DNA from: Diplonema papillatum
Lineage: Eukaryota > Euglenozoa > Diplonemea > Diplonemida > Diplonemidae
Assembly: GCA_030068145.1 (NCBI GenBank)
Contig: JAPJBO010000350.1
Location: 62,001-126,000 of the forward strand
DNA length: 64,000 bases
Direction of reading: 5' to 3'
Part shown: positions 1 through 64,000 of the stretch, piece by piece
Position numbering within the stretch: the stretch's first letter is position 1
Layout: each line of letters starts with the position of its first letter
Notes under the pieces: generated by a model
Database searches by the model: none
What the model saw: only the letters and a program-made list of their open reading frames with translations
What the model was told of the DNA's origin: nothing
Program-made: the position numbers and the translations under genes

Positions 1-211
1 TCTCTGTACACGACCGCGGACCTAAACGAAGTACAGGTCGATCACACCGTGGTCTACAGGGAGTGGCGCGAGGACGATCCGCCGTATCCGTTTGGGTTAT
101 GCAAAGAATCTGTGGCGATAACGCAGATATCGCGCAAGGGCAATCCGCCGTATCCGACGACAGCTCGGAGGCTGGAGGCGTTCGCGGGTACCTTATCGAG
201 CGAGGCACAGG

Positions 212-338
212 GCTTTTTTGTTGAACGCTTACGCCCGCCACTAAACCCAGATTTACCTGTGTTTCGTGTGGGCTACAGCACATTTACCGCCTTTGATCTA
301 TCGCAACTGGCAGTCTCCTCAAGCATTTCCTCTTACCT
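212..338 (-). repeat. Repeat A, copy 1
   Basis: This is a reverse-oriented copy of the commonest interspersed repeat in the window. On its sense strand the family reads TTTTTGTATAAGCACCTGC, then TTTGTAGGAAATGCTTGAGG, GTGCTGTAGCCCACACGAAA, AATCTGGGTTTAGTGGCGGG and GCGTTCAACAAAAA. Other copies lie near 10.6, 11.9, 13.8, 18.9, 39.0, 40.9 and 58.2 kb, on the plus strand. No coding capacity is visible. Family class is unknown; it is probably a short non-autonomous element about 200-300 bp long. Confidence 0.8.
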
Positions 339-340
339 GC

Positions 341-790
341 TCGCTGCCACATCACAGCAGCTTGATGAAGATGGGCGTCTGCTTATCAGAGCACCTCTTC
401 AGTGAACCGCACGCAAACCTTCTCAACCAACAGGAGCTAAAAAAAAAAAGGAAGGAAAAAGCGAAAAGAAAGGAAAAAAAGAAGAAGAAAAAAGAGACTC
501 GCTCTCTCACCTCAAACCGGGACACCCCCGCCCTCCCCGTCCGCCACCATTCAGCGACCGACTGGACCCGCTCTCCCCGTGTTGCTACCGCCGCCGCCTG
601 AAAGAACCGCGCGAAGCCGTCGGCGAGGATAGCCGACGCACCCGGAGAGAAGAGTGGCGGGCCCTCGGTTCGATAACGTTTCGCTCCTTCGGGTCGGACG
701 AGAGCGACGGGCAGCTGGAGAGGACCGTCAGCAGGAGCTTGCCGCACCGGATCAGCGACGCGTTCGGCAGTCCGAACGTGTGATAGGCTG
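341..790 (+). pseudogene. Truncated tandem copy of the pseudokinase promoter and head
   Basis: A unit of about 450 bp occurs here and again at 791-1268, where it becomes the start of the intact gene at 1077. Each unit opens with a short piece that resembles an internal stretch of the gene (about 1269-1305), continues through a purine-rich leader, and ends in the first 40-odd codons of the gene. In this upstream unit the start codon context reads GAGGATAGCC where the intact gene has GAGGATGGCC, so the initiator ATG is lost. The copy therefore carries a duplicated promoter region but no usable frame. The layout indicates tandem duplication of the 5' end of the gene. Confidence 0.8.
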
Positions 791-1076
791 CTCGCTGCCA
801 CATCACAGCAGCTTGATGAAGATGGGCGTCTGCTTATCAGAGCACCTCTTCAGTGAACCGCACGCAAACCTTCTCAACCAACAGGAGCTAAAAAAAAAAG
901 GAAGGAAAGCGAAAAGGAAGGAAAAAAAGAAGAAGAAAAAAGAGACTCGCTCTCTCACCTCAAACCGGGACACCCCCGCCCTCCCCGTCCGCCACCATTC
1001 AGCGACCGACTGGACCCGCTCTCCCCGTGTTGCTACCGCCGCCGCCTGAAAGAACCGCGCGAAGCCGTCGGCGAGG

Positions 1077-2770
1077 ATGGCCGACGCACCCGGAGAGAAG
1101 AGTGGCGGGCCCTCGGTTCCGATAACGTTTCGCTCCTTCGGGTCGGACGAGAGCGACGGGCAGCTGGAGAGGACCGTCAGCAGGAGCTTGCCGCACCGGA
1201 TCAGCGATGCGTTCGGCAGTCCGAACGTGTTCGCGGACGTGGCGCCGAAACAGCCGTCGATCGCCTGCTCGCTGCCGCAGCACAGCAATTTGATGAAGAT
1301 GGGCGTCGTGCGCCTGGCGAAGATGCCGCTCTCCTCTTCGATGATGCCCCTGGCGCCCGTGTCCGACGACCGCCCCGCGTCGCCCGCCTGCTTCGGCGCC
1401 CAGAAGAGCTTCGACGACGCCTCGAGCCCGCGCACGATGTCGACTGGCCCGTTCTCCTCGCTCTTCCCCTCCGCTGGCACCCCGAGCCACGCCGGCGCAC
1501 CAGACGCCGCGAAACCCGCCGCCAACGGCGCCACCGCGCCCGTGCCCAAGCGCGCGAGCGACACGTCGTCCCTCGCTCCGGCGGCCGGCAAGAAGCAGGC
1601 GTGGCGGCCCCGGCGGTCGGTCAAACCGTCGCTGCCGCCGCCGCCGAAGCACCATACGTGGTTCACCGGGAACAACAAGCGGTACCCCGAATTCCTCGAG
1701 TACCTCAAGGACACCGAATGCCGCCGGAAGAGCATCGCCAAGAGCCACAACGCGAAGGCCCTCGACGTCGCCGAGGCGTCGTGCCGGCAGAAGAGCATGC
1801 TGAAAGACACGCGGTCCCTCATCCCGAAGCTTGAGCCCGACGAAGCCCGGAAGCGCCTCGCCGCCGTCATCAGCGGCAGCGAGTTCTCGATCCCCCCGAC
1901 GCAGCAGTCCCTCGAGGAGGAGGGCATCCCGTTCGTGCCGTCGGCCGACCTGAAGCACCGCTTCTTCTTCAGCTACTGGGTGCCGATCGTGTCGACCAGC
2001 AACACCGGGTTCTACCGGTGCACAAACCGCACGACCCTCGAGCGCCACTACATGAAAATCTTCAAGAAGCAGCCCCCGGAGCGGCGGTACTGGGAGAACT
2101 TCTCGCTTGAGCTCGCCGTGCTGCTGGAAGCCGCAAAACTTGCCGAAGCTGGCGGCCAGTCGCGCAACGTGGGGCAGCTGATCGACGTCGTGCAGACCGA
2201 AAACGAGGTGCACGCGATCGTTTCCGCGTCGGAAGAGGGCACCAGTTTGCTGGTCAGAGTCCGGGACAGGAAGGGATTCCTCCCGTTGTCGTGGGTGCGC
2301 GACGTCGTCAAGGGCGTCGCCGACGCCTTCCGGACACTGCACGAAGAGCTGCTGGTCGCCCACTGCGGTCTGAAGCCGGGTGAGGTGATGGTCACGAACC
2401 AAGGTGCGGTGTTCCTCGAGGACTTCGGGAGCATCCGGTGCCTCAGCGCTGAGAGTCGGCTGGCGCCGTCGTTCAGCCGGGTCCGGCGGAGGACCGTCGA
2501 GCCGAACAGCGCTTCTTCCCTCATTTCGAAGGACCTCACGTCCCTCGGGGCCCTCCTGCACCTCCTCCTCTACGGGCACGTCCCGTCTTACCCGGTTCCT
2601 GCGTCGCATCTTCCCAGCGGCGCCCCGCCTCTCCTAGCTTGCCTCCTCAGCGGGTCTCTCACGTCCGAATCCGTCATCAACCACTCCTGGATCAATGACT
2701 TGTGCCGCTCTGGCGAGGAAGACGTGCAGTTCTCCGTAGCTAACCCCGACGAGTGGATGAAGTCCACCAG
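1077..2770 (+). CDS. Pseudokinase-like protein, first long exon
   Basis: The frame starts at an ATG in a context duplicated upstream and encodes about 564 residues before a consensus splice donor (CCAG|GTACGT) at 2770/2771, leaving two bases of an incomplete codon. Residues 1-190 are Ser/Pro/Ala-rich and probably disordered. The C-terminal half has the layout of a protein kinase lobe: an HCGLKPGEVM stretch near residue 428 in place of the catalytic HRDLKPxN loop, an intact DFG at about 449-451, and a helix-F-like KDLTSLGALLHLLLYGH at about 485-501. Loss of the catalytic Asp and the loop Asn suggests a pseudokinase. The open frame continues past the donor into interspersed repeats, so I treat the rest as intron. 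The downstream exon was not found and may lie beyond the retrotransposon at 3.4-7.2 kb. Substrate and partner are unknown. Confidence 0.65.
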
Positions 2771-2802
2771 GTACGTCAATTTCTTAGCAGCAGTGACATT
2801 GC

Positions 2803-2960
2803 GGGTTGCCCTTCAATGCATTGTGCAGGCGCTCAAAAGACGTGGGCAGCTGGTTGATCAGAATTCCTTACCTGAATATACACAGGGTAAACACAAGTGG
2901 GGAAAAACGATCAACCGCGGCACGCACAAACGAAACGAAGCGCCTGTCTTTTCTCCTTCA
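2803..2960 (+). repeat. Repeat B, copy 1
   Basis: This copy of a roughly 165 bp family carries GTTGCCCTTCAATG, GATCAGAATTCCTTACCTGA and GAAGCGCCTGTCTTTT. It lies just after the pseudokinase splice donor, so it is probably intronic. Other copies are near 10.7, 10.9, 25.4, 32.2, 33.7 (reverse) and 53.1 kb. Confidence 0.8.
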
Positions 2961-3015
2961 GTGTCCGCGGATAGGGGGGGTCGGGGAGTAGCCGCAAGAA
3001 GAAAGAGAAGAAAAA

Positions 3016-3290
3016 GGCCGCTCCTGGTCCAGGAACGTGACGGTCAACCACGGCTTGCAAAGCTTGAGTCGGAGGCAGCACAGTGCCACAACCCCGTCCG
3101 CTCTGCCCTGCGGCTGACCGTCTCGACGAGCTTGTGTTCAGCGCGAGCGCCAAGCCCCAAGGTGCGCCAAGCCTTGATGCTTTAGTTTGGGAAATCGGTA
3201 GCCACTTGACCCGTAGGCCCGTGGCTCTGCAGTACCGCCGAACACGTGAAGCTTGGCTCCCGTGTAGCAGGCTTTCCCTGGTACCTGGGA
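3016..3290 (+). repeat. Repeat E, copy 1
   Basis: A stretch of about 275 bp beginning GCCGCTCCTGGTCCAGG and ending near CCCTGGTACCTGGG. It is repeated in reverse orientation at 56073-56352 with only scattered differences. It is an interspersed repeat of unknown class with no coding signal of its own. Confidence 0.75.
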
Positions 3291-3366
3291 GTAGCCGCAA
3301 ACAAAAATATGCTGGAAAAACAACTCCCCTACTTCGGGCTTTTGCGGTCCAACCATTGCTCTTTTT

Positions 3367-3473
3367 TGCGACAACCAATTTCTGCTTCCCTGGAGACAGT
3401 ATTTGTTACAGCTAAAAAGAACGTTGGCAGCGGTTTAACCAAATCACATACAGGTTAAATCGCACAAACAAAA
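3367..3473 (+). repeat. Left terminal direct repeat of the retrotransposon (repeat D)
   Basis: 107 bp running from TGCGACAACCAATTTCTGC to CGCACAAACAAAA, identical to 7075-7181. The gag-like ATG follows 17 bp later. It shares a core (TAAAAAGAACGTTGGCAGCG) and a GCACAAACAAAA end with host repeats B and F. Confidence 0.85.
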
Positions 3474-3490
3474 AATATTGCTCGTGCAGA

Positions 3491-4372
3491 ATGGCGGTTG
3501 ACCTGAAGGCCTACGACTGGTCCCCCATCAAGGTGGTCCTCGCCCCCGAGGGATGGAACGCCGCCGACGAAGACCCTGATTGCTGCCTTGATTGTGGGAA
3601 GATCCACATCAAGGGCGCTTTCTGCGCCATGTGCGGGAAGCGCGGCAGCGAAGCCTGCCTCAAAGGGTCATTACCCAAAGAGATTTCGCCCCGGTTCCTC
3701 GAGAACATGTCCGAGGACGGGTGGCTCTGCCCCTTTTGCCTGGTGTCACTACACCAAGATGGCTTAAGTGTCGAAGAGGAGCTCAAGCGCAGGGCCTCCC
3801 GTGATCACGATCACGCCGGCCCTCCGGTAGTGGGACCGGAGGCCCTGCTACGCGATGTCGAGGATGGGCCCACCAAAACGGCCTTGCAGGCCGTCATTGC
3901 GCTCCTGTTTGCCCAGCAGACCCAGACCCCCGCCATCCCCGTCCCAGCCCCTCTGGTCAATACCGAGGCGGTTGATCCTCGCCGAGTCACGACTTGGTTG
4001 GCAGGATTGGAGACGGCGCAGGGGCGGCAGCTGATCCTGTCGGAGATCAAGGGGCGGTACGCGTACCACATGGTGCCCGAGAACCCCCACGACGCCGCTA
4101 GCTCAATAGACCATGAGAGGAGAATCCACTTCTCTACCCTGGAGGCTTTGATGTCACTAAGTCGGCCCTGGCCCAGGGTCAGAAAGCCATGTCGGAGCTG
4201 GCAAAAAAGGCCGACACCCGGGACGTCAAGAAGGAGAGCTCCTCGAAGAGGCAGCGGAGATGAAGTTCGGCGAACCCCACTGCCCCCTTGGGCATGCCGA
4301 CAGAGGGCTTGTGGGCAGACGCGATGGCGAGGTCACTACCTCGAAAGAAGGATCACTCCTGTCCCGATCTAG
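3491..4372 (+). CDS. Gag-like zinc-finger protein of the retrotransposon
   Basis: The first frame of the element starts at an ATG immediately after the left terminal repeat. Its N-terminal third carries closely spaced Cys pairs (CLDCGK, CAMCGK, and WLCPFC) with the spacing of a PHD- or treble-clef-like zinc module, followed by Ala/Gln-rich and acidic segments. Position and zinc-binding character fit the structural (gag-like) protein of a DIRS-type element. Its 3' end overlaps the recombinase and RT frames. The assignment rests mainly on position; sequence similarity to known gag proteins cannot be judged by eye. Confidence 0.5.
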   Translation: MAVDLKAYDWSPIKVVLAPEGWNAADEDPDCCLDCGKIHIKGAFCAMCGKRGSEACLKGSLPKEISPRFLENMSEDGWLCPFCLVSLHQDGLSVEEELKRRASRDHDHAGPPVVGPEALLRDVEDGPTKTALQAVIALLFAQQTQTPAIPVPAPLVNTEAVDPRRVTTWLAGLETAQGRQLILSEIKGRYAYHMVPENPHDAASSIDHERRIHFSTLEALMSLSRPWPRVRKPCRSWQKRPTPGTSRRRAPRRGSGDEVRRTPLPPWACRQRACGQTRWRGHYLERRITPVPI

Positions 4373-6818
4373 ACCGGTTTCAGCAGGATCAGGAGGCACT
4401 CCTCCTTGCCATGCAGAGGTGCTACAAGAGCAGCCCAGCCATGCTGTCCGTCGTGAGCCGCGCTCACAAGTACGCGCTGGAAGCCCGACGCTTTCACCCG
4501 ACGCTGACCGACGAGGAGGCCTTCCTCATGTGGGTGAATCGGAAGGTGGCGAGAGGCGACATCAAGGCCGACTCTGCTCTCCAGTACGTCACGTACTACC
4601 GGATGTCACGAGTGAACTGGATGAGCGCGTATCGCCGCTCGGTCAGACTGTCCATGGACAAGTTCGAGGACCGACGCACCCGCGATGCCGGGCGCACTCC
4701 GACCAAGGAGGAGATCCAGCAAGTGGTCTCACGGCGCGCCAACCTACACACCATGGCCCTGCGCTTCCAGTGGTCTACGGCTTGCCGATTCATCGACCTT
4801 CAACGGATTCGATTGGACCACATGTGGACTGTGGACGCGCAACAGGTCATGATCCTGTTTGTCGGCGGAAAGACCGACCCTACCTCTCTAGGACAGGGTC
4901 TCTTACTGCCTCGAAGCGGTCCTTTTCTAACGCCTTTTTGGAAATGGATCACTATCCATCGCCCCCCCATGGGGTCCAAGGCATTCGTGTTCCCCGACCT
5001 GTCACGACAGGCGTACAACAACTTCCTACAAGAGGAGTTGGGGGTCCCCTCCCACCGGATCCGGCATGCCGCACTCACTTGGGTGGCTTTGGTGGAAGGC
5101 GAGCAGACGGCGATGTGTGTGGGGCGTCATCGCAACCCCAGGACGACGCGAATGTACACGCCGCATCACCTCTGGCAGCCGGTTCTGCACACAGCCTCGG
5201 GCACAGCTGCCCTGCAGAAAACCGACTGAAAGACGGCCCTGTCAAAGGCCCCTTCTGGCCGCGTCACCTCGACAAGATCCTGCAGGGGTACGACTACGCC
5301 AACGGCTGGCTCGACGCCAGCAGTGGAAAACGCGTCACGAAGGCTTCCTACGAGGGGGAGATCGCTTCCACTGCTCCGCCATTTGACCACGAAGCGCTCC
5401 TGCAGGATTTCCCCGGCCTCCGCATCAACATGAAGTGGCTTCTCGACCCCGCCTTCATCAGCAGCATGCTCAGGCCGGGTTCGTTCGTTGTCGGCCCCGG
5501 CCCGCGGAACTCGCGAATGATGCCGCACGTCGATCGGCTTCTCCAGCTGGGCATCGCCGCTCCGGTCCCTAAGGCGATCTCTTCTCGCTGGTTCCACGGT
5601 GCGTTCACCGTAGACAAGCGGGCGCCGGGTCAACTCCGGTTCATCCTCAGCTGCGAGTCCGTCAATCGGGCCACGGCACATGTGCCTCTGCCGGCTTGCG
5701 ACCTGCCCAGCTACGCCACCATCGTCAGCACGGTGCTGTCTCGGAGTTGGGTCGCCGAATTCGATTTTCGTTCTTTCTTCTTCCAGTTCGCCCTGCCTCC
5801 GGAGGTTAGAAAGTACTTCTGTTTCCGCGTTGAGGGCAGGCTGTTCTGGATGACCCGCCTGCCCATGGGCTACCGCGCCGCGCCTCAAGCCGCCCAGGCG
5901 GTTTCGCTGGAACTGGCGGCGGCCGCCGCCCAGGGTTTGGACGTCGAGGTCCTTGCCTGGATCGACAACGTGATATTTGTAGCGAACACGGAAGCCGACG
6001 TCGCGCAGGCCTCAGCACGTTTCAAGGCGTTGACTTCAAAGTACGGATTGACCATTGGGAGCTGGTCGAAACCCGCCACCCGGGCGGTTTTGTTGGGGCT
6101 GGAGTTCGACCTCGAGGTGAAGAGTTGGCATGTTGACCCATCATGGATAGCGAAGGCGGGCCCGGTGATGGGTCAAATCTTGGAGCTCAGCGCGGCTCCC
6201 GTCCGCATATGGTGGAAGCTGACCGGGTCCCTGCTTTGGCGGCGCCATGTCATGGGGTTCCCTCTCCACGGAGTATTACCCCTCTTGCAGTGGATGTCTG
6301 CGCTGGCGTCTGGCCGTTCGTCTTCCGACAGCGCGTTTTGGGACACCGTCGCATCTTGCCCGACCGCGGTCAAGAGCTGCCTCCTCGCCCAGTGCATCGA
6401 CATGCGAGCTAACGCCTGGCGGCAGTGGTCTCAGCCGGCGTTCATGAGTTCGATCGACGTCGTCTCCGATGCTAGTATGTCGGCCTGGGCGTACGTAATC
6501 GGCGATTTTCATGCTCATGGCCGCTTCCCTCCGGAGTTGGCCCCCGCAGACATCTTCATGAAGGAGCTCTACGCTGTGGTTCGGGCCGTACAACATGCGG
6601 TCCGCGGTCGGGCGAAAGTGGATATCAACCTCCTATGTGACAACAAGGCTGTCATCGGATGCGTACGCCGGGGCTACACCCTTCGCCACGACGCCATGCA
6701 GTTGCTGACTCTGATCAACCAGAGCTTGGCCGCGTCTACGAGCCGGCCGAACATCAGCTATGTTCAGTCGCTACAGAACATTGCGGATCAGTACACAAGA
6801 CTGGTTCGCCCGCAATAG
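4260..6818 (+). CDS. Reverse transcriptase-RNase H of the retrotransposon
   Basis: The frame is open from about 4260, but the conserved part starts near 5270, after the recombinase ends. The RT palm and fingers are recognisable from VAEFDFRSFFFQFALPPE to LPMGYRAAPQ. An RNase H domain follows, marked by VVSDASMSAWAYVIGD, then MKELYAVVRAV, and INLLCDNKAVI, in the usual D-E-D order. Together these copy element RNA to DNA and remove the template. The first 300 codons overlap the recombinase in another frame, so translation probably begins internally or by a coupling mechanism as in other DIRS-like elements. Confidence 0.75.
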   Translation: MKFGEPHCPLGHADRGLVGRRDGEVTTSKEGSLLSRSRPVSAGSGGTPPCHAEVLQEQPSHAVRREPRSQVRAGSPTLSPDADRRGGLPHVGESEGGERRHQGRLCSPVRHVLPDVTSELDERVSPLGQTVHGQVRGPTHPRCRAHSDQGGDPASGLTARQPTHHGPALPVVYGLPIHRPSTDSIGPHVDCGRATGHDPVCRRKDRPYLSRTGSLTASKRSFSNAFLEMDHYPSPPHGVQGIRVPRPVTTGVQQLPTRGVGGPLPPDPACRTHLGGFGGRRADGDVCGASSQPQDDANVHAASPLAAGSAHSLGHSCPAENRLKDGPVKGPFWPRHLDKILQGYDYANGWLDASSGKRVTKASYEGEIASTAPPFDHEALLQDFPGLRINMKWLLDPAFISSMLRPGSFVVGPGPRNSRMMPHVDRLLQLGIAAPVPKAISSRWFHGAFTVDKRAPGQLRFILSCESVNRATAHVPLPACDLPSYATIVSTVLSRSWVAEFDFRSFFFQFALPPEVRKYFCFRVEGRLFWMTRLPMGYRAAPQAAQAVSLELAAAAAQGLDVEVLAWIDNVIFVANTEADVAQASARFKALTSKYGLTIGSWSKPATRAVLLGLEFDLEVKSWHVDPSWIAKAGPVMGQILELSAAPVRIWWKLTGSLLWRRHVMGFPLHGVLPLLQWMSALASGRSSSDSAFWDTVASCPTAVKSCLLAQCIDMRANAWRQWSQPAFMSSIDVVSDASMSAWAYVIGDFHAHGRFPPELAPADIFMKELYAVVRAVQHAVRGRAKVDINLLCDNKAVIGCVRRGYTLRHDAMQLLTLINQSLAASTSRPNISYVQSLQNIADQYTRLVRPQ
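4294..5229 (+). CDS. Tyrosine recombinase of the retrotransposon
   Basis: About 311 residues. The C-terminal half has the phage-integrase fold signature: an Arg in the STACRFIDLQR region, an HRIRH box, a GRHRN box and the nucleophile Tyr in TTRMYT, in the correct order and spacing. In DIRS-order elements this enzyme integrates a circular DNA intermediate by site-specific recombination, usually without target duplication. It lies between the gag-like and RT frames and overlaps both, an arrangement known from PAT-type elements. Confidence 0.78.
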   Translation: MPTEGLWADAMARSLPRKKDHSCPDLDRFQQDQEALLLAMQRCYKSSPAMLSVVSRAHKYALEARRFHPTLTDEEAFLMWVNRKVARGDIKADSALQYVTYYRMSRVNWMSAYRRSVRLSMDKFEDRRTRDAGRTPTKEEIQQVVSRRANLHTMALRFQWSTACRFIDLQRIRLDHMWTVDAQQVMILFVGGKTDPTSLGQGLLLPRSGPFLTPFWKWITIHRPPMGSKAFVFPDLSRQAYNNFLQEELGVPSHRIRHAALTWVALVEGEQTAMCVGRHRNPRTTRMYTPHHLWQPVLHTASGTAALQKTD

Positions 6819-7074
6819 CGTCCAACATCAGCCATCAGCTTCGTCGAGTCTTTGTCAAGCAGGTTGATCCATCCTCCGTGTGGCATGCAGCTTACCCTCC
6901 AAGTTAGGGCCGCCTGTGGTTTTTTTTGAGTCCACCAGGTGCGAACAGTCGCTTGCGGTGGTTCGGTGTTTTTCCCGTGCCAGGTCCCATCAAGTGCACA
7001 CAGTCGCTTGCGGGGCGGAAAAGGGGGGGGGGGTCTGAATAGGGGCCGCTCGTGCTCCGGTGCCTATTCTTTTA

Positions 7075-7181
7075 TGCGACAACCAATTTCTGCTTCCCTG
7101 GAGACAGTATTTGTTACAGCTAAAAAGAACGTTGGCAGCGGTTTAACCAAATCACATACAGGTTAAATCGCACAAACAAAA
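7075..7181 (+). repeat. Right terminal direct repeat of the retrotransposon (repeat D)
   Basis: 107 bp identical to the left repeat. The 250 bp before it contain two short direct repeats around CAGTCGCTTGCGG and a run of G. Directly after it, 7184-7235 is a diverged tail of repeat A (AAATCTGGCTTTGGTG, then AAGCTTTCAACAA). Confidence 0.85.
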
Positions 7182-7235
7182 TTTACTTAAATCTGGCTTT
7201 GGTGCCGTGACGTAAGCTTTCAACAAGTAAGAAAA

Positions 7236-8002
7236 CTGGAGGAGGATCCGCTCGATTCTTACTCAGCGACGTCTTGATGGCTCGTTTTCCACCAGAAAGT
7301 CCAGAGAGTCCATGGCAACGAAAGAAATCTCAAAGTTCCGTCACTAAAAGGCATGCGAAGACGCTGAAAGTAAACCATGTGAATGGCGCTAAAATCATCA
7401 CGAGCCACCGCATCACACCAAACCACCCCACGCGCAGAAACGACGCCGACACTTTCCTCGCTGCCCTCTTCTCCGACCATCCGCTTGACCAAGCTTAGAA
7501 CCCTTGGAGTCCTTGAAATCGTTGAAATCACTGGTGGGTGAAGCGTCCGTCGGTAGAAGAAGATCGCGGCCGAAGCTCTGAAGGGTTCCGGAAAACGACT
7601 CCCGCAAAACGCCATGGCTGGGCTCCGTCGCACCCCGTTCGGGTCGGTGAGCAGGAAATTGCCAGAATGAATGCGTCGCTCGCGGCTTCGTTTCCTGCAG
7701 TTCCTTCCGTGACAGCTTGGAAGCGTTACGAACAAGAGACATCCGCCTCGCTATCACACATCGGCATATTGCTTCGAGTGGCATGTGGCTTCCCAACGGG
7801 AACGCCGTCCCTTATGTTCGTAGTCTGTCGTACTGCTCGAAAAGTGTCCTGCATCGACTCTGGCGGTTTGAACGCTTCGGACAGTTCTCTTTGGCGTGGC
7901 AGCAAAGTTATCCTCCAGAAAAGAAACAAACAAAGAAAGCTCGCGCGAGGCGGTGCGCCGCCAGCCACCTCGCGGAGAAAGACGCGGGCTTCATTCTTTT
8001 GT
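7236..8002. other. Stretch without a recognised gene
   Basis: Several overlapping frames of up to about 160 codons occur on both strands, but none shows a motif, consistent codon bias or a conserved copy elsewhere. The last 20 bases (TTCTTTTGTATAATC) are the start of a repeat A copy that was interrupted by the element beginning at 8009. Confidence 0.5.
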
Positions 8003-8008
8003 ATAATC

Positions 8009-10148
8009 CATAGATGGCCGTTATATAACGTTATATAACGTTATATAACGTTATTCCCGGAGTTATTTGTTACCCCCCCCCTTAATCCAGAAAAACCGTT
8101 ATTGACCGTTATAAAACCGTTATTTGCCATTTTTGGTCGAAAAATAACGTTATTTGACCGTTATAACGTTATATAACGTTATATAACGTTATAATAACGG
8201 TATAATAACGTTATATAACGTTATAATAACGTTATATAACGTTATAATAACGTTATATAACGTTATATAACGTTATATAACGGTTTTTTACCAATCCATG
8301 GGAGGTCACACTGTCCTCCAGATTTTGGTCATTTTTGGCCATTTTTGCCACATTTTCCAGATTTTGGCCAATTTTGGTTATTTTTGCCAATTTTTCCAGA
8401 TTTTGGTCAATGTTGACCAGTTTTGCCGTGTTTTCCAGATTTTGGCCCATTTTGGCCGTTTTTACCGATTTGGCCAGGATTGGCCATTTTTGCCATGTTT
8501 TTCAAAAATTTGGCTATTTTTGCCGATTTTTCCAGGTTTTGGTCATTTTTGGCCAGTTTTGCCATGTTTTCCAGACTTTGCCCATTTTGGCCGTTTTTGC
8601 CGATTTTTCCAGGGTTTTGGTCATTTATGCCCTGCCCCTCACCAGAGCTATTCTTGTCTGAGTTTCTTAAACCCGCACAAGCTCGAACAGGCAGTCCGTG
8701 CGCGGAAAAAAAAAAAGGTCGAAAGACACCAATCTGTACACCCATTCGGGATCGTCGGAAACACAAAAACACGTGTACCGCCCCACCCGCTTCGATTTCA
8801 GCCACACTAGTCTTTCCAAAGGGAATATCGACTATGCCTGCGAAAAGCTCCCCGAAGGTCCAGCCGAAGCCGAAGGTTCAACCTAAAGCTCAGCCGAAAG
8901 CTCAGCCGAAGACCCCAGGTACACAGCGCAAACGGCCTCGCGCCGAAAGTACGGATAGCAACAGCAGCAGCAGCAGCGCCTCGGTTGCAAAGGCGCGACG
9001 CGGAAGGAAGAAGGTGGCGGAAACGCTGCGCGTCGAGGCCTTGTCCCGCGACCTGGCATTGACTGGCCCCAGCGTTCTCCCTGTCACGAAACCACCAAGT
9101 AAGAGCCCGGAACAACGATTCATCGACCGGATCAAGAAAACCGACCCCGGGCTGGCTGGGTTCTACGGGAAGCGCCAGCTGTGACTGCTCGACTTTGCAT
9201 GTCTCGTGCTCATCATGCACCCATATTTGGTACTGGGACCTTGTCTGACTGGCATAGTACGCAACGGTCTGCCGAGTGGACAAGCTTGGACAAGTTGGAC
9301 TCCAGTGGCCGGATCATGCTGGTGACATCTGCTGCCTCACGAAGGACACTGCAAACGACCGTTACGGGCCACCGACTGAGGGACACGCGCCGGAAACCCA
9401 AAACTGCAGACATCCACATCCCAAGAACAACATCGCACAGTGAAAGAGTCATGTGAATCCGGAAGGATCGCGTTTGTCGCGCTTGGGTGGAAGTCCGCAA
9501 GAAAATAAGTAAAAGAGAAAAAGCTCTGGGGAGGGGCTATACGGACCCCTGAGGACCGGTTACTACGAATTCTTTTCGGACCAGGGTTTGTTTCCGAACA
9601 GTTTTTGTGACCGGGATCCAAAAATCGGCAAAAGTCTGGAAAAATTGGCAAAAATGGCCGAAATTGACCAAAATCTGGAAAATCGGGAAATCTGGAAAAA
9701 TCGGAAAAAATGGCCGAAATTGACTGATCTGGATAAATCGGCCAGAGTGGCCAAAATCTCAAAATTGTCCAAAATCTTGAAAAATCGGCAAAAATGGCCG
9801 AAATCTGGAAAAATCGGCAAAGATTGCCGAAATCTGGAAAAAATCGGCAAAATGGCCAAAACCTGAAAAAATCGGCAAAAGTCTGGAAAAATTGGCTAAG
9901 ATTGACCAAAATCTGGCAAAAATGGCCAAAATCGGAAAAAATGGCCGAAATGGACCAAAATGAGGAAAAAATGACAAAAATCTGGAAACATGGCCAAAAT
10001 CGGAAAAATTCTAAAAACCGTTATTTGCGTTATTTTTTCCGTTATTTTGCGTTTTCGACCGTTATATAACGTTATATAACGTTATATAACGTTATCACCG
10101 TTATAACGTTATATAACGTTATATAACGTTATCAACCGGCCATCTATG
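8009..10148 (+). mobile_element. 2.14 kb TIR element with two-tier terminal arrays
   Basis: The ends are inverted: CATAGATGGCCG at 8009 and its complement ending at 10148. The flanks carry a 6 bp duplication, ATAATC, at 8003-8008 and 10149-10154. The uninterrupted target is visible in other repeat A copies (TTTTGTATAAGCACCTGC), confirming the boundaries. Each end has an outer array of TTATATAACG units (8020-8280; 10057-10130) and an inner array of 20-25 bp units built from TTTTGGCCATTTTTGCC-like words (8319-8632), with the complement at 9610-10005. The centre holds a small Lys/Pro-rich frame. No transposase is seen, so it is probably non-autonomous. The 6 bp duplication would fit hAT6-, Dada- or IS3EU-like groups; I cannot choose among them. 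Confidence 0.8.
8834..9184 (+). CDS. Small basic protein inside the 2.14 kb element
   Basis: 116 residues from an ATG. The N-terminus is a PKxQ/PKVQ repeat (four near-repeats such as QPKAQPK), followed by a KRPRAE patch resembling a nuclear signal, a Ser run, another basic patch (KARRGRKKV) and a C-terminal segment ending FYGKRQL. It lies exactly between the two inverted arrays of the element. It may be a DNA-binding protein of the element, a captured host exon, or fortuitous. No family is recognised. Confidence 0.4.
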   Translation: MPAKSSPKVQPKPKVQPKAQPKAQPKTPGTQRKRPRAESTDSNSSSSSASVAKARRGRKKVAETLRVEALSRDLALTGPSVLPVTKPPSKSPEQRFIDRIKKTDPGLAGFYGKRQL

Positions 10149-10167
10149 ATAATCACCTGCTTTGTAG

Positions 10168-10541
10168 CAGGGGACTTTAGCTCTTTGTCTGACCGAGCAA
10201 AAAAGCCGGTTTCAGCCAAACCCCCGGCTTTGGGGCTCTGCGGTGCCTGTGGGTGTCTGAGTGCCTGGAACCGTCGCCCCGCGCACGCAAACAAGGGAAC
10301 GGAGGGAGGTGGTGAGATATAGGCTTGCGGTGGTGGTGTGCACGTCTATCAAACCACGGAGATGGTAGTGGAAAGCTTCGAATTGCAGCGACACACCGTG
10401 ACGCGCCATGTAACTGCAGTACTGTACAGTACAGGGGCCACTTGATATCATAAGTTATAGTTTTTTTTTTTTTTTTTGAAAAACCGAAACCGGAAAAACC
10501 CGGTTTCTGAAACCGGGAAACCGGGTTTCCAAAGTCCCCTG
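10168..10541. mobile_element. 374 bp hAT-type MITE
   Basis: Perfect 11 bp inverted ends (CAGGGGACTTT and AAAGTCCCCTG) are flanked by an 8 bp duplication, CTTTGTAG, at 10160-10167 and 10542-10549. An 8 bp target duplication with a CAGGG start is diagnostic of hAT elements. The target is repeat A: removing the MITE and one CTTTGTAG restores CCTGCTTTGTAGGAAATGC, as in intact copies. The interior has palindromic AAACCGG words near both ends and no coding capacity. Confidence 0.88.
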
Positions 10542-10549
10542 CTTTGTAG

Positions 10550-10660
10550 GAAATGCTTGAAGAGACTGCCGGTTGCGAAAGATCGAAGGAGGTACATGTG
10601 CTGTAGCCCACACGAAACACAGGTAAATCTGGGTTTAGTGGCGGGCGCAAGCAGTCAAAA
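10550..10660 (+). repeat. Repeat A, copy 2 (right part of a copy split twice)
   Basis: Its left pieces are at 7990-8008 and 10155-10167, separated from this part by the 2.14 kb element and the 374 bp MITE. It ends in an A-run (about 10658-10676) that abuts repeat B. Confidence 0.85.
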
Positions 10661-10673
10661 AAAAAAAAAAAAA

Positions 10674-10955
10674 AAGAACCCTTCAATGTATTGTGCAGAC
10701 TGAAAAGACGTAGGCAAGCGTGTTTTGGTGGTTGATGAATTCCTTTCCTGAAACTGACACAGGGTAAATACAATGGGAAAACGATCAACCGGCACGCACA
10801 AACAAAACGAAGCGCCTGTCTTTTCCGTACTAACATTCTTGCGGGTTGCCCTTCAATGTATCGTGCAGGCTAAAAAGACGTAGGCAGCGTGTTTTGGTGT
10901 TTGATCAGAGTTCCTTACCTGAAAATGACACAGGGAAAACGGCACGCAAAAAGGA
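10674..10955 (+). repeat. Two adjacent repeat B copies
   Basis: The first copy (10674-10822) ends in GAAGCGCCTGTCTTTTCC and the second (10823-10955) begins GTACTAACATTCTTGCGGG. The second is shorter at its 3' end, stopping after GGCACGCA. Head-to-tail pairing suggests local duplication or repeated insertion. Confidence 0.8.
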
Positions 10956-11195
10956 AGTGCACGAAAGTAGCGTTTCCAAACCACCTTAGGTTTTGACGGT
11001 CGGCCCCTTAGTGGTAACACACTGTCACAGTTGAATGCGAGAGTTAAGACTGTATCCCACGAGGAATGCACCCTGCTCTTTTCTGCTTCGGTACTGTTCG
11101 TGATCATTTCTTTTCCTTGGTCGGGGCTGCGATGCCCCTTCCCCCGACCCGTTGCCACACGGATGTGCGACCATCGCCAGCTCCCCCCCCCCTCG

Positions 11196-11347
11196 CCAGA
11201 CTCACACCGCAGTCCTGTCTGCAGACACTCAGGTTCCACGCTGATGATGGTCCGCCTTATGTGTCCGTGGCTTAAAGGACCGAAACACGGCGCAGACGGG
11301 ACCAGTGCGGTGTTGAGCACATACCCATTCCAAGCACGTTCTTGCAA
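11196..11347 (+). repeat. Repeat C, copy 1 (5'-truncated)
   Basis: It corresponds to the 3' half of the 303 bp family, beginning at CCAGACTCACACCGC and ending CAAGCACGTTCTTGCAA. It is preceded and followed by C-runs. The truncation of only the 5' part fits target-primed retroposition. About 190 bp of unassigned DNA separates it from copy 2. Confidence 0.75.
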
Positions 11348-11544
11348 TCCCCCCATTCCAGTAGGGTACTTCGCGTAACGCGACTTGCTGCCCTCAGCAC
11401 GCAGGATTACTTCCTCGCACTCTTTTCCTTTTGGTATTTCAACCATTGGTGCTGCACACGGCAACCCCATGTCCACTGTGCTCTGCGGAGTTTACTTCGC
11501 AGATTGCCACCGTAAAAAGAAGACAAGTCAGTGCTGCCTAGCGA

Positions 11545-11847
11545 GTCGCAGTCACAATCAGGGCGAGTGCCCTGAGTTTTTTAACTGATTGCTCAGACAC
11601 GGTTGTAGGGGCCTTCTCCCCGTGACGGATTCGCCTGTGCTCTAGTAGCACGGGTGGTCCTGGCTGTGACGAGCTACGAACAGCCGCCTGACAAACCAGA
11701 CTCACACCGCAGTCCTGTCTGCAGACACTCAGGTTCCGCGCTGATGATGGTCCGCCTTATGTGTCCGTGGCTTAAAGGACCGAAACACGGCGCAGACGGG
11801 ACCAGCTCGGTGTTGACCACATATCCATTCCAAGCACGTTCTTGCAA
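11545..11847 (+). repeat. Repeat C, copy 2 (full length)
   Basis: 303 bp starting GTCGCAGTCACAATCAGG and ending CACGTTCTTGCAA, followed by a run of C. It matches copy 3 at 14385-14689 with few differences. No A and B boxes of a tRNA-derived SINE were recognised. Confidence 0.8.
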
Positions 11848-11880
11848 CCCCCCCCCCTCGCCCCTCCCTGGGATGCGTTC

Positions 11881-12100
11881 TTTTTTCTTTTTGTATAAGC
11901 ACCTGCTTTGTAGGAAATACTTGAGGAGGCTGCCAGCTGCAAAAGATCAAAGGAGGTAAAAGGTGCTGTAGCCCACACGAAACACAGGTGAATCTGGGTT
12001 TAGTGGCGGGCGTAAGCGTTCAACAAAAAAGACCCATTTTGTAGTTGTATTGTTTCTCCCCCTCTAGCCTCCTTCGAAGTAAGCACAAGGCAGCCCCTCG
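11881..12100 (+). repeat. Repeat A, copy 3
   Basis: A nearly complete copy from TTTTTCTTTTTGTATAAGC to the CCCCTCTAGCCTCC and GCACAAGGCAG tail. It is the best uninterrupted reference for the split copies. The following 550 bp (12101-12656) show no gene. Confidence 0.8.
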
Positions 12101-12656
12101 AGTATTTTTGGCTGTTATCTTCCGTTTCGGGGGCCCCTTTCCTTCGCCTCTCTTTTCGGAAGAGAAGAAGAGTACCGCAGAGGGGAGGGCGTTCCCCCCC
12201 TCTCAATCTCCTCGAATATCCATGTTTTCTTGCAATATTAAGGCGGTCCGCATCTGCCCCCCGGAGCTGCACAGAATCGTCTGGTGCCATCTATCACGAC
12301 ATGCCCACCTGTGAAGACTGCAGGTGGGTAGCGTCACCTCCCCGATACGAGCTGATTGCGGATGGATGCGGAAAGTGCTTCCAGGTAACGCGCAATCGGG
12401 GGTTTGAAACATGATGATTAATATCAAAAGCTCGCACCCACGCGGCATTGACTGTGGCTGGTCTTTGCAAGGGCTGCCTTGATGTTACTTTGATCAAACT
12501 CACACGAAGCTGAAACTACCTGTGAAGACTGCAGTAGACGGACCTCCCCGGACAGCTGCCGTAAAATGCAACGACGCGAACGCAGCGGTACCAGAGAAGA
12601 CGCGCGATGAATCTTCAACGTCGGCAACGTCGACGACGGGTCGAAGTCGGGGTAAA

Positions 12657-13325
12657 ACCAGCGAAACTGGAAGGAAGCGTTTTTGGGTTAGAATGCAAAC
12701 AATCTGTGACGATAGTCTGCATCTGGTCACTTTTCGTGACCACCTACCGTGTCATGTTTCCGGCGCTTGTTATCGTCCGGCTGTTGCTGGAGCACCCGGC
12801 GGTGGTGATGGAAGCGACCGCAGGGATCCGAGTAGGTCAAGTCTCAAACATATCTCGTGAAGGAGCGTGGTTGGAGATCTCCAACTCTTACCGCCCACCG
12901 AAGTGGCGGCTTCGTTGTGTTAAACGGTCTGACCTCTGACTGCAGCATCAAGCCAAGTGCATCCGTTCCTCCAAAGTGTTCCCGTTCATGGAAGGAAGCG
13001 TTTTTGGGTAAGAATGCAAACAATCTGTGACGGTAGTCTGGTCACTTTTCGTGTCCACCTCTTCGAGCGTACCGTGTCATGTTTCCGGCGCTTGTTATCT
13101 TCCGGCTGTTGCTGGAGCACCCGGCGGTGGTGATGGAGACGACCGCAGGGATCCGAGTAGGTCAAGTCTCAAACATATCTCGTGAAGGAGCGTGGTTGGA
13201 GATCTCCAACTCATACCGCCCACCGAAGTGGCGGCTTCGTTGTGTTAAACGGTCTGACCTCTGACTGCAGCATCAAGCCATCGGTGTTCCGGAAGTGCAT
13301 CCATTCCTCCAAAGTGTTCCCGTTC
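12657..13325 (+). repeat. Tandem duplication of a 330 bp unit
   Basis: Two copies (about 12657-12990 and 12988-13325) share GGAAGGAAGCGTTTTTGGGT at the start and CCTCCAAAGTGTTCCCGTTC at the end. Both keep a 61-codon frame beginning MFPALVI and ending KRSDL (12757-12939; 13079-13264) with only a few replacements. The frame may be a small exon or chance; it matches no family I know. Confidence 0.7.
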
Positions 13326-13552
13326 AAGTTCGCCCTTGACTTATTAAGACAGTCATCGTGCACCGTCAGCCGGGGCGGCAGAAAAGGAAGGCCGGCTTCG
13401 GCCGTGCAAGAAGCATTGTTGTTTGCGTGTCTTCATTTTTCCCTTGCGTTTTTTTTGGCGCGTGCAATGGGTGAAGAAAACTGATCCGCTCGAACAGCAA
13501 AATTGTACGGCGGGCTCCATTGGCTAGCCTCCATTGCACGGGGGGGGGGGGA

Positions 13553-13655
13553 CCTTTTTGTGTCCAACAAAAGCAGTTTGTCAAGAACAAAAACCGGTCG
13601 ATGGCAGCGTGCTATCCTCACCCCCGTTAGAGTTAGTGTGCACAAACAAAAAACA
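13553..13655 (+). repeat. Repeat F, copy 1
   Basis: It contains GTTTGTCAAGAACAAAAACC, GTCGATGGCAGCGTGC and ends GTGCACAAACAAAAA. It matches the reverse strand of 57820-57935. It shares the GGCAGCG core and GCACAAACAAAA end with repeats B and D. Confidence 0.7.
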
Positions 13656-13769
13656 CGCAGTCTTCCATCCCCGAGGTTTTAGGCCCGCAAACGAGCCAGG
13701 TGTGCCGCCCAAGCACGTCCACACCTTCTTCCCGGTTCAGACGACTTCACCCGGTTTTCTGGAACTGGT

Positions 13770-13960
13770 GGAATCGCACCTACTTTGTAGAAGACGCTCG
13801 AGGAGGCTGCCAGTTGCAAAATGTCAAAGCTCTTTTGCCAGAAGACGTCCGCATCTCAGAGGAAGCGCGCTGCAGCCGCACACAAACCGCAGGAAAATCC
13901 GGGGTTGATGCCGGGCGTAAGCGTTCAACCAACTGGACCCATTTGTAGTGATCTTTTGAT
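13770..13960 (+). repeat. Repeat A, copy 4 (diverged)
   Basis: Recognisable by CACCTACTTTGTAGAAGACG, CGAGGAGGCTGCCAGTTGC and GCCGGGCGTAAGCGTTCAAC. The middle has an extra GC-rich segment. It is older than the other copies, judging by divergence. Confidence 0.65.
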
Positions 13961-14064
13961 ACATGATGCGTATTCACGTACCAACTACCGGATAGGTACT
14001 ACGGCTCTGTAATACGTGATACGTTCGTGTATCCAACACGTATCATGTATCTTATTACAAAAGT

Positions 14065-14235
14065 GTACTTGGTGTCGGTCACAAACAGTCCCGGACATGG
14101 CTAGCCAAAACCCATAACGAAAGCGTGCACCAAATATACAACTCGTAACCACATAGCCCTTTCTTGCTCTCAGAGAACCCATTCATCAACGGTCACACGG
14201 AGACCCTAAACCCCGGAATTTTAAGCGAACTTGAA
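14065..14235 (+). repeat. Repeat H, copy 1
   Basis: It runs from GTACTTGGTGTCGGTCACAA through AGTCCCGGACATGGCTAGCC to GGTCACACGGAGACCCTAAA and CGAACTTGAACCCTAAAA. Better-preserved copies are at 24841-25085 and 58430-58645. Its 3' end recurs alone upstream of several genes. Confidence 0.75.
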
Positions 14236-14384
14236 CCCTAAAAGCCGAGAGATCACGATTGTCCAGCCGGCCTGTGGTACTACTGTAATGATACGAGAAG
14301 ACAAAATACGGTGGCTGATACGCGTAGCGGGCACGCTTCACCAGTATCATGTTCGGAAGTCCCAACCCCCCCTCCACACATAAA

Positions 14385-14689
14385 GTCGCAGTCACAATCA
14401 GGGCGAGTGCCCTGAGTTTTTTAACTGATTGCTCAGACACGGTTGTAGGGGCCTTCTCCCCGTGACGGATTCGCCTGTGCTCTAGTAGCACGGGTGGTCC
14501 TGGCTGTGACGAGCTACGAACAGCCGCCGGACAAACCAGACTCACACCGCTGTCCTGTCTGCAGACACTCAGGTTCCGCGCTGATGATGGTCCGCCTTAA
14601 GTGTCCGTGGCTTAAAGGACCGAAACACGGCGCAGACGGGACCAGTGCGGTGTTGAGCACGTACCCATTCCAAGCACGTTCTTGCAACA
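14385..14689 (+). mobile_element. Repeat C, copy 3 (SINE-like insertion with 19 bp TSD)
   Basis: The copy is flanked on both sides by the same 19 bp, CCCCCCCTCCACACATAAA, at 14366-14384 and 14690-14708. A target duplication of this length plus 5'-truncated relatives indicates retroposition by a LINE machinery. All three copies in the window abut C-runs at the 3' side, suggesting a C-rich target or tail. Confidence 0.8.
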
Positions 14690-14708
14690 CCCCCCCTCCA
14701 CACATAAA

Positions 14709-15154
14709 ACCTTTATCGCGGGTCCAGGAATGGAAACGGTATTACTCGCACGATCCTTTCGGGCCCCTGTTCTTGTTCACCCGCCCCTCCCCGCGATGCA
14801 GCCGGGCGTGCGACTCTTGCTTTTTGCCTCACGGCTCTTCGACGGCGCAGACTCGACTCTCTCCCCCGATTCTATTTCATTCTTTCTATTCTCTCCGTTG
14901 TGTTATGGTAAAAGAAGATGAGAAAGCAAAGTGACAGCACCAGCTCGGACTCTTGCTCCCACCCCTCATCCGTGAATCTCCGAGGATAAAAAACTGGAAA
15001 CGAAGAACAAAGTGACCCACTCGCACTATCTCTCTCTCTCTTTTCTTGAACGAAAGTTGGAACTCGACCTCGAAAACAAGGTTTCGCAACGGAACGACAC
15101 ATCACCCGAAACGAGCGGAACCCTCTCACTTTTCTCAACCCCCTCCATACCCAA
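14709..15154. other. Stretch without a recognised gene
   Basis: This segment has CT-rich tracts (TCTCTCTCTCTC near 15030) and short frames without conserved features. A remnant of the repeat H 3' end (GGTCAACCGGAGACTTTAAA) lies just downstream at 15155-15215. Confidence 0.4.
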
Positions 15155-15248
15155 GCCTCTACGGTCAACCGGAGACTTTAAAATACCGACCTTCTAATCC
15201 ACAAAATAACGCTATAAAAGCTCGTAGCACGCGACCCCTGCAAACCCG

Positions 15249-15491
15249 TCTGCAGACGGCTCATCAAATTGGTGGCAATCTACGCGGGGAAGGTGCCTTT
15301 TGGGCCCGGTTGGATAACAATGGTAACTCCATTGCTAATACATGTCCGAAGAATCCAACTCGATTCAACCCCGTGGCCTTAAAACCGCGGGGTCGAGGTG
15401 GATACAATTGACCGAGATAAGAACCAACGCTAGCAATAGCAGCGGTGTGTGGATGAAACAGGTCAATCGAGAATTGAGAAGCTCTCGCGGC
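15249..15491 (+). rRNA. Fragment of a divergent small-subunit (18S-like) rRNA 5' domain
   Basis: The segment aligns by eye with the 5' domain of eukaryotic 18S rRNA: CTGCAGACGGCTCATCAAAT (compare CTGCGAATGGCTCATTAAAT), GGATAACAATGGTAACTCC, GCTAATACATG and GAGATAAGAACCAACG occur in the right order and near-normal spacing. Helices are kept: CAATGG/CCATTG (15318-15334) closes a 5 nt loop, and CCCCGTGG/CCGCGGGG (15369-15392) caps a longer stem with CTCGA/TCGAG and ATCC/GGAT. Neither the 18S start nor any later region is present. It may be a displaced rRNA fragment, a relict, or rRNA from a fast-evolving source. It lies 150 bp upstream of the broken RAD1 head and is bracketed by repeats H and I. 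Confidence 0.68.
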
Positions 15492-15539
15492 CATATAAAA
15501 CCCTGAAATTAGGGGGGGGGAGAAGCAAAAACCCGTACA

Positions 15540-15645
15540 CCGCAAGATTCGTTGACCGACTCCCTGAGCCAAATCCTGGACGTGGTTTCAGGTGGCCAAT
15601 TAGCAATTGATCATGATCAGAAGGTCCTACTTGTGGCTAACAAGA
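15540..15645 (+). repeat. Repeat I, copy 1
   Basis: It contains TCCTGGACGTGGTTTCAGG and GATCATGATCAGAAGGTCC and matches 58875-58968. It is inserted in the leader of the truncated RAD1 copy; the intact RAD1 leader at 16080-16141 lacks it. Confidence 0.75.
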
Positions 15646-15938
15646 AAACCCCGCCGGGACCGAAGAAAATGCAGCCCCGAACGCCGATGACGACCAGCAC
15701 GTCGTCCGCGGTGCAGGCGCGAAGCTTCGTGTTCGAGACGCTGCAGGCCAAGGTGATCAGCAGGGTGTTGTCGCTGCTGCTTTGGAGCAAGGACGCGACG
15801 TGCCAGGTGTTCGTGGCGTCGACCGGGCTGCGCGTGTCGATGACGGACAAGTCGAAGAGCGTGCACGGCACGGCGTTTTTCCGGAGCGAGCTGTTCACAA
15901 CAAAGCAGATCGGACGCGGCGGGTCAACAAACGGCATC
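15641..15938 (+). pseudogene. Truncated copy of the RAD1 head
   Basis: From AACAAGAAAACCCCGCC to ACAAACGGCATC this matches 16119-16410, the leader and first 90 codons of RAD1, almost base for base. Homology stops abruptly and is followed by unrelated sequence. One difference changes a codon pair (GCGTTTTTCCGG for GCGTTGATCCGG). With no downstream RAD1 sequence it cannot make the clamp subunit. The high identity suggests a recent duplication. Confidence 0.82.
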
Positions 15939-16030
15939 GTGGCCACGGATGTAGTGCATTTTCAAGCGCCATTTCCTGCCGGAACACAAAATATCACCCC
16001 CGAAGAACAGACACCCTGCATGTAGGTTCG

Positions 16031-16086
16031 TCAAGCCTCGCAGATTCCCTCGGAAATCTGCGACGAGCGCTTGAGGCCATATAAAA
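16031..16086 (+). promoter_or_regulatory. Hairpin and TATA-like box before RAD1
   Basis: TATAAAA at 16080-16086 lies 56 bp upstream of the RAD1 ATG and is preceded by a hairpin with arms TCAAGC/GCTTGA and CGCAGATT/AATCTGCG (16031-16074). The upstream truncated copy has the same CCATATAAAAC preceded by a different small hairpin. A core-promoter role is inferred from position only. Confidence 0.35.
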
Positions 16087-16141
16087 CTTTGAAAATAGGG
16101 GGGAAGAAGCAAAAAAGAAAACCCCGCCGGTACCGAAGAAA

Positions 16142-17593
16142 ATGCAGCCCCGAACGCCGATGACGACCAGCACGTCGTCCGCGGTGCAGGCGCGAAGCTT
16201 CGTGTTCGAGACGCTGCAGGCCAAGGTGATCAGCAGGGTGTTGTCGCTGCTGCTTTGGAGCAAGGACGCGACGTGCCAGGTGTTCGTGGCGTCGACCGGG
16301 CTGCGCGTGTCGATGACGGACAAGTCGAAGAGCGTGCACGGCACGGCGTTGATCCGGAGCGAGCTGTTCACAACGAAGCAGATCGGACGCGGCGGGTCAA
16401 CAAACGGCATCAACTTCGCGGTGAATCTCGGCCACCTCCTAACCGCCTTGGGAATGCTGGGGCCCGGCCCGCAGATGAGTCCGCTGGCGTTGAAGTACCC
16501 CGGGACAGACGGCAGTTTGGTCGTCGAAATGGTGGACGGGGACCACTCAACGAGCTGCGCGTTGGCTGCCCGCGTATGGGACGGGGAAACCGTGGACTTC
16601 GCGTTTTCGAAGTACGACGTCGTGTTGAAAGCGACGGTGAAGGCCGAGTTCCTGAAGGACGTCGTCGCCGACGTGGAGCAGATGGGCGCGGAGAGCGTCG
16701 ACCTCTCCTTCGACCGCGAGAAGCAGTCCCTCACCTTCTCGGGGGGCACCACCTCCGCAGGGACCGTCTCCATAGAGGCGTTCGCCCACATGTCCAACCA
16801 CCTGCTCACCAGCATCGACGTCACCCGCACCGGGAGCACGACCCTCTCACTCACCGCCATCTCGCACACCATCAAAACCGACTACTTCAAAGAAGCCTCG
16901 TCAAAAGGTCCTTCCTCTGCAGACTTCGTATGCACCCCGCACGTTCTTGCACCCCGAAATAAGTAGTTGAGTTGCAGCTCTTGACAAAACCGACAGAACA
17001 AAGAAGGAGTTCTCATCATTCGCTTTTCCTCACGAAGAGGGGACGGCCCTGCTATAGGTTATGTAAGGTTCTCCGACTTCCGCGATCGTGGTTAGCACAA
17101 ACTCAAGAGGTCTAGTCTACTATTCCCTGCACGCCTTCAAGACAAAAACTGGTCCCGGAGCACAACCCATGAATAAACATCCACCCTGGCCGAAGTCAGT
17201 GCTTTGGAGCACCTTCGATCGGCCGGGTTTCTCAGGTCCCCCCTCCAAGAATTGTTGAACAGACCGCGAGCACTGTCAGATTGCCAGCACCAAACCATCA
17301 CCCACTACAATAATCCACCGAGTTTGAAGCAACAACGTATCGCGGAGTCCTGCGTACGAACGGCAGAGCATGCTTGCCACTTGTGCGCATTTGCCCCTCA
17401 CGCGCAGATTACGATGAGGGTCAACGCGGCCGGTCTGGTGTGCCTGTTGTACCATATCAAGAGCCACGACATGGCGACAACGTGCGGCGTCGAGTGCACG
17501 ATCCTGCCGCTCTTCCGGCCGGACAAAGACGGCCGAGATCCCCTTGAAGACACGCCGCTGCCCGTCACTCCGCCGCAGACGGCGTTTGGGTAG
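16142..17593 (+). CDS. RAD1: RAD1, checkpoint clamp (9-1-1) subunit, two exons
   Basis: Model: exon 1 16142-16927, intron 16928-17407 (donor GTATGC, acceptor CGCGCAG), exon 2 17408-17593; 323 residues. RAD1 forms the RAD9-HUS1-RAD1 ring loaded at damaged DNA to activate ATR-type signalling. Exon 1 shows the PCNA-like first half: CQVFVASTGLRVSMTD, RSELFTTKQI, NFAVNLGHLLTALGML and the acidic VDFAFSKYDVVLKATVKAEF region. Joining exon 2 in phase 0 restores the C-terminal strand pair, SADF|ITMRVNAAGLVC then LLYHIKSHDM and ILPLFRPD, which matches the RAD1 C-terminus in order and spacing. Human RAD1 is 282 residues; the extra length is at both ends. Repeat G fills most of the intron. A truncated copy of the head lies upstream. 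Confidence 0.85.
16963..17140 (+). repeat. Repeat G in the RAD1 intron
   Basis: It contains GAGTTGCAGCTCTTGACAAA, TTCGCTTTTCCTCACG, GCACAAACTCAAGAGGTC. It matches the reverse strand of 53450-53625 and 56385-56480 and the upstream region of the beta-helix gene (22070-22195; 22437-22555). Confidence 0.75.
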
Positions 17594-18885
17594 CCGTACG
17601 ACAGCTGGCAGCGGCGAGTCTTTTAACCCGCCTAGCAGGCTAGTAGCCAGCTGCATCCTCGAAGCCGCCTCAGCTCGCTCGGTTACTCAACCGAGCTAAA
17701 CCCTCACGCAACGGGCTTCCCGGTGTATTCTGGCCGGTGGTTGCTAGCGTGGCTCGAAAAGTCTGTCTTGCACCGACCTGCGACTCCCTGCGGAGTGTCC
17801 CAGCTTTTGTCCAAGCTGCGTCGCGGGGCATCACGTGGACTCCAGGATCTACGACCTGCGCCGTTCTACTGAAGTATCTTTACTTACAGTGTTTCAACCA
17901 AGAGTGTTGCTTGACTCGTCGGTGACCATGCTCAGGCGAAGAAAAGACCGACGTACCGCCTTCTTCTTGTTTAGTGGCTTCGAAACATTTACGATACTGA
18001 TCGTTCTCAGCACGTGAGCGGCCGACCGCTGCCGCCACCCATTATCTCATCGACCGCTAGCAGGCTGCGGGCCTTCACCTGGCTGCCTCTCTCTTTCTCT
18101 CTCGCTTACCGCGCTACTGTCGCGAACAAGCAAGACCCAAGCTTTTCCTCTTGTTTCAAGGTGGCACGCGTTGATTGCGCAGGTGGAGAAATCCCGAGCC
18201 GGGTGGAGGCTGGCAAGCAAAAGCGTCTGCAGTCGACTTCGAACGAGTGCGGCGGGCGGCCGGTCATCCGCAGAACCGCGTCGGAAAAAAAAAACAGTGA
18301 AATTCGCCCATCCTGGAACCGGTGTGTACACTGCACTGCTCCGGAGCGCACACCTTCATTGACTCCTAGGGCAACAACCAGGATCACACTGGTAGGTGAG
18401 CATCGACACCTCCCGAAAGTGAGCCAAGAGCGAAGGACGTATCTGCGGCTGCTGCGGCAGTTGCCCGGTGGTAACCCCACACGCAGAACGCGGGGAAGGG
18501 GAACGTGTTTTCCCAACTACATTGCAGCCCCTCCCCGACCGTAGCATCCGAGGAAGGTGCAAACATGGAGGGTGCTACGGTAGCCGTGCACGGGTCTTGG
18601 GCGCGTGCCTCGTGCAAGGCGGGTGCTTTGTGATCCGCCGCGAAATTCTCTCCTGGTGCAGTCCGGAGAGACCGGCGTCGAGTTTCGGCTCACAGCCGGT
18701 TCCTCGGGCGGCAACCTGAAGGGAGAGAGAGCGCAGACGCAATCCATCTTCAAAAGGACCACACACGCACGCCTTCGTTGACTCCAGCTTCTGAAGCTGG
18801 ACCTCACCGTGTACTAGTGAACCGTGATCCGCGGAAAAATTGCGTGGCGGGCCCTAGTAGAACTGCGCGCCGGTTATTTCGATTC
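17594..18885. other. Stretch without a recognised gene
   Basis: I see no conserved domain, splice-supported frame or clear repeat copy here. A hairpin GCTCGGTT-ACTC-AACCGAGC lies near 17677-17696 shortly after RAD1 and could belong to its 3' region. Frames of up to 176 codons near 18.0-18.5 kb have no motif and a composition like the surrounding non-coding DNA. Confidence 0.45.
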
Positions 18886-18889
18886 GCAG

Positions 18890-19190
18890 TTTATTTGTAT
18901 AAGCACCTGTATCTTGTAGGAAATGCTTGAGGAGACTGCCAGTTGCGAAAGATCAAAGGTGTGTATAGCGAGGTACTCATCGGCATGCCGTGACCCCCCA
19001 CTATTGCAACAATATTCCTGGATTAAAGGAGGTACATGCGCTGTAGCCCACACGAAACACAGGTAAATCTGGGTTTAGTGGAAGGCGAAAGCGTTCAACA
19101 AAAAACCTTAACTCTAAAAAAGACCCACTTTGTAGTTGTCTTGTTTTCTCCTCCTCTAGCCTTCTTCGAAATGAGCACAAGGCAGTAGGG
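18890..19190 (+). repeat. Repeat A, copy 5, interrupted by a 65 bp insertion
   Basis: The copy runs from TTTGTATAAGCACCTG to the GAAATGAGCACAAGGCAG tail and ends about 35 bp before the methyltransferase ATG. It may therefore supply part of that gene's leader. It is interrupted at 18960. Confidence 0.82.
18960..19024. mobile_element. 65 bp insertion with AAAGG target duplication
   Basis: Intact repeat A copies read GATCAAAGGAGGTACATG; here GATCAAAGG is followed by 65 bp (TGTGTATAGC to CCTGGATT) and then AAAGGAGGTACATG. The 5 bp AAAGG is duplicated. No inverted ends are visible, so the class is unknown; it could be a minute internal-deletion derivative. Confidence 0.7.
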
Positions 19191-19225
19191 GGTAGACCAC
19201 GGTCGCGGCGTTGCATGCGGACGGT

Positions 19226-20140
19226 ATGCGGAGCGTGGGAGGCAGCGACTGCATGTCGGACGAGGGGGACGACGAGACTTCGTCGGCTGACGGGGAGCTC
19301 GCCCCGCTGACGTTTCGCTTCGGGAGAACGCGGGGCCACAAGGCCTTGAAACTGGCCGAGTCCCTCGGGGGGCGCGCGTACGGATCTTTCGTGTGGGCGG
19401 CTGCGCCTGTCCTCGCGTGCTACGTGTGGGCGCACCTCCCGGACATCGCTGCCGAGGTGCTGGCCGGCAGGGACCCCTCGCCGCCTTGCGCGCGTGTGGC
19501 CACAGCTCGCTGCGCGTCGAAAAAGCGACGGATCACCGAGGAACCCAGCAAGAGTCACACACCGCCGAAGGACCGGCAACCTGTGCCGGGCCCCATCAGC
19601 GTTGTGGAACTTGGATGCGGCGTGGGGCTGGTCGGGTTGACGGCATCTTTGCGGTTGCAAGAGATGACCGCTTTGTGTCCGTCTTCTTCTGTATTGCTGA
19701 CCGATCGAGGCGACGAGCTTGACTGGTTGCGGTCTTGCTCGTGGGCGTTGTCTGAGAACGAGGCGGATCTCAGCCAGAGTGACACATCCTGCGCGGTGCT
19801 CGACTGGGGAAACCGGGGCCACGTCGACGAGATTTTTGCCCGCAACGGGGGGCCGGTAGATGTCGTCCTCGCTTCGGACTGTCTTTACGACGAGAGCGTG
19901 TTCGACGCGTTTCTGTTCACGCTGAGCCTGCTGCTGGCGGGGAAGCCCGGCTGCTTCGCCCTCGTGTCGTACCAGCAGCGCGACGGCAACCAGTCGCTCG
20001 ATTTCTTTTTCGAGAAGTGGCGGCTGACGGCCCGCGCGCTGCCGGTCGATCCAGAGCGTCTTGTCGCTTCGGTCATGAGCAGCGGCAAAGCCCCGCCGGA
20101 CATGGATAGCGTGGTCCTGTGGAGAATTTCTCGAGAATAG
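19226..20140 (+). CDS. METTL21/METTL23-type protein methyltransferase
   Basis: 304 residues from the first in-frame ATG. The fold is the seven-strand SAM-dependent methyltransferase: motif I VVELGCGVGLVGL at about residues 126-138, an acidic residue in VLLTDRG for SAM ribose binding, and post-motif II VDVVLASDCLYDESVF with Asp about 218, the SDxxYD signature of family 16 lysine methyltransferases. An upstream SFVWAAAPVLACYVWAHLP matches the W-x-A-x-x-LA motif before motif I. The C-terminal LVSYQQRDGNQSLDFFF is the usual late strand. A low-complexity basic insert (residues 95-120) precedes motif I. The substrate cannot be inferred. Repeat A lies immediately upstream and an array of broken 3' copies lies downstream. 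Confidence 0.82.
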   Translation: MRSVGGSDCMSDEGDDETSSADGELAPLTFRFGRTRGHKALKLAESLGGRAYGSFVWAAAPVLACYVWAHLPDIAAEVLAGRDPSPPCARVATARCASKKRRITEEPSKSHTPPKDRQPVPGPISVVELGCGVGLVGLTASLRLQEMTALCPSSSVLLTDRGDELDWLRSCSWALSENEADLSQSDTSCAVLDWGNRGHVDEIFARNGGPVDVVLASDCLYDESVFDAFLFTLSLLLAGKPGCFALVSYQQRDGNQSLDFFFEKWRLTARALPVDPERLVASVMSSGKAPPDMDSVVLWRISRE

Positions 20141-21330
20141 CTCTGAAAGCGCACGGGCCCGAAGCAGTCGAGCAGCACCTGCAGGGGCTGCGAAAGGCCT
20201 TCGTCCTGGACGGACAAGGTTTGATCCCAAGCGAAGGCGCCTTCGAAATTGACCTTTGCCTCGTTTTCGAGAAGGCTGGCGTGAACACGTCCGACTTGGG
20301 CAACTGTGAGATTTTTGCGCCCCAACGGTGGAGTTCTGCAGATCTCGTCCTCACTTCGGTCTTTACGACGGGAGAGCGTTCGACGCTTTGTTTTCACGCC
20401 TCGCCTGGCCCGGCTGCGCCTTCATACCAGCAGCGCGATGGCAATCAGTCACTCATGTGTTCTTTGAGAATTGCGATTGACAGCCCCTGCGCTGCCGGTC
20501 GATCTATAGAGTCATGAGCAGCGGAAAAGCACCGCCACATGGATAGCGTGGTCTGTGGCGAATTTCTTGAGACTAGCTCTGAGAGCGCACGTGCGCGAAG
20601 CAGTCGCAGCAACTGCAGGAGCCGCTCAAGGCCTTTGTTGTCGACGAACACTGTTTGGCCTCTTCGAAGTCGACTTGGGCAAATTGCTCCTCGTTTCCTT
20701 CCGATGAGAAAGCCGGCGATCTTCACTCCCTCCTTGCGAAACGGAGAGCTTAAAAGCTTGAACATTTGCTCGCGGATCACATCCGAGAACGGGGCAGATC
20801 TCAGCTCGTGGGGCAGTTGCGAGATTCCTGCCCCCAACGGCGGGATTGACAGATCTCGTCCTCACTTCGGTCTGTACGGCGAGAAAGCGTTCGACGCTTC
20901 TTTTTTATGCTGCGCCTGCTGCCTTGCCTTCGTGTCGTAGCGCGATGGCAACCAGTCACTCGATGTTCGCTGAGGAATGGCAGTTGACAGCCCGTGCGCT
21001 GCCGGTCGATCCAGAGTGTCTCGTCTATTCGGTCATGAGCACACCGCGCCGGACGTGGATAGCGTGGTCCTGTGGCGAATTTCTCGAGATCAGCTCCGAG
21101 AGCACACGTGCTCGAAACAATCGCAGCAACGGCAGGGGCCGCGAAAGGACTTCGTTTTCGACAGACAAGGTTCGAACGCAAGCCAAGACCTCTTCGAAAT
21201 AGACTTTGGGCAAATTACTCCTCCTTTTGTTCCGATGAGAAGGCTGGCGATGTTCACTCGTGTCGTAGCAGCATCACGGCAATCAGTCACTCGATGTGTT
21301 CGCTAAGAAATGGGTCACCGGCTGGGTCGC
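20141..21330 (+). pseudogene. Tandem decayed copies of the methyltransferase 3' end
   Basis: At least three units follow the stop codon, starting near 20141, 20570 and 21075. Each repeats about 150 bp of post-stop DNA (TCTGAAAGCGCACGGGCC-type start) and then the last part of the gene, marked by GATCTCGTCCTCACTTCGG, GGCAATCAGTCACTC, CTGCCGGTCGATC and GATAGCGTGGTC. Units carry many changes and lack the SAM-binding core, so none can be active. The final unit is itself truncated. Confidence 0.8.
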
Positions 21331-22042
21331 CGGTCCTGGATAACCGTGGGGCGGAGTTTCAAGGCGGCTGTTCCAGCGCAGGCGTCCTTTTGAGCTCTCG
21401 CGCTGGCAACTTCGCCCGCCATCACGAGGCTGTGGCCTCTTTTGCCGGCTCGCGACGAAGGTGTTCTCCGGGCATGGCCAGTCTGCTCGCCACCTTGCAC
21501 CGTTCAACGCTGTTGACCGTCCGGTAGCTGTCACTGACGTAGACGGGAGAGGGAACCGCAACCTGCTAAAGGTTTTACGTTTGTCACGTGCAGCAAAGCT
21601 GCGTGCAAACAGCGAACGTACCCCAGACCAGAGCTTCCGAGTGTACGCTTGAAGCTGCCCAAGGCAGCTCCGAAGGTCCGTTTGGGTCGTTCACTTTTCG
21701 CGATGATGGGTCAACGCGCTCGCACTTATCAACATATACTTGCCCATTCCTTGAAGATCCACCGTGCGAGGCATTTCGACGGTATTCGACGCTGAAACCG
21801 ACTCTAGAAAACGCGTGCTGTTGTTTCGATGAGCAACGTCGTGAAAATCTCGTAGCCTCTCTTGCGTGCGTCGCCGCCGCAAGAGTAAGGCCCCGGCGGG
21901 GCAAGAACGGAGTGACCCCAGCAGCCCCAGAAACGAGCCGTAGCCCCAACTCGATACCGCGTCTTGCCACACAGGCCCAATCAAGCGAAGGAACGTTCAG
22001 ATAACCTGGGTCATTACAACCAGGCACGAAGAGGGGAACCCC
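21331..22042. other. Stretch without a recognised gene
   Basis: No motif, repeat copy or conserved frame is recognised between the methyltransferase tail array and the duplicated leader of the beta-helix gene. Confidence 0.4.
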
Positions 22043-22412
22043 GCGCCTCGCCCCCCAACAAAAAGCAAGAATCCTTCGCCTTTTCTCACTACAGGAGGGC
22101 GCGTGTTACGGTTTCCGACACCCGCAATCATAGGGGAAGACAAACTCAACAGGTCTTGTTGTGCGACTATCCAACAAAAACTCCGAACCTCTAAACCGCA
22201 ACAAATGCTAAAAAAAACAGGGAGAACCCTCTAAAAAGAAATGAAGCCCAAAATGCCACAAACAGTGCTCGTTGCATCCGCCCTATCGGTGCTGATTTGC
22301 ACCCAAGGGGCGCAAGCAGCGGTGATGTTGTACGTCGACGGTTGATCGGCGAATTCGTCAGACAGCAACGCGGGGACCACGTGGGATAAACCGCTCGCAT
22401 CTGTGGCCCGCG
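22043..22412 (+). pseudogene. Truncated copy of the beta-helix gene promoter and head
   Basis: This 370 bp unit matches 22413-22795: repeat G-like leader (AAGAATCCTTCGCCTTTTC), CCGAACCTCTAAACCGCAAC, then the signal-peptide codons from an ATG at 22241. Codon GAT-GGT-TGC of the intact gene (Asp-Gly-Cys) reads with a TGA stop here after GACGGT, about 35 codons in. Identity is high, so the copy is recent. Confidence 0.82.
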
Positions 22413-22616
22413 TCTCGCCCCCCAACAAAAAGCAAGAATCCTTCGCCTTTTCTCACTAAAGGAGGGCGCGTTACGGTTTCCGACTCCCGCAATCATGGGG
22501 GAACACAAACTCAACAGGTCTGGTTGTGAGACTATCCAACAAAAGCACCGAACCTCTAAACCGCAACAAATGCTAAAAAAAAAAAAAAAAAAACAGGGAG
22601 AACCCTCAGAAAAGAA

Positions 22617-24737
22617 ATGAAGCCCAAAATGCCACAAACAGTGCTCGTTGCATCCGCCCTATCGGTGCTGATGTGCACCCAAGGGGCGCAGGCAGCGGTG
22701 ATGTTGTACGTCGACGGTTGCTCGGCGAATTCGTCAGACAGCAACGCGGGGACCACGTGGGATAAACCGCTCGCATCTGTGGCCCGCGCCGTCGGTGAAG
22801 CCGCAGTATGCACCCCTGCGTCGTGCGGAACGACGACAACCGTTTCGGTTGCGCTGGACTGCGAATACGCGCCGTTCGGTGTCGACCATGACCCGTCAAG
22901 CTGCTGCCCTGCGTCCCCGCACCAGCTGGACATCGTCACCTCCCGGAATCCCCACCGGCCGCCGAAGACGGACCGGGCCGTCATCACCGGCGCGGCGAGG
23001 CTGGTTCTCAGCTTGTCCGCCGACGGATTGTACAGGGGAGACCTTCCGAGCCGATCGGCCGACCTGTGGGGGCTTTGGGCGGAGGACGGCGCGGGGTTCT
23101 CGCGGGTGGCGCTGGCGGCGCTGCCGGTGATGACGTACACCGGCGCCGGCGCGGGGTCGGCCGGCGCGTATTTCGACGTGCCCGAGGCGCAGTTCGGCGG
23201 ATTGCCACGCGGAGCCGCGCTGGGGTATGCGTTCGCGAAGGTGTACCAGTCGTGGACCTCCTCCCTCAATCGGGTGCGCGGCGTGCAAGAGATCCCGGCG
23301 AACGGCACCCGGCGCCTGCTTTTGGAGGGCAACGCGACCATGTCCAACTCGCCGGCGACCGGCAGCCGCATCGTGTTGGTGAACGTCGCGAACAGCACCG
23401 TGCTCCCGCCCGAGTCGTTCTACTACACGAGGACCGGCAACAGCACGTCCAGGGGAGTCTCCGTTGTGTACCGGCCCGCAGCCGGCGGCGCGTCGCCTGC
23501 GACCGTGTTTCTTCGGGTTCCGGTGGCATCGACCGCGGTCGCCTTCGGGAACACGAGCCACGTGTCGATGCGCGGGAGTTTTCTGGTGGGGCTCAGCCAG
23601 TCGCAGCTGTCCGGGACGTGCCTGGGCGGCTGCGGGCAGAGCGGGGCTGCGCTGGGGGTGGCGACGCTCGAAATCAGGGAGAACTCGTCGGCGGTCGAGC
23701 TCGACGGGCTCGCCGTCGCGCACACCGGGGACTACGCGGTGATGGTGCGGCCGCAGGTGCAGAACGTGGTGATCCGGTCCGTGCGGGCGTACGACCTTGG
23801 AGCTGGAGGCATCGTCATCGGCCCGCCAGGCACCGCGGCGGTGGCTAGAGGCGTTTTGGTGACGAACACGTCGGTCCGTGACGGCGGGCACACGACCGAA
23901 GCGGGAGCGGGGATCCTCCTCCAGCAAGCCGCGAACTGCACGCTGGAACACAACGAGATCGGGGACATGTTCTACACGGGGATCTCCACCGGGTGGGACT
24001 GGAACTACGGCCCGACGCCGAATGCCGACGTGATCGTGCGGAAGAATTACATCCACGACATAGGGCGGGGCGTCCTGAGCGACATGGGGTGCATTTACAA
24101 TTTGGGGTTATCCCCCCGGACTGTGTTCGAGGAGAACATCTGCCGGGACGTGCTCTCGCACGGGTACGGCGGCTGGGGTTACTACGCGGATCAAGCGAGC
24201 GAAGGCGTTACGTGGAGGGGGAACCTGGCGTACCGGACGAAGGGCGCCGGGTATATGCACCACTGGGGGTTGAACGTAACGGTGGTGAACAATATCTTCA
24301 TGCATCCGCGGCCGCCTACGAACCAGTCTGAAAGCGCCTGCATCCGTGCATCTGTGCCGAAGGGCATGGCCGACGGGTGCAACGTTACCGCGAACATCTG
24401 CATCCTGAACGACACTCTGTCGCAGCCTTTGTACGACGAGTCGACCGGATCGTTCGGCACCTTCACGATGGATTGGAACTTGTACTTTTCGACCGCCGTG
24501 GCGCAGCCGGCGACCGCCCTTCAGTTTCCGCCGCACACGAACCCGGGGTCATTCGCCCAATGGCAAGCCCAAGGCTTCGACGCGCACAGCATCATCGCCG
24601 ACCCGCAGTGCACGCAGGTCAACGGCACCGACTCGGTCGTGGACTGCATAGCCGGCCTGCAAAGCTCGTCGCCTGCCCTCGCTCTCGGGTTCCAACCGAT
24701 TGACTTCTCCAACGTCGGGTTGCTTCCGCCGCCGTAA
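22617..24737 (+). CDS. Secreted right-handed beta-helix protein (possible glycoside hydrolase)
   Basis: 706 residues. The N-terminus is a clear signal peptide (VLVASALSVLMCTQG, cleavage probably after GAQA). Residues from about 360 to 600 form a right-handed parallel beta-helix with repeated N-x-I strands: CTLEHNEIGDMFYTGIS, GWDWNYG, IVRKNYIHDIGRGVLSDMG, VFEENICRDVLSHGYGG, WGYYADQASEGV and VTVVNNIFMHP. The W-x-W-x-Y-G, LSDMGxIYxLG and YGGWGxYxDxxS blocks recall bacterial beta-helix hydrolases such as GH141, but that match is from memory. Several Cys and N-glycosylation sequons (NCT, NVT, NQS) fit a secreted or wall-acting protein. It probably degrades or remodels a polysaccharide. The leader contains repeat G and the repeat H 3' motif, duplicated upstream. 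Confidence 0.75.
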   Translation: MKPKMPQTVLVASALSVLMCTQGAQAAVMLYVDGCSANSSDSNAGTTWDKPLASVARAVGEAAVCTPASCGTTTTVSVALDCEYAPFGVDHDPSSCCPASPHQLDIVTSRNPHRPPKTDRAVITGAARLVLSLSADGLYRGDLPSRSADLWGLWAEDGAGFSRVALAALPVMTYTGAGAGSAGAYFDVPEAQFGGLPRGAALGYAFAKVYQSWTSSLNRVRGVQEIPANGTRRLLLEGNATMSNSPATGSRIVLVNVANSTVLPPESFYYTRTGNSTSRGVSVVYRPAAGGASPATVFLRVPVASTAVAFGNTSHVSMRGSFLVGLSQSQLSGTCLGGCGQSGAALGVATLEIRENSSAVELDGLAVAHTGDYAVMVRPQVQNVVIRSVRAYDLGAGGIVIGPPGTAAVARGVLVTNTSVRDGGHTTEAGAGILLQQAANCTLEHNEIGDMFYTGISTGWDWNYGPTPNADVIVRKNYIHDIGRGVLSDMGCIYNLGLSPRTVFEENICRDVLSHGYGGWGYYADQASEGVTWRGNLAYRTKGAGYMHHWGLNVTVVNNIFMHPRPPTNQSESACIRASVPKGMADGCNVTANICILNDTLSQPLYDESTGSFGTFTMDWNLYFSTAVAQPATALQFPPHTNPGSFAQWQAQGFDAHSIIADPQCTQVNGTDSVVDCIAGLQSSSPALALGFQPIDFSNVGLLPPP

Positions 24738-24840
24738 ACCGTGCCTTCCCCCATCTCGAAAATCCGTCCAACAGTGCCGGGCGGAAGCTCTCTACGAAAA
24801 AATACATAAAAACTCGGACAACAGACCGGTACGGGCTACA

Positions 24841-25085
24841 AGGCAACCCCTGCTCAACTTGTAGAACGTGGGGGGCCCAAGATTACACTTCACGAAGGAA
24901 TGTACTTGGTGTCGGTCACAAACAGTCCCGGATATGGCTAGCCATAACCCATAACGAACGCATGCACTAAATATACAATCCGTAACCATAAAGCCCTTTC
25001 TTGCTCTAAGAGAACCCATTCATGAACGGTCACACGGAGACCCTAAAACCCCGGTATTTCAAGCGAACTTTAACTCTAAAAAGGA
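24841..25085 (+). repeat. Repeat H, copy 2
   Basis: It begins GCAACCCCTGCTCAACTTG and ends CGAACTTTAACTCTAAAAAG, matching 58430-58645 and 14065-14235. It lies 100 bp after the beta-helix stop codon. Confidence 0.78.
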
Positions 25086-25417
25086 CCCCACAATCCTACC
25101 GGGTGCCAGCCCCCTGTCCCCCCCATGTCTTGTCGGTGCACATTGAGCAAAAAATGTCAGATCTGGCCTGGGTGTTCGGTAAAACTGATTTTGTGTGGTA
25201 CATAATCGTACCTCACTGGTCGGTGAAATTGCATGAAAACTTCACTGGGTTGTGAGTTTTTCTTGTTACGGTGTCGGGAGCCTTGTTTGACGGCCCCCTC
25301 GGGTGGTGGGAAAGCCTCTCGGCAGGCAAAAGGGCTGTCCCTCGGTTAGTCCCCCCTCCCATCGCTGGTTGCATGCCAGCAGCCTCTAAACTACGATCCC
25401 TCCCCCTTCTTTTGAGT

Positions 25418-25695
25418 ACTAACAATCTTGCGGGTTGCCCTTCAATGTATTGTGCAGGCTAAAAAGACGTAGGCAGCGTGTTTTAGTGGTTGATCAGAAT
25501 TCCTTACCTGAAAAATGACACCGCGTAAATACATTTGGGAAAACGATCAACCGGCACAAACAAAATGAGGCGCCTGTCTTTTTTGCGATGAACAGTAGCT
25601 ACTTTCTCAGAGAGCATACTTGTTACAGCTAAAAAGGAACGTTGGCAGCGGTTTAACCTGAACACGTACAGGTCAAATCACACACAAAATACTCG
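25418..25695 (+). repeat. Repeat B copy followed by a solo repeat D
   Basis: Repeat B (25418-25583, from GAGTACTAACAATCTTGCGG) is followed at once by a diverged copy of the retrotransposon terminal repeat (25585-25695: TGCGATGAACAGTAGC, GCTAAAAAGGAACGTTGGC). The D copy has about 20 differences from the pair at 3.4 and 7.1 kb, so it is much older than that element. The next 350 bp show no gene. Confidence 0.75.
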
Positions 25696-27376
25696 AAGAA
25701 GACTTGATGCTAGCATCAAAGATAGATTCAATTCTGCCCAAACACCAAACCTTTCACCAAACACTAAAAGTTTCCCCCCTTTTCCGACGATGATGAAAAA
25801 TAGTGCAACCAAACATTGTGCTCACACCGGAACAGTACCAAAGCTGCTGAACTCCAACATCGGATAGACCTGCGTTCACGAGCAAGAGTCACACAAGAGA
25901 CCGAGCTGCGCATAACACCGAAAAAGGAAATAGAAGCATATTCTCCAAATAGTCCCATCCTTTGCTTTCCGCCTCTGCCGCGAACCGTTTACAGCTAGGA
26001 TCGAACAAGAAGGAGCGTTCTGCCTAAACATTAACTTACCTACGTTGATAGTGTGTTTGAGCCAATTCACCTAGCCCCCCTGAAAGTGACTTTAGCTCGA
26101 TTACGCGTCGATTACACTCGATTACGCTCGATTACGCTCGATTACACTCGATCAACATTTGGGTGAATTGGGGGGGTACTGCAGTAATTGATTAAAGGCG
26201 TGACACTCAGCCAATCTTGATAGGCCGGTTCAACGGGCCCACTAACGCACCTTCTTCCGGGGCTAAAAAGGTGCTGATGACAGGATATTGAAATTGGAAT
26301 AAAAACAAGAATATTAGTCTGAAAAAATGACCGCGACAGGCAGTGTAGCTGGAGACCAGGAAGCTCGGGCTGACTCACGGAAGCAGGTTGTCGAGTGCGT
26401 ACGGGCTCGGGTACCACTATCTCGCATTAGCTCGTCTTCTTGTTGCGTTAGTATAGTCCTTTGACAGAGTGAGCCGGTGCCTCTCATCTCACCTTTAAAA
26501 CACGGCTGAGTCACGCATGCTCTTGACAGACGCTAGCGTCCGACATTTCGCACGCGCGTCGCAGTCGTTGGGTGGTATTGACAAGGGGTTTCATCGGACA
26601 CTCGGATGAGCTTCGTTACTTCACTGGAGGCCCGCTTGGCTGCCTTCGAGTTGCGTTTCCGCGTTGGTGTTGTTGCTTCGCTTTTGGACTCCTTCTTCGA
26701 CTTCGCACGGTCCCAACGTCCTGGTCTGCCCTTGGTGCACGTCTTGCGCTCAGTCTGCGCAGTTCGTCTCTCCTGCTTGACTCCGTGATTCCATCGAGCC
26801 TGCTTGCGCTCCCATCCCGACGGGTAATGCGTCTGCGGTCGAAAACTGCCATTCAGTGTTGCAGCTTTGCGGAGCCCAGCCTGCGGTACGGCTCGCACCT
26901 TGTCGCCGGCCTACTTCGCCGTCTGCTCTCGTGCGGCGGCTTCGTAGGCGCGCATCACAGCTTCAAACGCCTGCTGGTTTGCTATTTGTGGTCTCTTGTT
27001 GAGTCCGGCCATGTTCCCGCCTCCGAGAGACGTCAGGACGTTGACTTGCATCTCAAGCGCCGGGTGAATCGGCGTCTGCACGATACTCGTCAGCCGTCGC
27101 ATCGCGCTCTTCATCGCGTACGATTTCGCGGTCGCCGAGTCCCGATACTCGGCTGTCGCTCGTCTCTGAACCTCATCCATCGCGTGATTCGATAGAGCAT
27201 CGGCGTCTTCTTGTTGCGTCAGTGGGGAGTCATTTGCATGCAAATGAGTACCACAATAGCTCGCATATATTAAATTTAGCGCAGTTAGTACTTGAGCCTT
27301 TAGGCATTCCGTGCGGGCCAGTTCCAGGCGATAGGGTGTTCGCCGAGCGCTCGGTAGGCACCTTGTCCTCGGTGAC

Positions 27377-27850
27377 ATGGAGTTTCTGCTCCGGCTTGGG
27401 GGTGGTGACTTCGTCATTGCCGGGGATGCAGGAGAGCTTCCGGGGAGCAAAGATATCCTCTGCCTGACGTTCTCGTACCTGGACACGATGGAGCAGAGAT
27501 GGAGGATGCGGCTTGTGTTTGCAGCACTTGTGCGGCAGAAGGATCCAGCAACGACAACCAAGTATCTCCAGTACGTGCTGGATTACTTTCAGAAGCTGCA
27601 AGAGTCGCTCCTTGCCTTGGGGTTCGATCTCCCTGGCGATGCACTGCTCCCAAGGATGAAAAAGGTGGTTACAGACAGAGGCCTCTTCACGACGGCTAGT
27701 GAGTGTACGCCTGTGGGGCCGTTGACGAGGTCATCATGGAGCCCGTGCATCGCCTGCACCTTGCTGACAAAGCCGTCCAAAAATGTCTGGCTACCGACCT
27801 TCCTTTCAAGGAAGGTCGGTCGCCAGACAAGGACCTTTGCGATCACTTAG
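27377..27850 (+). CDS. Unrecognised frame inside the 2.21 kb transposon
   Basis: A 157-codon frame from an ATG. Its first 110 residues look protein-like: LCLTFSYLDTMEQRWRMRL, FAALVRQKDPATTTKYLQYV and ALGFDLPGDALLPRMKKV suggest amphipathic helices. The 3' part runs through a strong hairpin (27785-27828) and is probably not coding. A second frame on the opposite strand (about 26911-27195) is rich in Ala, Arg and Glu. Either could be a spliced transposon exon. No function is proposed. Confidence 0.25.
   Translation: MEFLLRLGGGDFVIAGDAGELPGSKDILCLTFSYLDTMEQRWRMRLVFAALVRQKDPATTTKYLQYVLDYFQKLQESLLALGFDLPGDALLPRMKKVVTDRGLFTTASECTPVGPLTRSSWSPCIACTLLTKPSKNVWLPTFLSRKVGRQTRTFAIT
27785..27828. other. 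Long hairpin inside the transposon
   Basis: GTCTGGC and GCCAGAC close an inner perfect stem CCGACCTTCCTT/AAGGAAGGTCGG with a two-base loop. This 19 bp stem, interrupted by one internal mismatch pair, could stall replication or fold in RNA. Confidence 0.7.
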
Positions 27851-28353
27851 CGCTTCTTCATCATTCATCATCCCGTCTTGCTAGGCTGCTCACAGTCGCT
27901 CGAAGATCTTTCTGTCCCTTTTCGCCACCAACCCGCCTGCAGTCCCCGTGCTTGCTGCCATGATTTAGAACATCTTCATCTCGAGAGCTTCCGGTCTCAT
28001 ATGCACATCGCCCACTTGCCTGCGGTTTCCGTCCCTCGTATGCTTATGCTTGGCACGTCTTGGGCCAGACAGTGGTCAACATGGTCGCCCATGGGCCAGT
28101 CAGGGGTCCACCAGTGGTCGAACCCAAAATACTAGTGTCAATCTCGATCACACTCTACAACGCTCTACTACACTCTACTACACTCTATTACGCTCGATTA
28201 CACTCGATTACACTCGATTACACTCGATTACGCTCGATTACACTCGATCAGGGGGTAGGTGAATTGGCTCAGTGTTCGTGACTTGGCGCAGATGAGACAC
28301 GGTGTTGACCACTCACACAGCAACACCACGCAGTCCCCTTTTAAGGAACCTGC

Positions 28354-28390
28354 AACCCTCGACAAGCAGGACTCCTGCTCATCGAGGGTT
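28354..28390. other. Two-arm palindrome 80 bp outside the transposon end
   Basis: AACCCTCGA/TCGAGGGTT encloses AGCAGGA/TCCTGCT with symmetrical CA bulges and one central base. It is too tight for a normal RNA loop and suits a cruciform or protein-binding dyad. Confidence 0.6.
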
Positions 28391-28889
28391 CACAAAACTA
28401 CGCAGTTCTTTGCTCAAGTCTCCATGTTTCGAACTTTTTTGGTCGTACTCCTCCAGCCTACTTGAACCAACGACTCCGCTGATGATATTCAGTCAACAAC
28501 GTTCATTGTTCGCTGCGTTCCTCGTTTGTTTTGCCACGGGTTGCCTGGTCGTTGGTGCCCTTCAAAAAGGGGCCCACCAGAGGTGAAGCTTTGATCACGC
28601 AAAGACCTACGCCATCACCACTCAAGCAGAGCCCAAGGGTCGCAAAGACGCTCTCACACCTCCCTACGGAAACCATCCCGTGCCTGCCAGAATCTTCCTC
28701 CTCAAACCCTGTCGTTGCCCCCCTGCACCCGCACCTCTGCAGCCCACAGCCAAGCGTGTTCATGTGGACGTCGTTATTGATCCCTCGATGTCGGTTGTTT
28801 CTGACCGTAGATCCTAGACAAGCGCAGTGGCTTTTGTTAACTCCGGTGCCGACCGTCGTGAGACGGGGTGGGGGGCACGCCCCGAAGCC

Positions 28890-29075
28890 AGAACTCAGTT
28901 TGGAATAGCGTGAAGGAAACACACATCGGGCCACAACAACAATTGCCAGTACTCAGTTAAGAATAGCGTGAGTGGAAACACGCACCAGGTCACAATTGCC
29001 AGAAATTTCCAGAATACAGTTTCGGTTTTAGCGGGACCCGAAAACACGCTTCGGGTCGCAAATACCCTTCTGCGG
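28890..29075 (+). repeat. Degenerate 60 bp direct repeats upstream of ARL2
   Basis: Two and a half units containing AATAGCGTGA, GGAAACACRCA and ACAATTGCCAG lie 200-390 bp before the ARL2 ATG. They could be promoter elements or a simple local duplication. Confidence 0.55.
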
Positions 29076-29283
29076 AACCGGCCGATTGAGCCGCCCAATC
29101 GGGGGCTTTGTACAAAGTTCCCCAATGGAGCGGGTCTAGGCCCATAACGCCCGGTCTACTCCCCACACCTGCACTGAAAACAAGCCGAGGGCAGCGTCCC
29201 GCCCCACAAGAACAGCACAGCCCCGAGCAGGAGACCGCTGCCCCAAAAGCTGCGGCCGAACTCAGTCAAAGAAAAGAAGAAAA

Positions 29284-30665
29284 ATGGGTCTGTTGACCAT
29301 CCTGAAGAAGGTGAAACTGAAGGAGAAAGAGATGCGCATTCTGATGCTGGGTCTCGACAATGCTGGTATGCGAAAAAATACTCGACGTAGCTGCTTCGAC
29401 TCCGAATGGAAGGGGGGAAATATAGAGGTAAGGGGCAAATACAATACAAACACAATCTGATTTGTTCTTCGCTTACACCACCGTGTGTTGTTTTCTCACT
29501 CAGGACTTTTGACCTGTTGTGTTTGTGTGATTTGTCGTGTAGGGGTAGGCCCGCATGACCTCACGTCCGTTCAACACGTGGTTCGGTAGTTACAGCACTT
29601 GGGATCCCGTCGGTTCTTTGTCGGGCAGCATCGTCGAGCATTTCCTTTCAAGCTGGCGCTTATGTAAAAGAATAGGCGTGTGTTTGTTTGTACGTGCCGG
29701 GGGAGGATTAGCCTGTTAGTGAGTGATAGTGAGTGAATATGATCGGTAGGCGAATCTTCTCCCAAACACACTGCCAGCGTTTTCTTTCGTGTTTACAATT
29801 AATTGTTACTACGAAAAAGACAGTACCGCAGTACCTCCAGTAAAGATAGTCTGAATATTGCGCGGAGCGGAAGCGTTAGCGAAATATTAGGTTTGCGATG
29901 GCGCTGATCCACCATAGGACTCTCTTCGCCCCGCGTTTTATACCGACGATGAAGGGATGTTGTGCTGTACAGGGAAAGTCTTCAGTGGTCTGCGTTTACG
30001 AGCAAAACCCGAGACAAGGAACGAGGTGCTTGCAACACCGCGGTGGAAGAAACTCATGGGTTCATCATACTCCTTCTCATTTCTTCGAACAGGACTAGAG
30101 GCCATGCACACTGCCTAAACGACTTCCCTCCTCCCCCTAATGCCTGCTGCATCATCTTGTTTCACGTTCGATCCTTGGTCAACAATAAACAGGCAAAACG
30201 ACCATTGTCAAGAAGTTCAACAACGAGGACATCAACACAATCAGTCCAACTCTTGGCTTTAACATCCAGTCGCTTCAGTACAAAGAGTACACGCTCAACA
30301 TCTGGGACGTGGGTGGGCAGCAGACGCTGCGGTCGTACTGGCGGAATTACTTCGAGCAAACCGACGCGCTGATTTGGGTGGTCGACTCGCACGACGAGAC
30401 TCGCCTCGGCGACTGCAAGCGGGAGCTTGCCGTCCTGCTGCAGGAGGAAAAGCTGGCGGGGGCGACGCTGCTGATCTTCATGAACAAGCAAGACCTGCCG
30501 TCAGCGCTGCCGAAGGAGAAGATCATCGACCTCCTTTCCCTCCGCGACCTCTCGGGCAATCGGCACATCAACATAGTCGGCTGCTCGGCGGTGACTGGAC
30601 AGGGCTTAGAAGAGGGTATTGACTGGGTTGTTCAGGACATCGCGTCGCGTATTTACATCGATTGA
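29284..30665 (+). CDS. ARL2: ARL2-type small GTPase, two exons
   Basis: Model: exon 1 29284-29365, intron 29366-30192 (GTATGC donor, AAACAG acceptor), exon 2 30193-30665; 184 residues, exactly the length of human ARL2. It opens [20 protein letters not shown]. The intron splits the P-loop GLDNAGKTT after NA-G; splicing restores it in phase. Switch I SPTLGFNI, switch II WDVGGQ, the NKQD base-specificity motif and CSAVTG (G5) are all present. The N-terminal Gly2 is present, although ARL2 proteins are typically not myristoylated. ARL2 with cofactor D controls tubulin folding and microtubule dynamics, and with BART/PDE-delta the release of lipidated cargo. The intron holds a repeat-B-like fragment near 29671-29710. 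Four decayed tail copies follow the gene. Confidence 0.95.
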
Positions 30666-31480
30666 CGACGACTTGTTTGCGCCCCACGCACCAGGTTGAC
30701 TGCAGCCTGGTTCTTGCGTCGCATCAACATCGGTCCCGCGGAGTCGTCTACTAGGGCCGTTTGTAACAATTGTCCACACGAATGTGGCGAGAGTTGTTCA
30801 TGTTCAGGCTGAATCTTTGTCTGCACTGCCAAGGGCGAAACTCAACTCAGTAGGCTGCTCAGCCGTGACAGGACAGGGCATTGTCTGGATTTGTTTCGTG
30901 CGTTTTCATCGATTGATGAAGACTCGTTTGCGCCCACGTCAGGTTGACTGCAGCCTGGTTCTTGCGTCGTATCAACATGGTCCCGCGGAGTCGACTACTA
31001 GGGCCGTTTGTAACAATTGTCCACACGGATGTGGCGAGAGTTGTTCATGTTCAGGCAGAAGCTTCGTCTGCACTGCCGAGGGCGAAACTCAACTCAGTAG
31101 GCTGCTCAGCCGTGACAGGACAAGGCTTGTTTCGCGCGTTTTCATCGATTGATGAAGACTCGTTCGCGCCCACGCGTCATGTTGACTGCAGCCCGGTTCT
31201 TGCGTCGTATCAACATCGGTTCCGCGAAGTCGCATGGGGACTAGCTCAATTCACGACGCAAAAAGAACATCGTTTGTAACAATTGTCCCCACGAAGCCGT
31301 GTGGCAGAGTTGTTCGGGCTGAAGGTTCGTCTGCACTGTCGAGGGCGAAAATCAACTTAGCAGGCTGCTCAGTCGCGACAGAAACAGGGGCTTAAAAGAA
31401 GACATTGCCTGGGTTGGTTCTGACGCACATTTCCATCGATTGACGAAGACTCATTTTCGCCCACGCGTCAGGTGACTGTC
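30666..31480 (+). pseudogene. Tandem decayed copies of the ARL2 3' end
   Basis: About four units of 220-250 bp follow the stop codon. Each holds post-stop DNA (GTTGACTGCAGCCTGGTTC, GGGCCGTTTGTAACAATTGT) and then a remnant of the last ARL2 codons, GGCTGCTCAGCCGTGACAGG and TTTCATCGATTGA. Only the codons around CSAVTGQG and the C-terminal YID remain. The units decay with distance from the gene. Confidence 0.8.
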
Positions 31481-32600
31481 GCCTGGTTCTTGCATCATAT
31501 CAATTCTTGCATCGTATCAACATCGACTCATCCCGCGAAGTCACTCGTGGTGACTGGGTTCTTCATGGCCCACACGTCGTGAAGATCATCGACCCTCCTG
31601 TAGGACGATTTCTACCGACACCGGCTGTGGTACGAGTCCTACGGATAAAGCAAAACCTCCGGCTCAATCTGCAGGATTCTGGTCGCCAGCTCTTACTCTT
31701 TTACACTATGAGCAAATCGCTCTGTTCCGTTGAAGGTACATCAGTCAGTTTTTGATACACGTTGGCAACTGCTCGCTCCACGCTTTTGCAGCAAATGTGT
31801 AGTGTCAGCGAATGGCCCTTGCAAGTTGCTACGATGTCAAGCGGCAACGTCCGAGCACTGCGGGTCGCCATCAGTCAGGTTCAGCTCCGTCTGGAGTCCT
31901 AGCTAGACAGGCTGCTTCGCAAGGAATGTTCAGGAGAGTAGTCGCCGCCTCCCCCTTTGCGAGTGATGCATAGCTTGTCCTTGCCAAGGCTTTGCCGTTT
32001 CGGTCAATGAAGACAGCAAGGAATATACGATTTGACCGCTCGTGTGCCTCGCGGACACAGTATCATGTATTGTGCTGGGGCCGTCCTCTCCCCTCTCTCC
32101 TTGCCCCCCTAGATGCCGCGTAGAACAAAGTCCAGACAGCGAGGAAGGGCGCACCGGTCGACCCTCAGCGCCGCTAGCCCCGATTCACCAAGCTTCCTCC
32201 AACTCCAGCTCTTTTTGTTGTGCCAACAATCTTGCAATCTTGCGGTATTGTGGAGGCCAACACGACGTAGTCGTGCTTTTCGTGGCTGATCAGCACAAAC
32301 CAACCGAGCGAAACGCCTGTTTTGTTGTTGAACGAAGAGAGACGGACGACCGGGTGTAAACCCACATGTCTTTGCATTCGATACAGAGGATATCGGAGGC
32401 GAAGGAGATTGTAGCCAAGGGCGAGAAGACCCTCTTAAGCTCAGTTCTAGTCTTACGTTGTGCATAACATGAGAGGTGCAAGATAGTTGAGAGGCCGCAG
32501 CAACCGAACAGCCACTACCTTATCCAATGCTGGGAAGCCGGCAGCTGCTAGCGCCCCCATTTTGAAGCTTTCTGATCCTGCACAGCGGGTCCTTAAAACT
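31481..32600. other. Stretch without a recognised gene; one diverged repeat B
   Basis: A diverged repeat B copy lies at about 32215-32330 (CTTGCGGTATTGTGGAGGC, GAGCGAAACGCCTGTTTTG). No gene was recognised. Confidence 0.45.
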
Positions 32601-32850
32601 TGAAACAGTCTAGAAAAAGGGCGACCGCTCTTCAGGAGCGGAAAGGAGGAGGGAGGGGGCGTCGGGCATGCCGTCGCTGTACCAGAAGATCGCTGCCGTC
32701 GTCGTGGTCTGCATAACGCTGCAGATGTCCGTGCAGCACGGGCTCTCGAAGGACGCGAAGACCCCGCGCTCCGGACAGGTGTACGCGGCTCTCGGCCTGA
32801 CGAGCCTCTAGCGCGCCGCCGTCGCCCGGCCGCACTCCAGAGTACTCCAA
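32600..32850 (+). pseudogene. Truncated glycosyltransferase head, copy 1
   Basis: From CAGTCTAGAAAAAGGGCGAC through an ATG at 32668 this matches the leader and first 47 codons of the gene at 33832. It reads MPSLYQKIAAVVVVCITLQM and closes with a TAG after LTSL, where the gene reads LTHLERAA. It preserves the leader without the repeat B insertion. Confidence 0.82.
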
Positions 32851-33099
32851 TGATGTTTATCTCACACACTAAACATGACGTCGCTGCTGGAAGTCTCTAC
32901 CTGACCTCCCCCCGTACTCTCACTTATAAAACTGGTCCGAATCAAGATATAAAACACGACGAATTCAATCAACGAAGTTCAACGAAATACTCCAACGGTA
33001 CCAGACAACGAAAGAACCCCAACCCGCCCCTACTGTTAACCGGAGACATAAAAAACGGATCCTTCTTCCTCGAAACAGTCTTAAAACACTGGGGTTTGA

Positions 33100-33350
33100 T
33101 AAATCGAAACAGTCTAGAAAAAGGGTGACCGCTCTCCAGGAGCGAAAAGGAGGAGGGAGGGGGCGTCGGACCATGCCGTCGCTGTACCAGAAGATCGCCG
33201 CCGTCGTCGTGGTCTGCATAACGCTGCAGATGTCGGCAGCACGGGCTCTCGAAGGACGCGAAGACCCCGCGCTCCGGACAGGTGTACGCGGCTCTCGGCC
33301 TGACGAGCCTCTAGGGCGCCGCCGTCGCCCGGCCGCACTCCAGAGTACTC
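33100..33350 (+). pseudogene. Truncated glycosyltransferase head, copy 2
   Basis: The same leader and signal-peptide codons from an ATG at 33173. A small deletion after LQMS shifts the frame relative to the gene. Downstream, 33350-33620 repeats 32850-33118, so the duplication unit is about 500 bp. Confidence 0.82.
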
Positions 33351-33635
33351 CAATGATGTTTATCCCACACAATAAACATGACGTCGCTGCGGGAAGTCTC
33401 TACCTGACCTCCCCCCGTACTCTCACTTATAAAACTGGTCCGAATCAAGAAATAAAACACGACGAATTCAATCAACGGAATTGAACGGAATACTCCAACG
33501 GTACCAGCCATACCCACAACCAACGAAAGAACCCCAACCCGCCCCTACTGTTAACCGGAGACATAAAAAACGGATCCTTCTTCCTCAAGACAGTCTTAAA
33601 ACACTGGGGTTTGAAAAATCGAAACAGTCTAGAAA

Positions 33636-33805
33636 AAGACAGGCGCTTCGTTTTGTTTGTGCATGCCGGTTGATCGTTTTCCCACTTGTATTTACCCTGT
33701 GTGTATTCAGGTAAGGAATTCTGATCAACCACCAAAGCACGCTGCCTACGTCTTTTTAGCCTGCACAATACATTGAAGGGCAACCCACAAGATTGTTAGT
33801 ACTAA
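33636..33805 (-). repeat. Repeat B inserted in the glycosyltransferase leader
   Basis: A reverse-oriented repeat B lies between TAGAAAAAG and AAAAAGGGGAGGGA, 27 bp before the ATG. The two truncated heads upstream keep the uninterrupted leader at this point (GAAAAAGGGTGACCGCTCTC), so the site before insertion is known. AAAAAG borders both sides and may be the target duplication. On the gene strand the repeat contains CAGGTAAGG, a perfect splice-donor sequence. Confidence 0.82.
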
Positions 33806-33831
33806 AAAGGGGAGGGACGGGGCGTCGGACC

Positions 33832-36198
33832 ATGCCGTCGCTGTACCAGAAGATCGCCGCCGTCGTCGTGGCCTGCATAACGCTGCAGATGTCCGTGCAG
33901 CACGGGCCCTCGAAGGACGCGAAGACCCCGCGCACCGGGCAGGTGTACGCGCCCCCCGGCCTCACGCACCTCGAGCGCGCCGCCGCCGCCCGGCCGCACT
34001 GCGGCGCGGCGGGGGGGGGCGCCCCGGTTGTCGTCCGAGGGGACCCAGACCTGGCCACGGAGGCCCTGCTTTCGGTACCGTACGCCTTCGAGCTGCGCCG
34101 GCAGTGCAAAGCGGTGAAGGTGCAGACGGCAGGAGACCGGCGGTGGCTGTACTACTTCGGCGTCGAGTTCGACGAGGCCGGTGACAATTCAGGCGAACCC
34201 GCGCGGAAGGTAGGCTACCCGGCTGCTCTGTGGACGGCCCCCGACTTCAAAACGACGTTTTCGAACACTCTTTTCGCGTGCAGCCGGCCGATGCTGGTCG
34301 TGATCGACGCGCCGTGCAGCGAAGGGTGCCTGCCGGCGTCCATCGTGAGCGCGCTCGCGGACGCGGTCTCGCACGTGTATTGCGTCGTGTACGCGAAAGT
34401 GTCGAGGGAAGGTACGCTCGTCGTGGACGGCGGCACCGGGGGGGCGCAGACCCCATTCGAGCAACGGCTCGAAGCGAGGGAGCATCCGGAGGTGAGCACC
34501 GTCGGAGACCTCATCGCACGGGCGCGCCGCCGGCACGACGACGTCGCGATGGCAGACGCTGCGGCGGGGCCGGGCGTGCTGCTAGTCGGGCTGCTGGCCA
34601 ACGCGGCGCACGTGCTGACGGTGTTCGGGCCGCCTGCGGTGCTCCCGGCGGTGGTGCTGCCGGCTAAGGCGAAGCTGTTCGCGTATGCCGGAGGCGCGTA
34701 CGCCGTCGACCTGCCTCTCCAATTGGGGCCGCTGCGCATGTTCAAAGCGCACAACCCCGGCGGAGAGTCGGCCCCGGATTCGTCGGTGGCCTTCGCGACG
34801 CCGACCGAGAGACGTGCGATGACCGGCCGCGCGGGTGACGGGTTTCAGCTGCAGTCGCGCGTTTTCGTCGGCCGAGCAGACCTCGACCGGATCTCAGCCG
34901 CGACCGTCGTCGTCCGCCCTACGGACAAGTCGCTCTTCGAAGCCGCGGTCCGCGAACTGGTTGCGCCCGAGGCCGACGAAATCCTCCGCGAGTACTCTAA
35001 CATGGCCGACTACTCGGCCGAGCCCACGCCCGAGACCCCCCCCAGGGCCGCCGCCCCGCCGCGGGAGGAGCGCGGCCGTGCTGCGGCGCCCGGCGGCGGT
35101 TCGAAGCCCGCGGCGGCTCCCTACTGGCGGCCCGTCCCTCCGGGTGTCGCCGACTTCTACGTCAACCCGGCGGCGAGCAGCGACACGGACACCAACTGCA
35201 CCTCGTGGAAGCCGTTTCGCGAGAAAATCACCTTCGATTCCGAATTCGGCATCGAACTCATCATGGCGACCCCCTACGTCTATAGTTTGCACACGCAGTG
35301 CTTCAACGTCGAAATAGAGAGCGTGCCTGACACGCAAGCCCTGTACTTCTTCTCCTCGAACTACAAGTTTGTCAAAGGCGCGACGCGAGACGCGATGCTG
35401 GGCCACTACACGTCCCTACCCATGAAACAGTTCCACGTGCCGCGGCTGCCCGACGTGGACTACCTCCCGCCCCCGTACAAAGCGCACTTCGCGAACAACT
35501 TCTTCAAGTACGACAAGCCGCTCCTCATCATCACGAACAAGTACCAAGTAGAGTGGCAGCGCCGGCCGATCAACCACATCCCGCTCGAGAGCCTCCAGCA
35601 GCTGGTCACCCTCCTGTCGAAGAAGTACACTATCATTTACTGCCGGCCGACGAACGAGATCGTCCAAGACGACTCGAAGAACTTGCACGGGTACGACGAC
35701 AAGCAGCAGTTGAAAGGCCGCGTGCTTTTTATTGAAGACCTCTGGAAGCAGGCGCAGACTCGATGGGGGGCCAGCATGGGCGGGGAGTTGACGTACAACT
35801 TGTTCCAGTTCTGGGTGTTCGCTAACTGCGACAAGTACATCTCGGTGCAAGGGGGGAACAGCGTGGTCACCGCGTACATGGCGGGGAAGAATGGAACGGT
35901 CATTGTGCATGCCCGAGCTGGGCACGAGCTGCGTATGCGGTCGATTCCAAGGTGGTACGGGCAATTCTCAGGGGCGACGATGGTGGAAGTGCACCAGGGC
36001 GCGGCCCTCGTCCGGGAGGCCGTCCGGCGGTTCCTCCCGGATGACGCGGCGCGCCTCGAAAAGAGCGGCCAGCTGCCCCCGCTGCGCAAGATGTACTACA
36101 GGCACAAGACGCGTGAGCAGGGCTGGGTGCCCTCGTGGCAGTTTCTCGACGAGATGCCGGCGGCGTCCAACGCGCCCCAGCGGCAGCAACCCCGCTGA
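33832..36198 (+). CDS. Secretory glycosyltransferase-like protein with two related halves
   Basis: 788 residues from an ATG. An N-terminal hydrophobic segment (IAAVVVACITLQM) acts as a signal peptide or membrane anchor. The C-terminal half (about 445-760) resembles a family of eukaryotic and viral glycosyltransferase-like proteins: PLLIITNKYQVEWQRRPINH, a KKYTIIYCRPTNE strand, LFIEDLW, and ANCDKYISVQGGNSVVTAYM at about 664-683 followed by GTVIVHARAG. The N-terminal half repeats the layout in degenerate form (SRPMLVVIDAPCSEG, VYCVVYAKVS, FGPPAVLPAVVL), suggesting an internal duplication with a possibly inactive first lobe. A Pro/Ala-rich linker joins them. The donor sugar is unknown. It probably acts in the Golgi on surface glycans. 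Copied heads and tails flank the gene. Confidence 0.6.
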   Translation: MPSLYQKIAAVVVACITLQMSVQHGPSKDAKTPRTGQVYAPPGLTHLERAAAARPHCGAAGGGAPVVVRGDPDLATEALLSVPYAFELRRQCKAVKVQTAGDRRWLYYFGVEFDEAGDNSGEPARKVGYPAALWTAPDFKTTFSNTLFACSRPMLVVIDAPCSEGCLPASIVSALADAVSHVYCVVYAKVSREGTLVVDGGTGGAQTPFEQRLEAREHPEVSTVGDLIARARRRHDDVAMADAAAGPGVLLVGLLANAAHVLTVFGPPAVLPAVVLPAKAKLFAYAGGAYAVDLPLQLGPLRMFKAHNPGGESAPDSSVAFATPTERRAMTGRAGDGFQLQSRVFVGRADLDRISAATVVVRPTDKSLFEAAVRELVAPEADEILREYSNMADYSAEPTPETPPRAAAPPREERGRAAAPGGGSKPAAAPYWRPVPPGVADFYVNPAASSDTDTNCTSWKPFREKITFDSEFGIELIMATPYVYSLHTQCFNVEIESVPDTQALYFFSSNYKFVKGATRDAMLGHYTSLPMKQFHVPRLPDVDYLPPPYKAHFANNFFKYDKPLLIITNKYQVEWQRRPINHIPLESLQQLVTLLSKKYTIIYCRPTNEIVQDDSKNLHGYDDKQQLKGRVLFIEDLWKQAQTRWGASMGGELTYNLFQFWVFANCDKYISVQGGNSVVTAYMAGKNGTVIVHARAGHELRMRSIPRWYGQFSGATMVEVHQGAALVREAVRRFLPDDAARLEKSGQLPPLRKMYYRHKTREQGWVPSWQFLDEMPAASNAPQRQQPR

Positions 36199-36229
36199 AA
36201 GCCCAGAATCCGAGTACTTCTGAGTACAC

Positions 36230-37010
36230 CAGGGTTCAGAATGCGATCGATGGAGGGCCAGTACGGGAGTTGAAGTTCAACTTGTGCCAGTTCTGCGACA
36301 AATACATCTCGGTGCAAGGGGGGAACAGAATGGTCACCGCGTACATGGCGGGGAAGAATGGAACGGTCATTGTGGTGTACGCCCGAGCTGGGCACGAGCT
36401 GCGTATGCGGTCGATTCCAAGGTGGTACGGGCAATTCTCAGGGGCGACGATGGTGGAAGTGCACCAGGGCGCGGCCCTCGTTCGGGAGGCCGTCCGGCGG
36501 ATTCCTTCCGGATGACGCGGCGCGCCTCGAAAAAAGCGGCCAGCTGCCCCCGCTGCGCAAGATGTACTACAGGCACAAGACGCGTGAGCAGGGCTGGGTG
36601 CCCTCGTGGCAGTTTCTCGACGAGATGCCGGCGGCGTCCAACGCGTCCCGGCGGCAGCAACCCCGCTGAAGGCACAGAATCTGAGTACACCAGGGTCAGA
36701 ATGCGATCGATGGAGGGCCAGAATGCGAGTTGAAGTTCAACTTGTTCCAGTTCTGCGACAAGTACATCTCGGTGCAAGAGGGGAACAGCGTGGTTTCGTA
36801 CATGGCGGGAAGAATAGGACGGTCCTGGTGCGTGCTCCGCAAGGTGTACTAGAGGCACAAGACGCGCGAGCAGGGCTGGGTGCCCTCGTGGCAGTTTCTC
36901 GACAAGATGCCGGCGGCGTCCAACGCGCCCCAGCGGCCGCAACGGCCCAATCCGAGTACACCAGGGTTCAGAATGAGATCGATGGTGGGCCAGTATGGGC
37001 GGTGAGTTGA
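36230..37010 (+). pseudogene. Two truncated tail copies of the glycosyltransferase gene
   Basis: The first (about 36240-36669) repeats the coding end from CAGTTCTGCGACAAATAC to the CAACCCCGCTGA stop, with small indels. The second (about 36690-36985) is shorter and has lost its centre. Both are introduced by AGTACACCAGGGTTCAGAATG and ATCGATGGAGGGCCAG, sequence found after the real stop codon. Neither retains the first half of the domain. Confidence 0.82.
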
Positions 37011-37399
37011 CGTCCCAAATGTAGCTCAAAGCATCTGCAGAATAACACGGAAAGCCTTCAGGAAAACCCCCTGTTTTCATATTTATTCGACTCTGGCCTT
37101 TCCCTTGCCTGGTCTCAGTGCAACTCGAGTGCAAAAACGTCGGGTGGTACGGTATCTGAGTGTTCTGCGGAAGCAGGTTCGGTGAGTTCTTGGGAACTCA
37201 ACGGGAGCCCGGACCAGGATTCATTAGAAAAAACGTCCTCGGGTTTGCTGCCGTTTAGGGGTTTAATTGGTGCGAGTGCAACTAACGCAATCCTCTTTCT
37301 AATCCATTTGGCCTCAGACAGAGTAGGGGCTGGCCGGTGCCGGTACTCTGCCCCAGAGAGTCTCTGGGGCAGACGCGGGGGCTGGAAACGGATCCACTG

Positions 37400-38290
37400 G
37401 GAAAGCAGTAGAAAGTGTCCCCTGTTGCTCCAGTAGTCTGTTCCGAGGGCCAGCCCCCACGCTGCCTTAGACTCAGTTACTAGGGAAGTCTGGCAAGTTG
37501 ACCTCCAAGCGGTTTGCTTGGAACCTGGGTCCCCAAAAGATGGCTTGGAAATGCTTCTTCCCACGGGATAGCTCGCAAGTAGATCTCCGCAAGACGTAGC
37601 CAGAAAGTGTCCCCTGTTGCTCCAGTAGTCTGTTCCGAGCCCCAGGGCCAGCCCCCACGCTGCCTTAGACTCAGTTACTCCGCAACAGTAAGCTTGAGTT
37701 AGCACAGCTACGTCAATACCCGGAGCCTCACCATCAATAGTTTCAACCGAAGACGCGTGTGGCTTTGAACGTATTTGCTGCTGGGTGGCTCATCGTTTTA
37801 TCATCACTCCGCAACCCCGACGCGGCGTCTTTGTGCGCTATGTGCCTTGGGTCGGTGATGAATGTGATGAATGCGTCCACCCAAGCGTCCCGAGCGGGGA
37901 CGGCTTTCGCGGTCGTCTTGCCAAGCACGCGGCAGACTCTTCGAGCCTGCGAGCAGCATCAAACTCTCCGCTGGTCGTTTGGGCGCTCTTTTTAATTGGT
38001 GCAAGTGCCAATATAGGGGGTCCTTTTTTCCTAATCAGTCACGCAGTCACAGTAAACTTGAGTGAGCCAGCCTCGACATGGAATCAACAACCCCAACCGC
38101 GTCGAAGACGCGTGCAGCTTCGAAACGTTAGTTACTGGAAGCGATTTATCATCACTCCGCGTTCCTGGCGCGGCGTCTTTTACGCACTGTGCCCTGGGCG
38201 GTGATGAACGCGCCCACACCTAACGAGTGGGGGTACGACTTTCGATTTTGCGTTTTGCCAATCCCGCGTCGGACTCTTTGAGCCTGACTC
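37400..38290 (+). repeat. Two local tandem duplications
   Basis: GTGTCCCCTGTTGCTCCAGT to CCTTAGACTCAGTTACT occurs at about 37408-37485 and 37601-37680. TTTATCATCACTCCGC to GGCGGTGATGAA-like sequence occurs at about 37797-37990 and 38146-38290. The source is not a recognised gene. From 37011 to 38950 I see no supported coding region. Confidence 0.65.
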
Positions 38291-38954
38291 AACTCTCCGC
38301 AGGTGGTCATGCACACGAGTTTGTGCGGACCTCGTGGTCCCGCCTCGGCGAAAGGCTCCGATCACGTGGAGCAAACTACTAGTAACAGCCAGGGTGGTGG
38401 CAATCCAACACGCGCTGGCAGCCCTTCCGAAAGGAGCTGCCTGCCCTGAAGGCTGATGCGATTTACCAAGGCACCGTTACAAGAGGCCCCGGCCCGAAAC
38501 CTGTCCCTGCAACTCTCGCCTGTACGAGTCAAAACTAAGCTTTCCCGTAAAGGAGTTGCATGTCCTCGCCTGGAAGCAGGACGACGAGCAAGCTTGGATG
38601 AGGACATGCGTGCGAGCAACGGATCAAACAAGCGATAATACCACGAGCCTCCGCGGGTTTTCCAATATCTAAGCCATGCCCACCCCTATCCTCTGAAGGT
38701 GCATAGACTTGCTTGATCATTTACGCTCCAGCACTGTCTATGTCAGAAGGACGGTCAGCCGGAGACTAGTACCAGGGATCCATGTCGAGTGGGCGATAGG
38801 TGGCTGCCGGTCCACGGCGCTGAGAAGAACATCGACCAGCCACAAAGGAAGAAGCGCGAGTCCCCAGTGCAGCCCAGCAGACCCTAGCCCGCGGAGCACT
38901 CAAGGCAATCAAGAAAGCAGTCAAAAACAAAAAAGGCAAAGGGAAATGCTATGC

Positions 38955-39545
<591 letters not shown>

Positions 39546-40900
39546 GTATCGGCAGGCCGCTGAGTATTTTTACCCGTCTTAATGTTTCGGTATCTCTCTC
39601 TCTCTCTCGTGCACATCGGTCACAATCCCTACCAGAACAGACCAACAGGCCGCCAGGATTGTCGGGCGGGTCTTCGAATCCGGGGAAAAAACAATAAAAG
39701 ACCTGCCCCCTGCGCCGGCAGCTTCAGAAGTTCTACTCCTACTGCTGCTGCTGCTGCTGACTACCGCTTGTTCACCGCATGCCTAAAGTTCGGTATCTCT
39801 CTGATGAAGAAAAGTACAAAACATGAAGGATTACCGGCGTGAGTGCAAAGTGAAAGTAGCTGGGATACACACACCAGTCCGCACGTCACGTCAGGCGGTA
39901 GTTTTACAAGGTAATACGTGGCATGTGGGTGTTTTGTCCTTTGACAAGAGTGTTCTAGCGCCTCTCGTCTCAGCCTTGGTAGGGGCTGCGTTATGCCTAC
40001 ATCTGGCGGGCGCTGGTGTTACGGCGCGTCGTTGGGTGGCTGTGACGAGGGGTTCAAGTGACACTCACGCAGGCGAAGATTTAGTACTTGTTATGGAATC
40101 ACAAAGGGATTTGACGTGTCATGTTGATAACATTGCACATACCCTGTTGTCGCATGTTGTCTAGCTATATTGGCATGGCGCCGTGCATGTTTCTGATGCG
40201 TCTCATTGTGAAACCCCATCCCAAGTCGACAAGGGTCGTCTCGACTCCTTTTTCTTCAACTGTCAAGAGCTCAGACCTTTCCCCAGGAAAGCGGATCCAT
40301 TTCTTTGGTTGGAGAGAGCGCCTTGCCACTGCTCGCAGGGACTGAATACCTGTGTCACCGATCGACGGATGTGCAACTGGTTCCAGCTGAGATGTGTCCC
40401 GTCCGGTACTGTAGGCAGAGCGCTTGTTGACTTCCTACTCATGGGAGACAAAGGCAGACACCCACATCTCAAGTGGGGCGAACCACCAGTGTCAAACCGT
40501 GCGTGAAAACTGCAAATTGCGCAGCAGCTATCCTTCGCGCGTATCAACAGTTGTTGTCGTGTGTAAGAGCTTTTTCAAGAGGCCTGACAGATAGGACTTT
40601 GCAGAGACCCACCCTTCTGCTCAAGACACTCCGGGTTCCCCACCTGCGAAGTGGGCTCGTTTGAGGCTGCTGGGGGCATCGATGATCACCGACGGATCAC
40701 TTTAACGGTCAAAAGACTTGCGGGTAAATACACTACCCGCCTAGTCACGAACCTGAGGTTCTTTGCGTTTCCCCCTTATCCACCTTACACGCGCAGATGC
40801 GACTCGGTGTTACAGCACGTACCAGTCCATGCTCGCATCCCGCCTTTTCGTACTGCCGCCTTTCGTAATGGCCACGAGTTTTTTCGCACCGTTTCTTTTC
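39546..40900. other. Stretch without a recognised gene
   Basis: Short frames only. A CTGCTG run lies near 39742-39759. A diverged repeat A remnant follows at 40905-41010 (GAAATACTCGAGAAGGCCG, GTCTCAAAGGAGGGAATATG). Confidence 0.4.
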
Positions 40901-41033
40901 CTGTAGTTCGAAATACTCGAGAAGGCCGCCGGTTGCATAGTCTCAAAGGAGGGAATATGCTGGGAAAATTTGGGGTCCTTTTGTATTTCTCCCCTTCAAG
41001 CCTCTGTCGAAAAAATCATTGGGAGGACCGGTT

Positions 41034-41152
41034 GAGCCGGCAGACCGACGAGGTCAGAGAGTTGCTCGTGGAGCTGCTGGCGGAAGACCCTCGACGTGCA
41101 GCTAGGCCCGGGCTTCGTCGACCGCGCCCTCAGCTTGCCGCCGGACGCCTTT
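41034..41152 (+). pseudogene. Fragment of the 42.0 kb gene
   Basis: TTGAGCCGGCAGACCGACG to CCGCCGGACGCC matches 42254-42372 with a small deletion that shifts the frame. It is joined directly to unrelated sequence (TTTTCTCCTCACACG) that leads into a LINE-like segment. Confidence 0.8.
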
Positions 41153-41169
41153 TCTCCTCACACGTTTTG

Positions 41170-41865
41170 CATGCAGCCAGTAAAGAAGAAATAAGGAGAA
41201 ACGGGGAGAAGGCAGTATGCTGCTTCGCAGCCGGGAACTTCCCCCAGCTGGAGGGGTCAGCCGAGTACGTGCGGCGAGTGTGGCAGTACGGACGAGCGAA
41301 GACCGCGACGAGGGCGATACGGCAGATGTCGACGGGGAAGACGACGAGAGGAAGCACCCTCAGGGCGCTGGAGACGGTCCCAGGGGCGGTGGACCTCCTG
41401 CTCGCGATCGTGAGAAGGTCGATACTGCCGAAGGGAACCCGCGTGCAGTGTAGACGGTGTTGCGAGATGGCGACCGCAGAACACGTGCTGCTTGCCGACG
41501 ACGACACACACACAACGAAGTGTCGGACATCCAAAGCGCCACAACCGGTGGTAAAAGAGCTCCTTGAAGACTTTGCGCTGAAGCACGGGCCGGCGGTACT
41601 ACACGTCGCGAGACGCGTGAAAGCCCTGTGCGATGACCCGCTCGCCGCCCGATGGTCGACGCTGATCACGACGTATTCGGCCAAGAAGCCAGACACCGGA
41701 ATAGCCGATATGAGAAATGTGGACACTATCGAGAGTTTTGGTTTTATCTTTGCGAGCGGGACACCTAGAGGGCGAACGAGGCGGGAGGCTTCGAAATTCA
41801 GCTTTTCTTTTAGAGACGGCGCGAGACAAAAAAAGGACGCTAACCCAAACAACTTCCGCCGGTAG
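41170..41865 (+). mobile_element. Possible LINE 3' remnant
   Basis: The open frame here includes RRSILPKGTRVQCRRCCEMA then TAEHVLLADDDTH, a CxxC...H arrangement like the Cys/His motif near the C-terminus of many LINE reverse transcriptases. A related segment at 48770-48890 reads RQSILQNGTTEICGLRCNEK then ATSQHILTAGDTAH. Two diverged relatives with the same motif imply a repeated element. No reverse transcriptase core is present in either. Confidence 0.35.
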
Positions 41866-42040
41866 GTAGAGTAATCTTGCCTAAACAAATCAACTGCCTT
41901 CGGGTAGGCTAGTTGTCGTCGGGAAAAAAATAAAATAAAATCACCCAACTGATCGTCCTTACCTCGATGGCAACCAAAAAACTGAATTTACAGCCTATTC
42001 ATCCCTCCCGCCACCCCACTGGGAGGGGGGTCGGGGTGTT

Positions 42041-43291
42041 ATGCATGCCTCGCGGAGGTCAACTTCTGTGCAATGGCAGGCAGGCGCAGGGTGTCGGTCT
42101 GGTAGCGGGCCGAGGAGTCGACGGCAAGTGAGCGTCGGCAGGCGAGGGAAGGACAAGGAGCAGCAACCCCGGACACCGAAGAGCGCAGCACCGGATGCCA
42201 AGCCGGCGCCGAGCAGGGAGACCAGCAAGGCGGGAGAAGACGCGCCGATTTTTTTGAGCCGGCAGACCGACGAGGTCAGAGAGCTGCTCGTGGAGCTGCT
42301 GGCGGAAGAGGACCCCCTCGACGTGCAGCGGGGCCCGGGCTTCGTCGACTGCGTCCTCAGCCTGCCGCCGGACGCCTGCGAAAAGCTGCGCGCGCTCCTC
42401 TCGCCGCCCGAAGAACCGCCCAAAAGGCACACCCCGGCTGACAAGCCGAGACAGGCCGAAAAACGGCCTCGCGCACCCGCCGCCGCCTCGTCCTCCCCGG
42501 AGGCGCTGACCCCCCCGCCGTGCCCCCTGGCGCCCGACGCCGCCGACGGGCCGGGTCGCCCGTTCTCGTGGCTGCTGCGGGTGCTCGACGACTTCTTCGC
42601 GTACCGGCAGGCGAACATGGCCCCGCACGCGGGGCACAGCCACCACCAGCACCACCACCATCCGGGGCCGTCACCGGCGCAGTCGTCGCACAAGGACGCG
42701 CCGCCGCCGAATGCGCTGCACAGGCTGCAGAAGCAGGGCCCCGGCGAGGCCGACGACATTTCGACGTACCTTTTCCAGTACCTCGGAAAGAAGTTCGGGC
42801 TCGATTCGCTCGTGAAGAAGGCCGGCGCCGATTTGCTGTCCGCTTTGAAGCGCTACCGCAACGACGTGGAGGTGCAGCTGTTCAGCGCGTGCCTGACGAC
42901 CGGAGTGTACGACACGGTTGACACGCAGTTCTGGCTGGCCTGCCGGGCTTTGGTCTTCCCCCTGACGCAGTCCGCCACCGAAAGCGCGCACCCGGGGTGC
43001 CCAACGCTTACTCGGCGCGTCATCCCCGCTCGCCACCTGCAGCGCGCCGTCAAACGAGCCTGCGAGGACTACCCGCCCATCATCGGCAGCCGCGTGCGCG
43101 CGGCGTGCCGCCGCTTCGAGCCCGGGCCGGCGCCCCCGGCGTCGTTCTTCCCGCCGTTCAGCGTCCCCGGGTGCAACCCTTTGCTCGTTTCGACGCCGGA
43201 TGCTGACGACACTCTGCCCCTCAAGAAGTCGATGGTGGCGGGCCATTTTCTGGCGGTGTGCTTTTTCTTCGTGTTGCTGCACAACGGATAG
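42041..43291 (+). CDS. Protein of unknown function with disordered N-terminus and helical core
   Basis: 416 residues from an ATG. Residues 1-70 are basic and disordered; 70-125 form a Leu-rich helical block (SRQTDEVRELLVELLAEE, VDCVLSLPPDACEKLRALL); 125-235 are Pro/Ala-rich with a short His cluster (HSHHQHHHHPG); 235-330 form the most conserved-looking part (DDISTYLFQYLGKKFGLDSL, KRYRNDVEVQLFSACL, DTQFWLACRALVFP). A C-terminal hydrophobic stretch (MVAGHFLAVCFFFVLL) could be a tail anchor or read-through into an intron, since GCG|GTGTGC lies within it. I do not recognise the family. Codon use is strongly GC3-biased, supporting a real gene. A fragment of it sits at 41034. Confidence 0.6.
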   Translation: MHASRRSTSVQWQAGAGCRSGSGPRSRRQVSVGRRGKDKEQQPRTPKSAAPDAKPAPSRETSKAGEDAPIFLSRQTDEVRELLVELLAEEDPLDVQRGPGFVDCVLSLPPDACEKLRALLSPPEEPPKRHTPADKPRQAEKRPRAPAAASSSPEALTPPPCPLAPDAADGPGRPFSWLLRVLDDFFAYRQANMAPHAGHSHHQHHHHPGPSPAQSSHKDAPPPNALHRLQKQGPGEADDISTYLFQYLGKKFGLDSLVKKAGADLLSALKRYRNDVEVQLFSACLTTGVYDTVDTQFWLACRALVFPLTQSATESAHPGCPTLTRRVIPARHLQRAVKRACEDYPPIIGSRVRAACRRFEPGPAPPASFFPPFSVPGCNPLLVSTPDADDTLPLKKSMVAGHFLAVCFFFVLLHNG

Positions 43292-43973
43292 TAGTCGGCG
43301 GCGTACTGCACGAAACTTACCAATGCAAGGTAGGTTCCGCTAGTTCGCACAAACAAGATCTTCGATTTTTTGTATAAGCACGAATGGGAGGGTGAGAGTC
43401 CCGTATTTCCTCGACGAGCCACGTTGGTTAACTTCTTGCGATCACGTGCCGCTCAGTTTGGAAGTGCTGAGCGAATCGGCAGGTACCCCGGAAGCCGACA
43501 GTGAGCAAGCACAGCGGGTTCGTCCCGACACTGCCACTAAATGCCGTGCAAGGGACCCCAGATATGAATGGCAACATACCCCCCCCTCAGATTTGTGTCG
43601 TGACCTTCAAGCATTATCGTTGGGAGACATCGAGACGTCAGCAAACTGCGGGTATGTAACGCTCTGTGGTATTATTTCGCTGTAAAATAATAAAACGCAA
43701 AGGAAACACAAAATCAAGCAAAGAAACAAAGTCACCAGACATCAGAATCACGTAAATCGTCGACCGCACAAAACAAAGCTACACATTTCTTCTCGAGCAA
43801 TGGGCACGCCACAAACAGCTACGGACGTACGTAAAAAAAGCTACCGACTTCCAAAACCAGGGCATCAAGGCTCGGCGTACGTGGGGCTAGGTCGGGAAAG
43901 AGAACAGGCGCGGGGTTTTGTTTGTACGTGCCGTGGGGATGTTGACCCGGTAGCGAGTGACCATGCTCGTTAC
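43292..43973. other. Stretch without a recognised gene; repeat B fragment
   Basis: A fragment resembling the reverse of the repeat B end lies at about 43903-43950 (GAACAGGCGCGGGGTTTTG). Nothing else is recognised before the transposon. Confidence 0.45.
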
Positions 43974-44049
43974 ACGGTGCAGTAGTAAACTTGTAAAATG
44001 ACCCTTTTACTAGTAAATTTACTAGTAGAAAATTTTACTAGTAACATAC

Positions 44050-44180
44050 TATGCAGTCCGCCGCATTCCGCCCGACTTACACGGACTAAAAATACTCCCA
44101 CACGGACTTACACGGAATCGGGGTGAGTCCGTCTGGGGGTGGGGTGCGGGTGAACGTTTTCCAATGAAAATACTCAGTAT
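44050..44180 (+). repeat. Left inverted subterminal block of the hAT-like element
   Basis: It contains CAGTCCGCCGCATTCCGC, a set of ACACGGACT words, GGGGTGGGGTGCGGGTGAAC and the CCAATGAAAATACTCAGTA end, all found inverted at 47648-47815. Confidence 0.85.
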
Positions 44181-44314
44181 CCTTAGTATTGCTTTGTATT
44201 CTTAGTATTTTTATTCTTGCACATAACAGTCGTTGCGAACTTGGTCATTGCGGTTGCGGAGACCAGCAGCAAGAACACAGGAAACAAACACACAACTTCG
44301 AAGGGGGGGGGGGA

Positions 44315-46711
44315 ATGGGAAGGCCTAAGGGCTCGAAAAACAAGGCGAAGGCCGGCAAGTCTGAACCGTCCAACAAGAAGAGAAGGGTGACAATGAGCCA
44401 GGCCATGCAGGATGCGGAGTCCAGCAGCGAAGCACCGACTAGCGAAGCACCGAACAGTGAAGCACCGACCAGCGATTCCGAAGGTGGCTCGTCCGTCCCG
44501 ATGTCGGTCTCGTCGGTTCTTGGTCCGCTCTTTGAGGCAGTCGAGGCAGCCTCACAGGCTGACGATGCAGGTTCACAGACAGAAGATGCAGGTTCACAGG
44601 CCGGCGGGTCAGCCTCACAGGCTGGTACGCCAGCCTCGCAGACAAAGGTGGTCAAAAGACCGTCTAAGCTGCAGCTCCGAAAGGGGCTGGCGAAGGGCGC
44701 AGCGAAGGTTGCAGTGGCCGGCAGCAAACGCCACAATCTGCTGATTACAGCCGTAAAAAGGATGAACAAGCTCACAGACGCAGAAAAGGAAGGCTTGGAG
44801 CTCAGGAAGGTGAAGGACCTCCCTTCATCTTGGAAGTCGTTAGCACTCAGAGACCCCAACGTCACGTTGCAGGAAGAAGTGATCTGGTGCGGTTCATGCC
44901 AAAAGAAAATCAACTACCTCGACAGCACCACGTGCAAGAAGCATCACACCTACGAAGAACACAAGAAGAGGCACACACTTCTGGTGGCACAAAAAAAGGC
45001 TGGCGCGGTTGTTGTGGACGTTGACGCCGGTACCGCAAACGTCACTGAAAAGGGGACCGCCGTACAGGACTTCACGAGGTTGGTTGCGATGGCCGGCATG
45101 AAGGCAGGGGCAGTGGCTTGCATGCGTGTCTTTTTCAGAAAGCATGTCTCCCCGGCAATTCCCCACACGAGGACGCTCATGGATATGAGTCGGGGGTGCG
45201 ATGCGAAGACGCAGATGCAGAAGGATCTAATAGAGACGATCGGGACATCGTTTGGCATTGGGTTTGATGGATCCATCATCGACGAGCTCAAGGAGCAGGC
45301 ATTGGCAGTGGTCGCATACGACAAGGGACGAGCATACTTGCTGGGACTTCGCGTTGGAGAGGACGGTGAAGCCTTGGACACAACCTCTCAGTCGGAGTTT
45401 GTTGCCAACGTCCTCAAGGACTACGGGATCAAGATACCCAACGTCGCTTACATCGTCGTTGACAAGGCGTCGACGAACGTGGTCGCCCTTCAGGACTGGG
45501 AGGGCATTGTGATATACTGCTTCGGTCACCATCTGAAAAATGCCATCAAGCCGTGGTTCAAGCTGAGTCACCCGAACGCCCACGACACACTGCGTCTCTT
45601 CAGCAACGCTTTCTACAAAGCACCCACGCGTGAGGTTCGGTGGGTGCAGGCGCAGAAGGCAGTCGTGACCCATGATGTCGATGCAGCCGCTACAGAAGAC
45701 GAGATTCCGATCGCCCAAAAGCTGACTGCCCTGCTGTCGTTGCACGAGGATGGCGAAGACGTCGAAGCTGACATCCTTGAGTGTCTTGGTGAAGGAGATG
45801 GAGACATGTTGGAGCGTGCAAAGGAGAGGTTGACGCAAGCTCAAAATGAGAACGTGCCAGTGGACTTGACACCAGAACCACAACGCGAGCAACGTCCCAG
45901 CCCGGAATACCCCCCCTCTATCAACGACACGAGGTGGGATTCCACCTTCAGATGCCTTGCCCACCTGGTCCCCCGCCTGCAGTCTCTTCCAGCATTTCTT
46001 GAGAAAGAACTGAAAAGGAACACCACACCCGAGAGTATCCAACTACTTGCGGGGAAGTTCAGCGATGCAGACGTCACAGAAACGTGTGCAGCTCTTGTAA
46101 CGGCCTTGGAAGCCATGGAACCCGTCATGCCCCTTTTCAGTTTTGCTGCTGATCCACCCGCGCGCAAGCCCCTTGCAGCGGAACTCCCCGCCATGGTTGC
46201 AAAAGCCATGAAGGCCGTTGGCAACGATCTCTCCGCCGTCCTGAAAGAGATGTGGAGCACCTATCTTTCCCGGGACATCTTCAAATCCATGTGGCTCTTT
46301 TGCCCTGAGAAGCTGGGTACGAAGAAGGCAGCGGGAATTGCCATCCCCTCAGTGGAGTCAATCACGGACACATTCAAGGGCGTGTTTCACCGCGACGCCA
46401 AAACCCAACTGGGCGAGTACCTGAAGGTTTCGATCAGCGTCCTGACGAAATGGAAGGATGCCGAAGCATTCTGGACTTCGAAGAAGCAGGTATGGCCGGA
46501 TCTCTCAGCCGTAGCTCTCACGCTGTTGTACCTGAAACGCGGGTGGACGCCGTGTTCAGCCAGTTGGGGGCAATCTCAAATGAGCGAGGGGGGAGAATCA
46601 ACCCTTCTGCATACGAGACGACAGCCCTTTACTACTGCAACAAAGACATCTCTGGGAGGTTCAAGGACTTCGACGACGAACATTCGCTGTCTCGGGTGTG
46701 ATTCTCAATAA
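44315..46711 (+). CDS. hAT-family transposase with AT-hook and zinc finger
   Basis: About 798 residues from an ATG. Residues 2-10 (GRPKGSKNK) form an AT-hook. After an acidic Ala/Ser-repeat region (AGSQTEDAGSQAGGSASQAG), a BED-like zinc finger appears at about 192-216 (WCGSCQ ... HHTYEEHKKRH). The RNase-H-like core follows: GFDGS near 315, the catalytic-type Asp in YIVVDKASTN at about 383, CFGHHLKNAI at about 402-411 (the hAT CxxH), an acidic insertion, and DTRWDSTF near 537 (the RW signature). The C-terminal hAT dimerisation segment (VFSQLGAISNERGGRINPS) lies in another frame ending at 46701, so a one-base shift near 46535-46545 seems to break this copy unless splicing corrects it. The enzyme would cut and paste the element. 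Confidence 0.8.
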   Translation: MGRPKGSKNKAKAGKSEPSNKKRRVTMSQAMQDAESSSEAPTSEAPNSEAPTSDSEGGSSVPMSVSSVLGPLFEAVEAASQADDAGSQTEDAGSQAGGSASQAGTPASQTKVVKRPSKLQLRKGLAKGAAKVAVAGSKRHNLLITAVKRMNKLTDAEKEGLELRKVKDLPSSWKSLALRDPNVTLQEEVIWCGSCQKKINYLDSTTCKKHHTYEEHKKRHTLLVAQKKAGAVVVDVDAGTANVTEKGTAVQDFTRLVAMAGMKAGAVACMRVFFRKHVSPAIPHTRTLMDMSRGCDAKTQMQKDLIETIGTSFGIGFDGSIIDELKEQALAVVAYDKGRAYLLGLRVGEDGEALDTTSQSEFVANVLKDYGIKIPNVAYIVVDKASTNVVALQDWEGIVIYCFGHHLKNAIKPWFKLSHPNAHDTLRLFSNAFYKAPTREVRWVQAQKAVVTHDVDAAATEDEIPIAQKLTALLSLHEDGEDVEADILECLGEGDGDMLERAKERLTQAQNENVPVDLTPEPQREQRPSPEYPPSINDTRWDSTFRCLAHLVPRLQSLPAFLEKELKRNTTPESIQLLAGKFSDADVTETCAALVTALEAMEPVMPLFSFAADPPARKPLAAELPAMVAKAMKAVGNDLSAVLKEMWSTYLSRDIFKSMWLFCPEKLGTKKAAGIAIPSVESITDTFKGVFHRDAKTQLGEYLKVSISVLTKWKDAEAFWTSKKQVWPDLSAVALTLLYLKRGWTPCSASWGQSQMSEGGESTLLHTRRQPFTTATKTSLGGSRTSTTNIRCLGCDSQ

Positions 46712-46935
46712 CAGGCATCTGAGAACACAACAGTGCAAGCCTTTTTTCTACGTTCAGTGTTTTTCCGGGACTCCCGGAGTGACTTTTCTGAGCGGTTCAA
46801 AGACTTCGATGACGAACATTCGCTGTCTCGGGTGTGATTCTCAATAACAGGCATCTGAGAACAAAAGTGCAAGCCTTTTTCCTACTTTCCTACTTTCAGT
46901 GTTTTTCCGGGACTCCTGGAGTGGCTTTTTTTAGC
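46666..46935 (+). repeat. Tandem copy of the transposase 3' end
   Basis: ACGAACATTCGCTGTCTCGG, GGTGTGATTCTCAATAACAG and GTGTTTTTCCGGGACTCC occur twice, at about 46676-46785 and 46811-46920. This is the same tail-duplication pattern seen beside the host genes. Confidence 0.8.
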
Positions 46936-47647
46936 GCACCATTCTACAGCGTGGCTCGCTGGACCGAAACCCGGGAAGAGTGTGCACCACGAGAGGTCCC
47001 CGGAAGTGTTCTTTCCCCTGTTTCCCATCTTTCCCCTCTTCAGCCACGACGAAGTTACGCACATATCCCTTTGTGCTTTTCTCGTTTCCATGCGCATCTT
47101 CCTGGATCAGGTTTCTTGGCGCATGGTCCAGCCGGGTAGAGAAGAACACCAAGAGACCGTGAGTCGGCATTGCGGATTGTCATGGCGAACTGCGTTCCGT
47201 GGCGGAAGACTCGGTCGCCAACACTGTCCTCGAGTGGGATTACTCCCCGTGTGTACGCCACAATGTACGCGGCATACCGCTGGTGTCGCTGAGAAGTGAT
47301 AACGGGTCCTTGTCCTGGCTGTTCAACCCGGCACAGATGGGCACAGGGGATCGGAAGCAGTCGGGACCGTGCACATACGCAGTGCACATGAGGCAGTGCG
47401 CCGCTGTGGCCACACCCTGATTGAACAGTTGTGCGCCCGTGGGCTGCGACCGGCAGACACAGAGCCCACTCGCGGTTGGAGGTGGGCTCATAGTGGCCAT
47501 AAGCTCTTCCCGAGTGTGGCAAGGATACTTGACCGCTCACCATCATCACCATAATTGTGCTGCTGGTAGCCGCAATGAAAAGGTTCACAATGACTGTTAT
47601 GTGCAGGAATGGAAGTAAAAGTCCACGAATAAATACTAAGACTACTG

Positions 47648-47935
47648 AGTATTTTTCATTGGAAAACGTTCACCCGCACCCCACCCGCACTCCACACGGA
47701 CTCACACCGAGTCCGTGTGGAGTGCGGGTGGGGTGCGTGTGGGGTGCGGGTAGGAGTCGTCGGCGGAAAAAAAAAAATCTGCGCGGAATGCGGCGGACTG
47801 CATAGTATGTAGTAAAATTTGCACTTTTACTAGTAAAAATTACAAGTGCACTAGTAAATTTTACTAGTGCACTTGTAAATTTTACTAGTGCACTAGTAAA
47901 AATTACAAGTGAATTCAGGTGTTTTTCAGACCAAA
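47648..47935 (-). repeat. Right inverted block and terminal array of the hAT-like element
   Basis: The complement of 44050-44180, with an extra local palindrome (CACACGGACTCACACCGAGT type), then eight or so alternating ACTAGT/ACAAGT dyads between 47826 and 47920. These repeated dyads are candidate transposase-binding sites. Confidence 0.8.
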
Positions 47936-48769
47936 ACAGTGTATTATAGGGGGTTTTGCGTGAAAAATTGCGAGATTGAAAACTGGGGAGGTTTGGTCGA
48001 TGTGCACTACCCCTCGGACTGAGTTGGGCAGGGTTGTTGGGAGCCTTGATGGGAATCATCTCCCCTGATATACAGCCGCGCCGTTGAAAAAGGATGAGAG
48101 GAGCAGCGCGCACCCAACTGGAACTGTGCGCACTGTCCAGCCCCTTTACCCTGAGACTTTTGTTGAGCTAGTTGACAGCTGCCGAGGAAAAGCGTCTACA
48201 AAATGAGAAGAAACGGAGGCAAGAGAGACGCACTGTGAGTGGTGTCGTGCCAAATTCACAACAGTGAAACACACTCTACAATGGCGACGTGAGCGGGGAG
48301 CGGGGAACCCTGGGCAGAAGCGGCCACCTGACTGTTGCGAATACTTCCAGTAGGTCCGAGCATGCCTGCCACTTCCTGACACGCTTCGGCACGGAGGCTT
48401 TGCCCAAGCAGGGATCTTGACATTGTTGTTGCCGCAGTAAGGAGTTCCACACAGCCCATCAATGTAGCACTCGGGCTCGACCATAATAGTCAGTAATTTG
48501 TGAGGTTTCGTAAACATGAAAAAGCGGACGAGGCAGCAGGAAGAGTGCTGAACGGACGAAGCGTCTTTGATGTGGATCGGTCTACCATGATGCAGGCCTC
48601 CAATATGTATGCGCCCAAGATGCCGCCGGCCTAGTGCAGATGGAAGAGATCGGCAGGTTTGCACGGGGGACCCTCGAGCATCAGAGGAACCGCAGATCCG
48701 AGAGCGACTAAACGCGCCACAGAGCAGCATCAACGGCAAGACGCTGCACCAACTCCGGAGGTCCAGCGG

Positions 48770-49060
48770 AGCAGTGCGCTAGTGAGGCAATCGATTCTAC
48801 AAAACGGCACAACGGAGATATGTGGTTTACGGTGCAACGAAAAGGCCACCTCTCAACACATTCTGACAGCGGGCGACACAGCGCACCTTAGATGGTTTCA
48901 GCCGGAGGCGGACCAAAGGCCGGTGTTCGGGCACCCACCCGAATGCAGGCCCTGGACGCCTATGCGAATGGAACCACGCGGTAATCCGGAGTGTGGCTCT
49001 ACGCGTGCCAGCTGCCCGGGAGACAAGTGCACTGAATGGGCAACATGGGACCTACAAGCA
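48770..49060 (+). mobile_element. Second possible LINE 3' remnant
   Basis: The frame reads VRQSILQNGTTEICGLRCNE and KATSQHILTAGDTAH, sharing order and spacing with the segment at 41.4 kb. It ends in unrelated sequence. The surrounding 47.94-49.67 kb otherwise shows no gene that I can support. Confidence 0.33.
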
Positions 49061-49673
49061 TAGGAAGAAGGTGTGAACGCAAGCACGGCAGCGGCAGCAA
49101 CACCCCAAGAATCAACGACAATAAAATGAAGCAGTAGGCACCGCGTTCATTCCCAACACCCCGACCCGACCAAGCAACCCCCAAACCCCAAGAAGTACTA
49201 ATCTCACGGCAACAGCCCAAACAACTTCCCCTAGCACCCTCGTGTGACAAGAATCCTCCAGTCCTCGAAACCCCCCGTGGATCTTCCATACCATAAGCAT
49301 GCTTGACAAATGGGCAGTCAGGCGCGAGAGATGCGTGGGTTTCTTCTTGAGCGTACCAAGATCGTCGTTTATTGGCGGCTCATACTTTTTCCTTCACGGT
49401 CGCCAACCTCGAGCCACCTCGTTTGCACTCTGCATTTTTGCGTTTGCACTCTACCAAAGCAATGGGACAGACGGTGGACGCATCTTGGTCCACCCTCGGC
49501 ACTGACCAACCGCAACCGGTCGCGATCAAACATCCTTCCACGCAAGGAAGATCTTGTGATTCCACCACAGGGCGGCTGGACCATGGCCAGGGTGCTTCGT
49601 TGCAAGTTGCTGGAGGGAACTCAGCGGGTTACGCAGCGCCGCGCAGTGTTCGGGAACTCCTGGCGGCGGACCC

Positions 49674-52600
49674 ATGCGCGATTACGGAGGGGAGCGAGTG
49701 CTGGCCAGCCGCAAAACTGCACGAAGTACACAGAACCCCCCGAAAAAAGTTGGCCGGACAAAAGTTGGACCACCAGAGCCCAAAATAGGTGAGTTGGACC
49801 TTTTTGTCCGGTCCAACTTATTTCCGTTTACGGTATTTGCCTTCAGAGTTGACCGCACTGTTGCCCACGACTCAGTCCAAAAAATGGATGCCAAGCCTGT
49901 CCGGCATAAGACGCACGCAGGCAGAGATATTCGTAACCTCCTGGGCCAAACGCAAGATACCAGAGCATCTTTTGCCGTGCAATGGCGCCCATCTATTTCT
50001 GGTACCAGGACGTACCTGTGCACGACTCTGCTCTGAGAGGACAAGGACGCCTCCTCCCTCGCGCTCCGTCTCTTCCGATGTTATTGTCCCGTGTTCCCAC
50101 CGCATCGAGCCACAGGGAGGTCGTGTTCGAGTGTTCACGTTTGCCTTGAGTGGGGGAAACCTGGATTGACGCGGTCTGCCTAAGCGCGGGGCTCTCAAGC
50201 ACTGGGTTAACACTTTGCTCTGCTCTCCCAGCCCCATTTTGTCGAGCTAGGTGAAAAAGAAGCCGGTTCTTCTGAATGTGTGCTTCACTTGCCACAGTTT
50301 CTTCTTGTTTCACCCCAAAACACCTGCCAAAACACCTGAAATCACTTGTAGATTTTACTAGTGCACTTGTAAATTTTACAAGTGCACTTGTAAATTTTAC
50401 AAGTGCACTTGTAAAATTTACTAGTGGCACTTGTAAACCATTTTCACTTGTAAAACCACTAGTAAATTTACTAGTGAAAGCCTTTACTACTGCACCGTGT
50501 AGGCCAATTTCCTCCCCCCCCCAAAAAAAAAAAGAACGCCGCCACAGGCAACTTACTGCGCGATAATCGCCGGAAACACAAAAAAACGCTGCCCAGCGTT
50601 CTCTTTCGGGCTTACTATTGATTGTGATCGCGAAATAATCCCGCCAACAGGCCCGAAGAGCAATTCGAAGGACCCCGCGCGCCCCCGGGAAGCGTCTCGG
50701 CTGAGGAAAGCCAGGAGAGCGGAGACCGTTCGAGAACCCAGCAGCGACCGCGGGAGTCGCGCCGAAGCGCAGCCCGGCGGCGACAAGGACGAAGCGGCGG
50801 GCCGCAGCCAGGGGGAAGCCGCCTACCGTGACCTGTTCGAATCGATCGGATCGCGTGCCCACGTCGACCCGCGCCGGCTGCAGCAGTACGAGATTCCGAC
50901 CCACATCTACGCTGAGGACCCGGCCGGCGGCGGGCGCGGCGGCGGCCTCCGCTGCACGCTGGACGCCCTCCAGAAGTCGGCGGCGCAGCTGACGCACAGC
51001 TCCGACGGCGCTCTCGCGGAAGCAAGCACCGCAAACTCGCCGGGGCCCCACCCACACGCTCCCCCCAACCGCCCCGCCGCAAACCCTTCCCAGCACACGT
51101 CCCGCGAAGAGTCGTCGTCGCTCTCGAGCAACCCCGAAACCCATCAATTCGGGGATCCGTGGCGCGTCGACATCAAGCCGTCCGACTTCCTGGTCCCGAA
51201 CCGCCGCGTGGCGGAAAACGAGGCCGCGGGGTTCGGTGGAATCGACAGCGGCCAGGACCGAAGCGCGGCAAGTCGCAGCCCGTACAAGCAAACGCCGGCT
51301 GGGTGGCACCATGAGGTGCCACCGGCGGGGGACCTCTACCTTGGGGATCTTAGAGCGTCGCGCGAGCGCAAGCCCGCGCAGGCGAGGGAGCAGAGCGCAG
51401 GGCACGCCGCGCCCGGTTCAACGCAAAGCGACGATTTGACCCCGGAACGTGGTGTTCCCGACGCTTGCCCGCACAGCGGGAAAGCAAACACCGTGTCTTC
51501 CTCCCTTCAAACCACCGGCAGCGACGGCCACCTGCGCCGGTCCCGCGTGCACGCGGACCCCGACGATTCGGGGAACACGGAAGGCCCATGCCTCCCGGCG
51601 CCGGCGCCCCGGTGCGACCAAACGCCGCGGCCGGCCGCCGGTTGCCAGCAGCGGCTCTCGTTCGACTGCTCGCCGGGCTCGAACGGCAACCAGCATCCGC
51701 CGGGCGCTCAGCCGTTGCATTCGTCGGACGGCGCCCTGGGGCACGCGCACCCCCACGCGCATGCCTACCGCCCGGTTCCGAAGCAGCCTTGCGCGGACGA
51801 CCCGTTTCGGTCTCGGTCGGCGGAAGCCGACCAGCTCCCCGGCGAGCCGCCCGTGCTGCAAGGGCAGCGGGGGCTGTCGGAGGGCCACCGGGGGGGACCC
51901 CCCCCGTGGCAGGCCTGCGAAGGGACTGCGCGGGACCACGCGCAGAGCCTCCCGGCGCACCCCCGGGCGACCAAAGGGACGTGGAGAAGGGACGCGGCCG
52001 CGGTGGAGAGGCAGGGCAGCCAGCGGCTGCAGGGGGGTCGGAGCTTAACGCCCGCCACGTTCGGTGACGCGCAGCCGGCGACGCTCGACTGGATGGCGCT
52101 CGGGGCGCAGGCTGTCCGGCGGGGCCCCTCGCACGACGCCGCGCCGCACCACTCCCACGGGCACTACACGGGCTGCGTCGACGGCGCCAAAAACCCGAGC
52201 CCAGCCTCCCCGCTGTCCCCGCCGTCCCCCCGCGTTGCCGCCATGCAGCCAGCCCCGCCGACCCCGTTCGCCTGGCAGCCTGCTGCGCTGCCCACCAGCG
52301 GCCCGTCGCCGAGCCCTAGGATCCCGAAGTTCGACGCCGGCTTCGGCGAAGGGCGCACGCCTTTCCACCCGTCTCTGAGCTGCCTCTCCGTCGCAACCTC
52401 GGCTGGGCCGGCAGTGGAGTCGCTCGCTGGAAGCGCCTACCGCGAGACGCCGACGGCCGACGCGGGGCAGATGCAGCTGGAAGACCTGCGTTCCAGCGAG
52501 CCCGCCTCGAGGCCCGCCGCAGCGTCGTCCCCGGTCGCAGACGCCGACAACGACCTGAAGGCGTCGAAGCAGAGCGCTGGGCAGGACTTCATCCTCGGCA

Positions 52601-54281
52601 GCTCCGTCGCGGACGCGTCGGCTTGGTCCAAGCACACGACTCTCACCACCCACGACATGCACCACGCGCCCCGCGCGTGCGGCCAGTCCTCGGAGGCTGA
52701 TAGCCTGCCCTATTTCATGGACGACCAGCGGGTATGCCTTTTTAGGATCAAGTCGCGCCTCCGGAGCGACTTACGCCCGCCGTAGCAGTGCGAAGAGAAG
52801 TGAGGAGACCGGAAACTCCCCGGAGAGATGGTCCCTGCACTCTAACTCGTCTCTCTCTCCCTCTTTCTCTCTCTCTCTCTCAAACTTTCCCCGGGGGTTT
52901 CCGAATGTTTCTGGGTTCCCTGTGGGGTTGGGTGCCAGTCGGGCTGTTTTTTGTGGCTGCATTTGTGGTTTCTGTGTGGTTTCCTTAAGGAATTGGCTTG
53001 TGTAGGTGGTTTCGCCTTTTTTAACATTCTGTAGGCCCTACATCAGCCTAAACGTTGCCCTTAAATGTATTGTGCAGGCTAAAAAGACGGAGGCAGGCGT
53101 GTTCTGGTACCCTGGGTTGATCAGAATTCCTTATACCTGAATATGACACAGGAGAAATACAAGTGGGAGAACTATCAACCGGCACGCCAAACAAAACGAA
53201 GCGCCTGTCATTTTTGAATCTGCGAGGGCTGGCGGGGCGCGTTAAGTCCTCTTTCTTCACACTCGGCGGCTTCCAAGCTCCGGGGGTCGAAGCCACCGCG
53301 GTAGATTCAATTAGCTAAGCGCAACGAACCACAAACCAGGGAAGTGTTGGACACCGTTTGCCAAAGGAATCGGAATACCAAAAGTTCCCACCCACCCGCA
53401 CCGGTGGAAACGCAACTCATTTAGTTTTTTGAAAGTATGCCAATACTGCAGGGAATAGTTGACTAGACCTCTTGAGTTTGTGCTGACCACGAATAGGGGA
53501 GTCGGGAGAACCTACAAAGCCAAAAGCAGGACCGACCCCCCCGTTCGTGAGAAAAAGCGAAGAATAAAAACACCTTCTTTTTTCCATCTATCTTTGTCAA
53601 GAGCTGCAACTCAACTATTCCTCCCTTTCGAGAGTTTCTTTCATTGAGCTGAATCAGTGAAGATCGTCAACGAGTGAAGCGCGCAAAGCATTCTCGTGCC
53701 CACTTTCTGTAGCGTTTTTTCAAGGCTTTCTGCACACTCGACAGCCTCCACACCCCTCCGTCCGTGAGGCGATATGAATCCACGCTTACCCACCACAGCG
53801 CGCACCTGCGGATTCCGGTGGAAACAGGGCCACATCGACGCCAGCCCGAAGGCCGGACAACGACTCCTGTGAGCTGAGCCCCTTCAGCCGAGCCAGCTAC
53901 ACGGAGCCCGTAGCTACTGCGGTGGCAGCAGCGGTGTCGCCCGCGCCTTATGGAGGTGGATCGAAGAACGGGCCGAACGTCGAAAGTCAGATACGTGCGT
54001 TGGAGGCGCAGGTGGCCGAAGCCTCCGAGCGCTTGAAGCTGTTCGCAGCGTCGCGCGCCGAAAGCGCGTATCCGGGGCCAGCCTCTGCATCTCGCTCTGC
54101 CGGCTTCGACCCGCCCGCCGGCTTCGAGCGACGGCAGGTGCCCGGTGCCGTGGACCACCACGTAGTGCCCTCGCATGCGCACGAGTCTGCGATGACCGAT
54201 TCGCTGTCGACTTCTCGTCTCACTGCTCTCGAACCCGCGCCGGACGCTCTTCAAGAAGTCCTCTGCGCCCGGACTGCATAG
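49674..54281 (+). CDS. Probable three-exon gene for a disordered, coiled-coil-ended protein
   Basis: Model: exon 1 49674-49788 (ATG; donor ATAG|GTGAGT), exon 2 50651-52731 (acceptor CCAACAG; donor CGG|GTATGC), exon 3 53799-54281 (acceptor CACCACAG). All junction phases agree and give 892 residues. Exon 2 lacks any in-frame ATG, so it must be preceded by another exon; exon 1 is the best candidate but tentative. The only folded-looking block is AYRDLFESIGSRAHVDPRRL then QQYEIPTHIYAEDP and, later, FGDPWRVDIKPSDFLVPNRR. The rest is Pro/Ala/Ser/Gly/His-rich and probably disordered. Exon 3 ends in a short heptad stretch (ESQIRALEAQVAEASERLKL). No family is recognised. Intron 1 holds a hAT-derived MITE; intron 2 holds repeats B and G. 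Decayed tail copies follow. Confidence 0.5.
50320..50505 (-). mobile_element. 186 bp MITE related to the hAT-like element
   Basis: On the reverse strand it starts CTACACGGTGCAGTAGTAAA, as at the left end of the hAT-like element, continues with ACTAGT/ACAAGT dyad arrays and ends TACAAGTGATTTCAGGTG like the right end. It is an internal-deletion derivative with both ends and no coding part, located in intron 1 of the 49.7-54.3 kb gene. Confidence 0.8.
53050..53215 (+). repeat. Repeat B, intronic copy
   Basis: From AACGTTGCCCTTAAATG to GAAGCGCCTGTCATTTTTG. It lies in the inferred second intron of the disordered-protein gene. Confidence 0.8.
53450..53625 (-). repeat. Repeat G, intronic copy
   Basis: Reverse-oriented relative of the RAD1 intron repeat (ACCTCTTGAGTTTGTGCTG, GTGAGAAAAAGCGAAGAA, AGAGCTGCAACTCAAC). 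It sits 170 bp before the inferred acceptor at 53798. Confidence 0.75.
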
Positions 54282-54289
54282 TTAGCTAC

Positions 54290-55340
54290 ATGTAGGTGTC
54301 CAACGGATCCGGCATCAACGTGCAGGCAGGGTGACACAGAGCTGAAGCTGCGCGCAGAAGGCGCGTATCCGGGACTAACCTCTGCATCTCGCTCTACCTA
54401 CAGGTCCCTCGCATGCGCACAAGTCCGATGACCGACTTGCTGTCGACTTCCCACTGCTCTCGAACCCGCGCCGGACGCTCTTCAAGAAGTCCTCTGCGCC
54501 CGGACTGCATAGTTAGCTACATGTAGGTGTCCAACGGATCCGGCATCAACGTGCAGGCAGGTGACACAGAGCTGAAGCTGCGCGCAGAAGGCGCGTATCC
54601 GGGACTAACCTCTGCATCTCGCTCTACCTACAGGTCCCTCGCATGCGCACAAGTCCGATGACCGACTTGCTGTCGACTTCCCACTGCTCTCGAACCCGCG
54701 CCGGATGCTCTTCAAGAAGTCCTCTGCGCCCGGACTGCATCGTTAGCCACATGTTGGTGGTGTCCAACGGACTCGGCATCAGCGTGCAGGCGGATCGGAG
54801 GAGGGGGTGACACTCTAAAGCTGAGTTTGCAGCATCGAGCGCCGAAGGCGCGTATCCGGGGCCAGCTTCTGCATCTCGCTCTACCGACTTCGCCCCGCCC
54901 GCCGGCTTCGAGCAACGACAGGAGTTTGGTGTCGCCGACCACCATGTAGTGCCCAGGAGGCAGACAAATCGGTCAAGACGGGGAGAAAATCTTAGTTTAA
55001 TGTTCAGGCAGGACACTGCCTCTCATGCATGTTTGATGCACGCAAAGGGAGGGGAAGACCTCAACAACCGTGTCGCAACCAGGTGTTACCTGAGGGGCGG
55101 CGCGGGTACCATCCCGATTTAAGTCCACGTCCGCTTACTCCGGTACAGCGAGACGGTGAATGCCGACCACGTGCGCTTCAGCTCTCAGAGTGATGTCGTG
55201 TACGTTGAGCACCAACATGTAGCTAACCATGCAGTCCGGGCGCAGAAGACTTCTCGAACAGCGTCCGGCGCGAGTTCGAGAGCAGTGAGGCGGGAAGTCG
55301 ACAGCAAATCGGTCATCGCAGACTCGTGCGCATGCGTATG
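54290..55340 (+). pseudogene. Decayed tail copies of the disordered-protein gene
   Basis: Three forward units (about 54330-54530, 54535-54745 and 54830-54960) repeat GGCGCGTATCCGGGAC, CTCTGCATCTCGCTCTACC, CTGTCGACTTCCCACTGC and CCTCTGCGCCCGGACTGCAT from the end of exon 3. A further copy at about 55205-55340 is inverted. All lack the heptad region and none has a full frame. Confidence 0.8.
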
Positions 55341-55495
55341 AGCAGCCGACTCACATCGCTATCGTCGACGCTCTTAAAAGTTGCTTGGGCTCGAGACAAC
55401 GTCGAACGCAACCAAAAAAAGAGAAACCCGTCTGTTGTTGCCTCGTCAGCGGTAAAACGGAGTTGAAGATGCTCCGTTTATTCGACAAACAAGTA

Positions 55496-55630
55496 GAAGA
55501 ATGAGACAAAACCTTCATGGCGCCTTTCTTCTTCTTCGGCTGCACGTGGTGGGATCTTTCTGAAGAATGAGACAAAACCTTCATGGCGCCTTTCTTCTTC
55601 TTCGGCTGCACGTGGTGGGATCTTTCTGAA
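55496..55630. repeat. 66 bp tandem duplication
   Basis: AATGAGACAAAACCTTCATG through GGCTGCACGTGGTGGGATC occurs twice without change, the second copy starting 66 bp after the first. The flanks (55341-56060) show no gene. Confidence 0.9.
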
Positions 55631-56072
55631 GTAGACGGTGCCATCACCGAACAACCTTTCGACGTAAGAGAAGACCCCCCCTTCCCCTTTATAACCCGGA
55701 ATCCGGGAGCTGGGTCGCTTTGGCACTCAAATGCTGGAGCGAGCCGGCGAGAGGCTTCTTATTGTAGATTTCTGTTAGACTCCCTTTTTCTCTTTAGAGT
55801 CGACGAAGAAAAGTAGGGGGGAAAAAAAAGTAGAAAGCACGACCGCACCTGTGTGTTTACGCGCAAGGTTCTTCGTTTGCCGCTTTGCTTCTCTTGTTGC
55901 CGATGCGAGTAAGTCAACCAATTCAATTGCATTATCATAGCCGACCAGCCTGGCATGATCTCACTGTGTAGTTCGAAATGGCGAAGCCAGGGGGCGGAAA
56001 GATTGCACCCGAGTGAGGGGCGTGCCGAGCAGAGTGTCCCATCCAATCCATATCTTCATACTCGCTCGGAAA

Positions 56073-56352
56073 GGTACCAGGGAAAGCCTGCTGCACGGGA
56101 GCCAAGCTTCACGTGTTCGGCGGTACTGCAGAGCCACGGGCCAACGGGTCAATGGCTACCGATTTCCCAAACTAAAGCATCAAGGCGTGGCGCACCTTGG
56201 CGCTTGGCGCTCGCGCTGAACACAAGCTCGTCGAAACGGTCAGCCACAGGGCAGAGCGGACGGGGTTGTGGCACTGTGCTGCCTCCGACTCAAGCTTTGC
56301 AAGCTGTGGTTGACCGTCACGTTCCTGGACCAGGAGCGGCCTTTTCTTCTTC
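56073..56352 (-). repeat. Repeat E, copy 2
   Basis: Reverse complement of 3016-3290 with scattered differences. A repeat G relative follows at 56385-56480 (GGGCCTCTTGAGTTTGTGC). The stretch 56481-57105 shows no gene I can support, though it should contain the first exon of the aquaporin gene. Confidence 0.78.
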
Positions 56353-57105
56353 ACTCATACTCGCGCGGAATGAATAACTGGGCCTCTTGAGTTTGTGCTG
56401 CTCACGATCGCGAGAGTCGGAAAACCTAGCATACCCTCCAGTGAGGCCCCTACTTTGGTGAGAAAAAGCGAAGAACAAATGCTGCGCCACGGTCAGCTAT
56501 CTTGACTACACATGAGCATCCCCCTTACTGCGTTTTAGGATCAGAAGCGTTGGAAAGCAACCATCAACGAAAAGACACTGAGAGCAAGAAGGAGCGTGCA
56601 TGTGAGTCGAATAGACGACACACTGGGCTTCGCCGACACGATGACGGCGATTGCCCCCCCGCGCATGCGTGTCACTGTGTGGGTCTGCTCAGTGGTGGTG
56701 GGACGAGGTATCGTGAACATCAACGTTCCGTATGATGGCGATGCCGACTTGAGTATGCAACCCCCTTTCTCCCATCGTATCAACACTCTGCACTTTTTCT
56801 AGTCCGACGAAGTGTGGGCCACTTTCACAGTCTGCAACAAGGTGGCCAATGCTCTGCGCGACTCAGAAATGTAACGCCCAAGGAACCCTTCCAACAGGAA
56901 GAAGGTAGACTAGGTGCTGGAGCATGCTAGCCGTTGGATTGCTTCCCAGGCTCGCAAGTTACCAAGTTAGCGACGCTACGACGACACAGAGGAAGATAGA
57001 GACAAATCGAAATGCACGAAACCGTCAGGGGATCGTGTCATTGTGACCTTCAGGCACCGTGCAATAGTCTATAGTATTTGATGAGCAGTAGCCCTTGAGA
57101 TATAG

Positions 57106-60100
57106 ACTTGAACCCCATCGACACAGCGGCGTTCAAAGCGGAGCTGAAGCGATACCTTGACTTCGAAGGCGAGCGCACGCAGGAAGCGTCGTTCCTGCAG
57201 CGCAAGATCCAGCTGTTCGACCCGGAGACGTTCCGATGGGGCGACCTCGTCAACATGGGGCAGCTGACCGACTGCTGCCAGCTCTTCGTGTTTACGGGGC
57301 CGACCGGACCCGGGAGCGAAATACCCCGCGATTTCCCGCCCCCTCGCACGGCCGCTCTCACCGCTGACCTGGAGAGCAAGCACGTCGACAGCGAGTGGTG
57401 GGAGAAGGCAATCGAAGAGGAGCCGTCCCTTTTAGTCATCCGGATCCTCGTCACCGAGTTCGTCGGCACACTGCTCCACGTGTGGCTCACCACATGCGCC
57501 CTCATCTACGCATCCCTATCCTGCGACCCGGCGAGCCCGACTTGCGCCATCGACAACATCACACCAGCAACCGTGCATTCCGCTTCCATCCTTGCCCTCA
57601 TCCTCTCATTCTCCCACTACAGCGGCGCGGATCTCAACCCCGCTGTGACCGTCGGCATGTACGTCGCCCGGAAGCTCACCTGGCCTCTGGCGACTTTGGC
57701 CATCATCATGCAGGTACTGGCGCGTTTCTTTTCTTTTTAGAAGCATTTCCGAAACCAACATACAAGTCTGTCAAGAAGAAGCAAGAGGGCACACGCGAAA
57801 AACAAAGCGAACTTTTGTTTGTGCGCACTTCCTTCAAACCTGTTTTGTTCATGTGACGGGAGTGAGGATAGTACGCTGCCATCGATCTGTTTTTGTTCTT
57901 GACAAATTGCATTTGTTAGACACAAAAACTGTCCTCTTATTTTTGGTCAGTTGATGGTCGTGCGTTACTTCGTTGATCAGTGCAAGCCCCGACTCCAGAA
58001 ACATACTTGTACAGGGAACGTGTCAGTTAGACTTTGGCGGACACTTGCCGGCATAGCGGAGAACCCGCCCCCCTCCCCCACCTTTATATTTTCTGAAGGA
58101 CAGATGACGGCATGGCAAACCATGGCTTTGTCCTGTAGGCTACTGTGGCCGACGCCCCTCGCCATGCCGGACATTGTCCGCCAAAGTCTAGCTGACACGT
58201 TCCCACACGCACCTGTTTGTAGGTAATACTCGAGGAGGTGCACGTCTCAAAGAAGTAGGAACTGAGATGTAGCCCACACGAAACACAAGTAAACTGCCCT
58301 GTTAAATCTGGATTCAGTGTCAGCAAAAAAAAGGGACCCACTTTGCAGTTGCATGGGTTCTCCCCCCTCCTCTAGAAAGCCGTCGAAACTCGGACATTCA
58401 GTTAAGATTTCCCCCCCGCGGTGAAAATGCAACCCCTGCTCAACATGCATGCGCGTGGGGCGCCCAAGACTAAATTCAAAGCGAATTTCTTCTTGGTGTC
58501 GGTCGCAACACTTACAAACGTGGCTAGCCGTAGTTAAAGTGTATAAGCATACCTACTACCCTCATACTACCCGCCTCACAGCCTCAATGGTCAACCGGAG
58601 ACCCTAAAACACCGAACCTCTAACCACAATAAACGCTAAAAAGAATGGATGAGGACTAGTCCCTCAAGGTTTCATACCACTACCTGCGGAGTCTTACACT
58701 CCCTGCGAGTCGGAGACCCCTTTACCGTTTCCCTTTTCTATTTTACACGTTCGAAGAAGACTAAACATTAAACCCCCTCCGTCCGTAAGGAGCTGACCAC
58801 AAAAAACCGGTCCTCAAAAAAAACCGTCCACCGCGAGAGTAGGAGAAAGTAGAAAAGGGAAACTAGAGTTTTCGTTGACCGCACTACCCTGAGCCCAAAT
58901 CCTGGACGTGGTTTCAGGTGGCAAATTTGGCAAGTGATCATGATCAGAAGGTCCTACTTGGGCGGTTCAGTTTCCTCACACATTGCATGATGCAGTGGCT
59001 TATATATGGGTCTGGTGCTCGGACCAAGTCGGAGCAACGAAAAAAAAAAAAAGCACAGAATGCCCCGGCTGAGGGGCCCAGTAGTAGTGCTACAGTACAG
59101 CAGTCACACTAGCAGTACACAGCACCGGTTACTGCACCTTTGGATCATCGTTGAAGCAACGTACAGCCTCAATTTTGGAACCTGCGACTGGCCCAATAGC
59201 TTGAAAAAAATTTCCGCGCCTGCGGCGCTGGTATTGTTTCATGACGTGTTGCCAAGAAAGCGAAGACCGCGGCTTTCCGCCCTGCTGTTGCAGATTACTG
59301 CCAAGTGTTCTTGAATGATCCCGGCACACTGCTACAGTACCCCAACACTCGCCTTCTTCGCATGGCTCTTCTGCTTCCGAAGGACAGTCGCTGTGATGGA
59401 CAGTAGTGACAACCAAAGAGGTGCACCCTGTCAGATACATAAACGTGCAGTTGTGCCGCAACTGGGATTTTTAGTAACTCCGAGCAACTTATGGACAGTT
59501 ACGTGGGAGGAATTTTATATATTAGGCCCTGATTGCATGTGGCTGAAAAAAAAAACACGCAGCTCCTCGGAGCCGTCGTTGCGACCGGGCTGGCCCTTGC
59601 GATGACTCCTGGCAGCGACGAGGCGAGCTTCGGGATGTTCAAGGACGGCGCGGTGCACGTCGTCACCACGGGGCCGCACCCGTTCTCGAAGGGGCAGGCG
59701 TTTCTGTCCGAGCTCCTGTCGTCCTTTTTCATCGTGTTCGTGGCGCTGACCATGGTCCGCCAGCGCTACACCAAGGCGACCGAGAACAAGACGCGCCTCC
59801 AGCCCCACCGCGTCGAAATGGCACTGGCCACCGCGGCCGCGTACTTCTCCTGCTTTTCGGTGTTCTCCGCCGCGTACCCCTCCACGTCGAACCCTGCCCG
59901 CGCCATAGCAATCGCAGCCGTCGCCCAGGACCACGGCGAGGGCTGGCGCGAGCTGTGGATATTCGCCGTCACGCCGCTGCTCGGCGGGTTTCTCGCGGGG
60001 GTCGCGTTCCGCGTCGCGCAGGGCATCGACCCCCCGGCCCGGCTCAGCGAGGCGCACGCGGACGCAGACGCGGACGAGCCGCCCGCGAAGCCGGCCGGCA

Positions 60101-60399
60101 CCGGCGGGGGCATGCGGCCGCGGGGCGGCGACAGGGCCCCGGCGGCCGACCCGTTCCCGGTGTCGCCGGCGGCCGTGAAGGCGGCGGCGAAGTCGAAGAC
60201 GATCAACGTTGTCGACGGGCAGCTCGAGGCGCGCATCCGGATCGCGCCGGACAGCGCGCACGCTGCTGTCCTCGACACCCTCGAGCGGTGGTCGGGGTTG
60301 AAGCGGGCCTGGGTCGCGGACGACTTTGGGGTCATGGTTACCCTTTCGTACCAGACAGTCGTTGACGGAGCCTTCTACAAGCTGTGCAGTGCTGGCTGA
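57106..60399 (+). CDS. Aquaporin-like (MIP family) channel, two exons seen
   Basis: Model: exon 57106-57713 (acceptor TATAG, donor CAG|GTACTG), intron 57714-59562, exon 59563-60399 (acceptor CACGCAG), at least 480 residues. No ATG opens the first exon in frame at its start, so an upstream exon is likely. Splicing in phase 0 gives IIMQ|LLGAVVATGL, the typical helix-4 junction of MIPs. The first half-helix signature is GADLNPAVTVG (Asn about 177), the second TSNPARAIA (about 312); both NPA boxes are intact. The N-terminal 125 residues and the C-terminal about 130 residues are unusually long; the latter has an Ala/Pro-rich linker and a small folded-looking unit (AAVLDTLERWSGLKRAWVAD, DFGVMVTLSYQTVVDG). 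Water or small-solute transport is inferred. Tail copies follow. Confidence 0.85.
57820..57935 (-). repeat. Repeat F in the aquaporin intron
   Basis: Reverse-strand match to 13553-13655 (GAGTGAGGATAGTACGCTGC, CGATCTGTTTTTGTTC). Beside it is an inverted pair, 58020-58050 and 58150-58200, sharing GTGTCAGYTAGACTTTGGCG and GCCGGCATR-type words. Confidence 0.72.
58020..58205. other. Inverted repeat, possible small TIR element
   Basis: GAACGTGTCAGTTAGACTTT with GCGGACACTTGCCGGCATAG at 58017-58058 is matched in reverse by 58158-58205 (CATGCCGGACATTGTCCGCC, AAGTCTAGCTGACACGTTC). The arms are about 45 bp and the whole about 190 bp, consistent with a MITE or hairpin element inside the intron. It has no coding part. 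Confidence 0.65.
58210..58395 (+). repeat. Repeat A, copy 8
   Basis: GCACCTGTTTGTAGGTAATA, TGTAGCCCACACGAAACAC, AAATCTGGATTCAGTG and the CCCCTCCTCTAGAAAGCCG tail. It lies in the aquaporin intron. Confidence 0.78.
58430..58645 (+). repeat. Repeat H, copy 3
   Basis: GCAACCCCTGCTCAACATG, TTGGTGTCGGTCGCAAC, GGTCAACCGGAGACCCTAAA and CCGAACCTCTAACC. Repeat I follows at 58875-58968, as also happens around 15.2-15.6 kb. Confidence 0.75.
58875..58968 (+). repeat. Repeat I, copy 2
   Basis: Matches 15540-15645 (TCCTGGACGTGGTTTCAGG, GATCATGATCAGAAGGTCC). Confidence 0.75.
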
Positions 60400-60509
60400 C
60401 CGAGCGGAGAAACGTCGGCAGCCCATTTCTCCTGACGTTCTGCCATCAGCTGTAGGGCACACGCTGAAAGCTGTCATGCGCCCTGGATCTTCCCGGAAAC
60501 CAACGGTGC

Positions 60510-61300
60510 CCGTATTAGCGCGCACGCTGCTGTCCTCGACACCCTCGAGCGGTGGTCGGGGTTGAAGCGGGCCTGGGTCGCGGACGACTTTGGAGTCATG
60601 GTTACCCTTTCGTACCAGACAGTCGTTGACGGAGCCTTCTACAAGCTGTGCAGTGCTGGCTGACCGAGCGGAGAAACGTTGGCAGCCTATTTCTCCTGAC
60701 GTTCTGCCATCAGCTGTAGGGCACACGCTGAAGGCTGTCAGGAGCCCTGGATCTTCCCTCCAGAAACCAGGTATTCACACGCCTACGGTGCCCGTATTGC
60801 ATGCTCCAGCGCCTAGCCCAGTGCCTAGGTACTCCTTCCTATTGGAAGGGTGCCTTGCGGCGTTGCGTTTCGGGTCGTCCAGAGCATCGACCCCCCGGCC
60901 CGGCTCAGCGAGGCGCACGCGGACGCAGACGCGGACGAGCCGCCCGCGAAGCCGGCCGGTACCGGCGGGGGCATGCGGCCGCGGGGCGGCGACAGGGCCC
61001 CGGCGGCCGACCCGTTCCCGGTGTCGCCGGCGGCCGTGAAGGCGGCGGCGAAGGCGAAGACGATCAACGTCGTCGACGGGCAGCTCGAGGCGCTCGCGCC
61101 GGACAGCGCGCACGCTGCTGTCCTCGACACTCTCGAGCGGTGGTCGGGGTTGAAGCTGGCCTGGGTCGCGGACGACTTTGGGGTCATGGTTACCCTTTCG
61201 TACTAGACAGTCGTTGACGGAGCCTTCTACAAGCTGTGCAGTGCTGGCTGACCGAGCGGAGAACAACTGTTGCCACCCGCGCAGCCAATTTCTCCTGACG
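60510..61300 (+). pseudogene. Tandem copies of the aquaporin 3' end
   Basis: A first unit (about 60517-60760) repeats the last 50 codons and the post-stop 100 bp. A second, longer unit (about 60855-61290) begins at the codons for FRVVQSIDPPARLSEAHAD and repeats the whole C-terminal tail; it ends at a TAG replacing the Gln codon of LSYQ. Neither has NPA boxes. Identity to the gene is very high, so both are recent. Confidence 0.85.
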
Positions 61301-61556
61301 TTCTGCCGTCTGCTGTCCCATGTGGAGCATGAACACGCACCACGTGGGCGGGCCTTTCCGCCAGCCCGTTGCTCAGCAGATCCTGAGACAACCAGCTTCG
61401 GTTGCCTCATCGGAGCGCGGCTCGTCGGCTTACGGGAGTGAACACACTGCCCGGACATAGGTTCCGTCGACACTCACGAAACTTTGCTTTTAAGTATCTT
61501 TTCGACTCCCCCTTCGTCCTGGACGAAGGAGGTGCATTGCCAGAGAAGTCACAGCC

Positions 61557-61690
61557 ACATGCATAGCCGTATGCATACGTATGCATACGTATGCATACGT
61601 ATGCATAGCCGTATGCAGCGCCGTATGCGTATGCGTATGCAGGTTTGGGCGCATACGCGTATGCAGCCGTATGCAGCCACCATAGCTCCA
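61557..61690. repeat. Array of TATGCATACG-type palindromes
   Basis: About a dozen GTATGC/GCATAC words, including four perfect CGTATGCATACG palindromes, alternate over 130 bp. The layout resembles the terminal arrays of the DNA transposons in this window but no inverted partner array was found. Confidence 0.75.
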
Positions 61691-61940
61691 CGGTGCCGTT
61701 ATTGCAAGCTCCAGTGCCTAGGTACCCCTTCCCGTTGGAAGGGTCCCTTGCGCGGCGTTGCGTTTCGGGTCGTGCCAGGGCTTAGGCTCCACGGGTGGAA
61801 CGTGTGGATTTCCACACGCTAATTTTTTTTTGAACTACGGTGTCCCTATTCATGTCCCAGTGCCTAGGTACTCCTTTCTGTTGGAGGGTTTCTCGCTGGG
61901 CGTTGCGTTCTAGGTTGTGCAGAGTGTCGATACGTTGCAT
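61690..61940 (+). pseudogene. Two decayed fragments of the aquaporin tail junction
   Basis: CAGTGCCTAGGTACYCCTT and GGGCGTTGCGTTTCGGGTCG-like sequence from 60800-60890 recurs at about 61690-61790 and 61845-61935. These are the oldest members of the tail array. Confidence 0.7.
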
Positions 61941-64000
61941 TTGGTGAGACACGCAGGCGTTGATTAAAACCGCGCCGTTTCTCGCAAAACTCATTCAGTC
62001 TAAAATGAAGCCGAACACATGGAGGCCTAAGTGTATGGTCTCTACTTTCAATTGGAGCGTGTTTGTGTTGATCGGATTCTGGGTTCTCGAATGGCGTTTT
62101 GATCTGCAGGCTTTCCAGTCCGAATCTTGATCGTCGCAAGTGCGTGTTTGCTCCTCGTGTTGTGAAGCCAATACATTTGCGAAAAGTATTTTCGCCAACA
62201 GCCTAACCAGCAAGCTGTTCCATAGTTAGTGTCGTTTCTGTAGGATACCATGTGTCAACTACTCTCGGGGTGTTCAGAGATACTCCGGAGCGCCGTTGCT
62301 ACGTTGGTTCTGAACTGAAAGGCTCCCAGGTGGGCCGGGCCTGATTCGGGGCGACTCCTTGGGAGGGACAAGGGTACACTACGTGCCGGCGCCTCTGCAT
62401 TTTAAAATGCAAAAAGGAAGCGGCTATGAGCAAGGGCGGAGGAGATAAACCTATTTTTCTCATATCGGCCAGATTCCCTTTTTTTTTGGCGTCGCTCAGT
62501 GTTAACATTCCACGGAAGGGATCGTTCGCGATTCAAGAAGAGGGATGCCGGTTAGAATGAGTATGAAGGACATACCACATGCTCGAAAGACATGGCGGGA
62601 ATGCAAAATGAATCGGGCATGTGCCAATGAAAATGCAAAAGTCAAGACCGTTCCTCTTCCATGGACTCGTTCCAGATCCGAGTTAGCATACTCGTATGCG
62701 CTCGATCAAATGGTCAAGGAAAACGGGAAGACAAAAAAAGGCAATCGAGGAAAGCTCGCCTACCGTTGCGTCGTCATGATCAGGTGCTTGTGCATGCGCG
62801 GTAGTAGCGGAATTGTTTGTTGACAGCGGAAGGTGAACCGACGCCTCTCGTTTCATCTTTCAAAGACGGTGTAGCTTGCTTTTGCAGGGCTCCCGACAAT
62901 GTGCACGCCGACAGTCTGCGTGTGTACTACGAGTACGATGTGGTGTAATGCGTGTGCAAAATGCCGCGATACAAAGACATACAGAGCAGCGCCTGCCGGT
63001 TGAATTCATTCAATGCAGCAGAATCGTACGAGCCCTCTAACCCCGCACGGACTCGTTGCGTAGCATCAATCCGTATCAAAGAAAGGCACGGAAGAGAAAG
63101 CGTATTGTCTTGTCCTTCTCTACTACTCTACCTTCGGTTTGCTTGAGCAGGTTGTCAGCTTTCCATCCTCACATGCGCACTTCCTCTGAGTCAAAAACAA
63201 AGCAAAACTTACGCATTTCTCTTTGAGTGTCGACGAACTGCTCTTTGAGTCTCACCGCAACCGATACATCCGAAAATTGCGTTGCTGGTTGTACGCTATC
63301 AGTATTCGTGGTTCTTTTTGCCTTGAAAACTTCTTTTTTTACTTTGGTAGTACTGTTGTTCTGAAGGGAACAATGCCGGAACGACGGCTGCACACGAAAA
63401 AGTTAGACGAAACCAACCAAAAAAGTGCCAAGGACCCCTTCACCCAGAGATCCTTATTCCCTGTACACGCGAAGAACAATAATCTTGTGCCGTACGATAC
63501 GGCGTGCCATTCTCCGCCGTCATTGATCCGCTTGATGCTGCTCGTTCGTTTTGTCAGAGCACGACCCTCGTTCCGGGCACTGTTCTTCTCAACCCTATTC
63601 CGACGAGCCGGACGTAACGCCCGATTTGATCGGGGGTTTCTTCCTCTGGCGCTTAGGATGTTCGCCGGGGGCACCAATCCACAAAATATATGGAATGGAC
63701 CGATTTGTGGCGGATCTTTCCATTGCCCATTCGTGCGCTTGGGGCGGTTAGAAACCCGACCTAAGGTATCTGTGGGTATGCCCATGCCGACCCTGTCACA
63801 GGACACCCAGAATGCATCTGTAGGTGCCAGGGTTAGAGCGCTCAGCTACAAAGGCAACAAAGATACACGCACAAGTACGCGTTCTGCCACTACAGCAGAT
63901 ACGATACGCACACTAACATACTATACCTAAAAGGAACCTTTACGACAATGGTCACCCGGAGACTATAAAACCCCGGATCCCTAAGCGAACTTGCACTCTA
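61941..64000. other. Stretch without a recognised gene; repeat H end at the edge
   Basis: Frames up to 235 codons exist (for example 63223-63930) but show no motif, no biased codon use and no duplicated copies. The last 56 bp are the 3' end of repeat H (GGTCACCCGGAGACTATAAA, AAGCGAACTTGCACTCTA). Confidence 0.45.

Follow-up and report, generated by a model that had tools for sequence, protein, structure and literature searches.

Tandem copies of gene ends in Diplonema papillatum are already published, as 'repeat-bounded gene structures' (Valach et al., 2023; PMC10161547). There, the 5' UTR with the first codons, or the 3' end of an exon or gene, is described as repeated in tandem, as is an exon end within the first intron. 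One array is PacBio-supported, and the copies are degenerate (71-96%) with a ~400-bp unit. Dozens of cases are described, and the main passages of the paper give neither statistics nor a mechanism. The same source reports that D. papillatum genes are co-transcribed in clusters with spliced-leader trans-splicing, that the 5' UTR is typically ~70 bp, and that the 3' UTR has a median of ~800 bp.

Partial duplicates have also been reported in other eukaryotes. The arrays described here resemble those of C. elegans and yeast as treated in PMC2728529, in that the span relative to gene length, together with selection, is argued there to decide whether a duplicate is partial or complete; among young C. 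elegans pairs, about half are cited as partial or chimeric. The reported median spans are about 1.0 kb in yeast and 1.4 kb in the worm, whereas the median units here are 72-282 bp across six blocks, and yeast is reported to have no partial duplicates, unlike D. papillatum. The small segmental duplications of Drosophila (PMC6380325) are alike in that short ones are frequent and are purged where function is disturbed, and 3' UTR ends are said to be partially duplicated more often than 5' UTR ends. They differ in being polymorphism data, in that interspersed copies outnumber tandem ones, and in that marker sites are over-represented, not under-represented, in CDS. Compared with the D. papillatum showpiece of 12-13 copies (PMC10161547), the gene-end arrays in our window have 2-3 copies, and, in distinction to the structures as published there, a single gene can carry copies at its head as well as its tail.

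Results

Gene ends are repeated in tandem beside intact genes

The window is a 64,000-nucleotide stretch of D. papillatum nuclear DNA, whose RAD1 protein matches a D. papillatum database entry at 100%. Its self-alignment recovered every array of gene-end copies listed in the initial annotation, and these copies are real. The best pair of each listed gene array has E <= 2.1e-49, which excludes chance. A portion of the 5' or 3' end is tandemly repeated beside an intact gene at the heads of four genes and the tails of five (Table 1). Unit lengths are 136-513 bp at gene ends and 63-580 bp across the whole sample. Adjacent pairs are always direct, with zero adjacent inverted arrays in the five blocks counted. 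The one inverted exception that had been claimed was also found (54172-54317 versus 55336-55191, 89.7% by self-alignment). Arrays of this kind also occur away from gene models: 7 of the 15 window arrays are classed as outside genes. Two of these seven had been tied to genes by the initial annotation, namely the 788-aa gene head array and the 54168-54888 array, which lies downstream of ORF 50503-52785; hence 5/15 window arrays have no gene tie at all.

Table 1. Tandem arrays in the window, with positions counted from its first letter.
Feature	Position	Strand	Details
Protein-kinase-domain gene, head array	337-1307	+	CDS 1077-3185; 337-830 ~ 788-1307, 92.2%
Two-copy 321-bp array, intergenic counterpart without gene model	12668-13326	+	89.2%
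RAD1, head array	15480-16411	+	outer copy 15636-15938 ~ gene copy 16109-16411, 98.0%
Lysine-methyltransferase-like gene, tail array	19828-21312	+	CDS 19226-20140; gene end and two decayed copies
Beta-helix gene, head array	22040-22788	+	CDS 22617-24737; 22040-22412 ~ 22407-22788, 93.0%; 367-bp unit
ARL2-like gene, tail array	30645-31503	+	last exon about 30174-30665; ~251-bp unit
788-aa gene, head array	32602-34000	+	CDS 33832-36198; 32602-33123 ~ 33106-33638, 93.6%; three copies
788-aa gene, tail array	35760-37005	+	gene end and two copies: 35760-36374 / 36247-36830 / 36834-37005
Two-copy ~355-bp decayed array, outside-genes class	37748-38286	+	69.9%
ORF 44315-46711, tail array	46645-46936	+	46645-46794 ~ 46781-46936, 85.4%; 136-bp unit
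Three-copy ~238-bp array and inverted partial copy	54036-55336	.	array 54168-54888; inverted copy 55191-55336
Aquaporin C-terminal exon ORF, tail arrays	59998-61316	+	ORF 59602-60399

Most gene names survived a Pfam search, which returned Pkinase (E 7.6e-11), Rad1, Beta_helix (E 7.4e-12), Methyltransf_16 (E 3.6e-19), Arf for the ARL2-like gene (E 1.1e-59), and MIP for the aquaporin exon ORF (E 2.2e-11). The names glycosyltransferase, given to the 788-aa gene, and hAT transposase were not confirmed: the 788-aa gene and ORF 50503-52785 gave no match in Pfam, NCBIfam, or PDB sequence searches, and none of the ORFs scanned with Pfam contained a hAT domain. The start codon of the 788-aa gene is consistent with a 788-aa database entry (P0005). 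A homologue search with the aquaporin exon found none.

Among the head arrays, that of the kinase gene consists of two ~451-476 bp units followed by the initial ~44 bp of another, the latter lying inside the CDS. A 43-bp overlap at this array was considered as microhomology, and reads instead as the start of the third copy. The RAD1 array has a further upstream part (15480-15531 ~ 16066-16115), and its outer copy contains a ~90-bp dispersed element (15546-15635). The beta-helix array carries a perfect 6-bp CCCGCG at all three of its unit edges. The third copy of the 788-aa head array is the gene's own (33806-34000), split by a dispersed 157-bp element (33634-33790). The same gene also has a tail array, so that both its ends carry copies.

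Among the tail arrays, the three methyltransferase copies (19828-20256, 20298-20728, and 20811-21259) are 74-76% identical by self-alignment, and the CDS parts of the two decayed ones contain 8 and 7 frameshifting indels. At the ARL2-like gene, more diverged pieces reach back to 30567. The aquaporin exon has two tail pairs, 60253-60494 ~ 60517-60758 (97.5%) and 59998-60453 ~ 60859-61316 (92.1%).

RAD1 has exons at 16142-16930 and 17408-17590, as placed by the deposited protein P0001. A tandem duplication within a gene can turn into an intron. Intron gain by tandem genomic duplication (PMC4974935) would match the first-intron exon-end repeats described in D. papillatum (PMC10161547); in the RAD1 intron, self-alignment revealed no tandem-duplicated exon end.

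We also considered that the units might be parts of transposons, that is, members of a dispersed family. This was rejected for the six arrays searched in the genome, because the kinase, methyltransferase, and RAD1 arrays match their own loci only (the RAD1 unit at two places, both there) in a search that skips very common words, and the others have only short pieces or weak relatives elsewhere. The beta-helix array has 34 other genome matches, all short pieces; it and the 54-55 kb array hold short dispersed pieces. The 788-aa tail array is complete at its own locus only, with three weak relatives of its coding part elsewhere (71-75%).

Similar structures were found at other loci. In L039, an unrelated Arf gene has a tail copy, with units at 1931-2059 and 2261-2390 and the stop codon at 2044-2046. 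Upstream of a full Arf gene on C280 lies a partial copy with a stop, seen by protein match only. On C1847, whole Arf genes form a tandem array with a longer unit, the period being about 1.3 kb. In a genome-wide kinase-domain search that scored the stronger 129 of 919 candidates and gave at least 133 matches, inspection by eye showed no domain segment recurring within 3 kb; given this coverage, the result carries no weight here.

Arrays are depleted inside CDS

The 15 window arrays were compared with 32 arrays from a separate 240 kb. C10:1-10000, which holds four multi-copy arrays and no gene model, was excluded from the tests. Gene models were hexamer-scored ORFs, which miss short exons and UTRs, and some arrays counted as outside may therefore adjoin unmodelled genes. 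Arrays inside CDS are depleted in both samples, with 0/15 against 3.08 expected in the window (P 0.034) and 1/32 against 6.80 expected in the separate 240 kb (P 0.006). The sole CDS-internal array lies in a low-scoring ORF (36.6) whose neighbours are on the other strand. Outside the window, 27/32 arrays touch no CDS model, the models being incomplete.

Arrays at CDS ends were first compared with a null that placed whole-array lengths, which gave 12/47 end arrays against 8.6 (P 0.126), and 8/15 against 3.7 in the window alone (P 0.011). This null was too generous: for an array to cross a CDS end, the unit from which it arose must already have crossed it. It was replaced by one that places unit lengths and drops internal placements. 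The switch shifted the result toward the view of the initial annotation. Under the unit-length null, the window has 8/15 end arrays against 2.44 expected (P 0.0007), the window being the discovery sample, and the outside sample has 4/32 against 1.85 (P 0.11). Over five threshold settings, the P value of the end excess was 0.0000-0.008 in the window and 0.047-0.30 outside. When the eleven long units of the window were placed at random, 65.6% fell in intergenic DNA, 15.2% across one CDS end, 19.2% inside a CDS, and 0.0% over a whole CDS. Under the generous array-length null, arrays mixing coding and noncoding DNA number 9/15 against 5.6 expected in the window (P 0.051), and 3 against 7.0 outside, fewer than random.

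Outer copies decay

Fourteen gene-versus-copy comparisons were made, several per gene and thus not independent. Frameshifting indels occur in seven of them; the frameshift-free seven include RAD1, beta-helix, and aquaporin, and are mostly younger pairs. Pooled substitutions by codon position are near even (62/61/84). The third-position share of 41% slightly exceeds one third (P 0.032), indicating that one or both copies still show some constraint. In 11/14 comparisons, conservation is higher in the CDS portion of a unit than in its noncoding portion (sign test P 0.057), as expected if one copy is protected. At the junctions of seven isolated two-copy arrays, the beta-helix motif is the one clean case of microhomology above the null, the chance of at least 4 bp being 0.021 per junction; these junctions are too few to bear on the mechanism. 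Visual comparison of the unit edges in 12 arrays brought out no motif in common.

Discussion

The arrays, their geometry, the depletion inside CDS, the decay of outer copies, and the arrays away from gene models were observed directly. They are probably best read as what remains after selection has acted on short tandem duplications that arise frequently. The duplications would arise from an ordinary DNA-level source, such as replication slippage, microhomology-mediated copying, or unequal exchange, and would be placed roughly at random. A duplication inside a CDS would break the gene and be lost, while one in intergenic DNA would simply be tolerated. A duplication across a CDS end would leave an intact gene with a truncated same-strand outer copy, a head upstream or a tail downstream, and this copy would be free to decay and to accept insertions. 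The outward same-strand geometry needs no special cause, since any tandem duplication shorter than the gene produces it. The initial annotation reasoned that ordinary tandem duplication copies whole genes or random segments. That premise fails, as the units are shorter than genes, and end copies are for this reason the CDS-touching outcome that spares the gene; whole-gene arrays do occur where the unit is longer, as on C1847. Its suggestion that selection keeps only partial copies fits both the depletion inside CDS and the frameshifts in half of the comparisons. As selection would protect one copy at gene ends, pairs there would stay recognisable longer than intergenic pairs, giving a modest apparent end excess; we argue that this slower decay of one-side-protected pairs could add up to two-fold.

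A rather improbable alternative is that duplication is targeted to gene ends. Boundary DNA, such as spliced-leader acceptor or polyadenylation regions, UTR chromatin, or base-J/R-loop sites, would then break or stall replication more. Gene boundaries would be true tandem-duplication hotspots, several times above background, and tail copies would steadily feed long 3' UTRs and new introns, which we likewise regard as doubtful. The three-fold end excess and the mixed arrays of the window point this way, as do the about equal hits on heads and tails (four and five genes' ends) and the two-fold, non-significant lean outside. The window, however, is where the pattern was discovered, and in the outside sample most arrays touch no CDS model and mixed arrays fall below random, if against a generous null. 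The 12 arrays inspected by eye have no common edge motif, and co-transcription with trans-splicing, as reported, leaves no per-gene promoter or terminator (PMC10161547). For the same reason, 'promoter' is the wrong word for what the copied heads contain, and coupling of duplication to transcription start or stop, which the initial annotation had proposed, is unlikely; the outside end excess is small, though leaning its way. Beyond the filter, duplications may still be drawn modestly toward gene ends.

It is very unlikely that the copies are kept for a function, be it that of additional trans-splice acceptors, of upstream ORFs, or of 3'-UTR elements. The frameshift-free comparisons and the slight third-position excess would agree with this, and tail copies would fall in the long 3' UTRs of the species (PMC10161547). 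However, the frame-keeping pairs are mostly younger, the oldest, those of the methyltransferase, are broken, changes are near even over codon positions, and the published example array is reported to be absent from the mature mRNA (PMC10161547).

We give next to no credence to RNA-templated copying, in which retroelements would reverse-transcribe mRNA ends and re-insert them beside the gene. The window does contain a reverse-transcriptase ORF (4161-6818), and the genome is reported to be retroelement-rich, but the counted arrays are adjacent and direct, and the head units reach upstream of the modelled ATG by 289 bp in the kinase gene and by 210 bp in the beta-helix gene. As this exceeds the typical 5' UTR, DNA outside the mRNA seems to have been copied. 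An assembly artefact, by mis-joined or duplicated overlaps, is just as remote: the RAD1 and aquaporin pairs are 97-98% identical, but the remaining gene-end arrays in the window are 72-94% identical, the dispersed elements in the RAD1 outer copy and the third 788-aa head copy sit in single copies, and long reads went into the assembly, one such array elsewhere being read-confirmed (PMC10161547), in line with the doubt that the initial annotation itself had voiced.

Filtering by selection would be a simple account of a peculiarity already published for the first diplonemid genome, with sub-gene duplications able to survive at gene ends and outside genes, and not inside them. For annotators, it is a warning that the start or stop region of a gene may exist in more than one copy. 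Whether gene ends are duplication hotspots becomes a count answerable from the deposited annotation. If the residual excess is true, D. papillatum would cleanly exemplify duplication that is specific to gene boundaries, and UTRs that grow by self-copying.

Truncated tandem copies at gene ends

Self-alignment of the window (G000:C350:62001-126000, within a genome of 271,365,524 bases and 2910 contigs) recovered the arrays of truncated gene heads and tails that the initial annotation had listed around its genes. Eight window arrays were counted at gene ends, with units ranging from 136 to 513 bp, and the gene-end pairs are 72-98% identical. Adjacent pairs lie in direct orientation in the five blocks surveyed, where no adjacent inverted array was found. 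As for the genes themselves, Pfam supports the kinase, Rad1, beta-helix, methyltransferase, Arf, and MIP identities among the window ORFs, but neither the proposed glycosyltransferase nor the hAT transposase gained support from Pfam among the ORFs scanned, or from NCBIfam and PDB sequence searches with the ORFs tried. The former is referred to here as the 788-aa gene; its chosen start codon, like that of RAD1, matches database entries. Individual features of the window are collected in the table.

Features of the window apart from the direct gene-end arrays
Coordinates	Feature	Reading
4161-6818	Reverse-transcriptase ORF (RVT_1, E 6.6e-9)	
8018-10148	Stretch of ~2.1 kb between inverted arrays of the 10-bp CGTTATATAA unit	Possible non-autonomous element
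8163-8612 vs 10132-9692	Further inverted minisatellite-like arrays bounding the 8018-10148 stretch, 73%	
33634-33790	157-bp dispersed element	
39029-39447	(CA)n microsatellite, 419 bp, 99% matches	
47810-50478	Element-like stretch with inverted arrays of a 21-bp palindromic unit at its borders	Arrays, at a guess, terminal repeats of a DNA transposon
47829-47925 vs 50425-50329	Inverted arrays of the 21-bp unit, ~90%	
55191-55336	Sole inverted copy, ~300 bp away from its array	
55496-55631	Perfect 66-bp tandem repeat, two copies, 4-bp GAAG at edges	Probably very recent

The phenomenon is real and previously described. The genome paper of Diplonema papillatum, the only one returned by a full-text literature search for repeat-bounded structures in diplonemids, illustrates a single array in which a ~400-bp unit recurs as 12-13 degenerate copies. 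Long reads back the assembly of this array, and RNA-seq indicates that it is absent from mRNA; the paper's sections on these structures propose no mechanism (Valach et al., 2023; PMC10161547).

Twelve Arf loci were inspected: seven belong to a single array on contig C1847, one is that of the window, and there are four others. Of these four, L039 has a tail copy spanning the stop codon, L029 and L030 each carry arrays that lie beyond the downstream side of the Arf domain match and clear of it, and L028 has no array. C280 carries a partial Arf match, with a stop, upstream of a full match. The pattern therefore extends beyond the window's contig, yet is not universal.

Geometry and counts of tandem arrays

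A tandem duplication of less than gene length would break the gene if it fell inside the CDS, would leave an intact gene plus a truncated same-strand copy outside if it crossed one CDS end, or would lie wholly outside the CDS. As these are the only outcomes, the outward direction and common strand of the copies are uninformative on mechanism. When the eleven long units of the window (238-504 bp) were placed at random on 13 window CDS models in 200,000 draws, intergenic DNA received 65.6% of them; 19.2% lay wholly within a CDS, 15.2% straddled a single CDS end, and 0.0% covered a complete CDS. Whole-gene arrays do occur with longer units: the Arf gene on C1847 (L031-L036, L038) forms a tandem array with a ~1.3-kb period, containing seven long domain matches and one partial match at the contig start.

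Gene models were ORFs chosen by iterated hexamer score, to which curated exons of RAD1 and of the ARL2-like gene were added. The window was compared with 240 kb of the same genome (C350:126001-166000, C1:1-100000, C2:1-50000, and C3:1-50000); the satellite-like contig end C10:1-10000 (L021), with 7,396 of its 10,000 bases in four multi-copy arrays, was excluded. There are 15 tandem arrays in the window and 32 outside. Arrays inside CDSs are depleted in both (0/15 versus 3.08 expected, P 0.034; 1/32 versus 6.80, P 0.006). Arrays across a CDS end number 8/15 in the window, where the expectation from surviving units is 2.44 (P 0.0007), and 4/32 outside, where it is 1.85 (P 0.11). Over five threshold settings, P for this end excess was 0.0000-0.008 in the window and 0.047-0.30 outside. 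The head array of the 788-aa gene was scored as outside because a dispersed element splits off the gene-bound copy; counting it gives 9/15. In two of the four outside end arrays, the unit length (108 and 102 bp) is a multiple of three; these two may represent in-frame coding repeats instead of truncated copies. The window exceeds the outside sample in end arrays (Fisher P 0.009), though it was picked for this feature. A coding-content test, independent of gene-end models but using an array-length null, gave 9/15 mixed arrays versus 5.6 expected (P 0.051) in the window and 3/32 versus 7.0 outside. An earlier whole-array-length null, which was too generous, showed no significant excess of end arrays (12/47 versus 8.6 expected, P 0.126).

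Origin of the excess at gene ends

Assembly artefact is ruled against by dispersed elements inserted in single copies. The 157-bp element, which has 11 matching stretches across 314 kb in five blocks, interrupts the third head copy of the 788-aa gene; a 90-bp element with 8 such stretches lies within the outer RAD1 copy. Both counts include the element itself. RNA-templated copying fits poorly, as the head units include 289 bp (kinase) and 210 bp (beta-helix) of sequence preceding the modelled ATG, more than the reported ~70-bp 5' UTRs of the species would account for (PMC10161547); hence, the copied material seems to be genomic DNA. The initial annotation suggested, as one of two options, a mechanism tied to transcription start and stop. 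Genes of Diplonema papillatum are reportedly co-transcribed in clusters and trans-spliced (PMC10161547), so promoters acting gene by gene are an unlikely cause.

With one copy held by selection, a gene-end pair would diverge at close to half the rate expected for an intergenic pair, and its detectable lifetime should therefore be up to about double. Consistent with this slower divergence, 11 of 14 comparisons show higher conservation in the CDS part than in the noncoding portion of that unit (sign test P 0.057; 15 minus one between two truncated copies, several per gene and not independent). The outer copies largely behave like free DNA: frameshifting indels occur in the CDS part in 7 of 14 gene-versus-copy comparisons, which are not independent, and pooled substitutions by codon position are 62/61/84, a third-position share of 41%, slightly above one third (P 0.032). 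Doubled for detectability, the expectations become ~4.9 in the window and ~3.7 outside, against the observed 8 and 4; targeting would thus not be required for these counts, although some may act on top of selection. Short tandem duplications that arise often and are viewed through purifying selection account for most of the pattern.
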